Shown: one piece after another, positions 1 through 45,939 of the stretch
How positions within the stretch are numbered: position 1 is the first letter of the stretch
Layout: each line of letters begins with the position of its first letter
Source of the DNA: Paludibacteraceae bacterium
Lineage (GTDB): Bacteria > Bacteroidota > Bacteroidia > Bacteroidales > Paludibacteraceae
Length of the DNA: 45,939 nucleotides
Direction of reading: 5' to 3'
Assembly (NCBI GenBank): GCA_024401435.1
Contig: JAKSLB010000025.1
Coordinates: 1-45,939, forward strand
Notes under the pieces: generated by a model
Seen by the model: only the letters and a program-made list of their open reading frames with translations
What the model was told of the DNA's origin: nothing
Database searches by the model: none
Program-made: the position numbers and the translations under genes

Positions 1-2
1 AT

Positions 3-392
3 ACTCCAATGGAAGATATAAAGGATACTCCAATGGAAGATATAAAGGATACTCCAATGGAAGAACACATATTGCCTAGTGATGATGGATTGAAGTTGAG
101 TACCAATGTAATGGAAAAGCTATTCAAAGCATATTCTCACTTTGACTTTGTTGATGTATGCGATATGGTCAACTATCGTGGCGGTATTTGCCTAGAAACA
201 CACCTAGAAAGGCAAAACATTGAACCAAGGCACTTACAACTATATGTTAAAGAATTATGCGACAAATGCTACGAAAAGTGGCTTAATGTGCATAACGATA
301 CTAGCTATATGGAAAATGATATTTACATATCAATAGCCAAGAATGGCGAATGTCAAATATCATACATTCCAATGATGGCAAGTTCTAAATAA
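3..392 (+). CDS. Hypothetical protein, 5' end outside window
   Basis: The reading frame is open to the left window edge, so the true start lies upstream; 129 residues are visible. The visible N-terminus is a tandem octapeptide repeat (MEDIKDTP twice, preceded by TP and followed by ME), then a 105-residue domain with no motif I recognise. Cysteines are scattered without a zinc-finger spacing. The gene ends just before a strong palindromic terminator at 400-417. The function is unknown. The repeat suggests a flexible, slippage-prone linker between a missing N-terminal part and the visible domain. Confidence 0.6.
   Translation, partial: TPMEDIKDTPMEDIKDTPMEEHILPSDDGLKLSTNVMEKLFKAYSHFDFVDVCDMVNYRGGICLETHLERQNIEPRHLQLYVKELCDKCYEKWLNVHNDTSYMENDIYISIAKNGECQISYIPMMASSK
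9..56 (+). repeat. 24-bp in-frame tandem repeat
   Basis: Two exact copies of a 24-bp unit (9-32 and 33-56), flanked by matching partial units on both sides. It encodes MEDIKDTP repeats. Copy number may be higher outside the window. Confidence 0.85.
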
Positions 393-397
393 GAAAA

Positions 398-427
398 AAG
401 GCTCATTTAAATGAGCCTTTTTCTTTT
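398..427. terminator. Palindromic bidirectional terminator
   Basis: GGCTCATTT/AAATGAGCC (400-417) is a perfect 9-bp inverted repeat with A-tract before and T-tract after. It lies between the convergent genes ending at 392 (+) and 443 (-) and can serve both. Confidence 0.8.
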
Positions 428-442
428 TTGTTGTTCAATTTT

Positions 443-856
443 CTAGTCTAAATATACATCAAGGACTTCTATTGTTTCACCAATCAACTTGTATCCCTTG
501 ATGATGTTAAACACATATTCAATGGTGTCACTCAAAGATTTTGCCTTGTTTTCATTATGAATTGTATAGTCAATTATCATAATGATTGCATCTTTACCTC
601 TACCCATTCTATCCTTATGTTCATTGCTGATTCTAACAATTATTTCCTTATCAGAAATCTTCTTGGCATCAACATAATGGTTGAACTTGGTAAAGTCAAA
701 CTTTGTCCTATCCTTCATATCCATATTGAGTTTTGCACCCAATAGGTTTCTCAACGCAATAATTTCTTGTTCAGTAAATCCAAAACCATTCTTGGATTCA
801 TTCAAAACACATTGAACTTTATTGTATTCACTTTCTGTGAGTAGAACCTTCTTCAT
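443..856 (-). CDS. Tagged protein with putative capsid-targeting N-terminus
   Basis: 137 aa. Residues 1-20 (MKKVLLTESEYNKVQCVLNE) belong to the conserved tag shared by five proteins of this window. The tag ends in L18-N19-E20, which fits a T4-type prohead protease site. The remainder (21-137) is a small mixed alpha/beta domain with no recognised family. Upstream on the minus strand is a TATAAT box and an AAAGGG ribosome site; downstream is a terminator, so the gene looks monocistronic. Inference: a cargo protein packaged in the head and cleaved after E20. The enzymatic or host-directed role is unknown. Confidence 0.65.
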   Translation of the reverse strand: MKKVLLTESEYNKVQCVLNESKNGFGFTEQEIIALRNLLGAKLNMDMKDRTKFDFTKFNHYVDAKKISDKEIIVRISNEHKDRMGRGKDAIIMIIDYTIHNENKAKSLSDTIEYVFNIIKGYKLIGETIEVLDVYLD

Positions 857-886
857 TTTTAAAACCCTTTTGTATTATATATGTCT

Positions 887-1282
887 TTAATCCTCAACAA
901 ACACATCGTTTAGGTCTTTAGGGTCAACTTCCTCCCAAGTGCCATCTTGCTTTGAATACTTTACCTTCTTTATATTGAACGCCTTGATAATCTTCTGGCA
1001 CATTGGGCAAGGTCTACTATTCATAAGATTTCCGTCAAGACCAACCCTACACACATACATAGTTGAATCCTTCAAATGCTTCAAAGGATAATTAGCCCTC
1101 ATAACGGCACAAGCCTCTGCGTGGATATGCTTATATGGATTGAATTTCTTCAAGAAATCATTATCATAGTCAATATTGCAACCCCTAGATATGATTCTAC
1201 CATTCTTTACTATGACACATCCGTGGTGTTGTTGTTGTAAAGACTTTTTTGCTACCTTTATACATTCATTCTTGAAATTCAT
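887..1282 (-). CDS. Cytidine/deoxycytidylate deaminase-like protein
   Basis: 131 aa from the ATG at 1282. An upstream in-frame extension is open, but the ATG at 1282 lies 6 nt after a TATATT -10 box. Zinc-dependent deaminase signatures are visible: H54-A-E56, where the histidine is a zinc ligand and the glutamate the proton shuttle, and P-C92-P-M-C95 with the two cysteine ligands. This is the CDA/dCMP deaminase fold, at about the usual length. In phages such enzymes usually convert dCMP to dUMP for dTTP supply, which would fit the ThyX-like gene at 12838-13497. Substrate (dCMP, cytidine or other) cannot be decided by eye. Confidence 0.75.
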   Translation of the reverse strand: MNFKNECIKVAKKSLQQQHHGCVIVKNGRIISRGCNIDYDNDFLKKFNPYKHIHAEACAVMRANYPLKHLKDSTMYVCRVGLDGNLMNSRPCPMCQKIIKAFNIKKVKYSKQDGTWEEVDPKDLNDVFVED

Positions 1283-1288
1283 ATCACA

Positions 1289-1294
1289 AATATA
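1289..1294 (-). promoter_or_regulatory. -10 box with leaderless geometry (deaminase gene)
   Basis: TATATT on the minus strand, preceded by TGC (extended -10 type, TGn) and ending 6 nt before the ATG at 1282. No ribosome site fits in between, so a leaderless or near-leaderless mRNA is expected. Confidence 0.5.
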
Positions 1295-1295
1295 G

Positions 1296-1325
1296 CAAAA
1301 AACCCACAAAATTGTGGGTTTAGTT
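1296..1325. terminator. Terminator between two minus-strand genes
   Basis: AACCCACAA (1301-1309) pairs with TTGTGGGTT (1312-1320), 9 bp with a 2-nt centre. On the minus strand it is followed by a T-run and ends the tagged gene 1352-1696 before the deaminase promoter. Confidence 0.75.
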
Positions 1326-1351
1326 TTGTTTTTTTTAATTACAATTGTGTT

Positions 1352-1696
1352 TTAATTTTCTATTTCAACATAATTATCACTATAATCTTTGATTATATTC
1401 CACAAATCCTTCACAGTGGGAATATCACCACCGTTAGGAAAAACATACATAGAATCATCATTCCTAACCATTATTTGCGTTGGTTCTTCATCACCATAAT
1501 ATGATGAAATGACATAATGAGTCTTCATCCCACGCATCCTTGGTCTATCCTTTTGTATTTTAACATCAAGAAGTTCGCCATACATTTCAACATCTTCTTC
1601 GGTTGGATTTGCTTCCATTGATGCTTTTGCACTTTGTTCATTTAAAACACTACAAACTTTGCGGTATTCACTTTCAGTCAATAAAACCTTCTTCAT
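1352..1696 (-). CDS. Tagged protein with putative capsid-targeting N-terminus
   Basis: 114 aa. The N-terminal tag MKKVLLTESEYRKVCSVLNE is the clearest copy of the shared motif, with L18-N19-E20 as predicted processing site. The mature part (residues 21-114) is acidic and small, contains the stretch KTHYVISSYYGDEEPTQIMV and has no recognised domain. The ribosome site AAAGGAT lies upstream of the ATG. The gene is divergent from the neck-protein gene across a 34-bp spacer that contains the palindromic box TTATATATAA. A terminator follows at 1296-1325. Confidence 0.65.
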   Translation of the reverse strand: MKKVLLTESEYRKVCSVLNEQSAKASMEANPTEEDVEMYGELLDVKIQKDRPRMRGMKTHYVISSYYGDEEPTQIMVRNDDSMYVFPNGGDIPTVKDLWNIIKDYSDNYVEIEN

Positions 1697-1710
1697 TTTT
1701 TATGAATCCT

Positions 1711-1728
1711 TTTTTCTTTATATATAAG
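1711..1728. promoter_or_regulatory. Probable divergent promoter with palindromic TATATATA box
   Basis: The 34-bp gap between 1696 (-) and 1731 (+) is the only space for both promoters. It holds TTATATATAA, symmetrical and 4-6 nt before the plus ATG. The identical TTATATATAAGATATG precedes the tagged gene at 34609 (-), which supports a shared regulatory box. Confidence 0.45.
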
Positions 1729-1730
1729 AT

Positions 1731-2564
1731 ATGCCAGCTCCAGAAAGAAAAACATATACGCAAACACCAAAACAAAGCCCATATTGTGCAAATAGGGATA
1801 TGATTACCCCTCTCGGCACTATCACAAACCTTGAAGAAATGAAACATTTCGTTCTAACTAGCCTTGGTAGTCCAGTCATTTGCGTTGAACTTTCTGATGA
1901 ACAACTCACAAATGTGATAATACAAGCCGTTAAATTCTGCCATAAGTATTACAACGGAACTGGCTCTTATCTTGACTATATCAAGCTAACTCTATTCCCA
2001 GGTTGCACACACTATAAGATTTGCCAAGACCTTCAAGATGTCATTGACCTTGAAGTTTCTTCTTGGCTCGGTGACATCAACCAAATGTTTACTATACCTC
2101 ATAGTATGCTATATCATCAAACTATGAACTTCACCTTCACTGGTCAATGCTATGGCAATAACACGGGCTATGGAGACATCCTAGGCAATTGGGAAGCAAG
2201 CCTTGTTTACCTAAAAGAATTCAAAAACAACTTCGGTGAATTCTATCAATCTAGATATAATAACCTCACTAAAGAACTTTCCGTTTGGCCCACTCCTAAA
2301 AAACATACCGATGTCCTTATGAAAGTCTATAAAAAAGAAAAGGCTATAAACCTATTCAATGATATTGACTTCCAAAGACTTGTTATTGCTTGGGCTGGTA
2401 TGAGATGGACTATGAATCTACGGAAATTCAATATGCAACTAGCAGGTGGTGGTACATTGAACGCAGATAGTATGTATGGTTCATTCAAGGAAGATTATGA
2501 CAAGGTTGTGGAGCAAATAAGTGGAGAATTCCCAGGTGTAGCCTTTGTTGAAATGAGCCATTAA
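1731..2564 (+). CDS. Neck / head-completion protein, T4 gp13-like
   Basis: 277 aa. The N-terminal half contains the pattern typical of myovirus neck proteins: a short strand-helix segment (GSPVICVELSDEQLTN, about residues 47-62), a helix ending in an aromatic-rich KFCHKYYNGTG, then a beta-rich central part. In T4, gp13 and gp14 close the filled head before tail joining. Assignment is by pattern only, and no gp14 neighbour is seen. The gene is followed after 16 bp by a homing endonuclease, a common position beside conserved structural genes. The start at ATG 1731 lies 4 nt after TTATATATAA. Confidence 0.5.
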   Translation: MPAPERKTYTQTPKQSPYCANRDMITPLGTITNLEEMKHFVLTSLGSPVICVELSDEQLTNVIIQAVKFCHKYYNGTGSYLDYIKLTLFPGCTHYKICQDLQDVIDLEVSSWLGDINQMFTIPHSMLYHQTMNFTFTGQCYGNNTGYGDILGNWEASLVYLKEFKNNFGEFYQSRYNNLTKELSVWPTPKKHTDVLMKVYKKEKAINLFNDIDFQRLVIAWAGMRWTMNLRKFNMQLAGGGTLNADSMYGSFKEDYDKVVEQISGEFPGVAFVEMSH

Positions 2565-2567
2565 TTT

Positions 2568-2573
2568 TATATT
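2568..2573 (+). promoter_or_regulatory. -10 box with leaderless geometry (first homing endonuclease)
   Basis: TATATT followed by 7 nt and then the ATG at 2581. No ribosome site lies between. The same arrangement precedes the uvsW-like gene (38088-38093) and the rad50-like gene (40839-40844). Confidence 0.5.
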
Positions 2574-2580
2574 TGAATAT

Positions 2581-4170
2581 ATGGAATGTGCCATTTGCAA
2601 GCAAGATTTCAAGTCCTATAGGGCATTATCAATACATATAACACAAAAGCATAAGGATTGTACATTACAATCCTATTATGATACATACATTCAACCAAAC
2701 ACGGAACACAAGTGCAAGTTTTGTGGCAAGGAATTGAAGTTCTTGTCTATGTCCGTTGGATACCAAAAGACTTGCGGTGATGCAAAGTGTTCAAAGAAAC
2801 AAGAAAAGGAAACAAGACTAAACCTATATGATGGAAAGTATGAATGTGATGAAAGCATACGGAGAGGTCTTGAAAACCAAAAGAATACAATGCTAGAAAA
2901 GTATGGTGTTGAGCATAATTGGTCTAATGGTGAATTAAGGGAAAAGTGCTATGACACTTGCGAAAAGGAATATGGTTCAAGGACATACAACAATCCAGAA
3001 GGGATGAAGAAATCTAGGATAGAAAACAACGGCTCGTTTATGACAAAGGAGATGGTTGAGAAGTCTAGGAACACGAAGTTGGAAAAGTATGGAGACCCCT
3101 TCTATCTAAACACGGAAAAAAGCAAGGAAACAAGAATTAAGAAATATGGTAGATATTCTCCACCATACATACACGATGTTTCAAGTTGGAAGAACAATTG
3201 TAGAGCCGATAGGTTGAGTTCTCATGTATTCCGCTGCAACGATTGTGACTTGGTGTTTGTAGAAATGAGAAATGAGGTTATAGAGAGAAGGCAAGCGAAC
3301 CATCAACATCTATGTCCAAATTGCTATACATCAAACATAGGAAGCAAAGTTGAGAAATACCTATTGAATGAAATCCATAACTTCTATGATGGTGAAATCT
3401 TGGAGAATGATAGGACAATACTTGAAGGCAAGGAATTGGACATATACATACCAGAATTCAAGTTGGCTATTGAGGTCAATGGTATGTTTTGGCACAAGGA
3501 AGACAAGGATAGACATATAGACAAGACAACCGCTTGTGAAAATAAGGGAATACATCTCCTTCATTTTTGGGATTACGAAGTGACCGAAAAGCAAGACATA
3601 GTGATAGACAAAATCAAGTCTTGTATGGGAAAGAACAATGTCTTGTTCGGTAGGAAATGTACAATCAATGAAATTGACAACAAAACCTACAAGTCATTTG
3701 TGAATGAGAACCATATGCAAGGATATGTACAAGCAAAGCACAAGTATGGTCTATTCTATAAGGATGAACTTGTTGCCATAGGTTCTTTTGGAAAGTCTAG
3801 ATATACAAATGAATATGAGTTGCTTCGTTATTGTTCAAAGCACGGAATATCTATCCTTGGCGGTATGAAGAAATTGGTTTCTAATTTCAAGAAATCACAA
3901 GGGATAGAATGTGTAGTGTCTTATGCCGATAGAAGGTTCACATCAAGTTTTAACAATGTATATGGGCAATATGTATCCATATCAAAAGTTGGATACAAGT
4001 ATTTCTATGGTTCTAAAGTATTTGATAGACTTCAACTACAAAAGCACAAGTTGAAGGTCAATCCATTGACCAAGGACAATTATTCAGATGACCTTACCGA
4101 ACACGAAATATGCAACAAGTCAAACATCTATAGGATATATGATTGCGGTCAATTGAAATTCATTCTTTAA
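2581..4170 (+). CDS. Free-standing homing endonuclease, zinc finger plus VSR-like nuclease
   Basis: 529 aa. A C2H2 finger opens the protein (C3, C6, H19, H24). A second cysteine cluster follows (CKFCGK with CGDAKC, about 45-70), then repeated modular DNA-binding segments of the K..KLEKYG...N type (about 90-200), and a further CxxC pair near 218-245. The nuclease core near residues 280-305 (ELDIYIPEFKLAIEVNGMFWH) resembles the VSR/EDxHD endonuclease fold. The C-terminal ~190 residues form a domain shared with the paralogue at 32311-33999. Such enzymes cut phage DNA lacking the gene and promote their own spread. It sits directly behind the neck gene. Confidence 0.75.
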   Translation: MECAICKQDFKSYRALSIHITQKHKDCTLQSYYDTYIQPNTEHKCKFCGKELKFLSMSVGYQKTCGDAKCSKKQEKETRLNLYDGKYECDESIRRGLENQKNTMLEKYGVEHNWSNGELREKCYDTCEKEYGSRTYNNPEGMKKSRIENNGSFMTKEMVEKSRNTKLEKYGDPFYLNTEKSKETRIKKYGRYSPPYIHDVSSWKNNCRADRLSSHVFRCNDCDLVFVEMRNEVIERRQANHQHLCPNCYTSNIGSKVEKYLLNEIHNFYDGEILENDRTILEGKELDIYIPEFKLAIEVNGMFWHKEDKDRHIDKTTACENKGIHLLHFWDYEVTEKQDIVIDKIKSCMGKNNVLFGRKCTINEIDNKTYKSFVNENHMQGYVQAKHKYGLFYKDELVAIGSFGKSRYTNEYELLRYCSKHGISILGGMKKLVSNFKKSQGIECVVSYADRRFTSSFNNVYGQYVSISKVGYKYFYGSKVFDRLQLQKHKLKVNPLTKDNYSDDLTEHEICNKSNIYRIYDCGQLKFIL

Positions 4171-4210
4171 TTTAGCTATGTTCAAACAAATCGTAATTGA
4201 ACGGACAAAA

Positions 4211-4240
4211 AGAAAACCGACCATTTAGGTCGGTTTTGTT
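4211..4240. terminator. Bidirectional terminator
   Basis: AAAACCGACC (4213-4222) pairs with GGTCGGTTTT (4228-4237), 10 bp, 5-nt loop, T-rich on both strands. It ends the homing endonuclease gene and the minus-strand transcript from 5303. Confidence 0.8.
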
Positions 4241-4261
4241 GTTATTTTTTATAATTATTAG

Positions 4262-4342
4262 TTAATGACTTGAAAAATGTATTCCGTTAGATTCTAGCAA
4301 AGCTATTGTCTTTTGAAGTTCTTCATTCATTTTCTTTGTCAT
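4262..4342 (-). CDS. Possible 26-residue small protein
   Basis: ATG at 4342 preceded by AAGGAT at a good distance; the frame runs 26 residues (MTKKMNEELQKTIALLESNG...) to TAA. It is predicted to be mostly one helix. It lies between the relic at 4346-4396 and the terminator at 4211-4240. Support is only the ribosome site and sensible composition. Confidence 0.35.
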   Translation of the reverse strand: MTKKMNEELQKTIALLESNGIHFSSH

Positions 4343-4345
4343 TTA

Positions 4346-4396
4346 TTAATCCTTGACAAGACGGACGGAGTAACCATAGCGAACTCTATTGTTATT
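4346..4396 (-). pseudogene. Relic of a protein C-terminus (RYGYSVRLVKD)
   Basis: On the minus strand, starting at the stop of the 303-aa gene but in another frame, a short open stretch reads NNRVRYGYSVRLVKD followed by TAA. From memory, endings of the type YGxSVRLVxD are typical of secreted or surface proteins of Bacteroidota and Fibrobacterota (FISUMP-like domains). No start codon and no upstream part remain. Inference: the last codons of a gene whose body was deleted or replaced by the present gene. Confidence 0.4.
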
Positions 4397-5303
4397 TTAC
4401 TGTTTTACCAATAGTGGATTCATTCAACTTGGTAGACTCCGCTAGTTCATTGTTTTCAGTATAGTTAAATTTATCAAAATAAATATGACCAGATACTTTT
4501 ATAACGATGTTTCCATTGCCTCTTGTTAATTTGGTTGTTAAAGTAACATTGCGTGCAGGAACTCTACTAAATGTATAGGTTGATATATCATCAACATTAG
4601 AAGACTCCAATTTCCACCAATGACCCATTTTTTCACGGGCAACTCTTATATCTAAACCAATCAAAGATTTAAATTCAATTGGAAGGTTATATAGAACATC
4701 TTTGACTTTTTTACCAAGATACCTCTCACCAAGTTCATCATTTTCCGCATAAAAACCTATACCATAGCTATAATTTGGATTATCGTTATAGGTCACAGTA
4801 TAATCACCAACATAAATAGAGCCATCGGTTTCAATAGCATCTTCAACATCACAACCATTTTTAGAATACACATCAAGAAGAGAATATAATGGGTTTTCAA
4901 TCTCATTTTCATTCAACTTCTTTGCCTTCTTGAACACATAGAAGCCGTTTTCACGGAGCAACTTCTTGGCTGCGGATATCTTGGATTCCTTCATCATATC
5001 CAATGCACTTGTAAAGGAACTACCCTCATAATTAGCACAATCTTTACCGTCAGAAGTCTTCATTTTAATTGTAGTATGCTTACCTTCGTACATATCAACT
5101 TCTATATAGTAATGCCCCATAGCAGCACCAATACCATCCAAAGTATATTTAGCAGAACCATCGTTCTCATTTTCTTCAGCAAGCAATACACCAACTACAT
5201 CTATTCTAAATTCCTTACGCAAAACATTTTTTAGCTTTTTCAACTTGTTTGCATACATTGTATCAAAAATACGAATGTTCCGTCTTTTTGTATAACCAAA
5301 CAT
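4392..5303 (-). CDS. Hypothetical protein with several LxE motifs
   Basis: 303 aa, ribosome site AAGGAG before the ATG at 5303. It lacks the shared N-terminal tag. The first ~45 residues are basic and helical and end in LLAEEN. Internal LNE occurs at 130-132 (KKLNENEIEN) and again near the C-terminus at 293-295 (TKLNESTIG). These match the (L/I)-x-E prohead-protease rule, so the protein might be a second kind of processed head component. Residues 45-115 and 135-290 look like two beta-rich domains. Family and function are unknown. Confidence 0.5.
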   Translation of the reverse strand: MFGYTKRRNIRIFDTMYANKLKKLKNVLRKEFRIDVVGVLLAEENENDGSAKYTLDGIGAAMGHYYIEVDMYEGKHTTIKMKTSDGKDCANYEGSSFTSALDMMKESKISAAKKLLRENGFYVFKKAKKLNENEIENPLYSLLDVYSKNGCDVEDAIETDGSIYVGDYTVTYNDNPNYSYGIGFYAENDELGERYLGKKVKDVLYNLPIEFKSLIGLDIRVAREKMGHWWKLESSNVDDISTYTFSRVPARNVTLTTKLTRGNGNIVIKVSGHIYFDKFNYTENNELAESTKLNESTIGKTVK

Positions 5304-5382
5304 AATATAAACTCCTTAATAGGTTTGTTATATTATGTATAACGGATTATCAAGAAGACATTAATTTCCTTCAAAAAAACCC

Positions 5383-5604
5383 TTGATATTGAATGAACTT
5401 ATCTCGGTGATGGATGAAAACCAAGAACTTCGCATTTACGAACCTAACGAAATCGTTCCAGACTACGAAGTTAAGGTATCCAACTTGCGTATGGAAGACC
5501 CCAACAACATTTTAAACCGAACAATTCACAATGTTTGTGCTGCAACCGCTCTAACTTGGTGTGGTGAACCTTCTTCACCATTTATGAAGGTTTGGTTGGA
5601 TTAA
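5383..5604 (+). CDS. Small hypothetical protein
   Basis: 73 aa. I keep the TTG start at 5383 because ILNELISVMDENQELRIYE reads as one continuous helix-strand unit; an ATG at 5410 would cut it. No clear ribosome site is seen. The LxELLxxxDxNxExxIY pattern resembles a widespread class of small phage proteins of unknown function. A terminator follows at 5619-5648. Confidence 0.5.
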   Translation: MILNELISVMDENQELRIYEPNEIVPDYEVKVSNLRMEDPNNILNRTIHNVCAATALTWCGEPSSPFMKVWLD

Positions 5605-5618
5605 CACCAACAAAAATT

Positions 5619-5648
5619 AAAAACCCTCCTAAATTGGAGGGTTTTTGT
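5619..5648. terminator. Bidirectional terminator between convergent genes
   Basis: AAACCCTCC (5621-5629) pairs with GGAGGGTTT (5636-5644), 9 bp, 6-nt loop, with flanking A and T runs. It ends the gene at 5604 (+) and the long minus-strand run finishing at 5648. Confidence 0.8.
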
Positions 5649-5929
5649 TATGCAAAGTCTTGTGGTTTATCCATAGCGGAATCCCACCAATTGTTTGGAT
5701 TTTTATCTTTATTGCATTTTAGGTCTTCAAGCAGCAAACAATCACCATCATAGTCATACCCATCAAACCTAACGGATTCCTTTAGGTCTTCAAGGGATTT
5801 AGCTTCCTTAATGAGTTTAAGGTACTTTCCTTGTTTTTCAATAGAGCCTTTAAGATACCAAGCCATTTCACTAACGGACAATTCTTTCCTACAGAAACGA
5901 CAAATAGGGCAATTACATTCATTTGACAT
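5648..5929 (-). CDS. Small cysteine-rich protein
   Basis: 93 aa. The N-terminus carries a cysteine cluster (C5, C7, C10, C13: CNCPICRFC) that could bind zinc, followed by helices and an acidic C-terminal half. Unknown family. It is the last gene of the minus-strand block starting near 11395, separated by a 115-nt gap from the preceding gene. Confidence 0.5.
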   Translation of the reverse strand: MSNECNCPICRFCRKELSVSEMAWYLKGSIEKQGKYLKLIKEAKSLEDLKESVRFDGYDYDGDCLLLEDLKCNKDKNPNNWWDSAMDKPQDFA

Positions 5930-6043
5930 ATCAATAGAAGGGTTTAAGGGTTATTTTGAATTTAGATACCAATATAGCAAGGCAAATGCCGTGTGTAAAT
6001 AGGTAACTTGTAAAAATACTACTTATCAAAGAAAATACAAAGG

Positions 6044-6808
6044 TCATACTCTATGTATTTCAATGGGTGGATATTTCCAACCAAGTTCCTTTGTTGCCTT
6101 GACATAAGCCTCATCATAGTCCTTTGCCTTGATGATTGCCCTAACCCTAGCCCTAGGGTCATCAAACGGAATTTTCTTTGCGGAACAATTCTTTCTACAA
6201 AGTTTTGCTTCAACCATTTCTTCAAAGTCCATATATCTGACTACTTCAAAGTTCTCATCTTCTCTATCATCCTTCAATAGGTTAGTGAGCATCATAACTT
6301 CTTCATCACTTACTTCCCTATATTGGGCATTTCTAAAGAAATTGTAGTCCAACATATAGGCTGCGGTGCGGTCGGTTATCAAGTCCCTTACGGACATTTG
6401 GATATATGCACCTCCATACATCTTGTTATATGCGGAAATGTCTGTGATTGTTACAAACTTCTTCCTACATTCCTTCCAAGCATCATCATAGGAGAAATTG
6501 ATTTCTCTATCAACCGCATATACCGATTTTGGTTCTATCTTGTTGATAAATGTTGTTGTTTCACTAACGCTTTGGGTATTATACAAACACTTGTATCTAT
6601 GAACCGTAGCGGTTATTTCCTTGTCAATGATGCAAATGTTCATACCTATGAACCTTCTAAAGACCCTATTCACGAACCTTTCGGCATCACTTATGGAATA
6701 TCCAAGGTTAGCATTCTTCATATAAATTTCATTGAGATATGTATGCTTTTCTTGGAACAAACGCAACAATTTGTCATACACTTTTTCATCAAAATGTTCA
6801 TAAATCAT
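6044..6808 (-). CDS. Hypothetical protein, 254 aa
   Basis: Starts inside the end of the upstream gene (4-nt overlap at 6805-6808), so it is translationally coupled. The N-terminal half is helical; the C-terminal ~60 residues (FDDPRARVRAIIKAKDYDEAYVKA...) look like a repeat-type helical segment. No catalytic motif or membrane segment is visible. Function unknown. Confidence 0.55.
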   Translation of the reverse strand: MIYEHFDEKVYDKLLRLFQEKHTYLNEIYMKNANLGYSISDAERFVNRVFRRFIGMNICIIDKEITATVHRYKCLYNTQSVSETTTFINKIEPKSVYAVDREINFSYDDAWKECRKKFVTITDISAYNKMYGGAYIQMSVRDLITDRTAAYMLDYNFFRNAQYREVSDEEVMMLTNLLKDDREDENFEVVRYMDFEEMVEAKLCRKNCSAKKIPFDDPRARVRAIIKAKDYDEAYVKATKELGWKYPPIEIHRV

Positions 6809-7362
6809 AATTTTTCCAATTCAAATATGAAACTTCTAACTTCACCGAAATTTCTTTCAATGTTGAAAGTCTTTTCTTCAATTTCCTTGGTGGGAGGAAT
6901 AAGCCTAAATGTACCAGCATTCTCCACCCCTAGTGTGGAGATTGTTGCTATTAGTTTAAAAGATGGTCTAGGGTCGCAATAGTTTTGCCTTTCTTCCTCT
7001 TTAGTCAATGAGGACTTGTACATCACTATTTCAGCCGTAGCATAGTCCTTTCGGTTGATTATATAGCCATAATAGCCTAGCCAACTCTTTAACTCAAATA
7101 GATACCAATCAAGCAACTCTACATTTTCTGAAGCATCTGAACGCAAAAGACTTGTGTATTCCTTACGCAATTCATCTTCTTCTTTTTGTGCTTCATCAAC
7201 ACTCAAAGTTTCATTGGAGAACACATCCGCTCTTACGCCATTCAAGACACCTTCAACTGGAATCTTGTTCAATAGGTATCTATTTAGCCATTCAAGTTTA
7301 GCAACTTCTATGGCATCTCCGTTCCTATCGGTGAAATATGCTTCATCAGTAAAAATGCCCAT
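6805..7362 (-). CDS. Hypothetical protein, 185 aa
   Basis: Its start overlaps the stop of the 68-aa gene (TAATG), and its end overlaps the next start by 4 nt, showing tight coupling. Composition is mixed alpha/beta with an acidic middle part (VDEAQKEEDELRKEY, probably coiled). No family recognised. Confidence 0.55.
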   Translation of the reverse strand: MGIFTDEAYFTDRNGDAIEVAKLEWLNRYLLNKIPVEGVLNGVRADVFSNETLSVDEAQKEEDELRKEYTSLLRSDASENVELLDWYLFELKSWLGYYGYIINRKDYATAEIVMYKSSLTKEEERQNYCDPRPSFKLIATISTLGVENAGTFRLIPPTKEIEEKTFNIERNFGEVRSFIFELEKL

Positions 7363-7568
7363 TACTTCAACTCCTTACCACATACTGGACAAGATTTAAC
7401 CTTAATCCATTTGGATTCATAGCAAATTGTAGCAACCAATTGTTTAATTTCGCCACTAGCAAAACTAGGTTTGGTCTTATCTTGAAGAATCAAACTACCA
7501 TCACAAATGAAAAGTACGGAATTTTCATTTTCAAGAATAGGCTTATGATGTTCACAACATTCACACAT
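7362..7568 (-). CDS. Small zinc-ribbon-like protein
   Basis: 68 aa from the ATG at 7568, which has GGAG seven bases upstream. A longer TTG start at 7580 is possible but less likely. Two cysteine pairs, CECC near the N-terminus and CPVC near the C-terminus, make a zinc ribbon plausible. Function unknown; part of the same polycistronic run. Confidence 0.55.
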   Translation of the reverse strand: MCECCEHHKPILENENSVLFICDGSLILQDKTKPSFASGEIKQLVATICYESKWIKVKSCPVCGKELK

Positions 7569-7668
7569 CTTCAACTCCAAAAGTTTTCAACAAGTCATTA
7601 ACAATTTGTTCACAAGATGACCTTGTATTCTTGTACTTGATTACAACCATCTTATACTTCTTCGCCAT
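7561..7668 (-). CDS. 35-residue small protein
   Basis: ATG at 7668 follows a very strong ribosome site (AGGAGG, 6-nt spacing) located in the end of the upstream gene. The frame codes MAKKYKMVVIKYKNTRSS...GVEDV and ends at 7561, overlapping the next start by 8 nt. The compact fit with its neighbours and the strong ribosome site make it a real gene despite its length. Function unknown. Confidence 0.6.
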   Translation of the reverse strand: MAKKYKMVVIKYKNTRSSCEQIVNDLLKTFGVEDV

Positions 7669-7942
7669 TGATACCCTCCTCAAGTTCACCAATGAAATCA
7701 TCAAGTTCCTCTAACTCATAATCGTTATAAGAACCATCATAAAAATAATACCTAAATCTTACATAGTTTCCGTTGTTTTCCACACCATTTCCGTCAACTG
7801 GATAGAAATAGTTCATTTGTGCCATACGGATTCCGTTCCTTGAACCATCCATATTATCCAAAGACTTGTAAGGAATGTCATATTTCTCCAATATGGCAAT
7901 TATGGCATTAACCTTTTCATTTATTTGGTCTTGGGTAAGCAT
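7652..7942 (-). CDS. Small hypothetical protein
   Basis: 96 aa from the ATG at 7942, chosen because a TTGACA-16-TATATT promoter ends 7 nt upstream. The longer frame to 8035 would run through that promoter. It reads MLTQDQINEKVNAIIAILEK..., a helix followed by an aromatic-rich strand region (NYVRFRYYFYDGSYNDYE) and an acidic tail. Function unknown. Confidence 0.55.
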   Translation of the reverse strand: MLTQDQINEKVNAIIAILEKYDIPYKSLDNMDGSRNGIRMAQMNYFYPVDGNGVENNGNYVRFRYYFYDGSYNDYELEELDDFIGELEEGINGEEV

Positions 7943-7949
7943 ACTATAC

Positions 7950-7977
7950 AATATAGTAAAAATCACAAAATTGTCAA
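7950..7977 (-). promoter_or_regulatory. Sigma70-type promoter, near-leaderless
   Basis: TTGACA (7972-7977, minus strand), 16-bp spacer, TATATT (7950-7955), then 7 nt to the ATG at 7942. It overlaps the end region of the gene at 7974-8258. Confidence 0.65.
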
Positions 7978-8258
7978 CGAGATTTAAAGTAGAAATTATA
8001 GTGGTCACCATTCTTGTCATAGAACAAGAAAGCATTGACCAAATGAAATCTACACTTTACGCATTTGTCGTCTTTAATTACGATGTTAGCCTTTTGAATT
8101 GGATAGCCATAATATTCTTCTAGGAATGTTGTTGCATTTCCGCTCGGTTTATCAAAAGATTCATCAAAAAGTAACGCATAGCCATATTTTTCGGTTTCAT
8201 ATTCAATAGAGCCATCTTCTTGGAAGAAAATAACAGAATAATCATACACTTTTTTCAT
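7974..8258 (-). CDS. Small hypothetical protein
   Basis: 94 aa, start overlapping the upstream stop by 4 nt (ATGA type). Rich in aromatic residues and single strands, with a CVKC pair. No family recognised. Its stop lies inside the promoter of the next gene. Confidence 0.55.
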   Translation of the reverse strand: MKKVYDYSVIFFQEDGSIEYETEKYGYALLFDESFDKPSGNATTFLEEYYGYPIQKANIVIKDDKCVKCRFHLVNAFLFYDKNGDHYNFYFKSR

Positions 8259-8551
8259 CGTTTAACCTCAATTTCATTTGTTGTCTTGCATTCTGGACAA
8301 ACACAACGGAAAATAATTAACTTTTGTGTTCTCTTTGAACTCCACCAATGTATCTTATATCCGCCAACATATTTTTGGTCACAAGCCAATACTGGGCATT
8401 CATATTCACATTGACAATACTTGCAAGTAAACTTCATAGGCTTACCTGGCTTCACAACTTTGATTTCCTTCAAAGCAGCCTTCCGTTCTTCTTCGTACCT
8501 TTTGGGATATGGAATAGGTGGCATAGATGCAAATGGTGGCATAAGTGGCAT
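8255..8551 (-). CDS. Zinc-ribbon-like protein with proline-rich start
   Basis: 98 aa from the ATG at 8551, which has AAAGGAG seven bases upstream. The first ~20 residues are rich in Met and Pro (MPLMPPFASMPPIPYPKR). Cysteine pairs at CKYC, CEYEC and CVCPEC suggest one or two zinc-binding knuckles. Unknown function; it could be a nucleic-acid-binding or adaptor protein. Confidence 0.55.
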   Translation of the reverse strand: MPLMPPFASMPPIPYPKRYEEERKAALKEIKVVKPGKPMKFTCKYCQCEYECPVLACDQKYVGGYKIHWWSSKRTQKLIIFRCVCPECKTTNEIEVKR

Positions 8552-8552
8552 A

Positions 8553-9179
8553 TTATTTAACTCCTTTGATAAGTTCTTGTACATCATTCTTTGACAATAG
8601 CATATAGTTATTGTTTGTAGTGTTCATATGTATCAAATGAATATCATTGCCATCATAGATGACATATTTATTGTCAAGTTTTTTACAAGGGAGGACATTT
8701 CCATTATCCAACTTGATTTTACATTCATTTCGTTCCTTTGAAAACGCCCTATCAAAGTCACTAGAACTCAAACGGGTTATACATTCCTCATTGGACAATT
8801 TCTTGCTACGATTCTTATTGACCATAGTAATCTTGCCTTTTAGGATTTGAATCCGTGGTTCAAGTAGTTCTATAGATGTTAGCAATGCTTTTTTGAATTT
8901 CTCAATATCTTCATTATAGTCTTCAAAATCCATCCAAGGTTTTCCACTAAATCCTTCTGGAGTATAGTATTTCTTGTTGGTTTTCTTCACTGGTTCAATT
9001 CTTGGGTATCTATTTCTCTTATCAACCGACCAATGACAAAATACTTCGGTTACATAAGGTTCAACATCAATATACCAAGCAATAGTAATACCTTTATATG
9101 ACCAACTAGAATTACCTATGCCATCATAAGAATACTCAATGTTATGCTCTTTGTAGAAATTACTTAAATCTTCTTGCAT
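8553..9179 (-). CDS. Hypothetical protein, 208 aa
   Basis: Starts 3 nt after the upstream gene ends, with AAGG in front. It begins with a helix and a strand region (YSYDGIGNSSWSYKGITIAW), has a basic middle part (KGKITMVNKNRSKK) and ends near a short ribosome site for the next gene. No motif recognised. Confidence 0.55.
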   Translation of the reverse strand: MQEDLSNFYKEHNIEYSYDGIGNSSWSYKGITIAWYIDVEPYVTEVFCHWSVDKRNRYPRIEPVKKTNKKYYTPEGFSGKPWMDFEDYNEDIEKFKKALLTSIELLEPRIQILKGKITMVNKNRSKKLSNEECITRLSSSDFDRAFSKERNECKIKLDNGNVLPCKKLDNKYVIYDGNDIHLIHMNTTNNNYMLLSKNDVQELIKGVK

Positions 9180-9182
9180 ACC

Positions 9183-9956
9183 TTATTCCTTAATCATTGG
9201 TTCATTACAAGCATCTTCACCCAAGCAAGAATTACCAAGACATTCACCAACTTCACAATTTGGCTTTTCTTCTTTAGGTTGCTTATTTTCATACGGATAA
9301 TCAAGAATTTTATTCAATACTAGGTCTGAAATATCATTGAAACCAAATCCAGCCATTATTGTATTAACTGGTCCGTCAATGTTTTCAGCCCTATCCATTA
9401 GTTCTTTCCATACGGCACTTGATACTTCATCTGCCATCTTGACTCTCTCTGTTCGTAATGACTTAATCTTGTCTTCAAGCTCTTTGTTTTCTGCGTTTAA
9501 TACTTTAATTTTTGCAAGCAATACATCTTCAAACGGAGTAGGTTCAACTCTACCTTCTTTTAATGACTTTAGTTCATCAAGATACTTGATGATACTTTTA
9601 TAACTTTCTTTCAATGATGGAAACACAATCTCATCATCAGTAGAGTCTTCATTCTTTGATTTAAAATGATATTTTAATGAATTTATACAATCATTTAATG
9701 AATACTCTGGTACAATTTCTTTCTTTTGTTTATCGCTTTCTTCCTCTGGAATTTCCGCAATATTGTTCCAGTATTTGCATACACTATCACGCCAATCATC
9801 ACACCAAATAATATGTCCGTGTTCATTCTTATACCAGTCAACTATTCGTGTTTTTACTGGAGTGTCATTTTCACAATTCCACGCCAGCATTTCAATTGGC
9901 TTTCCATCCCACTTCTCTGGGGTCATTTCAATGAGTTTAAAACCATTATACTCCAT
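9183..9956 (-). CDS. Hypothetical protein with coiled coil
   Basis: 257 aa. Residues 1-75 contain WDGKPIEMLAWNCEN and WKNEHG-like segments, resembling small beta domains of phage proteins. Residues about 125-180 are a probable coiled coil (LAKIKVLNAENKELEDKIKS). The C-terminal 30 residues hold four cysteines (CEVGECLGNSCLGEDAC), a possible metal-binding tail. Ribosome site AAGGAATG precedes the ATG. Function unknown. Confidence 0.55.
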   Translation of the reverse strand: MEYNGFKLIEMTPEKWDGKPIEMLAWNCENDTPVKTRIVDWYKNEHGHIIWCDDWRDSVCKYWNNIAEIPEEESDKQKKEIVPEYSLNDCINSLKYHFKSKNEDSTDDEIVFPSLKESYKSIIKYLDELKSLKEGRVEPTPFEDVLLAKIKVLNAENKELEDKIKSLRTERVKMADEVSSAVWKELMDRAENIDGPVNTIMAGFGFNDISDLVLNKILDYPYENKQPKEEKPNCEVGECLGNSCLGEDACNEPMIKE

Positions 9957-9959
9957 AAA

Positions 9960-10181
9960 TCATTCCTTTAATTTAAGTTCTACAATTTTAAGACCAGTTT
10001 CCCATGTAACTTCTGGAAAAATATAATCAGGTAATTCACCTATTATATTAGTTCCAGTTTCTGGATTGCATCTAAAAGTACCAGTTTCTAAATCAAGGTA
10101 TGGTGGATATTTTTCAAATAGATATAGTCTACCATTCTTATTACGAAGAAGATAAAATTTAGTCTCTAAACATTGCTTCAT
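9960..10181 (-). CDS. Small hypothetical protein
   Basis: 73 aa from the ATG at 10181, overlapping the end of the upstream gene by 23 nt. A longer frame to 10328 exists but would be nested in the 169-aa gene. The protein is beta-rich (FYLLRNKNGRLYLFEKYPPY...) and ends four bases before the next start. Function unknown. Confidence 0.5.
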   Translation of the reverse strand: MKQCLETKFYLLRNKNGRLYLFEKYPPYLDLETGTFRCNPETGTNIIGELPDYIFPEVTWETGLKIVELKLKE

Positions 10182-10668
10182 ATTCTTCAATAGTTTCCTT
10201 AAAAGCCTTTTCCAATTCATCAACTGTAATAAATTTGGATTCATCAAAGGTATACTTATTTTCGCATCCTTCCATCCATTCCTTAAAGTTATCAATGGAA
10301 CAAATACTAGAAATTGAACCTTGACCAATAATTATAGAAAATACAACTCTCTTACCATTATCTTCAATGATAACAAAGACTGTAGGAAACATACTTTCTT
10401 CAACTTCTTGCCAAGGAATTTTTGGGTCAACAAGTGAAGACCAAGAATCAAATAGTGGTAGATACTTTTTATCTGGTTCATCTTCATCTGCGTAGTATAG
10501 GTCTTCATCACCAATATCCACTTGATTGGCAATAGCATCCTTCCAAAGACTAGCATCAAAGGACTTCATTCTTTCAACGCTTTTGCCATACATACCCTTC
10601 ATAATTTCTGCGTGGCTATGTGTTTCAAAATACTTTTTAATTTGTTCTTTTTGCTTTTCAATATCCAT
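10159..10668 (-). CDS. Hypothetical protein, 169 aa
   Basis: Begins with a basic helix (MDIEKQKEQIKKYFETHSHAE), then acidic and aromatic segments. The ATG is preceded by GGAGG, but this ribosome site is the 3' arm of a terminator-like hairpin (10669-10692). A TTGAAA-17-TATATT promoter lies just upstream. Expression may therefore be limited by hairpin opening. Unknown family. Confidence 0.55.
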   Translation of the reverse strand: MDIEKQKEQIKKYFETHSHAEIMKGMYGKSVERMKSFDASLWKDAIANQVDIGDEDLYYADEDEPDKKYLPLFDSWSSLVDPKIPWQEVEESMFPTVFVIIEDNGKRVVFSIIIGQGSISSICSIDNFKEWMEGCENKYTFDESKFITVDELEKAFKETIEEYEAMFRD

Positions 10669-10692
10669 AAAAAAGCCTCCTTATACAAGGAG
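10669..10692 (-). terminator. Terminator-like hairpin merged with ribosome site
   Basis: On the minus strand GCCTCC-(8 nt)-GGAGGC-TTTTTT runs straight into the ATG at 10668. The 3' arm contains the GGAGG ribosome site seven bases before the ATG. It could end the resolvase transcript or mask the ribosome site of mRNAs started at 10695-10723. Confidence 0.65.
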
Positions 10693-10694
10693 GC

Positions 10695-10723
10695 AATATA
10701 GTTAAAAAGTAATGAAATTTCAA
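10695..10723 (-). promoter_or_regulatory. Sigma70-type promoter
   Basis: TTGAAA (10718-10723), 17-bp spacer, TATATT (10695-10700) on the minus strand. The transcript would start in or next to the hairpin at 10669-10692. Confidence 0.6.
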
Positions 10724-10726
10724 TAC

Positions 10727-11395
10727 TTATTTCTTTACAAATCCCATTTTCATATACGATGAAGGGTTCTTGTCAGTCTTTTTGGTGAATATTTCATTCA
10801 AGAACTTTGGACAAGCCTTCAAATCATCCATTTTCTGCTTGAATCTCAACTCTTGTCTTAATAATTCACATATGGCATAGGCATCAACAATGTCAGATGT
10901 GGTTGCTACTCCGTGTCCATTGTCAACTATAGGTAAATATGATATGTCTGGTTTTGTAAACTTATACTTTACAAATGCTTGATACATTGAAATCTTGTCT
11001 GAAAGACCATAACCTGTGAAGAACTTCTTAATTGTGTTGATAGGATAGAACCTCATAGCTTTCCCTTCATTGAAAAGGTTCAATTTTACAAATCCTTCAA
11101 ATTCCGCTAGGTCAAACACCATACCTATGCTTCCACTAGCACCATAGGCATAATCTTCAATGGCTACATAGTCAACATCCTTGCACCATTCCAATATGTG
11201 TTGTACAACAAACAAGTATCTTGCGTACTTGTGTGAAAAGTCCTTTGTATCATAAAGTATGATATTGTCCATTGAATATTTCTTTCTTTGGGTGAAACCA
11301 TAACACTTTACATCAACTATGTCCAAGTTATTGTCCAATTCTTCTATGACAATTCCGCTTGAACTAATACTTAAATCAAGCCCAGCTATCTTCAT
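10727..11395 (-). CDS. RuvC-like Holliday junction resolvase
   Basis: 222 aa from the ATG at 11395; the longer frame adds a non-conserved extension. RNase H-fold acidic residues are in place: D7 in MKIAGLDLSISSSG, E80 in YVAIEDYAYG, and D168/D171 in TSDIVDAYAI. The order and spacing match RuvC. It would cut four-way junctions formed during recombination-dependent replication, a job done by gp49 (endonuclease VII) in T4. Together with UvsX, UvsW and the Rad50-like protein it completes a recombination set. It is somewhat longer than bacterial RuvC (~170 aa). Confidence 0.8.
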   Translation of the reverse strand: MKIAGLDLSISSSGIVIEELDNNLDIVDVKCYGFTQRKKYSMDNIILYDTKDFSHKYARYLFVVQHILEWCKDVDYVAIEDYAYGASGSIGMVFDLAEFEGFVKLNLFNEGKAMRFYPINTIKKFFTGYGLSDKISMYQAFVKYKFTKPDISYLPIVDNGHGVATTSDIVDAYAICELLRQELRFKQKMDDLKACPKFLNEIFTKKTDKNPSSYMKMGFVKK

Positions 11396-11421
11396 AACTA
11401 AAATATATATTTGTATCCCTA

Positions 11422-11450
11422 TTGACACCATTACATAATTTTACTATATT
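11422..11450 (+). promoter_or_regulatory. Sigma70-type promoter, near-leaderless
   Basis: TTGACA (11422-11427), exactly 17 bp, TATATT (11445-11450), then 6 nt (CGTAGT) to the ATG at 11457. It drives the LRR gene. Confidence 0.75.
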
Positions 11451-11456
11451 CGTAGT

Positions 11457-12806
11457 ATGAACTATGTACAAAAATACAATGAAAGAATGCTTTTTGTTCA
11501 ACTTTTTGGTCAACTTTGTGAGGATTCTGAAATGAATATGGGCAATTCGTATGTAGATTTTCTAAAGTGTAAATATGACTACGATTTCCGTAGTATAATT
11601 CAAAGATACAATTTTTCACCATCAATTATTAATGATGATATTGATGATGAAAAAATGTGGATGTATATTCAAGATTATCTTACCCCCAAGGATTTAAGAG
11701 ATTGTAAGTTGTTTTGCCCAGAAGAAATATATGAGCAATACAAGAATGACTCTAGTCTATATCTAGCCAACGAAATCACAATTGACAACTATATGCTCTA
11801 TACTGGTCATAGAGTGATTGTCCTTGGTGATGTCAACCTTCAATATAGCCAATTTACTCAATTACCTAACATTGATTTTGTTAGAATCCACGGAAGCCTT
11901 ATTCTAAAAGGAAACTATCTAAAATCATTGAAGTCTAATCTTACATCATTGAGTGAATGTATCATTGATGGTGACTTTGATTGTTCTAACAATGAACTTA
12001 AAAATCTACAAGGATTTCCAAAGTCCGTTGGATATTCTGTATATCTTGAAAACAATAAACTTAAATCACTAAATGGTTGTGTCAAAAAAGTAAGAAACAA
12101 TTTCAACTGCTCAAATAACCTTTTGACAAGCCTAAAGCATTGCCCTAAAGATATTGGTGGTAATCTACATTGTGACCACAATAAACTTACAAGCCTAATG
12201 TATGCACCAGAGAAAATTCATTGTAATCTCTCCGCATCATACAATGAAATCAATACACTCAAGGATTGCCCCAAGCAAATCGTTGGCGTATTCAATTGTA
12301 ATTACAATGAACTTACAAGTCTTGTAGGAGACCTTGAAAGCGTTGGTGATGAATTTTATTGTATGCACAATAAGTTAAAGAGCCTTGAAGGACTTCCATC
12401 TAATGTAACCTCATTACATTGTGATTACAATGAAATTGAGGAATTGGATGAAAATCTACCTTGTTTTTATGACTTTTCCATTTCATACAACAAGTTGAAG
12501 AATTTAAAGAATTTTCCAAGGGTGCTACATTCATTCAACATTACGAAAAACTACATCAACAATTTTGATGGTATGCCAGTTGATGCCGATATCATTTGTG
12601 AAGGTCCTTATGCGGTTCAAAATGTAAAGGTTTCAAACGACTTGATTGACATTGTTGAAAAACGAAGAAATAAAATGAAGACATTGGCAAATTTCAACAA
12701 ACAATTCAACAAGGGCGTTGACTACGAAAAGAATGATGTCTATTTGAAAAAAATCAAACAAAAATTGTACACATTCCAATATAATCAATGGTTGGAAAAC
12801 AATTAA
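11457..12806 (+). CDS. Leucine-rich-repeat protein
   Basis: 449 aa. The N-terminal ~125 residues are non-repetitive. About residues 135-390 form roughly a dozen LRRs of 20-23 residues with the pattern L.C..N.L.SL...P..V (for example NCSNNLLTSLKHCPKDI and HCDHNKLTSLMYAPEKI). The short unit and the N.L.SL...P pattern resemble bacterial LRRs of the YopM/IpaH kind. The C-terminal ~50 residues are basic and helical. LRRs bind proteins, so a host-interaction role or a receptor-binding or anti-defence role is possible. It is transcribed alone from a strong promoter and ends at a terminator. Confidence 0.75.
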   Translation: MNYVQKYNERMLFVQLFGQLCEDSEMNMGNSYVDFLKCKYDYDFRSIIQRYNFSPSIINDDIDDEKMWMYIQDYLTPKDLRDCKLFCPEEIYEQYKNDSSLYLANEITIDNYMLYTGHRVIVLGDVNLQYSQFTQLPNIDFVRIHGSLILKGNYLKSLKSNLTSLSECIIDGDFDCSNNELKNLQGFPKSVGYSVYLENNKLKSLNGCVKKVRNNFNCSNNLLTSLKHCPKDIGGNLHCDHNKLTSLMYAPEKIHCNLSASYNEINTLKDCPKQIVGVFNCNYNELTSLVGDLESVGDEFYCMHNKLKSLEGLPSNVTSLHCDYNEIEELDENLPCFYDFSISYNKLKNLKNFPRVLHSFNITKNYINNFDGMPVDADIICEGPYAVQNVKVSNDLIDIVEKRRNKMKTLANFNKQFNKGVDYEKNDVYLKKIKQKLYTFQYNQWLENN

Positions 12807-12807
12807 A

Positions 12808-12834
12808 AAAGACCACCTTTAAGGTGGTCTTTTC
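12808..12834. terminator. Bidirectional terminator
   Basis: GACCACCT/AGGTGGTC (12811-12829 overall) forms an 8-9 bp stem, with A-run and T-run on either side. It separates the convergent genes ending at 12806 (+) and 12838 (-). Confidence 0.8.
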
Positions 12835-12837
12835 ATT

Positions 12838-13497
12838 TTAGATAAGTCCGTGATACTTCTTGCACCTATCCTTCAATGGTAGTAGTTTAAGGTCACTAAA
12901 GCACATTGCTTGACCCTTTGTTTCAAAATACTTACAACTTGTAAGGCTAGGGATTTCACCGCAACCAGCCCTATATACGCAATTAGGGATTGCTGCCGTT
13001 GCCAATGCCTTTAGAATTGGGTTTCCACTTTCAAGCATAGTCTTGATGACCTCATTCATCCATTTTCTTGTGTTTGCTTCGGTTCGCAAACATAGTCTTT
13101 GTCTGGTCATAGCAAGGAAAGCCTCCGCATTGAAATCCATAATGTTCTTTGTCTTTTCATTTGGGTCTCTTGGCTTACCATTGTTCCAATCTGGTCTAGA
13201 AGATTGACATAGGTACTTTGGGGAACTCTTTGTATGTCTTACAATTTGGTTTCTAACATCCTTGTTCATCACATCAATGATTCTAATTTCAATGTGCTTT
13301 GAAAGAGAATGTTCCGCAAGGAGAAGTTCTAGACACCAATCATAGATTTCTTCATCCGTCATTGCAAGAATCTTCTTCTTCGTATTTTCGGTTGGACTTT
13401 TACCGATAGTTGTTAGAAGCCCTTCCTTTACTCTATATATAGTGCCGTAAACACTATTTTCAAATCCGTTATAGCTTGAGATAAGTTCAATGTTCAT
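12838..13497 (-). CDS. ThyX-like (flavin-dependent thymidylate synthase-like) protein
   Basis: 219 aa. The layout follows ThyX: a helix with AEHSLSKHIEIRIIDVMNKD that parallels the family's H.S..EH segment, then R87-H88 in NQIVRHTKSSPKYLCQSSR, parallel to the RHR...S.R motif, then FLAMTRQRLCLRTEANTR like the family's RLR..AQ.EIR. The third motif residue is Thr instead of Arg, and the C-terminus has several cysteines (CVYRAGCGEIPSLTSC). If active it makes dTMP from dUMP with FAD and NADPH. The altered motif leaves activity uncertain. It would pair with the deaminase at 887-1282. Confidence 0.55.
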   Translation of the reverse strand: MNIELISSYNGFENSVYGTIYRVKEGLLTTIGKSPTENTKKKILAMTDEEIYDWCLELLLAEHSLSKHIEIRIIDVMNKDVRNQIVRHTKSSPKYLCQSSRPDWNNGKPRDPNEKTKNIMDFNAEAFLAMTRQRLCLRTEANTRKWMNEVIKTMLESGNPILKALATAAIPNCVYRAGCGEIPSLTSCKYFETKGQAMCFSDLKLLPLKDRCKKYHGLI

Positions 13498-13504
13498 ATA
13501 ACGA

Positions 13505-13510
13505 AATATA
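13505..13510 (-). promoter_or_regulatory. -10 box with leaderless geometry (thyX-like gene)
   Basis: TATATT on the minus strand, 7 nt before the ATG at 13497. The -35 region lies in the preceding coding end and does not resemble TTGACA. Confidence 0.45.
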
Positions 13511-13515
13511 AAAAA

Positions 13516-14481
13516 TTATTTAATTCTTTGCGGTGCGTTTGATTTTGAAAAAAGAGTCAATACAGATATTGATTTTGGTTTGTAGCAAGTCTTTATCTCT
13601 CTAATCATTTGTCTTATGGAGTTTCCTGAATATACTGTATCATCAATTATAATTACATTTTTTCCGTCTAACTTATCAAAATAATCATCATTAGTTTCCA
13701 CTTTTAATGTTTTTGTGATATAACTTCTCATTGTTGCATCATCTATGAAATGCAATTTGAAAGGTTCTTCCATCATATCAACTTCTTCCGTGTAACCATC
13801 AATTGACTTCTTGCAATATACAAGAAAATCTTTATATGCCCTTGAAAGTCTAAAGTCTTTATAATTTTTTCTAAATTCAGAATCATCTTCCAATATATAC
13901 TTATATACTTCACCTATTGTCATCTTTCTAACAACATCATCAAGCAATGTTATATGGTTTAAATTCTTTTTCAATAAGTTCCCCAACAACTTGTTTAGGT
14001 TTCTAGATGAAGGTGTCAATACTGTTGTGTCTTTATCCAAAAAATTCTTACTAATTATAGATACTTTTGTATCCAATCTTGACAAAAACTCATTCTTATT
14101 GTTTTCATCTTGAAATTTCCATCCACTTTCACCCTTCAATGCATATATTAAAGGATTTCCATCAGATTCAGTATCCCTACTTCTCTTAAATACTGAATAT
14201 ATAGTAATTCCCTTTATTGTTTTTTTATCAACAAATATCTCATTACTTTCTGTATCTACATCCTTTCCAGTATATTTGGAATATCTAACCGTCTTCTTTT
14301 GTGGATTATAAATGATACCCTCAATAAGATACATTTTAGGTATTTCTATTCCATATTCCCTATAATTTGTGTATTCCTCATCCATAGAAGCAAAACTTTC
14401 TTTAATGATAGAATCATAATTAGAATATAAAACACTAGAAACTTTTCTAAATTCACTTTCTGTCAATAAAACTTTTTTCAT
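13516..14481 (-). CDS. Tagged phosphoribosyltransferase-like protein
   Basis: 321 aa. Residues 1-16 (MKKVLLTESEFRKVSS) are the shared tag. The LNE is replaced by LYS, but I26-K27-E28 a few residues on gives another (I/L)-x-E site. The C-terminal part holds a PRPP-binding loop (VIIIDDTVYSGNSI, 276-289) as in type I phosphoribosyltransferases. The middle 200 residues are unassigned. The protein ends only ~30 residues after the motif, so the fold may be circularly short or non-catalytic. Inference: a head-packaged protein that could act on nucleotides or in the host at infection onset. It has its own promoter at 14489-14517. Confidence 0.6.
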   Translation of the reverse strand: MKKVLLTESEFRKVSSVLYSNYDSIIKESFASMDEEYTNYREYGIEIPKMYLIEGIIYNPQKKTVRYSKYTGKDVDTESNEIFVDKKTIKGITIYSVFKRSRDTESDGNPLIYALKGESGWKFQDENNKNEFLSRLDTKVSIISKNFLDKDTTVLTPSSRNLNKLLGNLLKKNLNHITLLDDVVRKMTIGEVYKYILEDDSEFRKNYKDFRLSRAYKDFLVYCKKSIDGYTEEVDMMEEPFKLHFIDDATMRSYITKTLKVETNDDYFDKLDGKNVIIIDDTVYSGNSIRQMIREIKTCYKPKSISVLTLFSKSNAPQRIK

Positions 14482-14488
14482 AAAATGA

Positions 14489-14517
14489 AATATAGATTAT
14501 TATGTTGAAAAAGTCAA
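14489..14517 (-). promoter_or_regulatory. Sigma70-type promoter, near-leaderless
   Basis: TTGACT (14512-14517), 17 bp, TATATT (14489-14494) on the minus strand, then 7 nt to the ATG at 14481. It overlaps the last codons of the SemiSWEET-like gene. Confidence 0.7.
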
Positions 14518-14792
14518 TACTTGTATTTAAACTTCAAAATTGTCAATACGATTACAAACATCAATGCAAAACTATAATTGAAGTACAATGGAACTTGATA
14601 CACACCATTTGATATGTTGGTGTATAGCACATAGGAGAAACTAAAGATGTTTCCTATATACGAAAGCACCAAGTATCCTATTGAAATAGCCTTTGATGAC
14701 TTTTCCTTAAATGCGTTATATACAAGTGGCAAAGAAACAATTGCAAATGCAATAGCACCAATTCCACCAAGAGTAGTAAATAGAGATTCCAT
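14514..14792 (-). CDS. SemiSWEET/PQ-loop-like membrane protein
   Basis: 92 aa with three predicted membrane helices (about 8-24, 37-57, 66-87). The first contains SLPLVYNAFKEKSSKAISIG, matching the PQ-loop pattern of bacterial SemiSWEETs (proline, then K..KSS..IS.G). SemiSWEETs form dimers that carry sugars or related small solutes across the inner membrane. AAGGAAA precedes the ATG. It is the last gene of the IF-1 operon. A phage copy would change host uptake or efflux; the substrate is unknown. Confidence 0.65.
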   Translation of the reverse strand: MESLFTTLGGIGAIAFAIVSLPLVYNAFKEKSSKAISIGYLVLSYIGNIFSFSYVLYTNISNGVYQVPLYFNYSFALMFVIVLTILKFKYKY

Positions 14793-14800
14793 AAATTTCC

Positions 14801-14983
14801 TTAAAAATTGATTGTTATCTTGAATTTCATTAGTGTTTCAGTATCCATTTTCCAATACGATATGATTTCTTCCGCTATCTGCATATAGTCCAATGTAATC
14901 TCAAAAGCCTTCACCTTGTGTCTATTGAGCATTTCGTAATGATGGATGTCGTTAATAATTGATTGTGGTAGGTCTATAATCAA
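14801..14983 (-). CDS. Small helical protein
   Basis: 60 aa. TTG start at 14983 overlaps the TGA of the upstream gene (TTGA), typical of translational coupling. It reads as two or three helices with no motif. Member of the IF-1 operon. Confidence 0.5.
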   Translation of the reverse strand: MIIDLPQSIINDIHHYEMLNRHKVKAFEITLDYMQIAEEIISYWKMDTETLMKFKITINF

Positions 14984-15177
14984 TTTACCGCTCCATTGTC
15001 TATCATACTATGGTCTTGGGTTATTAGTTCAATAAGCCTATCACTGAACAGTTCGGCTATGTTTTCCATTTCCTCAACGGAATAGTTTTCAAGCAACTCC
15101 GCAAATGTGTTCTTTATTTGTTTAAAATAGTTGTTGGCAAGTCCATAAGCCAACTTTATTTCCTTATTCCTTTCCAT
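14980..15177 (-). CDS. Small helical protein
   Basis: 65 aa (MERNKEIKLAYGLANNYFKQ...), helical and acidic towards the end. It starts inside the end of the upstream gene (14-nt overlap), whose last codons provide GGAAA-type ribosome binding. Function unknown. Confidence 0.5.
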   Translation of the reverse strand: MERNKEIKLAYGLANNYFKQIKNTFAELLENYSVEEMENIAELFSDRLIELITQDHSMIDNGAVN

Positions 15178-15367
15178 TTTCGTTTGCTTCCTTCTTTTCG
15201 TATTCGTTCTTCACCTTATCTATTTCTGACAAAAACAAAAGACCGACCCAATACATTGGGTTGGTCATACTTTCAAAATCAAATATTCTATCAAAACACC
15301 AAGCTATGAATGCATAGATGGTGATATTGAAGCATTCCAACAAAATAATGTCAAAGATTTTCCGCAT
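15164..15367 (-). CDS. Small membrane-associated protein
   Basis: 67 aa from the ATG at 15367, which stands 8 nt after a TATATT box. Two hydrophobic stretches (IILLECFNITIYAFIAWCF and MYWVGLLFL) suggest one or two membrane helices. The C-terminus is strongly charged (KVKNEYEKKEANENGKE). Function unknown. Confidence 0.5.
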   Translation of the reverse strand: MRKIFDIILLECFNITIYAFIAWCFDRIFDFESMTNPMYWVGLLFLSEIDKVKNEYEKKEANENGKE

Positions 15368-15375
15368 ATACCATA

Positions 15376-15381
15376 AATATA
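15376..15381 (-). promoter_or_regulatory. -10 box with leaderless geometry
   Basis: TATATT on the minus strand, 8 nt before the ATG at 15367, in the 27-nt gap behind IF-1. An internal promoter for the small-gene part of the operon. Confidence 0.4.
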
Positions 15382-15394
15382 TACGGAAAAGCAA

Positions 15395-15628
15395 TTACTT
15401 TCTAGGCTTTGCTCCATGACGGAAGCGGATTCTTCCACGATTGAGGTCGTATGGCGAAATCTCAACATCAACCCAATCATCTGGTAGGATGCGAATGAAC
15501 TTGGTACGCAGTTTACCTGCGATGGTTGCACGGACAATATGTCCGTTTTCCAATTCAACATCAAACTGTTCATTCTTATGCTGTTCAAGTACCTTACCAA
15601 GAACAACTACACCTTCTTCTTTAGCCAT
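15395..15628 (-). CDS. infA: Translation initiation factor IF-1
   Basis: 77 aa, a full-length S1/OB-fold IF-1. It starts [15 protein letters not shown] and contains the family core [33 protein letters not shown] and [16 protein letters not shown]-1 binds the 30S A site and helps select start codons and initiator tRNA. The C-terminus has a short basic extension (GAKPRK). Ribosome site AAGGAAA precedes the ATG. It heads an operon of small genes. A phage copy may bias initiation toward phage mRNAs, for which leaderless geometry is common in this window. Confidence 0.93.
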
Positions 15629-15707
15629 AATTTCCTTTTTGGTTTAGGTTTTATATGTTTTGTAATAGATAATATAGAAATTTTTTAGTATTTGTAAAGG
15701 GTTTTGT

Positions 15708-17051
15708 ATGGTAAAATGTGAAAAAGGTTTAAATAATAACATTTACAAAGCATTATTTGATGGTTTTAAGACTGAAAAAATTAAAGTATGTCTAATAAAT
15801 TCCACAAATGATGAACAAAAATGGTATGACTTGAAAAATGTTGAAGTGGTGAACGACAACTACCTTCAAGACATTTCCTATCTTTCCACATATATACCAT
15901 CCTCACTATATGATATGATTTCAGATGAACTTGAAGATACCGATTTTGATGTGTATAAGTTCTTTGATTTCCATAGAAACGATAGCCAAGGATTGAGAGA
16001 ATGGATTAAAACCCAATGGTCACCATTTTTACGATTCACAAGTGGAGAATCTACATTAATAGCTACAAACATAATAAATGTGATGCAATTTATGTACAAG
16101 GTTAACCGTGTGTTCTCTAAAACTGATGATGGACTAGGATGGGATTGGGGAGAATTTTTCAACTCTATACCAGTTAAATATGATTCAAATGGTATGCCTA
16201 TAGGAATTGATACTAGCATATATACCGATGCAAAAATGTTGATGGATATGTTGGTTGAAGAATTTGTAAAACTATTCCTTATGATTTTGAATAGGAATGT
16301 GTTCTTCACACCTCACGGAGCACCTTTAGCACCATTTGAATATGATTTGCTACCAATGGATAAAATACAAGGTGATGTATATAGTGTTTCTAACAATTTT
16401 ATGTCAATGTTGGAAAATAATTATCTAAACACAAATATTATGGAAGATAGTTCAAGATTAAGAAAATTCTTTCTTAACATTTTTGACCTAAACATTTATC
16501 GTGATGATGATGGTCGGACTTATGATATAGTAACAGGTTTCTATAGAAATATTAATAACTACAACTACAATTTGCTAAATAATGATAATGATATTATTAA
16601 AAGAACAAATACCAACAATAAAAAGAACAAGACAGTCAATACCTTCATTGAATTTGAAAATTATGACTTTAAGGGTATGGACAAATTGAATGTTGAAGAA
16701 ACTCAATTGAACATAAACTACGATTTGATAAATGTAGTCAATAACGATGAATACTTTTCATTCAACTACATCAGTTTCTATTATACAACACTAAAAGCGA
16801 AAGATATAGTTGAACAATTCATACCAAAGACAACAGAAGAAATCTGTAAATTATTTAAAAAAGACCCTACAACTATAAATGAAACCGAACTAAATGAACT
16901 AATGGATAAAGTGTATAAAAATATGAACAATTTCAATAAAGATAACTTGTTTATGACATATAAGTTTGATAGGTTCTATACATTCAAGGATAGTTCTTGG
17001 AAAGTGATATTTAGCAAGAATTCAATACTATCATTGAAACAAACTACATAG
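15708..17051 (+). CDS. Hypothetical, probably structural protein, 447 aa
   Basis: AAAGGG precedes the ATG at 15708. The protein is rich in Asn, Asp and aromatic residues, without membrane segments. Residues about 95-190 (WIKTQWSPFLRFTSG..., MYKVNRVFSKTDDGLGWDWGEFF) are the most structured part; residues about 285-320 are an Asn/Lys-rich linker. The composition is like tail or baseplate proteins, but no family is recognised. It stands alone and ends at a UUCG-loop terminator. Confidence 0.5.
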   Translation: MVKCEKGLNNNIYKALFDGFKTEKIKVCLINSTNDEQKWYDLKNVEVVNDNYLQDISYLSTYIPSSLYDMISDELEDTDFDVYKFFDFHRNDSQGLREWIKTQWSPFLRFTSGESTLIATNIINVMQFMYKVNRVFSKTDDGLGWDWGEFFNSIPVKYDSNGMPIGIDTSIYTDAKMLMDMLVEEFVKLFLMILNRNVFFTPHGAPLAPFEYDLLPMDKIQGDVYSVSNNFMSMLENNYLNTNIMEDSSRLRKFFLNIFDLNIYRDDDGRTYDIVTGFYRNINNYNYNLLNNDNDIIKRTNTNNKKNKTVNTFIEFENYDFKGMDKLNVEETQLNINYDLINVVNNDEYFSFNYISFYYTTLKAKDIVEQFIPKTTEEICKLFKKDPTTINETELNELMDKVYKNMNNFNKDNLFMTYKFDRFYTFKDSSWKVIFSKNSILSLKQTT

Positions 17052-17055
17052 GATT

Positions 17056-17084
17056 TGGTGGGAAACTTCGGTTTCTCACTTTTT
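17056..17084 (+). terminator. UUCG-tetraloop terminator
   Basis: GTGGGAAAC (17058-17066), TTCG loop, GTTTCTCAC (17071-17079), then TTTTT. A 9-bp stem with one G-U pair closed by C(UUCG)G. Confidence 0.85.
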
Positions 17085-17192
17085 ATATTTAATTGTGCAG
17101 AGGTTATAGATTTCACTGCAATCATAAGAAACTATTTGGGATATTAAATATTCACCCTAAAAGAATATGTTAAATTAAAAGGAAATAAAAAT

Positions 17193-18290
17193 ATGGCAAA
17201 TAATTTGCTTAAAAAATTCTTGAAGTCCAATGCCGTTAAGGAATTGGTTGTCACCGAACTTGAAGATGACAAGTTCTTGTCATCTGGTATTCCATCCATT
17301 GACATTCTTGCAAGCGGTAGAATTGACGGAGGTATCCGTATCGGTTCTATCACCCAAATGAGTGCGGATTCCTCTGAAGGTAAGTCCCTTGTGGCTCTTA
17401 ACCTTTTGGCTAACGCATACAAGAATGGTATGGAATGTATCTATGTTGATACGGAAAACGCATTCAACGCAGGTATGATTGCCCTTGGTGCTTCTATGGG
17501 TATCAAGTTTGCAACCGAAAAGAATCCAGAAGGTGTTGTCGTTATCAAGTCCAAACTAATCTCTGATGTCAAGTCAATCTTCGCAACCGCAAGTGAAGGT
17601 CAATCTCGCAAGGAAAGAGAAAACACATTCTGTGTTCTTGACTCTTGGGGTGGTCTTGTCTCTATGCAGGTTATGGAAAAGGCAGAAGAAGGTTCTTCCT
17701 CCGTGGATATGGGTGCTACCGCAAAGTTCAAGAACGAACTTGCCAATGTCATCTCCGCAAGTGGTATCACCACTTTCGTAGTAAACCAAGTATATGATTC
17801 TCTATCCCTATATGGTGGTAGAACAATCCCAGGTGGTAAGCGTATATACTTCCTTTCTGATGGTATCATCCTAGTTACATCCTCCGCAAAGGACAAGGAT
17901 AAGGCTGGTGATGTCCGTGGAAAGATTTGTACGGCAATCATCAAGAAGGGTAGAAATGGTATGGAATCTGAAAAGGTGAAGTATCGTATTTCCAACAAGA
18001 ATGGTATTGACAAGTGGTATGGCTTGCTTGATGAATACATTGAAGCTGGACTTGTTGAAAAGTCAAAGCCAGGTTACTATTATCGTACCGAAATTGATGT
18101 TGATACCGAAACTGGTGAAATCACAAAGCAATGGAAGGAAGAAAGCACCTATACGGAAGATTTCTGTAAGGCACTTAACGAAAATCCAAAGTTCATTGAA
18201 CACATCAAGAACAAGTTCAGTCACACCATAAGTGAGGAAGAAAAGCCCACCGATGAAGACTTGAACGCAGAAGATGATGAACTTCCATAG
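17193..18290 (+). CDS. uvsX: RecA/UvsX-like recombinase
   Basis: 365 aa. RecA-fold order: N-terminal helical part with SSGIPSIDILASGRIDGGI, Walker A near residues 54-62 (SADSSEGKSL, the first glycine replaced), Walker B region around FCVLDSWGG, and the C-terminal FYYRTEIDVDTE-like extension ending in an acidic tail. It forms filaments on ssDNA and drives strand exchange for recombination-dependent replication and repair. Codon use is visibly richer in G and C than in its neighbours, as expected for high expression. AAAGGAAA precedes the ATG. A ~100-nt leader after a TTTTTATATTT box (17080-17090) contains a GCAG/CTGC hairpin. Confidence 0.9.
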   Translation: MANNLLKKFLKSNAVKELVVTELEDDKFLSSGIPSIDILASGRIDGGIRIGSITQMSADSSEGKSLVALNLLANAYKNGMECIYVDTENAFNAGMIALGASMGIKFATEKNPEGVVVIKSKLISDVKSIFATASEGQSRKERENTFCVLDSWGGLVSMQVMEKAEEGSSSVDMGATAKFKNELANVISASGITTFVVNQVYDSLSLYGGRTIPGGKRIYFLSDGIILVTSSAKDKDKAGDVRGKICTAIIKKGRNGMESEKVKYRISNKNGIDKWYGLLDEYIEAGLVEKSKPGYYYRTEIDVDTETGEITKQWKEESTYTEDFCKALNENPKFIEHIKNKFSHTISEEEKPTDEDLNAEDDELP

Positions 18291-18292
18291 TC

Positions 18293-21007
18293 CTAGACAA
18301 GTTCTATCACTAGGTTGTTAGAAACATCATTAGAAGGAGTTATGGTTGCACTAAACTGTAACTCCTTTATTTTATCCGTTTCTATTGTACCCTCTATTGT
18401 ATTATAGTAATCAATGTATGTAAATGTGTTATCCGTGAAATCCATTTGATTTTGAGTAAACACTAACATACCATCCGTCTTGTTTCCAACATATCCTTCT
18501 ACACTCTTTGGTGTTTCCTCAATGGTCAAGAAATGTCCGCTAACAGCATATTGTGGTGTCTTGTTTGTGTAAATGGTATCATTAGAATAACGACCCCAAG
18601 CATTAAAGTCAACCCTAGGACTCATTCTATCCTTTGCGTGTTTTCTCAATTCACTATACTTGAAAACATTGTCAGTTGCATTCTTTGTATTTTCATCGCC
18701 TTCTACACTATTGTATATCTCAACGCCATTTATCTTGTTGCTAATTTTAACCTTATAGTCAAAATCGTGTTCCACAAACCTTAACCATCCAAGTGGTATT
18801 GAATAATTGAAATTCAACACACCGCCTTCATATCCATCTTCAAGGATAACACCATCATTGAAACCAAATGGTGGTTGCTTTTGTGCTTCTTGTTCATCAT
18901 TAGTTCTTGCTATTACAAGAATATCGTTGATGTCATCCGTATGACCCAAGAAATAGAAATTGTATACATCCGCTTCTAAAATATTTCCTTGGATGTCATA
19001 ATTGACCGCTCCATTCTTTTTTAGGAACTTTGATTCGTATGGATATTCCGTAAACACATATTCCGTACCATAGGTTGTCTTTTCAACTGTTTGGAACTTT
19101 GCAAATCTCTTTAATTTAACCTTATCTCTAATATAGTTGTCATTCAAAATGACATTATCAAGACTTCCATATCTTTCAATAAATTCGGCTTTGTCTTCCT
19201 CATTGTTCATATAGTACATAATGTTGCCATAGGAATCCTTGACAATTTCTTCTTCTACTTCAACACTCTTGCTATGACAATCCCTAACAACAAGGTCACT
19301 ATATGAAGTGTACAAACCAACACCATTCATACTATACTTTAGATTGATTGCATCAAACAATTTGTATTCGGTGTTTCCATACTTTCCATTGGTTATTTCT
19401 GATATGTTATGGGTAATCATTGATACGGGTGGTTGTATTATGATATTTACAGTTTCATCAAAAGTATCACCTGTTATATGCAATACCTTTCCAAGGCTAT
19501 CCTTTGAGCAAGTTATATTATACACAGCCTTGACATAGAAACCTTGCTTTGTATTATGATAGAACTTGCTATCATATTTAGTGTTCACATCAAAGTAATC
19601 ACTTACTTCATTTACACCCTTATACTTGAATCTATCATACTTGTAATTCAAAAGACCAATTGCATCATTAAATTCATCTTCGGTAAAAGTCATACTATCT
19701 TCATTTACCGCAACATCACCACTTTCGGTTATGATGTCATCACATTCGCCCTCACCTTCATAGGTTTGATTTACTATTAGGTCATCCGCTTGGTCTCTTA
19801 TGGCTTGATATCCGTCTTGATTTTCAATGAAGTCTATTAGACCACCTTCGGTTATAAGGTTGTTCAATAGGATTTCAAGTTGTTGGAAGTTCACAAAGAC
19901 TTGTGTTTCCTCAATCCTATACATATCATCCTTGTAGTCCTCTGAATTTATTATGAACTCCAAGTAGTGTAGGAAGCAATTGCCTAGGACAACATCAAAG
20001 TTATACCCACCATCAATGTTCTTCCAATTGTCTATGTATGCGTATGGTTGATGGGCGTATGAAAGTGTTCCGTCACAAACCCAATGGTAATCCTTTAACC
20101 ATTCCAATTGCTTACATTCTTCTGAAGTATAGTTACCACTAATAACATAGGTCTTATGAACATCAACCAATGTCATACCAGTCTTGTCAAATTCTTCAGC
20201 TTTAAGAGCTACAAATACTGGTCTAACCATAACCTCACAAGTTTCTATTACAATATATTCACAAGTATTTAGGAAAGATAGACAATTCTCTATTGATAGG
20301 TATCTCTTATAGTCCGTAATCTTTTCAATAGTCAAAGTGTTGAATATTGTATTATCTGGATACAATTCTCTATATTCATTAACATCAACTATGCTACACA
20401 ATGCCCAATAATCAATCATAGTCTTTTGACTATAATTGACACCAGTTATCTTCAACTTCAACTTAATCAAGGGATTGTATAGTTTAGTGTTCAAGTAAGC
20501 AAACAATGACTTGTACTTTTCACGATATTCGGCATAAGTTTCGCTATCAACACCATATTCTTCATTATCATAAAAGAATGGAAATTGTATGCCGTTTGAT
20601 GTTATGACATAATCTTTAGAATCAATTTGCCACTTGTCATGTGTATAGAACTTGAAAGAGTGTTTTTTGTTATCATTAGTAACTAGGGTTCTATAGTCAC
20701 CATTCAAAGAAACATTCAATTCAAGGTATCTTGAATCACCGACACCTTCCCAATTACAATATGCTATTTGTTCAAACCAACCAGCCGTAGAGAACCAAGG
20801 GAACACAGTACCAGTCTTGTCCATAATCATTGTGGAGAACTTGTCACATTCAAGCCTAGATTCAATACCCAATCCAAAGTTCACAAAGCAATAACTACCT
20901 TCACCAAGATTATTAATGGTGATATCGTAATTTCCGTCATTTTGGATACATTTTAGGCTATTTGAATCACCCAAGTCGGTTGTATTTGAGACACTAGAAT
21001 TGTACAT
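18293..21007 (-). CDS. Large hypothetical, probably tail/baseplate protein
   Basis: 904 aa, no membrane segments, beta-rich throughout with many Tyr, Asn and Asp residues. It starts MYNSSVSNTTDLGDSNSLKC. Segments such as GEGSYCFVNFGLGIESRLEC and NYDFVVLGNCFLHYLEF-like stretches do not match a family I know. Size, composition and position next to other structural-looking genes suggest a virion protein. The gene ends 3 nt from the convergent uvsX stop, with no terminator between them. Upstream is an AAATATATAATATAT tract next to the ATG. Confidence 0.5.
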   Translation of the reverse strand: MYNSSVSNTTDLGDSNSLKCIQNDGNYDITINNLGEGSYCFVNFGLGIESRLECDKFSTMIMDKTGTVFPWFSTAGWFEQIAYCNWEGVGDSRYLELNVSLNGDYRTLVTNDNKKHSFKFYTHDKWQIDSKDYVITSNGIQFPFFYDNEEYGVDSETYAEYREKYKSLFAYLNTKLYNPLIKLKLKITGVNYSQKTMIDYWALCSIVDVNEYRELYPDNTIFNTLTIEKITDYKRYLSIENCLSFLNTCEYIVIETCEVMVRPVFVALKAEEFDKTGMTLVDVHKTYVISGNYTSEECKQLEWLKDYHWVCDGTLSYAHQPYAYIDNWKNIDGGYNFDVVLGNCFLHYLEFIINSEDYKDDMYRIEETQVFVNFQQLEILLNNLITEGGLIDFIENQDGYQAIRDQADDLIVNQTYEGEGECDDIITESGDVAVNEDSMTFTEDEFNDAIGLLNYKYDRFKYKGVNEVSDYFDVNTKYDSKFYHNTKQGFYVKAVYNITCSKDSLGKVLHITGDTFDETVNIIIQPPVSMITHNISEITNGKYGNTEYKLFDAINLKYSMNGVGLYTSYSDLVVRDCHSKSVEVEEEIVKDSYGNIMYYMNNEEDKAEFIERYGSLDNVILNDNYIRDKVKLKRFAKFQTVEKTTYGTEYVFTEYPYESKFLKKNGAVNYDIQGNILEADVYNFYFLGHTDDINDILVIARTNDEQEAQKQPPFGFNDGVILEDGYEGGVLNFNYSIPLGWLRFVEHDFDYKVKISNKINGVEIYNSVEGDENTKNATDNVFKYSELRKHAKDRMSPRVDFNAWGRYSNDTIYTNKTPQYAVSGHFLTIEETPKSVEGYVGNKTDGMLVFTQNQMDFTDNTFTYIDYYNTIEGTIETDKIKELQFSATITPSNDVSNNLVIELV

Positions 21008-21026
21008 ATATATTATATATTTGGCA

Positions 21027-21055
21027 TTGACAAGTATACAAAATGAAACTAAATT
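21027..21055 (+). promoter_or_regulatory. Sigma70-type promoter
   Basis: TTGACA (21027-21032), 17 bp, TAAATT (21050-21055). It drives the 25-residue membrane peptide at 21080. Confidence 0.65.
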
Positions 21056-21079
21056 TCAATTATTAATTTGGAGGATAGA

Positions 21080-21157
21080 ATGAGTAAGAAATCTTTGATT
21101 TGTGTAATGACTATTGGACTATTTTTCTGGAGTTATCTCATTTTCGTTCTAATCTAA
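21080..21157 (+). CDS. 25-residue single-pass membrane peptide
   Basis: ATG at 21080 with GGAGGA six bases upstream. It encodes MSKKSLICVMTIGLFFWSYL followed by IFVLI: a basic start and one hydrophobic helix. It has its own promoter and a terminator immediately behind (21154-21182), so a one-gene transcription unit is certain enough. Function unknown; such phage peptides often act on the host membrane or block superinfection. Confidence 0.65.
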   Translation: MSKKSLICVMTIGLFFWSYLIFVLI

Positions 21158-21182
21158 ACCAACCACCTAGGTTGGTTTTTTA
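21154..21182 (+). terminator. Terminator
   Basis: AAACCAACC (21156-21164) pairs with GGTTGGTTT (21170-21178), followed by T-run. Confidence 0.85.
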
Positions 21183-21220
21183 ATGGAAAATTGGAAAAAT
21201 ATATATTTCATAAATAAACT

Positions 21221-21874
21221 ATGAACGATTTACAAGCACTAAAAGAACAATTTAAGAAAGACTTGAGCACTATCGTAGAAGAAAGTGTTTTCAATGTCAA
21301 GTATGAAGATAACTTCAAGTTCAAGTTCTTGAACGAAGAAGATGACCCATTTGCCGATGATGGCGATGATATGGGCGGTGATGATGATGGTGGTTCTAGT
21401 GATGGTGACGGTGATACCGAAATACCTGAAGGCGAAGAACAACCAGTAGAGAGAGAAAAGGATGATGACTTTGAAAAGGGCATCAAGAACCAAGATAGTG
21501 TCGTCCTAGACAAGGTTCCTGCTGGAAAGACCATATATAGTGCCGACAAGCTACTAGCAAACATAGATGCAATGCTTTCCGCAACCACCGATAGTGAAGA
21601 ACTAAACATTCTCAACGCACTAAAGTCTTGTGCCGAGTTCGTATTTAGCGGACAAAAACTTGTATATGAGGATTTAGAACCAATCCAAGATACCAAGAAG
21701 TTCAAGAACATACTGAAGGATGTCTTGAAGGGTGTAGATAGCAAGTCAAAGAACTACTTCAAGTTCAAGATTTCAAAGACTATGCAAGACAAGGCAAACG
21801 AAGAAAAGTTGAAAAAGGCTGAAGCTGAAAACAACATAGATAAGATAAGAGATAACTTATTGGAACTTGTATAA
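21221..21874 (+). CDS. Acidic protein, possibly head core/scaffold-like
   Basis: 217 aa. Residues about 1-35 are helical and basic-acidic; at 36-40 KFLNEEDD holds an LNE motif. Then follows a very acidic Gly/Asp/Glu linker (about 42-72, DDGDDMGGDDDGG-like). The remaining part is helical with a charged coiled C-terminus. Similar acidic, coiled proteins serve as prohead core components, but no family match is seen. It begins a three-gene run to 22927 with 3-nt gaps. A TATATATTT box lies 13 nt before the ATG. Confidence 0.45.
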   Translation: MNDLQALKEQFKKDLSTIVEESVFNVKYEDNFKFKFLNEEDDPFADDGDDMGGDDDGGSSDGDGDTEIPEGEEQPVEREKDDDFEKGIKNQDSVVLDKVPAGKTIYSADKLLANIDAMLSATTDSEELNILNALKSCAEFVFSGQKLVYEDLEPIQDTKKFKNILKDVLKGVDSKSKNYFKFKISKTMQDKANEEKLKKAEAENNIDKIRDNLLELV

Positions 21875-21877
21875 TAG

Positions 21878-22159
21878 ATGCGTTTCTCAACATTTCATAA
21901 AATAATGAATATTGACCACTTTCTTCACAAGAACTCAAAGACAAAATATGAGTATCTTATGATGAAAGACCTTGCCAATATTATCATTACAGCCATTCAA
22001 GAAAAGGATGTGGAAACCCTCATCTATGTGGTTACTACGGGTAATTGTCCTAGTAGCAAGCAAAAGAGGATTCTAGGATACATCCTTTCTACCGAATTGG
22101 CTAGTTACAAGAAATCCGCATTAGTCAATCTCATTGAAAATGGAATAAACGATTGGTAA
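21878..22159 (+). CDS. Small helical protein
   Basis: 93 aa, all-helical, starting 3 nt after the preceding stop. It reads MRFSTFHKIMNIDHFLHKNS... with a central EKDVETLIYVVTTGNCPSSKQ. No recognised family. Coupled with its neighbours, so possibly part of the same structural assembly. Confidence 0.5.
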   Translation: MRFSTFHKIMNIDHFLHKNSKTKYEYLMMKDLANIIITAIQEKDVETLIYVVTTGNCPSSKQKRILGYILSTELASYKKSALVNLIENGINDW

Positions 22160-22162
22160 ACT

Positions 22163-22927
22163 ATGTTAGCTATTTTTGACAAGGACAAATCAGCACTACC
22201 TTTGGATAAATCCCACATCACAAGTTCCGTGCTAAATGTGAACTTCGTTGAAGGATATTATCTTTCCAATTATGAAACAATTTTCCAAGACCTTACTACG
22301 ATAGCAAAAGCCGACTATGTTACCGCATATACCAATTCTGATGTGATATATGACTTTATCAACAATAAGGACAATATCGTAGATGTAATCATAAAGGTTG
22401 AAGGTAGAAACGAAAACGATAACATATTTGCCGATAGGATTCTAAAGTTTGAAGATTCCGTCAACTTCTCAACTTTTGACACATATTCTGAAAACTTTAG
22501 GGATAACATCAAGACATTCAAGTATGACCTAATCAAGAAACACCTTTGGAAACCCTCAAACATAAACAATTGGGCTACAAAGAATGATGTTAAGATTTCT
22601 TTACAAAAGATTCTTACCGATTATGATTATTTCCTTGCCAATGTATATGATGACTTGTACCTTAACGCTTGTAGCGAAGAAGACAAGAAATCCTATGTTG
22701 TTGACCTATCAAATTGTAGCAAGAACCTAGTGGTAAAATACAAGAGCGAATTCGTACAAAGATACAACAATTCAATAATGGTTGCAGATGAAGTCCTTGT
22801 GAAGAACCCAATCGTTAGGAAAATCTATTGCCTATCAAATGTATATCAAAAGTTCCAAAAGAACTACCCAAAGCTACAAGTCATTCCACTAACAAAAAGA
22901 AACTTTGAAATGATTGCTTTAATTTAA
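22163..22927 (+). CDS. Hypothetical protein, 254 aa
   Basis: Starts 3 nt after the 93-aa gene. Mixed alpha/beta, acidic, no membrane segment. Last gene of the operon, ended by the hairpin at 22934-22953. No family recognised. Arrangement suggests a virion assembly role, but this is only context. Confidence 0.5.
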   Translation: MLAIFDKDKSALPLDKSHITSSVLNVNFVEGYYLSNYETIFQDLTTIAKADYVTAYTNSDVIYDFINNKDNIVDVIIKVEGRNENDNIFADRILKFEDSVNFSTFDTYSENFRDNIKTFKYDLIKKHLWKPSNINNWATKNDVKISLQKILTDYDYFLANVYDDLYLNACSEEDKKSYVVDLSNCSKNLVVKYKSEFVQRYNNSIMVADEVLVKNPIVRKIYCLSNVYQKFQKNYPKLQVIPLTKRNFEMIALI

Positions 22928-22933
22928 ATTTTA

Positions 22934-22956
22934 TGCACCTTGTTAAAGGTGCATTT
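22934..22956 (+). terminator. Terminator
   Basis: TGCACCTT (22934-22941), 4-nt loop, AAGGTGCA (22946-22953), followed by TTT. The mobile element begins 11 bp further on. Confidence 0.65.
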
Positions 22957-22964
22957 ATATATTT
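22957..22964 (+). repeat. 8-bp direct repeat, probable target-site duplication (left copy)
   Basis: ATATATTT directly outside the left inverted repeat. The same octamer stands directly outside the right one (24376-24383). The octamer is AT-rich and common here, so coincidence is possible. Confidence 0.6.
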
Positions 22965-22994
22965 GGCTCTGTTCCCCCAAATGTTGATGAAAAA
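22965..22994 (+). repeat. Left terminal inverted repeat
   Basis: Begins GGCTCTGTTCCCCCAAA and continues TGTTGATGAAAAA; matches the reverse complement of 24345-24375 except for one missing G. Confidence 0.9.
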
Positions 22995-23040
22995 TAAAAT
23001 GATATAAAACATATATAAACTATAGGTATAAAGTGGAATA

Positions 23041-23124
23041 CTGGCACTATGATATATAAGAGTTTAAGTGGTTGTTACGCCACTGTCCTATCTTGAATGT
23101 GCCAGATTCTAGATAGGATTTTTT
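23041..23124 (+). promoter_or_regulatory. Structured leader before tnpB
   Basis: Three inverted repeats lie in the tnpB leader: CTGGCAC/GTGCCAG (23041-23047, 23099-23105), AGTGG/CCACT (23067-23071, 23080-23084) and CCTATCT/AGATAGG (23087-23093, 23111-23117), the last followed by TTTTTT. The first and last pairs cannot nest, so they form a pseudoknot or alternative folds. The last one looks like a terminator placed five bases before the tnpB start. It could be an attenuator or the left-end hairpins of an IS605-like core. Confidence 0.5.
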
Positions 23125-23128
23125 GTTT

Positions 23129-24268
23129 ATGAAACGGGCGTATAAGATAAGACTATATCCTACAATAAAGCAACAAGTCTTCTTTAAGAAGACATTTGGC
23201 TGTGTTCGTTTCGTGCAAAACAAATATCTTGAACTTAAGCAAGACATATACAAGGGAACTGGAAAACAATTCTATCCAAAACTTGCATCATTCAAAGAAG
23301 AATGGGAATGGCTTCACGAAGCCGACAGTCAAGGGTTATGCAATGCTATCCGTGATATTGAAGGTGCTTATACATCATTTTTCAATGGTAAAACAAAATT
23401 CCCTAAATTTAAACGGAAGAATGACAAGCAGTCTTATCGTAATGGTATGATGAGGAAAACCATAGCTGAATTAATTTCTGATAAGCGAATATTCATCCCA
23501 AAGGCTGGCTGGGTAAAATTTAGACAAGATTATGATTTCGCTGACATACACATTAATAAAGTTTGTAATATAACCATTGAACTATCCAAGACAGGTAAAT
23601 ACTTTTGTTCCATTCTATGTGATGTTATTGATTATGAACCATTACCTAAAAACAATTATTCCATTGGCATTGACCTTGGTATCAAGGATTTCTTGATAGA
23701 TAGTAACGGCTTCGTAACAGAAAACCCTAAATATTTCCGTCATAGTGAGTGTAAACTTGCAAAAGAACAACGGAAGTTATCACATTGTGTAAGAGGGTCA
23801 CAAAACTATAAGAAACAAAAACATCGTGTTGCGTTGGTACACGAAAAAATAACAAACCAACGAAAAGATTTTCAGCACAAAATCGCAAAGAGATTGATTG
23901 TAGAGAACCAATACATCTTCTCTGAAGATTTGAAAGTCAAAAATATGCTAAAGAATCACAAATTGGCTAAATCCATAGCCGATGCTTCGTGGACTTCATT
24001 CACCAATATGCTTGAATATAAAGCAAAGTGGTACGGAAGGACATATTTGAAAGTAAGTTCATTCTATCCGTCTAGCAAGCTATGTAATTGTTGTGGATAT
24101 AAAAACACTACTCTAACTCTAGGTGATAGAGAATGGACTTGCCCTCAATGTGGTTCTTGGCTTGATAGAGATAAGAATGCTGCGGTTAATATCCTCACCG
24201 AAGGCACGCACATTCTAATGACTACCGTAGGGCTTACGGAAGGTGGCATTTCCACCAAAGACTGTTGA
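23129..24268 (+). CDS. tnpB: TnpB RNA-guided nuclease (IS200/IS605-type)
   Basis: 379 aa from the ATG at 23129. RuvC-I aspartate D182 (SIGIDLGIKD), RuvC-II glutamate E266 (IFSEDLKV), zinc ribbon C319/C322 and C338/C341, and RuvC-III D346 (LDRDKNAAVNI) are all present, so the nuclease should be active. Family knowledge: TnpB uses an RNA from the element's right end to cut matching DNA and helps the element persist. No tnpA accompanies it. The N-terminus (RAYKIRLYPT) is the classic start of the family. Codon use resembles the phage, so the insertion need not be recent. Confidence 0.93.
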   Translation: MKRAYKIRLYPTIKQQVFFKKTFGCVRFVQNKYLELKQDIYKGTGKQFYPKLASFKEEWEWLHEADSQGLCNAIRDIEGAYTSFFNGKTKFPKFKRKNDKQSYRNGMMRKTIAELISDKRIFIPKAGWVKFRQDYDFADIHINKVCNITIELSKTGKYFCSILCDVIDYEPLPKNNYSIGIDLGIKDFLIDSNGFVTENPKYFRHSECKLAKEQRKLSHCVRGSQNYKKQKHRVALVHEKITNQRKDFQHKIAKRLIVENQYIFSEDLKVKNMLKNHKLAKSIADASWTSFTNMLEYKAKWYGRTYLKVSSFYPSSKLCNCCGYKNTTLTLGDREWTCPQCGSWLDRDKNAAVNILTEGTHILMTTVGLTEGGISTKDC

Positions 24269-24375
24269 TACTGGTTGGGTTGCCAACCTTGAGCAGTAAT
24301 GTTGTAACGCCTAATGTGTTGACATTGAAAATATTTTTATATATTTTTTCATCAACACTTTGGGGGAACAGAGCC
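24200..24375 (+). ncRNA. Candidate guide (omega) RNA region at the right end
   Basis: Three hairpins follow one another across the tnpB 3' end: CCGTA/TACGG (24225-24229, 24235-24239), GGTGG/CCACC (24242-24246, 24252-24256) and GGTTGG/CCAACC with a GTTG loop (24273-24278, 24283-24288). TnpB guide RNAs are known to overlap the tnpB end and run to the element border. The border, and hence the guide, is uncertain: it may be the TIR end at 24375 or an inner border near 24300. Direct copies of TTGT(T/A)ACGCC at 23072 and 24302 might mark an inner core. Confidence 0.5.
24345..24375 (-). repeat. Right terminal inverted repeat
   Basis: Reverse complement begins GGCTCTGTTCCCCCAAAG and continues TGTTGATGAAAAA; 30 of 31 positions match the left end. 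Confidence 0.9.
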
Positions 24376-24383
24376 ATATATTT
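24376..24383 (+). repeat. 8-bp direct repeat, probable target-site duplication (right copy)
   Basis: ATATATTT, identical to 22957-22964. Confidence 0.6.
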
Positions 24384-24421
24384 TGCGTATGCCCACACAC
24401 AACTATTTTAAGGAGCTATCT

Positions 24422-24748
24422 ATGGCTGGAAATCCAGAAATTGAAGAAATTCATAATCTAATTAGCATCTCAAAAGACAACGCATCTGAACTTTTGGAAT
24501 TGTTGGAAGAAGATTACGATGAAAACAATGAAAAAATTAACATTGCAGAAAACATCATAAGTGACTTGGATGAGGCATATGACAAGACACTATATTATAC
24601 GGAAGAATTTGATTGTTGCAAAACCAATATCGTAGAAAATATCATTGAAGTTTTCAACCTTCCAAATAACCTTGATGTTGCTATGTTCATTGAGGAAAAA
24701 GTCAATGAAATCATAGATAGATACGGAAGTTCAACCGACAAACTTTAA
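24422..24748 (+). CDS. Small acidic helical protein
   Basis: 108 aa from the ATG at 24422, which has AAGGAG six bases upstream; an in-frame ATG at 24389 lacks one. The protein is almost entirely helical and acidic (LLELLEEDYDENNEKINIAEN). Function unknown. The mobile element sits in its promoter region, leaving the octamer ATATATTT as the new upstream sequence. Confidence 0.6.
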   Translation: MAGNPEIEEIHNLISISKDNASELLELLEEDYDENNEKINIAENIISDLDEAYDKTLYYTEEFDCCKTNIVENIIEVFNLPNNLDVAMFIEEKVNEIIDRYGSSTDKL

Positions 24749-24751
24749 ATG

Positions 24752-24785
24752 AAAAACCCTTGGTTAAAACCAAGGGTCTTTTTGT
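24752..24785. terminator. Bidirectional terminator
   Basis: ACCCTTGGTT (24756-24765) pairs with AACCAAGGGT (24768-24777), 10 bp, between convergent genes ending at 24748 (+) and 24787 (-). Confidence 0.85.
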
Positions 24786-24786
24786 T

Positions 24787-25065
24787 TTATTCCTCATCCC
24801 AAACTATGTCGGTAATGAAGCAAGTATCACCTTCAAACTTAACTGTTGATGTACTTATTAGGAAACCATATTCATCAGAAAGGGCATCAATCACTTCATC
24901 TTCATTGTTTAGATGACAACCATCCCACCTAATGTTCTTTGGAAGTTCACCGAAATCAAGGTCACCCATATCGGTAAATTTCTTATTGGTCTTCTTCAAA
25001 GATGCTTCATTTAAGATTTCACATACTTTGCGATATTCACTTTCGGTTAATAGTACCTTCTTCAT
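24787..25065 (-). CDS. Tagged protein with putative capsid-targeting N-terminus
   Basis: 92 aa. Tag MKKVLLTESEYRKVCEILNE at residues 1-20, ending in L18-N19-E20. The mature part is ~72 residues, basic at first (ASLKKTNKK) and acidic later (TDIVWDEE). It contains NIRWDG, a short motif also present (NIKWDG) in the neighbouring 396-aa protein. AAAGGAG precedes the ATG. It follows the gene 25081-26271 by 15 nt on the same strand and ends at a terminator. Confidence 0.65.
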   Translation of the reverse strand: MKKVLLTESEYRKVCEILNEASLKKTNKKFTDMGDLDFGELPKNIRWDGCHLNNEDEVIDALSDEYGFLISTSTVKFEGDTCFITDIVWDEE

Positions 25066-25080
25066 TTTTTACTCCTTTTA

Positions 25081-26271
25081 TTATAGGCAAGACCTAATCA
25101 ATTTTACATTGTCTTTGCCAATTTTCTTTTCAAGTTCCTTAAACATACCATTGCACATATCAATGGAAACTTTAAATATAGTTTCATTAACACCTTCGTA
25201 TTGCCAAACTCCCTTTTCAACTATGTCTATACAAGCATTCAATAGAATTGAATAAGAACAACCAACACCGAAATACTTGTCAGCAATCATCTTTCTTGCT
25301 TCGTAATGATAGTTGTCGCTAGTCAATTCACGGAGTTTTGCTAGGAATAGTTCATCTGGTGTTTTATCAACTACGCTTTCAACCATAGTTTCACTAGACT
25401 TTTGTTGTTTCTTTACGAATGCGTAGATTCTCTTTAATAGGTCGGTCTTCATTATTGTGTAGTCTTGCTTGTTTATTTCACTACACATATCAAGAATGCT
25501 AACAGGCATACCCATAGCCTTTAACGCCTTGCGTAAATTCTTTACCCTTTCCCTACATCCATTTACGAATTCTTCGGTTTTCTTAATGTTTTCTGGCTTT
25601 GCCATAATTGACATTGGAACTACATTAGTGCCATAGATGTGTTCACATTCATTGTTAAAGCAATCAAACAAGTCCTCAATTTCTGCAAGTATGCTAGGAT
25701 ATGAAAGTTCAAGAGTGTTTTCATTCAAGGATTCAGTTAGTTTTTCTTCTTCATTATCCAATTCAAACTTTAAATACTTGTCTTCAAATTCTTGAGATAC
25801 TCCTTCGGCATCATCTTCGCCACAAGAACTAGAAAGACTTAAATCAATGTTAAAGGAATGTATGTCATAGTTCTTTTCAAACTTATCATCAACATCATCA
25901 ATTACAATATAGCCTTCACAACTCATTTCGGGCCATTCAGTTATATCCGTCCATTGATATGCACCATCCCATTTGATGTTATCTCCATAACCACCAACTG
26001 GGGAATCCAAGTATTCAGTTTCTCCTTCACAATATTCATTGGTTTCACACTTGGTAACTTTAACCTCAACTAGCTTTACACCCTCAAAAAGGTCATTTTC
26101 CAATGTTGTAGATATATTATCATACAAAGAATCCTCTAAAGATTCTTCATTGTGTAGATATTCGGTATTCAATTGTGGGGTTTCATCTGTATTGTACTCA
26201 CATACATTCCTTGAAAGGAATTTTTCATCTTCGTAGATATACAAACCATTAAACTTGAACTTTTTAATCAT
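25081..26271 (-). CDS. Hypothetical protein with internal tag-like LTESLNE
   Basis: 396 aa. Residues 1-175 are beta-rich and acidic with several cysteines. At 178-184 the sequence LTESLNE combines the LTES and LNE of the shared tag, at a probable domain border. Residues 190-396 are helical (CRERVKNLRKALKAMGMPVS..., LLKRIYAFVKKQQK). Inference: a head-associated protein cut by the prohead protease at E184, releasing two domains. A TATATA box stands 4 nt before the ATG. Shares NIxWDG with the neighbouring tagged protein. Confidence 0.5.
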   Translation of the reverse strand: MIKKFKFNGLYIYEDEKFLSRNVCEYNTDETPQLNTEYLHNEESLEDSLYDNISTTLENDLFEGVKLVEVKVTKCETNEYCEGETEYLDSPVGGYGDNIKWDGAYQWTDITEWPEMSCEGYIVIDDVDDKFEKNYDIHSFNIDLSLSSSCGEDDAEGVSQEFEDKYLKFELDNEEEKLTESLNENTLELSYPSILAEIEDLFDCFNNECEHIYGTNVVPMSIMAKPENIKKTEEFVNGCRERVKNLRKALKAMGMPVSILDMCSEINKQDYTIMKTDLLKRIYAFVKKQQKSSETMVESVVDKTPDELFLAKLRELTSDNYHYEARKMIADKYFGVGCSYSILLNACIDIVEKGVWQYEGVNETIFKVSIDMCNGMFKELEKKIGKDNVKLIRSCL

Positions 26272-26281
26272 AATTTATATA

Positions 26282-26312
26282 TGAAAACCACCCAAAGAAT
26301 GGGTGGTTTTTT
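26282..26312. terminator. Bidirectional terminator
   Basis: AAAACCACCC (26284-26293) pairs with GGGTGGTTTT (26301-26310). It ends the groES transcript upstream of the 396-aa gene. Confidence 0.8.
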
Positions 26313-26334
26313 CCATAAACACAAATGTTAAAAG

Positions 26335-26658
26335 TTATACGCCTTCAATCTTTTCATTATCTTCAAGAACGGAGATAATTTCAACTTCAGGAATAACATA
26401 GAACTTCTTCTTGACACCATCAACTAGGATATGGTCAATAGTAACCGCAGTACCAAAGTTGAATAGGATTCTATCACCTGGCTTTACGATGGGTGGAACA
26501 TATTCACCAGTGTTGGGGTTGAGTCTACCTTGACCTACACCAATTACCTTGCCTTCAACAATACCGACCTTGACACCAATCTGTGGAATGTAAATACCGC
26601 CTGCGGTAGTATCTGGATTCTCACATTCAAGGAGAATCTTGCTTTCAAACATCTTCAT
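26335..26658 (-). CDS. groES: GroES-like co-chaperonin
   Basis: 107 aa. Single cpn10 domain: mobile-loop region NPDTTAGGIYIPQ (about 14-26), then GIVEGKVIGVGQGRLNPNTG, the dome and KPGDRILFNFGTAVTID, and a C-terminal strand KFYVIPEVEIISVL. Co-chaperonins cap GroEL. In T4, gp31 replaces GroES so that the large major capsid protein can fold. This protein resembles bacterial GroES more than gp31, and no groEL is seen. AAAGGA lies upstream of the ATG. It forms its own unit ended by the terminator at 26282-26312. Confidence 0.9.
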   Translation of the reverse strand: MKMFESKILLECENPDTTAGGIYIPQIGVKVGIVEGKVIGVGQGRLNPNTGEYVPPIVKPGDRILFNFGTAVTIDHILVDGVKKKFYVIPEVEIISVLEDNEKIEGV

Positions 26659-26709
26659 ATAGATAATTATCCTTTAGATACATTAAATATATAAAAATTG
26701 AAAACATCA

Positions 26710-26892
26710 TTAACCATAACACCTATACCACAAATAGGTCATAAATCCTATGAAAAATATCACTAGGATTATCAACAAGTCCAATATGTTCATAGGCTTC
26801 TTCATATCCTTGTTGAAAACCCAAGTCAACAATGATAAGAAGGATAGCAATATGAAGAATGGTATTAATATGTTATTGAAAAGTTCCGTCAA
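26710..26892 (-). CDS. Small membrane protein
   Basis: 60 aa with two membrane helices (about 8-25 and 38-57) separated by a basic loop (NKDMKKP). Start overlaps the stop of the 154-aa gene by 4 nt. Last gene of the FNT-like operon. Function unknown. Confidence 0.6.
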   Translation of the reverse strand: MTELFNNILIPFFILLSFLSLLTWVFNKDMKKPMNILDLLIILVIFFIGFMTYLWYRCYG

Positions 26893-27353
26893 GCCTCAAT
26901 AGCCCTTAATGGATATACATAGACTTCCTTGCCAAGAACCTCATAGAAGAAATTATAAGGCTTCAACACACCATCATCCGTGTTTTGCTTCAATGTATTG
27001 AATACCCATTCACCCTTGTGGTTATTTGGCACTTTAAAGTTGTAATGGTCGCAAATGTCATAGAATTCTTCCGCACAAATGGAATTCCAACACTCAACAC
27101 CATTGTTTTTCACAACCTTCTCAATCTTTACGCAATAAATCACGGAAAGAGTATGTTCATTCTCAACATACGCAAAAGTGTACTTCAATCCACTTGGGGC
27201 ATAGCTCAAGTTCTTCTTTATGATACTCTTAATCTTTGAAGAAGTATCTGGGGTTAGGAATGTGAATGAGTTCCAAAGTATACCTTGGGACTTTTCCACA
27301 ACCGCAATCTTGCTTTCTTTGGGTATTACCAAATACCAATAATAATTATTCAT
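26889..27353 (-). CDS. Hypothetical protein, 154 aa
   Basis: Soluble, beta-rich; begins MNNYYWYLVIPKESKIAVVE. No motif recognised. It lies in the operon between the FNT-like channel and the small membrane protein, so it may act with them at the membrane, but nothing in its sequence shows this. Confidence 0.5.
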   Translation of the reverse strand: MNNYYWYLVIPKESKIAVVEKSQGILWNSFTFLTPDTSSKIKSIIKKNLSYAPSGLKYTFAYVENEHTLSVIYCVKIEKVVKNNGVECWNSICAEEFYDICDHYNFKVPNNHKGEWVFNTLKQNTDDGVLKPYNFFYEVLGKEVYVYPLRAIEA

Positions 27354-27360
27354 ATTATTC

Positions 27361-27930
27361 TCACTTAATTTTATTAACTAAAATAGCACCTACACCATTG
27401 CCAAATGCTACAAATAGCAACTTGAACATTGGTGGTATAGTTCCACATATTCCATAGAAAGCTGGTATTGCTATGCTATGTAGGAAACCACAAGATAGGA
27501 AGATTGGAACAAATAACATAATTCCTATGACACTGTTATATTTCTTCCATATATCAACCGCCAAGAACATACATACACCGCAACCAAAACTCTTGATGAA
27601 CACATCCATATATGTCATTGTGTTGAAATTGTTAACGATACCATACGCAAAATCGTTGATATGTCCGTAGTTGAAGAAATACCCAGTTAGGAATGATGCT
27701 ATCACATTAATGACAAGGACACATAGCAATCTAAATGCGTTCATAGGTTCTACATATCCAACCATACCTGTGTATAGGCTTAAACTATATCTACAAATGG
27801 TAAACAAACCACCGCAAAACAGCACCATACCGAATTGCTTTATATCATTTTGACAATAGCAAAAACTGGCTAGACCTATCAAGAAGCCAGCAAGCATAGA
27901 ATGTCTAATTATTAGTTTCAACATATCCAA
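27361..27930 (-). CDS. Short formate/nitrite-transporter (FNT)-like membrane protein
   Basis: 189 aa with about five to six membrane helices. The second half follows the FNT pattern: FIKSFGCGVCMFLAVDIW parallels the family's conserved helix with CN.LVCLAVW, CGFLHSIAIPAFYGICG parallels CGFEHSVANM, and LFVAFGNGVGAIL parallels the VT.GN..GG signature. FNT channels are pentamers of ~270-residue subunits that pass formate, nitrite or HS-. This copy is about a third shorter and has Leu in place of the Glu before His. Assignment is by pattern and moderately sure; channel activity is uncertain. Confidence 0.5.
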   Translation of the reverse strand: MDMLKLIIRHSMLAGFLIGLASFCYCQNDIKQFGMVLFCGGLFTICRYSLSLYTGMVGYVEPMNAFRLLCVLVINVIASFLTGYFFNYGHINDFAYGIVNNFNTMTYMDVFIKSFGCGVCMFLAVDIWKKYNSVIGIMLFVPIFLSCGFLHSIAIPAFYGICGTIPPMFKLLFVAFGNGVGAILVNKIK

Positions 27931-28264
27931 AAAACTCCAATTCTTCCTTTGTATACTTCAACCAAGTAGGCTTCCACCCATTCAATAGATTTCTTTCCTT
28001 TAGAATCTTTAGACAATCCTTAAAATCAAAGGTTAAATTGACCTTTATTTCGTTGCTCATACTGAATATTGAAGTAGGGGTATCGTTCAAAGACCGCAAG
28101 TTAACCCTTTCCTTCTCAATGTCAAATGTTAAGGTATATAACACATTGCCGAACATATCCTTGTACTTGACTGTTGATGTATCACTCATACACCAATATT
28201 CACTACTATCACAAGTAGGTCCTGTCAAATACTTCCAAAGCCAATATTGCAAGTTTCCAATCAT
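27905..28264 (-). CDS. Hypothetical protein, 119 aa
   Basis: First gene of the operon; its end overlaps the FNT-like gene by 26 nt. Starts MIGNLQYWLWKYLTGPTCDS, then beta strands. A TATAAT box lies upstream (minus strand). No family recognised. Confidence 0.5.
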   Translation of the reverse strand: MIGNLQYWLWKYLTGPTCDSSEYWCMSDTSTVKYKDMFGNVLYTLTFDIEKERVNLRSLNDTPTSIFSMSNEIKVNLTFDFKDCLKILKERNLLNGWKPTWLKYTKEELEFFGYVETNN

Positions 28265-28315
28265 ATTAAATTACCACATTATATATTGATTTCAACAAAA
28301 ATATAATAATTTGTA

Positions 28316-28344
28316 TTGACATTTTCAAATATTTTTGTTAAATT
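28316..28344 (+). promoter_or_regulatory. Sigma70-type promoter
   Basis: TTGACA (28316-28321), 17 bp, TAAATT (28339-28344), the same pair as at 21027-21055. It serves the two-gene unit at 28376-28778. Confidence 0.65.
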
Positions 28345-28375
28345 ATATAACACATTGAATACAAAGGAGATACAT

Positions 28376-28648
28376 ATGTCAAACGACCTTCAAAACCTAA
28401 TGTGCGAAAACTATTATTTCACTTGTTGCGTTATCATTTCCCTATGTGTATTTTCCGTATTCATTGCTATGAAATTGTTTTCTATCATACTGCCTATTGA
28501 GGTCACAATACACAATGATAGACTTGATACTTGGGAAACTACCATAGTTGGAAACTATGAAATCAAGTATACACCGAAGGAATGGGTTGAAGATAGTCAA
28601 TTGTACAACAACATTTTAAAAAAGAGACAAAACAATGAAAAAGAATAA
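28376..28648 (+). CDS. Small single-pass membrane protein
   Basis: 90 aa from the ATG at 28376, which has AAAGGAG six bases upstream; the longer frame overlaps the promoter. One membrane helix at about 15-40 (CCVIISLCVFSVFIAMKLFS), then a soluble C-terminal domain that ends in a basic stretch. Function unknown. It overlaps the next gene by 14 nt. Confidence 0.65.
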   Translation: MSNDLQNLMCENYYFTCCVIISLCVFSVFIAMKLFSIILPIEVTIHNDRLDTWETTIVGNYEIKYTPKEWVEDSQLYNNILKKRQNNEKE

Positions 28649-28778
28649 AGATAATAAGGCAAAGGAAAGCAAGGAAGAAAGGGACGCCCGTATTCAATAC
28701 TCTGAAAACGGAAGAAAACTCCGTACCCACACAATTCCAAACAAGAAAAAAGACTTTAACTTTGATGATTACGAATGA
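28635..28778 (+). CDS. 47-residue highly charged protein
   Basis: ATG at 28635 inside the end of the preceding gene. The protein is lysine-rich and acidic with no hydrophobic core (MKKNKDNKAKESKEERDARI...), ending FDDYE. Probably unstructured or nucleic-acid-binding. Stops right before the terminator at 28779-28810. Confidence 0.55.
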   Translation: MKKNKDNKAKESKEERDARIQYSENGRKLRTHTIPNKKKDFNFDDYE

Positions 28779-28810
28779 AAAAGACCCTCCAACAAGGAGG
28801 GTCTTTTTTA
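28779..28810. terminator. Bidirectional terminator
   Basis: AAAGACCCTCC (28780-28790) pairs with GGAGGGTCTTT (28796-28806), 11 bp, 5-nt loop, between convergent genes. Confidence 0.9.
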
Positions 28811-28826
28811 GTTCATTGAAACTAGA

Positions 28827-31800
28827 TTAACCTTCGGTGAAGTATAGACCATTGTTTCTAGAAACTGTTGTAGTAACTTGAATATGTTCAACAACTTCCG
28901 CAGGAACTATATCAAGATTTACATACAATAGATGTGGGTCATCCCTATCGGTAACAACCTTTACATCCTTCCACAAGATACCTTGACCAGTTTGGATTCT
29001 GGAAAGGAATGCGTCCACAGTGGTTCTAATGGATTCACGGAGTTCTTGTGTGTTGTGCTTGTAGAGGTATGGAACTAGAATGACTTCAAGTCTATTTTCA
29101 ATGTAGTTGACAAGTCTACGGACATTGATTCTATTCAATGCACTATCCTTCTTCAACATAGTCTTTTGATGCCATACGATTTGACCATGACCAGTACAAT
29201 TTCTTGCACCATTGGTGTTTGCATCGTACAATGCACCGAGTTCCTTATCACTCAACTTTACGATAGAACCATTGGAATATCCAATGCCACCATTATCCAT
29301 ACCAGCAGGTGCGTACCAAGGATATGCGTAGATATCGCAACGGCACATAGCACAAGCACCAGCCACGGACAATGGAATGAAGCACCAAGTACCCGTATAG
29401 GAATCGTAATACTTGTCATAGCCACAATATGCTGCAACATAAGAACCATTGGCGAAGGAGAAGGACTTTGCTTCAGAAAGCATTTGTCTACCGCTCTTTG
29501 CTGCCTTTGAGGTTACTTGGATTGCTGCAATGTCTAGACCTCTTGTGGATGCGATTTCGGCAATCTTGTTTTGGTGAGCACGATACTTCTGCTTGCTTTG
29601 GAAGGTATCAATTGGCTCAACATTGAACAATATGTCAAATGCGGCATACTGTCTTTCCTTATAGAGGTTGAGAGCTGCGGTCTTTTCCTTGATGTTGTTC
29701 AACTTGGAGTTCTTACCGCCTTGTAGAGAATAGATGGAATAGGTTTGAATAGGAACATCATAACCACCAACGCTATTCTTTGCAGCGGATACGGAATTCT
29801 TTGACACATAGATGAATCTAGAATGACCATTGATTACATTTGGTGCGTAAAGGGAATTGCCATCTCCGTCCTTTGCATCTGGGTCATTGGAAACCAAGAA
29901 CCATTCATCAGGTTCCTTGACCAATGCATCAAGACCGCTTCCCCAATAGTCCTCACCCTTGTCCTTTGGTCTATTGTACACATTGATACGATAAACCTTC
30001 TTCCAAGTCAAGTTTTCCATATTGCTTCTATAATCATTAGATGCAAGTTCTACCTTGTCCTCATCATCAAAGGTGTACTTCCAGTTGAATGCGTTTGGAC
30101 TATCCAATGCTGGAATCATAGCTGCCTCTGGGGAGATGATGGATATGCCAATTGTATTAGCATATTCACCAGGACCGAGTGCTGCTATGACCAATTGGTT
30201 TCCTTGGTTGGATACATATTCTTCAATATCACCATTACCTGGTTCATCTTCGGTATCGGTGGTGGGTGTGAAACCATCAACATACTTGGAATATGGGTCA
30301 CCGAACACTTCAATAGAACTCATAGCTTCCATTGAAGTAACATTTGCCTTCTTTACTCCTTCTGGCAACTTGTTGTTCTTGTCAATCTGCCAAGGTGCTT
30401 GAACCGCATTTGGTGTTTCCGCAACATAGTGGGATACGATTTCAAGTTTTGGCTTGCCTGCCTTCTCTATTTGATAGAGGGAGAAGATATATTTACTTTC
30501 CTTCAATGAATCCAATGTACCATCAGACATTACTACGGCATTCTTCTTGATGATTCGGTAGTCAATCACATCACTATTGATGATGTCAGATACATTCTCA
30601 GGCTTGGGGGCATTTATCACCAAGTTGCTAACATTGGGGTCGTTTGATGCATTGACTATTTCGCCTTCATCATTTTCAACTTCACAATTGTATGCGTTGA
30701 TGTATAGCAAGAGTTCAAAGTTCTTGTTTGTAACTTCTTCGGCTACTAGACCAAGTTCGTTAGCAAATGCTGCTGCAACCTTCGCATCTACGGAATCCAT
30801 AGGATATTTGCGATAGCAAGTTGACAACACATTCATTGACAAGGATTCACCTTCTGGTACGAAGGAAATAGCACTTACAGTACCACTTGTTGCGGTAACG
30901 GATTCTTCCTTTACATAGTAATCCTTGGTTTCCATATCTTGCCAGTCGGTAATATGGAAATGACGGATGTCATAGGTCTCATAGTATGAAGATACATTGA
31001 TGCTATCATCTAGACCAGCCAATCTATCCTCTTCCTCTATGGTCACAAACTTCATATTTTCTGAATTGACCAATGCGGTGAGTGCAACGCCACTATAAAT
31101 GGAACCTGGAACTTCTACGAGTTCATCAAACATACCAGAATTGATATAATAGTTTGCTACTTGCTGCTTTTCATTTTCAGCCATCAAGTCTTGAATACGC
31201 AAGGTAACATTGTCACCACCATAAGCGGTGTTGGCACTATTAATCTTGATATAGGACATATTGGAAGGTGCATTCTCATTCTGTCTAATCACTGGAATGA
31301 TGCTATCTTGATATTCAGACTTCACGGAAATCTTGCAACGAGATTGTGTGATTGGTGAATAGAAGTCATACATCTTCGCACTTTCATTGGTGTTGGATGA
31401 GTCAGTTCTATAAATGACCGAGAAGGTGCTTTCACTATTGTCAAACACATCATTGAATGCACCGATAGAACCCCTACCACTAAACACAAAGCTATTTTCA
31501 TAGGTGTATTCAGTAACCGTTTCACTTTCCAAATCTGGACACTTTGAATTCATAATGTCCGCAATTTCATATACACCCTTGGTGGGGTCTTTATAATATT
31601 CTTCAAGATTTACAAACACTTCATTGGTGGTATCATCACCATCGGTTGAACTCAATTTCCAATATGGAGTAATCTTTTCCAATTCCTCCAATTCAAAAGG
31701 TTGCATTCCGTTAATCTTGACTGTTTGTGTTTGTTTAGTTACCTCCCAACCAGCATTCTCATAACCACTAATCTGGCTTGCTGCAATTTGGTTGGTTGGA

Positions 31801-32204
31801 TATATCAACTTCAAGACATCTTCCGCATCCTTGTTGACATATCTATAACTTTCAAGACCACTAACACTATTCATGTCAGTAACTGTAATGTCTATGCTAT
31901 TATATGGAACTTGCAAGAAGGCATATTGCTCATCACCTTGCGTTGCTCTTACAGCTAACAAGGATTGTGAACCAGCTTGGAAAAATTGACTTGCTGCGAA
32001 CTTGCCATACTGATTTGGATTGTCAGGTTCACCAAAGTTCTCATAAAATTCATTTAAGTTGGTGCTCAAAATTCTCTGGTTTGGATAACCACGATTTGAA
32101 TTCAATACTATAGCACCTCTACCCAATGGGGTAGGACCGCTATTATTGACAACCGAGTTGTCAATTTCACGGAAAGAAAGACCTGGATTACTCCACTTTG
32201 CCAT
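28827..32204 (-). CDS. Tail sheath protein (T4 gp18 family)
   Basis: 1125 aa from the ATG at 32204, with AAAGGAAAA upstream; the longer frame to 32285 is only an open extension. The N-terminal segment (WSNPGLSFREIDNSVV, LGRGAIVLNSNRGYPNQ) and the C-terminal ~250 residues (AKSFSFANGSYVAAYCGY, DIYAYPWYAPAGMDNGG, RLVNYIENRLEVILVPYLYKHN) are the conserved sheath ends. They join the tube-wrapping lattice that contracts on infection. T4 gp18 has 659 residues, so about 450 extra residues lie in the middle and likely form surface domains. Codons are G/C-richer than average here, as for an abundant virion protein. Confidence 0.92.
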   Translation of the reverse strand: MAKWSNPGLSFREIDNSVVNNSGPTPLGRGAIVLNSNRGYPNQRILSTNLNEFYENFGEPDNPNQYGKFAASQFFQAGSQSLLAVRATQGDEQYAFLQVPYNSIDITVTDMNSVSGLESYRYVNKDAEDVLKLIYPTNQIAASQISGYENAGWEVTKQTQTVKINGMQPFELEELEKITPYWKLSSTDGDDTTNEVFVNLEEYYKDPTKGVYEIADIMNSKCPDLESETVTEYTYENSFVFSGRGSIGAFNDVFDNSESTFSVIYRTDSSNTNESAKMYDFYSPITQSRCKISVKSEYQDSIIPVIRQNENAPSNMSYIKINSANTAYGGDNVTLRIQDLMAENEKQQVANYYINSGMFDELVEVPGSIYSGVALTALVNSENMKFVTIEEEDRLAGLDDSINVSSYYETYDIRHFHITDWQDMETKDYYVKEESVTATSGTVSAISFVPEGESLSMNVLSTCYRKYPMDSVDAKVAAAFANELGLVAEEVTNKNFELLLYINAYNCEVENDEGEIVNASNDPNVSNLVINAPKPENVSDIINSDVIDYRIIKKNAVVMSDGTLDSLKESKYIFSLYQIEKAGKPKLEIVSHYVAETPNAVQAPWQIDKNNKLPEGVKKANVTSMEAMSSIEVFGDPYSKYVDGFTPTTDTEDEPGNGDIEEYVSNQGNQLVIAALGPGEYANTIGISIISPEAAMIPALDSPNAFNWKYTFDDEDKVELASNDYRSNMENLTWKKVYRINVYNRPKDKGEDYWGSGLDALVKEPDEWFLVSNDPDAKDGDGNSLYAPNVINGHSRFIYVSKNSVSAAKNSVGGYDVPIQTYSIYSLQGGKNSKLNNIKEKTAALNLYKERQYAAFDILFNVEPIDTFQSKQKYRAHQNKIAEIASTRGLDIAAIQVTSKAAKSGRQMLSEAKSFSFANGSYVAAYCGYDKYYDSYTGTWCFIPLSVAGACAMCRCDIYAYPWYAPAGMDNGGIGYSNGSIVKLSDKELGALYDANTNGARNCTGHGQIVWHQKTMLKKDSALNRINVRRLVNYIENRLEVILVPYLYKHNTQELRESIRTTVDAFLSRIQTGQGILWKDVKVVTDRDDPHLLYVNLDIVPAEVVEHIQVTTTVSRNNGLYFTEG

Positions 32205-32217
32205 ATATATGTTTTCC

Positions 32218-32246
32218 TTTATAAATAATTTAACACTTGCAATCAA
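32218..32246 (-). promoter_or_regulatory. Promoter of the tail sheath gene
   Basis: TTGATT (32241-32246), 17 bp, TATAAA (32218-32223) on the minus strand, then AAGGAAA and the ATG at 32204. Confidence 0.5.
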
Positions 32247-32310
32247 GCAAAATACGAACGAAAGGAATTGTGGACAAGTCCACATATTATTTATATATTT
32301 ATGGGTTGTT

Positions 32311-33999
32311 ATGAATTGTTTAATTTGTCAAAAAGAATTTGATAGTATAAGACACTTGAGCCTACATCTTAAAAGTCATAAGATGGGTTCAAGAGAATAT
32401 TATGACAAATTCTTGAAGAAAGAATTTGAAGGCATTTGTACTTGTGGCAATGAAACAAAATTCTTGGACTTGACAAATGGCTATCAAAGATTTTGTTGTT
32501 CAAGATGTGCAAACACAAATGAAGAAACGAAGGAGAAGAACAAGAACGCACACGACTACAAGAGCATACTTGAAAAATCCAAGAAAACAAAACTTAAAAG
32601 ATATGGCAACGAAACATATACCAATACCGAGAAAATGAAGAACACATCAAATGAAAGATATGGTGGCATAGGTTTTGGTGTAAAGGAAATTAAAGAAAAG
32701 GCACTTGAGCCTTATGGTGTTGACAACTTCTTCCAATTGGAATCTGTAAAGGAGAAGTCAAAGAAAACTAAATTGGAAAGATATGGAAATGAAACATATC
32801 AAAACCGAGAACAGATAGAAAAGACAAACATAGCAAAATATGGTTACAATACACCAAGCAAGAATTCCGTAGTCAAGGAAAGGCTTTCAACAAGTTTAAA
32901 GAATGCCTATGAACTTGACAAGGAAACAATCTTGGAAAAAAGGAATGAAACATATAACAAGAAATATGGAATAGGTTTTAGAGAATACACCAAGATAAGA
33001 CATCAAGAGGAATACATACCTAGATGGAACAAGTTGTTTAGCGAAAAGTTTGACACCACAAGACTCACCACACATACATTCCGTTGCAACAAGTGTGATG
33101 ATGTGTATATAGTTGAGCATCCAAGCAATGGTGCTTGCTATTGTAGGAAATGCCATAAGTTTGTCCGTAGCCAAGAACAAGAGAACATAGCCAATGAAAT
33201 CCGTAAGTTCTATAATGGCGAAATAATAGAGAATGATAGGACTATATTAAATGGAAAGGAATTAGACATATACATCCCAGAATTCAAGTTGGCTATTGAA
33301 TATAACGGACTATATTGGCATAAGGAGTATGAGCCTTCATATCACTTGGAAAATACAAACAAGTGCGAAGGATTAGGGATACGATTGCTACAAGTGTGGG
33401 ATGTTGTCTATAAAGAGCATAAGGAAATCATCTTGGATAAGATTAAGTCTTGTATGGGTATGAACAATAGGATTTTCGCAAGAAAGTGTTCTATTAAAGA
33501 AATATCCGTTGAGGTTTATAAGGAATTTTGCCTAAAGTACCATATACAAGGATTTGTCAACTCAAAGTATAGATATGGTCTTTTCAATGACAATGAATTG
33601 GTAGCCATAGGTTCTTTTGGAAAATCAAGATTTGAAAATGAAATGGAATTGTTAAGGTATTGCTCAAAGAGCGGAATATCCGTCATTGGTGGAATGAAGA
33701 AGATTGTTGCTCATTTCAAGAAGACAAATCACATTGATGAGGTCATTTCCTATGCCGATAGGAGATATACGGCAAGTTTCAACAATGTGTATGGAACTCC
33801 AATTGGAAAGACTAGGATTGGCTATTACTACTTTGACGGACATAGGCTATACAATAGGCTCAACTTTCAAAAGCACAAATTGAAGGATAACCCGTTGACA
33901 AAGGATTTCTATGATGATGCATTGACAGAAAGCGAGATATGTATGTTATCAAGTCTTTACAAGATTTACGACCTTGGTCAATTGAAATTCAAGCTATAA
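32311..33999 (+). CDS. Free-standing homing endonuclease, paralogue of 2581-4170
   Basis: 562 aa from the ATG at 32311, where the C2H2 finger starts (C3, C6, H19, H23). The track-like longer frame runs into the sheath promoter. The order matches the first copy: zinc finger, cysteine cluster, five to six modular repeats (KKTKLERYGNETY type, about 85-210), CxxC pairs, nuclease core (ELDIYIPEFKLAIEYNGLYWH) and a shared C-terminal domain. It has one or two more modular repeats than the first copy. It lies divergent from the tail sheath, so its target may be the sheath region of related phages. A TATATT box (32294-32299) precedes it. Confidence 0.75.
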   Translation: MNCLICQKEFDSIRHLSLHLKSHKMGSREYYDKFLKKEFEGICTCGNETKFLDLTNGYQRFCCSRCANTNEETKEKNKNAHDYKSILEKSKKTKLKRYGNETYTNTEKMKNTSNERYGGIGFGVKEIKEKALEPYGVDNFFQLESVKEKSKKTKLERYGNETYQNREQIEKTNIAKYGYNTPSKNSVVKERLSTSLKNAYELDKETILEKRNETYNKKYGIGFREYTKIRHQEEYIPRWNKLFSEKFDTTRLTTHTFRCNKCDDVYIVEHPSNGACYCRKCHKFVRSQEQENIANEIRKFYNGEIIENDRTILNGKELDIYIPEFKLAIEYNGLYWHKEYEPSYHLENTNKCEGLGIRLLQVWDVVYKEHKEIILDKIKSCMGMNNRIFARKCSIKEISVEVYKEFCLKYHIQGFVNSKYRYGLFNDNELVAIGSFGKSRFENEMELLRYCSKSGISVIGGMKKIVAHFKKTNHIDEVISYADRRYTASFNNVYGTPIGKTRIGYYYFDGHRLYNRLNFQKHKLKDNPLTKDFYDDALTESEICMLSSLYKIYDLGQLKFKL

Positions 34000-34001
34000 T
34001 G

Positions 34002-34032
34002 AAAAACCCTTCCTTTAATAGGAAGGGTTTAA
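34002..34032. terminator. Bidirectional terminator
   Basis: AAACCCTTCC (34004-34013) pairs with GGAAGGGTTT (34021-34030), 7-nt loop. The same stem recurs at 34624-34650. Confidence 0.85.
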
Positions 34033-34036
34033 AAAA

Positions 34037-34609
34037 TTAGTCAATTAGTTTCAATCCATAATTTACTATTGCGTGTAAAATTACACCTGCCATTTGATTA
34101 ATGAATTGTTCCTTGGAGTAACAAGTAATAGACCTAAAGTCCTTTAGATATATGTTGTACTTTTCGCCATTCTTGATTACCACAAGTTCCTTTCCGTCAT
34201 CATATTCACCAACTACAACGCTCTTTTCATCATTTAGAGCATCATATACTTCATTGGCATAGTCCATATACTTTTCTTTTGCCTTATCTAGAACATCATA
34301 GTCATAGTTAACTGAAATGTATGTATTACCGCCAGAAAGGATTTCCATACCGCTTTCATCCCAACGGACATCTTCAAACTTCTTTGCCATATTTTCAATA
34401 GGCTTGATGGGAATATTAGCATCCTTGATAGTTATGTGTAATGAATATGATAGTCCACCTCTACCTTCTACAACACTAACTTGTCTACTATTGTAGCCCA
34501 TCTTCTTCAATTCACTACGGATATGAGATTTCAAGTCATCAATATATCCTTCATTTAAGACTTGACATACCTTCTTGAATTCATTTTCGGTCAATAATAC
34601 AGTTTTCAT
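34037..34609 (-). CDS. Tagged protein with putative capsid-targeting N-terminus
   Basis: 190 aa. Tag variant MKTVLLTENEFKKVCQVLNE at residues 1-20, with L18-N19-E20. The mature part starts GYIDDLKSHIRSELKKMGY, then shows a strand-rich domain with GGLSYSLHITIKD and two or three acidic helices. No catalytic motif is recognised. The gene is isolated between two copies of the same terminator stem and has the upstream box TTATATATAAGAT, identical to that before the neck gene. It looks like an inserted single-gene cassette. Confidence 0.65.
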   Translation of the reverse strand: MKTVLLTENEFKKVCQVLNEGYIDDLKSHIRSELKKMGYNSRQVSVVEGRGGLSYSLHITIKDANIPIKPIENMAKKFEDVRWDESGMEILSGGNTYISVNYDYDVLDKAKEKYMDYANEVYDALNDEKSVVVGEYDDGKELVVIKNGEKYNIYLKDFRSITCYSKEQFINQMAGVILHAIVNYGLKLID

Positions 34610-34621
34610 ATCTTATATATA

Positions 34622-34652
34622 AAAAACCCTTCCTATAAAAGGAAGGGTTTAC
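34622..34652. terminator. Terminator, duplicate stem of 34002-34032
   Basis: AAACCCTTCC (34624-34633) pairs with GGAAGGGTTT (34641-34650). Stem identical to the one at 34004-34030, different loop. Confidence 0.85.
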
Positions 34653-34672
34653 CCAAAACACACAATTCTAGA

Positions 34673-35188
34673 TTAAATCATAGAAGCATAGTCATTGATA
34701 TTGAGGATACCAATCCACTTTGGTTCTACTTCATCAGGGAACTGGGAGATGTCCATAGTGACAACTTCAATTTCACGGACTTCTTGAAGATACTTATCAC
34801 TTTCAGCCTTGAATGCTTCAAACTTTTCAATGGCTTCCTTGTTGTCTTCACGGAGCTTATCGTGAAGTTCATTGAATTCAACAATGCGTTCAATGATAAG
34901 TGGCTGGTTACGGCTATCAACCTTCACTTCGCCTTGTTCATTGCGGTCGGCATATTCAAGAACCATCTTGCGTTCTTCTTCGGTGAACTTAATGAATTCT
35001 GGGTCACTATAGTTGCACTTGGAAACAATTTCGTTATAGGTTTCATTCAACTTCATAGAGTTGATGTACACTAGCATTGAGTATTCCTTCTTTAGACCCT
35101 TCTGGCTAATCTGGGAGTTGAAATACTGGAACATATCAGCAATGGTCTGATTGTTCATACGAATCTTCTTCTTGGTAAATGGAATCAT
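34673..35188 (-). CDS. Hypothetical protein with structured mRNA leader
   Basis: 171 aa, helical, with a probable coiled coil at about 95-140 (FNELHDKLREDNKEAIEKFE). Ribosome site AAAAGGAT lies before the ATG. Codons are G/C-richer than in the neighbours, suggesting strong expression. It is preceded by ~210 nt of non-coding, multi-hairpin leader and a promoter at 35408-35436, and followed by a terminator. Family unknown. Confidence 0.6.
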   Translation of the reverse strand: MIPFTKKKIRMNNQTIADMFQYFNSQISQKGLKKEYSMLVYINSMKLNETYNEIVSKCNYSDPEFIKFTEEERKMVLEYADRNEQGEVKVDSRNQPLIIERIVEFNELHDKLREDNKEAIEKFEAFKAESDKYLQEVREIEVVTMDISQFPDEVEPKWIGILNINDYASMI

Positions 35189-35204
35189 ATTTTTATCCTT
35201 TTAA

Positions 35205-35400
35205 TGAAGCAATCAACTACTAGATATAGTTGATTTTTATCAGCGTGGCTTGTGATAGCAAATCACAAGCTATGACTGATTCCTTTAATCCTTCAAAGGC
35301 TTTAAACCTTTGCTATCAGTTTCCGAGGCTATGGGTTTTTTCAAAGGTGAACCCTTCCCTACCTTCCGTAGGTACTGCATACTCAAGATATGCTTTTGAA
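35205..35400 (-). ncRNA. Multi-hairpin 5' leader, candidate regulatory RNA
   Basis: This 300-nt gap between genes has no convincing gene. It holds six inverted repeats (plus coordinates): GCATA/TATGC 35377-35393, CCTAC/GTAGG 35358-35372, GGGTT/AACCC 35333-35354, ACTGAT/ATCAGT 35275-35320 enclosing CAAAGG/CCTTTG 35294-35312, GCTTGTGAT/ATCACAAGC 35248-35270 (9 bp, 5-nt loop), and AATCAAC/GTTGATT 35211-35235. CCTTT at 35282-35286 competes for AAAGG at 35295-35299, so two folds exclude each other. It is G/C-richer than its surroundings. It lies between promoter and ribosome site of the 171-aa gene, so a riboswitch-like or stabilising role is likely. I recognise no known class. Confidence 0.55.
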
Positions 35401-35407
35401 AACCTTT

Positions 35408-35436
35408 ATATTAAATATATATAGAATTGAAATCAA
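35408..35436 (-). promoter_or_regulatory. Promoter of the structured leader
   Basis: TTGATT (35431-35436), 17 bp, TAATAT (35408-35413) on the minus strand; transcription would start near 35400. Confidence 0.5.
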
Positions 35437-35440
35437 CAAA

Positions 35441-35468
35441 AAAGACCCTCTTTAAAGAAGGTCTTTCC
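35441..35468. terminator. Terminator of the 123-aa gene
   Basis: AAAGACC (35441-35447) pairs with GGTCTTT (35460-35466), with a second stem TCTTT/AAAGA inside. T-run on the minus strand. Confidence 0.65.
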
Positions 35469-35489
35469 TTTGTTTAGAAATGTTAACAA

Positions 35490-35861
35490 TTAAAAGAACT
35501 TGCCAATCCAACGGAGTATCTTGTTGAATATGCCATTACCTGTCTTTTCTACAAAACAATCATTGATTAGCCACCCAACAATCTTTTCGGCATCATTCTT
35601 TGTCTTCAATTCCTTCAATGGGATATAGATAGTCATATCACCATTCTTTGTAGATGCCCTTATGTTCTTCAATGGATAGTTATTCACACTCACATTATGG
35701 AATGTAATCACCAATTCATTGTTCTTCTTATCTTCACTTATCACAATATTCTTCTTTTCACTACCTATGGCATATTCACCACCATAGATAGATAATGGAA
35801 TACCACTTATATACTTGCTTAACTGCAATACCCTTGTAAAACTATTAAAATCCATTTTCAT
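35490..35861 (-). CDS. Hypothetical protein, 123 aa
   Basis: Beta-rich, with IVISEDKKNNELVITFHNVS and a basic C-terminus (FNKILRWIGKFF). AGGGAGA precedes the ATG at 35861. The 192-nt region upstream contains the large inverted repeat at 35900-35990. No family recognised. Confidence 0.5.
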   Translation of the reverse strand: MKMDFNSFTRVLQLSKYISGIPLSIYGGEYAIGSEKKNIVISEDKKNNELVITFHNVSVNNYPLKNIRASTKNGDMTIYIPLKELKTKNDAEKIVGWLINDCFVEKTGNGIFNKILRWIGKFF

Positions 35862-35899
35862 TCTCCCTTAATACATTATGTATTGTTTTTACTTTCGGG

Positions 35900-35990
35900 A
35901 AAAGTGCCAAATTAGATATTGATAAATATCTTTAAGTCCCCACATATATCCTTCCGTTAAGAGTAACCGTCATTCTAATTTGGCACTTTT
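35900..35990. ncRNA. Structured element bounded by a 17-bp inverted repeat
   Basis: AAAAGTGCCAAATTAGA (35900-35916) is the exact reverse complement of 35974-35990. The 57-nt interior holds a second hairpin, AGATATT/AATATCT (35914-35931, overlapping the end of the outer arm), and GTTA/TAAC around 35957-35968. The right arm runs into TTTTT. It may be a small RNA with a terminator-type closing stem, or a leader of the minus gene at 35861. Orientation is undecided. Confidence 0.45.
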
Positions 35991-36003
35991 TATGATTTTT
36001 GTC

Positions 36004-36032
36004 TTGACAAGTGTTATATAATTTTGTATATT
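36004..36032 (+). promoter_or_regulatory. Sigma70-type promoter
   Basis: TTGACA (36004-36009), 17 bp, TATATT (36027-36032). It drives the three small genes at 36053-36717. Confidence 0.75.
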
Positions 36033-36052
36033 TGTTATGAAAAGAGGTTATT

Positions 36053-36277
36053 ATGAACATTGAAGCCGTGATTGCAGAATTTCTTAAAACTCATAGCAAT
36101 TGGGATGAGATTCATTATGTCTATAAACCTAATGGCTTATGGAAGGATGATGATGGAAATCCTTGTGGTTGTCATCAACTTTGGGGTAGTTACACCAAAG
36201 ACAATATCCATACATTAAATTTTGAACGATATTGCGGTTCTATTCAAGAATGCATTGATGAAATCAAGTCTTTATAG
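36053..36277 (+). CDS. Small hypothetical protein
   Basis: 74 aa, with AAAGAGG eight bases before the ATG. Contains HYVYKPNGLWKDDDGNPCGC and many aromatic residues. First gene of an early-type operon. No family recognised. Confidence 0.55.
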   Translation: MNIEAVIAEFLKTHSNWDEIHYVYKPNGLWKDDDGNPCGCHQLWGSYTKDNIHTLNFERYCGSIQECIDEIKSL

Positions 36278-36291
36278 GAGATATTTATATA

Positions 36292-36606
36292 ATGGAATTG
36301 GATTCTACAAAGTTTAAGGCTTTATTTGGCAAGATTAAGCTACCTTGTGCTAGTGTTGATTGCATTAGTGATAATGGTTCTTCTGTTTTGATGTTCTACG
36401 AGTGTGAAGAAGCATTTCATCAAGAGTTGATTGACATTCAAAACCAATTGCGTATCGGTGGTTTTCCATATAACTTCCTTGTGACAATAACCGATTTCAA
36501 CAATGAGAAGAATGATTCGGTTGGTATTAGTTGTAAGGACTTTAACAATGAAATTGTTAACATTGTTGTCGGTTCTATATTGGACTTGGCTACAAAGGAA
36601 GAATAG
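36292..36606 (+). CDS. Small hypothetical protein
   Basis: 104 aa, ribosome site AGGAG in the spacer behind the preceding gene. Mixed alpha/beta, starting MELDSTKFKALFGKIKLPCA. No motif recognised. Confidence 0.55.
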   Translation: MELDSTKFKALFGKIKLPCASVDCISDNGSSVLMFYECEEAFHQELIDIQNQLRIGGFPYNFLVTITDFNNEKNDSVGISCKDFNNEIVNIVVGSILDLATKEE

Positions 36607-36609
36607 GTT

Positions 36610-36717
36610 ATGGTCAAAGACATTTCAATACTATGTATGGGTATGTTCCTAATAGGGTCATTTCTTTTGTTCCTAGGTATCTTATGTCTTTGTCTTTTGA
36701 AGGGGATGTTCTACTAG
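36610..36717 (+). CDS. 35-residue single-pass membrane peptide
   Basis: ATG at 36610, 3 nt after the preceding stop, with GGAAGAATAGG upstream. It encodes MVKDISILCMGMFLIGSFLL then FLGILCLCLLKGMFY: one long hydrophobic helix. The stop codon lies inside the terminator hairpin that follows. Probably a host-membrane effector or anchor; function unknown. Confidence 0.6.
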   Translation: MVKDISILCMGMFLIGSFLLFLGILCLCLLKGMFY

Positions 36718-36730
36718 AACATCCTTTTTT
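36702..36730 (+). terminator. Terminator overlapping the end of the membrane peptide gene
   Basis: GGATGTTC (36704-36711), TACTA, GAACATCC (36717-36724), then TTTTTTT. It ends the 36053-36717 unit. Confidence 0.9.
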
Positions 36731-36745
36731 TATATTTATAAACAT

Positions 36746-36989
36746 ATGGAAAAGAAACTATATTCACCAAATTTTGTATGAAACAATTAAGAATGCGTCC
36801 GCTTTGACCCTATTCAAGAAAAATGATGAAGCAAGAAAGGATTTCTTGAATTACATCAAGCAATCTGGGTATAACATCAAGGATGAGAATATCATATTTG
36901 AATCTACGGATAAAGGTACATTCAACATTAAAATTAACACATCCATTGAAATCAACATTGGACCAGACACAGACATTAGGAGCAAATAA
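36746..36989 (+). CDS. Small protein, probably frameshifted near its start
   Basis: The expected ATG at 36746 (9 nt after a TATATT box) opens a frame that stops after 11 codons (MEKKLYSPNF, V, stop at 36779). The +1 frame then continues without a gap as YETIKNASALTLFKKNDEAR... to 36989. Joining them at 36776 gives a natural ~80-residue protein. Without a frameshift the frame can only start at the TTG at 36774 (71 aa), which has no ribosome site. An indel or a programmed +1 shift is possible. The longer open frame to the left runs through the terminator and is not credible. Function unknown. Confidence 0.45.
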
Positions 36990-36990
36990 T

Positions 36991-37317
36991 ATGGCAAAGA
37001 AAGTATACGAAAGCAACAATGACAAGATTATCAAATCCGTCAATGATGAACAACAAAAGGAAATTGAAACCCTAAAGGTTTCCGTTGATGAAAATCATAA
37101 TGGAATCATATCAATATCTAAAGAATTTCTAGCGGAAATTGATGGTATGAAGAAGGTAATCCACGCACAGCAAGACCTAATCATTAGTCTAGCCAATGTA
37201 ATCAAGGGAATTTCAAATGACTTGGATTATGCACAATTCGGCTACCATACAATGGAACACAAGGACTTGTTTGAAGGTGTTAACAAGGCTCTAAAGAAAC
37301 TAAAGAAGAAGATTTAG
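36991..37317 (+). CDS. Small helical protein
   Basis: 108 aa from the ATG at 36991, with AGGAG eight bases upstream in the end of the preceding gene. Mostly helix and coiled coil (NDEQQKEIETLKVSVDENHNG; basic C-terminus KALKKLKKKI). No family recognised. Lies in one unit with the methyltransferase. Confidence 0.6.
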   Translation: MAKKVYESNNDKIIKSVNDEQQKEIETLKVSVDENHNGIISISKEFLAEIDGMKKVIHAQQDLIISLANVIKGISNDLDYAQFGYHTMEHKDLFEGVNKALKKLKKKI

Positions 37318-37324
37318 TCTTTGT

Positions 37325-38044
37325 ATGGATAACGGAATCTATAACATAGATTATAGGGAAGGTATCAAACAACTTGACGACAAGTCTGTAAAGTTGTTCA
37401 TTTGCGACCCTCCATATTGGCATCATAAGAGTCCAGGAAAACCTTATTCGCAAAGAAAGCAATCAAACACAATAAGCAAGTTTTCACAATCACCTCTATA
37501 CAATGTAGATTGCGATATGATGAAGACTATGAGTGATTTTGATGACAAGTGCATATATGAAATGTTAGACATTTTGACACCAAAATGCATAATTCCAAAT
37601 ATGTACTTCTTTTGTAGCGAATCACAAGTACCATATTATTGCAAATATGCAGATGACAACAATCTATTGTTTTCCATATTGGTTTGGCACAAGCCTTTGA
37701 GCATAATAAACAAGAATAGATTTAGTCAAAACCTAGAATATATAGTTCGTATCTACACATATGGTACTGGTTTAAATAGGTTAGATAACAATGACTATTA
37801 TGATAGAGTGTTAAATGACAAGCCTATAAGTGGAAAGAACAAGATACACCCAACACAAAAACCATATACAATGTCTGAAAGGTTCATTTTATTGAATTCC
37901 AATGAAAATGACCTAATAGTAGATTGTTTTGCAGGTAGTGGTTCTACACTTTATGCAGCCAAAAAGAATAATAGGCGGTATATAGGTTTTGAGTTGAATC
38001 AAGATTTCTACAAAAAGGCTAAAGAAAACCTAGATGGCATTTAA
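37325..38044 (+). CDS. Site-specific DNA N4/N6 amino-methyltransferase (beta class)
   Basis: 239 aa. The catalytic motif IV comes first (D28-P-P-Y31 in FICDPPYWHH), the HPTQKP motif and the SAM-binding FAGSGST (about 201-207) come last, the beta-class order. It transfers methyl groups from SAM to adenine N6 or cytosine N4 at a short DNA site. The region between holds the recognition part and is short, so the site is likely simple. No matching nuclease is nearby: an orphan enzyme, probably protecting phage DNA from restriction or marking it. It ends at the terminator 38045-38075. Confidence 0.88.
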   Translation: MDNGIYNIDYREGIKQLDDKSVKLFICDPPYWHHKSPGKPYSQRKQSNTISKFSQSPLYNVDCDMMKTMSDFDDKCIYEMLDILTPKCIIPNMYFFCSESQVPYYCKYADDNNLLFSILVWHKPLSIINKNRFSQNLEYIVRIYTYGTGLNRLDNNDYYDRVLNDKPISGKNKIHPTQKPYTMSERFILLNSNENDLIVDCFAGSGSTLYAAKKNNRRYIGFELNQDFYKKAKENLDGI

Positions 38045-38075
38045 ATAAATCCACCATTTTGGTGGATTTTTTAAT
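38045..38075 (+). terminator. Terminator
   Basis: AAATCCACC (38047-38055), 5-nt loop, GGTGGATTT (38061-38069), T-run. Confidence 0.85.
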
Positions 38076-38087
38076 TTCCTTCCATTT

Positions 38088-38093
38088 TATATT
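38088..38093 (+). promoter_or_regulatory. -10 box with leaderless geometry (uvsW-like gene)
   Basis: TATATT, 7 nt, ATG at 38101. No ribosome site lies in between. Confidence 0.5.
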
Positions 38094-38100
38094 TATTGAT

Positions 38101-39570
38101 ATGCTAGTAATCAATAAAGAAAATGAAAGTATGATGAAACTAGAATCCACCAATAGAGCGGATATGGTTTTGATTGATAGAACCTTCGCAAAGTACGATG
38201 AAGGCTATATGTTCAACCCAAGATTCAAGATGGGATTTTGGGATGGAAAGAAGCACTTCTTGAAGAACGGATTCTTGCCTTTGGGTCTTTATGAAAGTCT
38301 TCTATCAACTTGTATGGAGAACAAGATTGAATATAGGACAGTAGGTTTTGAAGATTTTACACTAAATGAAATAGACAAGGATGCCCTTGAATCTAGAATA
38401 AATGAGAAATACCTAAATGACAAGTACACAATCCGTGACTATCAATTAAATGCGGTTTATGAAGCATTGAGAAACAAGAGAGGAATTCTTCAATGTTGTA
38501 CATCTAGTGGAAAATCCCTAATGATTTATTCCATCATTAGAGAATTGCTACCTGTAAAGAAGAAAATACTTGTAATAGTTCCAAGCATTATGCTTGTGGG
38601 TCAAATGTATTCTGACTTTGTTGATTATGGTTGGGAAGAAATTGAAAAGTATTGTGAAAGACAAGGCGGTGACTACCAAACCGATTGGAGAAGTCAGGTA
38701 CTTATTTCAACTTGGCAATCACTACAAAATCAACAAAAGGAAATATTCTATGAATACGATGCCGTGATTGTTGATGAATGCCATAGCGTAAAGGATAGCA
38801 ATGTAGTTACTGACATACTTGGTTGTTGTATCAACGCAGACTTCAAGATTGGTACTTCTGGTACTCTTGGTGATGCTCCAATTGTAAAAATGGCTTCTGA
38901 AGGCACTTTGGGTAAGGTTCTATACACTGTTTCTTCAAAGGAACTAATAGATAGGAACATACTTACCGACATTAGAGTTGCTACTGTGTTCTTAAAGTAC
39001 CCTTTGAACTTCATTATGCAAAACAAGGGTAGAGCATATCCAGAAGAAGTAAAACAAATTGAGGAATATGGTGATAGGCATAAGATTCTCAATTTCATTT
39101 TTAGTGCTATAAAGCCAACTGATAACACTCTTATTCTTTGCAACCATATAGCACACATCAAGGAAACTGCCGATTACATAAAAAGCCTTGGTAAGAATGT
39201 AAAGGTGATTACTGGTGCGGTAAAGGCAAAAGATAGAGAAGAAATCCGTAAGAGTATGGAAGATGAAGAAGGTACAGTTCTTGTTGCAACCTATGCAACA
39301 CTATCAACTGGTGTGAACATTAAGAAACTCCACAATCTTGTTATGTATGGCAATAGCAAGTCCAAGATTAAAGTTCTTCAATCCATTGGTCGTGTGTTGA
39401 GAAAACATTATTCAAAGGACAAGTGCATTGTATGGGACTTGGTTGATGACCTTTCCTATAAGGTTAACAAGAAAACATTCAAGAACCATTTGTTGAAACA
39501 CTATGCGGAACGAAAGAAACAATATGAACTACAAGAGTTCCCAATAGTTTCTACCGATTTTACACTCTAA
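38101..39570 (+). CDS. uvsW: UvsW-like superfamily 2 helicase
   Basis: 489 aa from the ATG at 38101; a 14-codon upstream extension overlaps the promoter. The N-terminal ~110 residues resemble the UvsW DNA-binding domain (FNPRFKMGFWDGKKHFL). Motif I is TSSGKS (about 134-139), motif II DECH (about 225), and the C-terminal RecA lobe has motif VI QSIGRVLRKH. T4 UvsW unwinds R-loops and remodels recombination intermediates, switching from origin- to recombination-driven replication. It is joined functionally to uvsX, the rad50-like gene and the RuvC-like gene. Confidence 0.9.
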   Translation: MLVINKENESMMKLESTNRADMVLIDRTFAKYDEGYMFNPRFKMGFWDGKKHFLKNGFLPLGLYESLLSTCMENKIEYRTVGFEDFTLNEIDKDALESRINEKYLNDKYTIRDYQLNAVYEALRNKRGILQCCTSSGKSLMIYSIIRELLPVKKKILVIVPSIMLVGQMYSDFVDYGWEEIEKYCERQGGDYQTDWRSQVLISTWQSLQNQQKEIFYEYDAVIVDECHSVKDSNVVTDILGCCINADFKIGTSGTLGDAPIVKMASEGTLGKVLYTVSSKELIDRNILTDIRVATVFLKYPLNFIMQNKGRAYPEEVKQIEEYGDRHKILNFIFSAIKPTDNTLILCNHIAHIKETADYIKSLGKNVKVITGAVKAKDREEIRKSMEDEEGTVLVATYATLSTGVNIKKLHNLVMYGNSKSKIKVLQSIGRVLRKHYSKDKCIVWDLVDDLSYKVNKKTFKNHLLKHYAERKKQYELQEFPIVSTDFTL

Positions 39571-39574
39571 TTTT

Positions 39575-39605
39575 TTAAGTCCATACATAATGTATGGACT
39601 TTTAG
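39575..39605. terminator. Terminator
   Basis: AAGTCCATAC (39577-39586) pairs with GTATGGACTT (39592-39601), 10 bp, followed by TT-rich sequence. Confidence 0.85.
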
Positions 39606-39623
39606 TCTAAATGGAGTATTAAA

Positions 39624-40100
39624 ATGAGATTGATTGAAGGTAGAATTGTTGAAATTGATGAAATCGTTGTACCAGATAATATGTATATTGCTTGGAAAAA
39701 TAATGACTATACTGGTCTAAATGATGATGAAATCAAGGAAATGGAAGACTTCTTTAATAAGTATAGTGGTTGCACATTTGAGGAAGATGAAGAAAGAAGA
39801 GGCTTCCGTCATAGAAACGATGTCAACAATGTTGGTGGTGAATGTGTAGTCCTCCGTGTGTTTGGTGAACTTGAACATCCAATTGATGAAGCAATTGAAA
39901 CCGACTATACTAGAAATGTTAATGTTATTTTTTCTAGCCTAACGGATATGCTTGACTTTTATCAATTTGTTAAGGAAGAAGATTCTAGAGTTGAAGTCAA
40001 GGCTATAAGTAGAGCTAAAAAGTCAATTAGTATTGAAGCCCCCAATAGTTTCATAAATGATGTTAAACTTGACTTTGATTGTCAAGTTGAAGACATCTAG
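39624..40100 (+). CDS. Hypothetical protein, 158 aa
   Basis: GGAG precedes the ATG at 39624. Acidic, mixed alpha/beta, with an acidic patch FEEDEERRGFRHRND in the middle. Forms a unit of its own between terminators at 39575-39605 and 40122-40153. No family recognised. Confidence 0.55.
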   Translation: MRLIEGRIVEIDEIVVPDNMYIAWKNNDYTGLNDDEIKEMEDFFNKYSGCTFEEDEERRGFRHRNDVNNVGGECVVLRVFGELEHPIDEAIETDYTRNVNVIFSSLTDMLDFYQFVKEEDSRVEVKAISRAKKSISIEAPNSFINDVKLDFDCQVEDI

Positions 40101-40121
40101 AACCATTTTTTGATTCATTAA

Positions 40122-40153
40122 AAAAACACAGACTTTAATTGTCTGTGTTTTTT
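40122..40153. terminator. Bidirectional terminator
   Basis: AAACACAGAC (40124-40133) pairs with GTCTGTGTTT (40141-40150), 10 bp, between convergent genes ending at 40100 (+) and 40173 (-). Confidence 0.9.
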
Positions 40154-40172
40154 ATTGTAATGTAAACAAAAA

Positions 40173-40358
40173 TTAAAGATTTAGGAATTCATCAATTTCG
40201 CCAACAATTTCATATTTCAATTCATCTGGCAATAGACCATTTAGGATTGTGAGCATTGTACTAGCATCAATACCTTTTTCCTTGGCTATTTCTTCAATAT
40301 CCACCTTCATTCCAAATCTTTCATTCATTTCTTTGACATTTTCATCAATGACAATCAT
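40173..40358 (-). CDS. Small helical protein
   Basis: 61 aa (MIVIDENVKEMNERFGMKVD...), acidic, all-helical, with AAAAGGATT before the ATG. It follows the Dps-like gene by 14 nt and is co-transcribed with it. Function unknown. Confidence 0.55.
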   Translation of the reverse strand: MIVIDENVKEMNERFGMKVDIEEIAKEKGIDASTMLTILNGLLPDELKYEIVGEIDEFLNL

Positions 40359-40372
40359 AATGCAATCCTTTT

Positions 40373-40792
40373 TTAGGTTTCGTAATTCTTCAAGATGGCT
40401 AGTTTTTGTGTAACAGACTTTAGCAAGTCATCAAACACTGCACTAACGGCACGGTTAGAAACAAAGGACTGTGCTACTGTGTTTGCTTGGTTTAGATAGT
40501 CCTCAATCTTGAGGCAAACATCATCGTGATTATATTGAACATCATTGATTTGTAGCATTGTTGAATTTACGGAAATTGGAGTATAAGCCATAGCGGTTTC
40601 AGCAAGGGTATCTGCAAAGACACGAACTTCATCATAGATTTCATAAAGGGTTTCGTGAGCCGACTTTGTAGTAGCCATCCAATGCCATAGGTTCAACTTT
40701 GTGGTAAATAGCAAGGATTGAACGGCAAAGTCAAACAAAGCCTTGTATTCATCTTGCTTTTGCTGTACTAGAAAATTACTGAAATCACTCAT
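40373..40792 (-). CDS. Dps/ferritin-like protein
   Basis: 139 aa with the four-helix pattern of the ferritin-like fold. The first helix ends in LFTTKLNLWHWMATTKSAHE, matching the Dps ferroxidase segment (LHW/H...H...H type), followed by EIYDEVRVFADTLAETAMAY, where Dps has D/E ligands. It is shorter than Dps (~165 aa), and the third and fourth helices are weakly conserved. Role could be iron storage, DNA protection or a virion part. AAGGAATT precedes the ATG. Confidence 0.6.
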   Translation of the reverse strand: MSDFSNFLVQQKQDEYKALFDFAVQSLLFTTKLNLWHWMATTKSAHETLYEIYDEVRVFADTLAETAMAYTPISVNSTMLQINDVQYNHDDVCLKIEDYLNQANTVAQSFVSNRAVSAVFDDLLKSVTQKLAILKNYET

Positions 40793-40838
40793 TAGATTAA
40801 TTCCTTTTTACTTATATATGATTTTGAGGTTTTCCTTT

Positions 40839-40844
40839 TATATT
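40839..40844 (+). promoter_or_regulatory. -10 box with leaderless geometry (rad50-like gene)
   Basis: TATATT, 6 nt, ATG at 40851. Preceded by pyrimidine-rich sequence without a ribosome site. Confidence 0.5.
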
Positions 40845-40850
40845 TGTTAT

Positions 40851-42533
40851 ATGAACCTCAATTTTCACTATGTAGCATTCAAGAATATATTGTCCTATGG
40901 CAACAAGTTGACTAGGATAGACTTTGATAAGGGGTTAACCCTAATATCCGCAACAAACGGAAGCGGTAAAAGTTCAATTCTAGACGCATTGAACTATTGT
41001 CTATATGGAAAGGCATATAGAGATATAAAGATTGACCAACTAATCAATAGGGTCAACAAGAAACAAATGTTTTGTGAAATTGAGTTTGAGCTAAACAACA
41101 AGGTATACAAGGTACAAAGGGGCAAGAAACCTGACATCTTCAAGATTTATGAAGATGGTGTTGAAATAGATATGCTTTCAACGAAGAAGAACAACCAAGA
41201 ATACCTAAACAACCTAATGCACATCGGTGACAATCTTTTCCGTATGATTATTTGCATAAGTAGTGGTGATAAGCCGTTCCTTGCAAAGACCGCTGCCGAA
41301 AAAAGAAAGCAACTTGAAGAAATGTTTTCCCTAAATGTACTAGGCAACATCACTTCTGACCTAAAAAAGGAAAAGGTCATCCTAAATAGCGACTACAAGT
41401 CCTCAACAAATGACTACAATTCCCAAAAGGGTCTAGCCGAATCATATAGAAACCAAAAGGCAATAATTACGGAACAAAACTCCAAACTTGAAACCATAAA
41501 TGCCGAAAACATAAAGTCTATTGAGGATAGGATTGTAGCAAAGAAAGAAGAAATTGCGAAATTGGAACGCAATATCAAGAAATGTGAAGATGAACTTGAA
41601 AAGCACACCATAACGACTACATCTGAAGAATTAAAAGAAAAGTTGATTAAGGCTAAAGTTGAAATAGAAGGCATCAAGAAGAACATTGACACTTTGGGTG
41701 ACAAATGTCCTATATGTGGCAATACGGATGTAACCCACATTCAACACCACAAGGATGAACTTAATAAAGAATTGAGTGAAATCATTGAAAAGGCAAAGTC
41801 TTGGAAGGAGGAATACATATCCGTCAACCAAGAGGAAGAGTTCATCAACACATTGAAGAACAACATAGCACAATTCAATACGGACAAGTCCTACAAGGAC
41901 AATGAATTGAGTTCCATAAATGTTGAAAAGGAAAACTTTAAACCAATTGACTTGTTGGATTGTAGCGAAGTTGATATGAGTTTGAAGGACACCATAGAAA
42001 ACATAGACAAAATTTACAACAACCTTACCAATTTGGAAAAGGAATTGAAAATCAATGGTGATTTGATAGAAATCCTATCAGATAACGGAATAAAGCGTCA
42101 TTTCTTCAACAAGTTAATTCCTTTGTTGAATCAAGACATCGCAAAGTATCTTGAGGAATTTGGATTGAACATAAAGATTACAGTAGAAGATAACTTTGAC
42201 ACTATAATAACGGACTACCGAAATGAAATTGCCTATGAAGCATTCTCTTGTGGTGAAAGGACTAGAATTGACCTTGCTATGCTTTTGTCTATGTATAACA
42301 TTTGTATAAAGTTGTCTAGTCTAAAGTGCAACCTATTGTTCATTGATGAATTACTAGACACTGGTATAGATGACAATGGTCTTATGGCATTTATGGGTAC
42401 TATTTGTAGGATAACAAAGGAAAATAAGTTAAGTAGTTATATCATTTCCCATAAGCTACAAAAGACACCTATGATAAACAATGTGCTAAAGATTGAAAAG
42501 AATAATATGTTTAGTGAAATCACGAAGGTGTAG
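40851..42533 (+). CDS. gp46/SbcC/Rad50-like recombination ATPase
   Basis: 560 aa from the ATG at 40851. Walker A at residues 34-41 (ATNGSGKS), a Q-loop region, long coiled coil from about 185 to 430 broken by a zinc hook C286-P-I-C289, the ABC signature region SCGERTRID (about 464), and Walker B LLFIDELLD (about 495). With its Mre11-like partner (gp47 in T4) it processes DNA ends for recombination and degrades host DNA. No gp47 gene is in the window. Lengths and order match T4 gp46 (560 aa). Confidence 0.92.
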   Translation: MNLNFHYVAFKNILSYGNKLTRIDFDKGLTLISATNGSGKSSILDALNYCLYGKAYRDIKIDQLINRVNKKQMFCEIEFELNNKVYKVQRGKKPDIFKIYEDGVEIDMLSTKKNNQEYLNNLMHIGDNLFRMIICISSGDKPFLAKTAAEKRKQLEEMFSLNVLGNITSDLKKEKVILNSDYKSSTNDYNSQKGLAESYRNQKAIITEQNSKLETINAENIKSIEDRIVAKKEEIAKLERNIKKCEDELEKHTITTTSEELKEKLIKAKVEIEGIKKNIDTLGDKCPICGNTDVTHIQHHKDELNKELSEIIEKAKSWKEEYISVNQEEEFINTLKNNIAQFNTDKSYKDNELSSINVEKENFKPIDLLDCSEVDMSLKDTIENIDKIYNNLTNLEKELKINGDLIEILSDNGIKRHFFNKLIPLLNQDIAKYLEEFGLNIKITVEDNFDTIITDYRNEIAYEAFSCGERTRIDLAMLLSMYNICIKLSSLKCNLLFIDELLDTGIDDNGLMAFMGTICRITKENKLSSYIISHKLQKTPMINNVLKIEKNNMFSEITKV

Positions 42534-42551
42534 CAACCACATATATAATAT

Positions 42552-44774
42552 GTGATAGTAAATACTAACAATGAATCTTTTTCAACTAGCATTACAAATG
42601 TCGTAGTCTACACCACACCGCCAAAGGTGGTTAAGGACAACACTAACTATGTGTTGTTCAAGGGTGATACATTAAATGTAAGTCTAACCATAACCGATAA
42701 ATATGGATTGGATGAGAAAGTTTTAAAGGAAAACTTTTACCCCTTTGGTATCTCCATTTCTGAAGATAGTGCTTTCTATGAATATTTTGTAGATTTCCTA
42801 GATGATATTATTGTTAGTGAAACTAACGAAAAGATAGTTATAGACAAGAATTCCAAGTTCTACAAATTCTTTTTTGAAGAATTCTTAAAGAAGAATAAGG
42901 AAAGTTATCTTGTTGAATTGAAAAAGACCTATGACGGAACTGAAGATGCCGATATAAGAAATGGTGTCATTAGAGATATTTATAGCAACATTGTTCTATG
43001 TGATTCTACATTGGAAGAAACCGAAGATGGTTTCTTATACAAAGTGGCATTTAATCTAGGAACTAACTTTGATTATAGTGTACTTTACAACAATGAAAGC
43101 GAAAAGAACAACATATCTTTCCAATGTGTCAATGTGGGCGGTACAACGCTTGAAACTCCTTATGAGTTCACAAAGAACAAATTCGTATACATACCAATGA
43201 CTAGGGAAGAATATGTAAAGTCTCTTGGTCCTGTTGATATAATATTTGATAACTATTTTCCAGAAAATATGTTCTTGTTGGATAAACAACCTGGTCATTG
43301 TGATGCAATAGTAGTGAAGAATATTGAATCAACTATAATCCCACTAGATGTTGTATTTGAACTTCAACCAAACTCAATAGGTCTAATCAAGAACCCATAT
43401 AGAGAAAGTCAAGAAGCATTCCATCAAACAATCAACGCATTGACTGAAGATGGTTATATCATAATAAACGGATACTATGTATCCAAACTTGATGATGAAG
43501 AACTTAACAGACTATTAAAGAATTTTACAAAGAATACCGCAACTTGTGGCGAATGGATTAAATATAGCTCTAGAAACATCCGTAAGATTGAAACTATGCC
43601 TACCGCAAAGTTTATGGATGATACTAATGCAAAGGGGTTTGCCGAATACACCAAGCAAATCTTGAATTCCCTATATGTTGAAAAGGGTGATACTCATAGA
43701 CTATCCGTCCTTGAAAAGATTGGAAGAATAAACAACTTCAATAACAATGATGAAATTGAAAGTGACTTGATTTCCTACAACTCTTATAGACAAAGCGTTG
43801 ACATCAATACGGAAGATGTCAACAAGATTAGAAATCATACAAACATTCAATCAAGTGGTGAAAAGTTATTTAGAACCATATTGAACTATGTACCTATGAT
43901 TAATATGTACAAAGGTACGGAAATGGCTATATCCGCTATCGTTAGGGCTTTGGGCATCCCAGCCGAAGTCATAACCAAGTCATATAATATGAAATACGAT
44001 TTATATGACAATACGGAATATCACAAGAATGACCAAGAATGGTTTGAAACCGACCATTTCTCATTAAGACTCAAGGAAATAAACTGGAATGACCTAAAGT
44101 CAATTGCATCATCCTTAAAGAAGATTATAATTGACAACAAACCAGTTCCAAAGGTTTTTGAAGACTTTATCATTGAGATTGTAGGTGACTTGGATATGCT
44201 CATCCATCACCACGGAGAAGTGGTGGATAATAAATCTATTAAAGATTATTCATACGCATTAAGCAATTATCTTGAAGTTTGTACTTTCTCAAAGGCTCAA
44301 TACGATGTTAGTTCAAAAAAGTTGATACTACCTGTTAGAATTGACGGAATGAAGATATTCCAAAGTAGTGGAAATAAAGAATCAAAGGATTGGAGAACTC
44401 TTTATACACAAGAATATCAAAAAACATACTATAATAGCAATGAAAAAAATCAAGTACATTATACAAAGAACATAATGAACCTATTGGACAAGTTCTATAT
44501 CAACAACCTAAAGTATAAAAAGAACTTTACAATAGCCGTTCTAAATGATATTACAGATGAAATCCAACTTGTAAAGGAAGTTGACATTGAAGACATGGAA
44601 CTTGTAGCAAGTGGAAACTATTACGAATTTTTGGTAAACGATACTTCATTATCCGTAATAAATAAACATAAGATTGCTATTGGTTTCGTATTGAACCCAT
44701 CAAATGGTCATTCCCCTATGGCTATTGACCTATCTACTAGCGATAACGACTATATAGCAACAAGGGAGGATTAA
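42552..44774 (+). CDS. Large tail/baseplate structural protein
   Basis: 740 aa. GTG start at 42552 follows a TATATAATAT tract; no better start with a ribosome site is visible. The N-terminal ~230 residues are beta-rich. The central part (about 440-490, FRTILNYVPMINMYKGTEMAISAIVRALG) recalls P2 gpI-like baseplate wedge proteins, where a kGT...A...a.G motif is typical. The C-terminal third is mixed. It precedes the tube-like gene by 1 nt, fitting a baseplate/tail operon. Exact role (wedge component or tape-associated) is undecided. Confidence 0.5.
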   Translation: MIVNTNNESFSTSITNVVVYTTPPKVVKDNTNYVLFKGDTLNVSLTITDKYGLDEKVLKENFYPFGISISEDSAFYEYFVDFLDDIIVSETNEKIVIDKNSKFYKFFFEEFLKKNKESYLVELKKTYDGTEDADIRNGVIRDIYSNIVLCDSTLEETEDGFLYKVAFNLGTNFDYSVLYNNESEKNNISFQCVNVGGTTLETPYEFTKNKFVYIPMTREEYVKSLGPVDIIFDNYFPENMFLLDKQPGHCDAIVVKNIESTIIPLDVVFELQPNSIGLIKNPYRESQEAFHQTINALTEDGYIIINGYYVSKLDDEELNRLLKNFTKNTATCGEWIKYSSRNIRKIETMPTAKFMDDTNAKGFAEYTKQILNSLYVEKGDTHRLSVLEKIGRINNFNNNDEIESDLISYNSYRQSVDINTEDVNKIRNHTNIQSSGEKLFRTILNYVPMINMYKGTEMAISAIVRALGIPAEVITKSYNMKYDLYDNTEYHKNDQEWFETDHFSLRLKEINWNDLKSIASSLKKIIIDNKPVPKVFEDFIIEIVGDLDMLIHHHGEVVDNKSIKDYSYALSNYLEVCTFSKAQYDVSSKKLILPVRIDGMKIFQSSGNKESKDWRTLYTQEYQKTYYNSNEKNQVHYTKNIMNLLDKFYINNLKYKKNFTIAVLNDITDEIQLVKEVDIEDMELVASGNYYEFLVNDTSLSVINKHKIAIGFVLNPSNGHSPMAIDLSTSDNDYIATRED

Positions 44775-44775
44775 T

Positions 44776-45939
44776 ATGGGATTGAATAACATATTCGCCA
44801 ACGCAAACTATATGCAACAACCTGTTGTAAAATGGTGCTTTAGGGTTGAATTCTATAAAGACCCAGATTCGGTTGTTGATTCTATGAGTGTCATCGGTGG
44901 TGTTGACATTAACGGAAAAGCATACGCATCGCAATCAAATATAACAAATAAGCAATTGATATTAGCCGATGGTGGTGCTGACTTGTCAAATGCCGTTAAG
45001 AAGATTTCATTTCCATCCCCTACAATAAACTCCGTTGATGTTCATTTCATGGGCTTTGTAAAAAGCCTTCCTTCCGTAATAACACAAAATGGTGAACTTG
45101 AAATAACATTCCACGATGATGGTGCTACAAGAATATTTGGTTTGTTGAGAAATATGTTCCCCAAGTATCATAAGAACTATGATGGCACAATGCAATATAT
45201 GGATGAATTGAATGTGTCATTGTACACCATTAAGTTATATGTATATGACTATAATACTGTAAACCAATACAATAGTCAACAAGGTGATACATTCCTTGAT
45301 AGCGAAAGTGGTGAACGAAGTTTGCTTTATAGATACGAATTCAAGAAATGCTGGATGTCTGAATTGAATCACGGCAATGAGTTCTCCCATGATTCAGAAG
45401 ATATAAGCGAAATAATTTGTAAGTTCAAGTATTCCTATGTGGATAGAAACTCTAACTCCTTGTACAAGATGTATCAACAAATGGAAGTGGATGCTTGGAA
45501 TGCCGAATACGAACAAATTCAACAAGACATTGCTGAACAAAATGCAAAATGGGAAGCGGAAAAGGCACAAGAACAACAAAGAATGCAAGAGGAAATTGCT
45601 AAAGAACAAGAAATCCTCAATGAAAATACAATCAATTCTGAAATTGCAAATGAACAAACCGATGCAGGTTATAATAGTGCGTTAAAGGCTAATGCGGAAT
45701 CAAATGCAAAGGAACAAGAGGAAATTGCTAGAAATTCTGCTTTCGCTAGAAGTCAAAGTGAAGGCAATGCCGAAGAAGCATATAAAAACGCAAAGGCAAA
45801 GGCTGAAGATGATTTTAGACGCTCAATCGGTAATGGCAATACACAAGAATACGATGCGGATAGTGTCGGTGGCGGTGTGTTAACAGAATATGGACAAAAC
45901 TCCGTAAACTACAACAAGTATTGGCAACAAAAACTTGTA
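44776..45939 (+). CDS. Tail-tube or baseplate tube-cap-like protein, 3' end outside window
   Basis: Open to the right edge, 388 residues visible. ATG at 44776 has AGGGAGGA directly upstream and lies 1 nt behind the preceding stop. Residues 1-230 resemble the gp19/gp54 tube fold: VKWCFRVEFYKDP, then KKISFPSPTINSVDVHFMGF and a conserved LEITFHDDGATRIFGLLRNMF. After about 235 a long charged, Gln/Glu/Ala-rich coiled coil follows (EYEQIQQDIAEQNAKWEAEK...), then a Gly-rich linker. T4 tube proteins lack such an extension, so it may be a fusion with a tape-measure or baseplate-hub part. Confidence 0.55.
   Translation, partial: MGLNNIFANANYMQQPVVKWCFRVEFYKDPDSVVDSMSVIGGVDINGKAYASQSNITNKQLILADGGADLSNAVKKISFPSPTINSVDVHFMGFVKSLPSVITQNGELEITFHDDGATRIFGLLRNMFPKYHKNYDGTMQYMDELNVSLYTIKLYVYDYNTVNQYNSQQGDTFLDSESGERSLLYRYEFKKCWMSELNHGNEFSHDSEDISEIICKFKYSYVDRNSNSLYKMYQQMEVDAWNAEYEQIQQDIAEQNAKWEAEKAQEQQRMQEEIAKEQEILNENTINSEIANEQTDAGYNSALKANAESNAKEQEEIARNSAFARSQSEGNAEEAYKNAKAKAEDDFRRSIGNGNTQEYDADSVGGGVLTEYGQNSVNYNKYWQQKLV

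Follow-up and report, generated by a model that had tools for sequence, protein, structure and literature searches.

What could make five otherwise unrelated proteins begin with the same short peptide? The question is raised by five genes of the window (the whole stretch of DNA analysed here, 45,939 nucleotides). A sequence-only reading had answered it by analogy with phage T4, in which targeting sequences of 10–19 residues mark the internal head proteins and the prohead protease gp21 cleaves after L/I-X-E (PMC9026906). Our results suggest that the tag is a removable label that would load some twenty unrelated proteins into the phage head.

A shared N-terminal tag on 21 genes

All five ORFs are present in the window, each on the minus strand. 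As had been read originally, four of the tags end in LNE at residues 18–20, while the fifth has IKE at 26–28.

797..856, minus strand: tag (residues 1–20, end LNE) of protein 443-856, N-terminus MKKVLLTESEYNKVQCVLNE; from sequence and column conservation
443..796, minus strand: cargo of tag 1, 117 aa past the tag, no family assigned
1637..1696, minus strand: tag (residues 1–20, end LNE) of protein 1352-1696, N-terminus MKKVLLTESEYRKVCSVLNE; from sequence and column conservation
1352..1636, minus strand: 94-residue cargo of tag 2 without family assignment
14398..14481, minus strand: tag of protein 13516-14481, N-terminus MKKVLLTESEFRKVSSVLYS; LYS at 18–20, candidate cleavage end IKE at 26–28
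13516..14397, minus strand: cargo of tag 3; C-terminus matches the phosphoribosyltransferase domain PF00156 (residues 267–315, E 3.7e-7)
25006..25065, minus strand: tag (residues 1–20, end LNE) of protein 24787-25065, N-terminus MKKVLLTESEYRKVCEILNE; from sequence and column conservation
24787..25005, minus strand: 72-residue cargo of tag 4 without family assignment
34550..34609, minus strand: tag (residues 1–20, end LNE) of protein 34037-34609, N-terminus MKTVLLTENEFKKVCQVLNE; from sequence and column conservation
34037..34549, minus strand: 170-residue cargo of tag 5 without family assignment; moderate-confidence single-sequence fold model with no PDB match at E 0.001

An assembly-wide search returned 22 matches on five of the 204 contigs, namely 21 genes and one decayed copy at C120:33859; the shared tag is thus real, recurs across the genome, as the search proposed with the original reading was to test, and forms a larger family than first claimed. 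The five contigs sum to 401 kb and probably represent one T4-related jumbo phage; jumbo genomes of 360–402 kb are described for the Jug phages (PMC12363816). The phage is contractile-tailed, since the window encodes a tail sheath gene:

28827..32285, minus strand: tail sheath protein (phrog_23, E 3.6e-35)

Blind clustering of N-termini from 573 greedily called genes recovered the tag as the largest family (18 genes). Since the same 1,334 N-terminal candidates, shuffled 100 times, never gave a cluster larger than two, a chance likeness is ruled out. Applied to T4, the same procedure recovers the targeting sequences of ipI, ipII and ipIII.

An (L/I)xE motif closes the tag in 20 of the 21 genes (LNE in 12, LGE in four, LDE in two, LCE and LRE in one each), the lone exception being LYS, with IKE eight residues further; the motif occurs at residues 18–20 in 11 of 506 untagged genes. 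Column, codon and promoter analyses were carried out on 18 genes, leaving out three with an internal or one-residue-late tag. Per-column entropy is low over residues 1–20, except at the variable columns 9, 12, 15, 16 and 19, and is about 3 bits or higher from position 21 onward, which places the conservation boundary at E20. The tag's own Met is usable as a start in 18 of the 21 genes. At C35:56929 the ORF starts one residue earlier, and at C172:10706 and C172:53862 the tag lies deep inside the ORF, where a second cut or an alternative start would be required.

The tag is conserved as protein, and tagged genes share a promoter-like motif with structural genes

Identity at codon positions 1, 2 and 3 within the tag is 0.72, 0.79 and 0.52, respectively, compared with about 0.3 downstream and 0.31–0.39 upstream. 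Selection therefore acts on the tag at the level of protein, not DNA. Upstream of three of the window's tagged genes we found a late-promoter-like motif:

876..883, minus strand: motif 5' of tagged gene 443-856, position -27
1717..1726, minus strand: motif 5' of tagged gene 1352-1696, overlapping the motif of the divergent head-tail-adaptor-like gene 1731-2564
34614..34621, minus strand: motif 5' of tagged gene 34037-34609, position -12

Within 60 nt of the start, the motif, which was picked after viewing the tagged genes, precedes 10 of 18 tagged, 10 of 14 late, none of 8 early and 67 of 425 other genes, the last set still including a few tagged genes called from a start ahead of the tag. The late set omits a second terL-like piece (C172:82016), a weak hub match (C172:84397) and a protease paralogue (C35:78162), none of which carries the motif at that distance; if all three are counted, the late figure becomes 10 of 17. 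At 100 nt, one of the eight early genes has it. The motif is common to tagged genes and untagged structural genes.

These data bear on the idea that the family merely reflects duplicated gene 5' ends (a ribosome site and first codons) spread as a recombination or expression cassette, with no role for the peptide. An upstream motif common to roughly half of the tagged genes would suit such a cassette, yet the same motif precedes untagged structural genes. Furthermore, the residues are kept even though third codon positions are scrambled, and the DNA upstream is unrelated. Given the codon-position and upstream identities, the cassette is largely contradicted, and we find it barely credible.

The phage encodes a gp21-type protease, and its capsid protein carries LNE near the T4 cleavage site

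If the tag is a T4-type propeptide, a matching protease would be expected, and the search that the sequence-only reading had proposed did find one. A Peptidase_S77 (gp21-type) gene lies at C172:11953-12375 (E 8.9e-29); its single PDB match is the prohead core protease 5jbl, it has the catalytic-motif stretches ELNHP and SSRG, which a comparison by eye also shows in T4 gp21, and its own N-terminus reads MNKLLNE. A diverged paralogue is encoded at C35:78162. The gp23-like capsid protein (C13:20006-21289) bears LNE at residues 47–49, about two residues from the start of mature gp23* in the alignment. LNE is thus present where T4 gp23 is cut, which was another check proposed. A gp22-like scaffold gene is found at C13:21306-22322. 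The predicted site reads ALNE/DF in all 22 IMG/VR relatives found. A further Gp23 match, on C35, scored 17.9 bits, below the cut-off, and was taken as spurious.

Related phages carry other tags with the same type of end

Related phages have a repeated N-terminal tag of their own that differs from the window tag. On a strict count of 61 such tags, 56 have an hxE end; in a control window the figure is 15 of 61. Looser clusters include chance-looking members, one G068 gene twice and the G073 protease. A third kind, the MSTFKEFQALVMEE type, resembles T4's tag rather than the window tag and recurs in three genes of G064 and seven of G065 (20-residue window), both of which have the S77 protease and gp23, as in the window phage. 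Four of 12 further phage records were taken in, and G066 was left out though it carries both genes. No protease was found in G061 and G062, both fragments, and in C48C1 the protease is present while blind clustering detected no tag.

One cargo appears under two different tags. C172:53146-53469 (window tag) is homologous to G079:8620-9108 (relatives' tag; E 1.3e-41), with 59 of 80 mature residues identical and tags matching at 2 of 18 positions at best, although the likeness extends about seven residues into the G079 protein's tag. By sequence comparison this single pair is a natural tag swap. Among the 11 phage records tested, four of the 21 cargos match anything, and only this one has a tagged homologue. 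In G068:66419-67006 and G069:302835-303263, the LDE of the tag is followed immediately by the sequence predicted to start the mature capsid protein; the two proteins are homologous (E 1.4e-42), so they are not independent cases.

Could the tag instead be retained and direct proteins elsewhere, such as to a replication compartment, the membrane or the tail? The two tags internal to ORFs would fit this, as would the fact that cleavage is a prediction. Such a destination leaves unexplained, however, why conservation stops at an hxE matching the site in the capsid protein itself, why the unrelated tags of relatives have hxE ends and why tag and capsid arm are fused exactly at the predicted bond in two phages. 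We regard it as quite improbable.

Taken together, the protease, the capsid LNE, the T4 control and the relatives' hxE tags, along with the tag swap, the capsid-protein junctions, the tagged genes on either side of the protease in the window phage, G073 and G079, and the late-promoter-like motif, support the T4 CTS logic originally proposed. By these sequence comparisons, the 20-residue tag very likely serves a T4-related jumbo phage as a propeptide for capsid targeting, with loading and cleavage as the predicted steps.

The cargos are diverse and mostly not basic

The five proteins had been described as unrelated beyond the tag, and this extends to the whole family: no cargo of the 21 matches another tagged gene (E 0.01). 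Pfam and PHROG searches of all 21 cargos gave few functional matches, as did further runs on ten cargos each, with no family matched by more than one cargo; among the five window cargos, one has an assigned domain, the phosphoribosyltransferase-like C-terminus. A RusA-like match (E 1.7e-4) and a PHROG of unknown function (1.9e-11) were set aside. None of the cargos matches any T4 gene, including the IPI, IPII and IPIII families (E 0.01). The P0005 fold model, built without homologues (pLDDT 72.5), had no PDB match at E 0.001, and that of P0003 (pLDDT 36.7) was set aside. IMG/VR gave no homologues of P0003 or P0005, nor of the C172:53146 protein; for the last, the same search missed the known G079 homologue, so the empty answer is weak. 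The isoelectric point exceeds 8 in two of the 21 cargos. T4 internal proteins, by contrast, are described as basic, which counts against a T4-type role.

Does the tag mark injected proteins, or parts of the prohead core? In T4, gp67, gp68 and gp22 leave the head, by degradation or expulsion, before the DNA is packaged, and many tagged proteins could likewise be cut, assembly-core parts that are never injected. Tagged genes flank the protease on both sides in the window phage, G073 and G079, where T4 has core genes 67, 68 and 22; C172:13134-14012 matches helical-repeat Pfam families, only below threshold; two tagged genes by the G068 protease carry a second, internal tag-like repeat (by eye); and a non-basic pI suits the core no worse than DNA-bound cargo. 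Against this, the cargos are diverse, with no family matched twice and no cargo–cargo match at E 0.01, one has a phosphoribosyltransferase-like domain needless for a scaffold, and most tagged genes, like the T4 ip genes, are not close to the protease. We consider a core-only role unlikely.

Discussion

On the preferred reading of a head-loading propeptide, tagged proteins would be made late in infection, together with the structural proteins. Each cargo would dock on the prohead core through its N-terminal tag, and the shell would close around the docked cargos. The S77 protease would then cut after (L/I)-x-E at residue 20, with the capsid protein cut after LNE-49 in the same maturation step. 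Once the tag is lost, each freed cargo would remain inside the head and, most likely, be injected along with the DNA. An early-acting effector role for the cargos is something we only infer.

The system resembles the T4 CTS (IPI, IPII, IPIII, Alt) in that a short N-terminal segment ending in (L/I)-x-E sits on otherwise unrelated proteins of a phage with a gp21-type protease and a gp23-type capsid protein. It differs in that the 20-residue tag shows no resemblance by eye to T4's MKTYQEFIAE, so that homology by descent is not supported, in having 21 tagged genes, where the same method gives three or four for T4, and in its mostly non-basic cargos and two internal tags. The giant phages SPN3US and phiKZ offer a parallel: a gp21-related protease cuts the propeptides of their head and ejection proteins after a short motif whose last residue is E, a diverged protease paralogue is present, and two paralogues have an identical 15-residue N-terminus (PMC5694885, PMC10052503). 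Their motif is A-x-E or S/A-x-E, unlike that of the window phage (PMC5694885, PMC9026906), and most SPN3US propeptides, unlike the window tag, exceed 100 residues (PMC10052503). The sections of these papers available to us describe no tag common to some twenty unrelated genes (PMC5694885, PMC10052503).

The best reading of the sequence comparisons is that the window tag is a lineage-specific, new variant of T4-kind targeting. IMG/VR pattern scans for it gave no matches, while the same method finds the relatives' tag in 60 stretches and therefore works. Among 358 genomes of its family the tag occurs in its own alone. Across 61 relatives only two other genomes match (E 0.7–0.85); a quick look revealed no LTE-type pattern at these loci, which were dropped. 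GTDB contigs gave one match, internal to a protein of a Ruminococcus bin and taken as chance; that genome gave no match when searched for the tag. Phage records yielded no match to the 20-mer by tblastn, a weak test with so short a query, nor to window positions 1–25000 in a DNA search, and the matches listed from open-access PMC literature, as far as their text was available, include no report of the tag.

We give slightly better than even chances to a more general scheme, in which large T4-related phages use interchangeable, lineage-specific propeptide labels (three kinds here in addition to that of T4), all recognised by a single conserved machine of core and protease, while cargos gain, lose and swap labels. 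A second class of cargo would mimic the capsid protein's mature N-terminal arm after hxE and have a lysine-rich tail or stretch, as if lining the inner shell and binding DNA. Were the labels interchangeable in this way, much of an uncultured jumbo phage's injected set could be listed from sequence, some 20 proteins here.

Proteins injected for the first moments of infection are hard to find because they have no common sequence, and most would be from uncultured phages. T4 offers two examples: IPI, which blocks a restriction enzyme, and IPIII, which is necessary on another host strain (PMC9026906, PMC9391042). If the tag is a head-loading label, the tagged proteins form a candidate list of injected proteins; label and defined cut site together would turn about twenty anonymous genes into a short testable list with predicted mature N-termini. 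The T4 targeting sequence has already been used for protein packaging (PMC3012670), and the window tags would be new head-loading peptides for this purpose.

Finally, the window encodes a co-chaperonin that is a possible analogue of T4 gp31, which in T4 is required for gp23 folding (PMC3012670):

26335..26658, minus strand: Cpn10-type co-chaperonin (PF00166, E 1.5e-11)

Extent and conservation of the tag

The sequence-only reading had proposed that five ORFs of the window (contig C123) share a removable, T4-like capsid-targeting signal that is cut after (L/I)-x-E by a gp21-type protease. All five tagged ORFs were confirmed:

443-856, minus strand, tagged ORF
1352-1696, minus strand, tagged ORF
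13516-14481, minus strand, tagged ORF; its PF00156 domain is the sole domain assignment among the window cargos (the protein after the tag)
24787-25065, minus strand, tagged ORF
34037-34609, minus strand, tagged ORF

Across the assembly (3.83 Mb, 204 contigs), the tag matched 22 times, exclusively on contigs C172, C13, C35, C120 and C123; these matches comprise 21 genes and one decayed copy with a stop after 19 codons. An intact tagged gene on the opposite strand starts some 400 bases away from the decayed copy (C120:33859-33909; about 17 residues, then the stop). Blind N-terminal clustering of 573 greedily called genes returned the tag as the top family with 18 genes, the largest cluster from shuffled N-termini being 2 (100 trials). 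Among these 18 sequences the columns M1, K2, L5, L6, T7, E8, E10, V14, L18 and E20 show zero or near-zero entropy, and values from position 21 on are roughly 3 bits or higher. The 21 genes end their tags in LNE (12), LGE (4), LDE (2), LCE, LRE or LYS (one each); one tagged protein lacks E20, two tags sit inside their ORFs (C172:10706 and 53862), and most of the cargos are not basic. Within the tag, pairwise identity averages 0.72/0.79/0.52 over codon positions 1/2/3, against 0.31/0.33/0.29 after it; DNA upstream of the tagged genes is 0.31-0.39 identical. What is conserved is the peptide and not the DNA.

As a positive control, the same clustering applied to T4 (270 genes, names from the T4 record) recovered MKTYQEFIAE on ipII and ipIII and MKTFKEFIKE on gene 61.1, along with homing-endonuclease-like families; a 10-residue window added ipI (MKTFKEFTST...). 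Since the ipI precursor has 95 aa in the T4 record and mature ipI is given as 76 residues (PMC3012670), the propeptide comprises 19 residues and ends in ITE. Gene 61.1 (18966-19130) encodes a 54-aa hypothetical protein whose start resembles the internal-protein targeting sequence, and on this likeness we predict a head protein. A T4-like MSTFKEFQALVMEE-type tag occurs on three genes of phage record G064 and seven of G065, both with an S77 (gp21-type) protease and gp23. Clustering found no tag in the annotated phage C48C1 or the 43-kb fragment G063, so that presence of the protease does not guarantee a tag detectable in this way.

The tag-bearing contigs as probably one T4-related phage

The five contigs (C172, 137 kb; C13, 90 kb; C35, 79 kb; C120, 49 kb; C123, 46 kb) total 401 kb at 34.2-34.8% GC. 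Hallmark genes were placed by matches to annotated C48C1 proteins:

C172: terminase, protease, tail tube, DNA polymerase, helicase, clamp loader
C13: capsid protein, scaffold, portal
C123: sheath, UvsX, UvsW, SbcC
C120: SSB, baseplate-type genes

Most hallmarks occur once, spread over the contigs (terminase-like and hub-like matches are found twice); with a similar base composition, a single tag and gene families in common, this suggests a single phage of 401 kb or more. C35 is linked by one tag and gene families only. Relatives in IMG/VR are of similar size (G068, 416 kb; G069, 411 kb), and no near match to the first 25 kb of the window was found among the phage records. A Cpn10-type co-chaperonin is encoded in the window too; it fits the T4 precedent that gp23 folding requires gp31 (PMC3012670).

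The protease and the predicted capsid-protein site

The single Peptidase_S77 match above cut-off lies between two tagged genes:

C172:11423-11836, tagged gene flanking the protease
C172:11953-12375, Peptidase_S77 match (E 8.9e-29)
C172:13080-14012, tagged gene flanking the protease, past a 90-aa minus-strand ORF

Only one PDB entry matches it, the 'prohead core protein protease' 5jbl (E 2.1e-19), whose sequence is nearly identical to T4 gp21. By eye the phage protease retains the ELNHP and SSRG stretches. Its N-terminus, MNKLLNE...ILKE, agrees with the motif-like site that T4 gp21 is described as carrying close to its own N-terminus (PMC9026906). A second S77-like protein of this assembly (C35:78162-78605; E 1.9e-7 to the C48C1 protease) has, by eye, lost the histidine of ELNHP and the SSRG serine stretch; apparently a dead paralogue, it recalls the diverged protease paralogue reported in SPN3US (PMC5694885).

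The capsid protein (C13:20006-21289; PF07068, E 7.8e-71) reads ...NFMLNE|DFGIG..., with E at residue 49. Because its residue 60 aligns opposite residue 9 of the 456-residue mature T4 gp23 chain, the mature start is predicted within about two residues of E49. The homologous stretch, compared by eye, reads FLTE|A in T4, FLTE|T in C48C1, LFE|T in G063, FLKE|A in G064, FLQE|A in G065, ALNE|D in G061, G062 and 22 of 22 IMG/VR relatives, LLTE|D in G068 and G069, and TLNE|D in G079. The commonest tag end, LNE, is thus this phage's own predicted capsid-protein site. Window 21221-21874 encodes an acidic protein with ...KFLNE|EDDPFADDG... and no Pfam match, similar to an L052 protein (...LNEADDDPFADEG...); it may be a core protein that carries a cut site of its own.

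A different tag in relatives

The window tag is absent from the seen loci of IMG/VR phages with a 54-57% identical capsid protein, and pattern scans of that collection for it were empty. The relatives' main repeated N-terminus is instead M-x-L-x-E-A-K-x-I-L-x-x-N-G-Y/F, with a hydrophobic residue-x-E end (hxE) within a few residues. The clusters hold 14 of 170 genes (G061) and 12 of 70 (G062), and in further tagged records 27 of 692 (G068), 12 of 664 (G069), 13 of 194 (G073, 140,000 of 141,742 bases covered) and 8 of 89 (G079), the last four clusters including chance-looking members, one gene twice and one protease. A strict pattern finds 61 such tags in the six relatives, with [LIVMF]xE directly after G-Y in 56, against 15 in a control window. 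The corresponding DNA pattern matched 60 IMG/VR stretches; among 12 larger contigs taken from these, six hold S77 and five hold Gp23 (T4-type major capsid protein) over cut-off, both contigs above 400 kb having the two genes, and those without may be fragments.

Tag exchange and capsid-arm junctions

One cargo carries different tags in two phages: C172:53146-53469 (MKTVLLTENEYNKVKHILNE...) and G079:8620-9108 (MQLNEAIQILEANGFGAE...) match at E 1.3e-41, with 59 of 80 mature residues identical as against 2 of 18 at best in the tags. In a MAFFT alignment the likeness reaches about seven residues into the G079 tag end. This is the sole such pair among 21 cargos and 11 phage records, in which four cargos match anything at E 0.01, two of them weakly. 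Another of the four, the C13:30070 cargo, has an untagged homologue in G069 (E 2.9e-7). Some cargos of the relatives' tag are tagged in one phage and untagged in another (for instance G061:94583 versus G073:108935, E 9e-117). A repeat family is tagged twice in G062 and has more than 20 untagged copies in the window's phage. G062:6890-7840 is homologous to C172:61329-62246 (E 1.7e-63), which has ...YCRSLNE at its N-terminus. Window 11457-12806 belongs to a large repeat-rich family (leucine-rich-like, by eye) with more than 20 genes on C13, C120 and C172; this family is tagged in G062 but not in the window's phage.

G068:66419-67006 reads MTLEEAVEVLKKNGYKVLDE|DFGIGVGAPLGADQGIPHGGD and G069:302835-303263 reads MTVEEALEILKENGVTLDE|DFGIGVGSPCGLDQGIPHGGD; from the D onward, both align with capsid proteins, beginning at the predicted mature N-terminus of the latter. 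Read from these alignments, capsid propeptide and tag are exchanged exactly at the hxE bond, which is the strongest sequence argument for equating tag end with cleavage site. As the two proteins are homologous (E 1.4e-42), they represent a single event or family. Similar hxE|DFGxGV modules are present internally in G062:11364-11918, G079:8620-9108 and C172:39427-40158, with lysine/arginine-rich tails or stretches. Combining hxE, a copy of the capsid mature arm (DFGxGV...) and lysine/arginine-rich sequence, these three and the G068 and G069 proteins are candidate shell-lining, DNA-binding head proteins. The tagged proteins G068:89048-89701 and 91668-92222, encoded near the protease, each contain a further tag-like repeat; together with the two tags inside ORFs of this phage (C172:10706 and 53862), this points to possible tandem use of tags as well.

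Taken together, the capsid-targeting interpretation holds at the sequence level. By analogy with T4, the tagged proteins would be cleaved, packaged, retained in the head and injected; the tag is predicted to act like the T4 capsid-targeting sequence, to which it is not homologous in sequence. Our open-access literature searches found no published account of this tag. Relative to the published descriptions consulted, the advance lies in cargo number, a tag of new sequence, the unrelated second tag of the relatives, and a natural swap and junctions that tie the tag end to the predicted capsid-protein cleavage site.

Gene position and other observations

Tagged genes flank the protease on both sides in G073 and G079 as well; G068 has one directly upstream of it and G069 none adjacent. 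The motif [ACT]ATATA[AT]A is present in the 60 nt upstream of 10 of 18 tagged, 10 of 14 late, 0 of 8 early and 67 of 425 other genes (Fisher p 2e-4 for tagged and 9e-6 for late versus others), and within 100 nt of 11, 10, 1 and 78, respectively. Since it was first spotted upstream of tagged genes, comparing late with early genes gives the cleaner test.

Large-terminase matches fall at two separate C172 sites, 9173-10051 and 82016-83047; the first ends in CLDGDTEV, an intein-like stretch, and the gene may therefore be split. Finally, nine genes with similar starts, in two subtypes over all five contigs (window 23123-24268 among them), presumably resemble IS200/IS605 TnpB.
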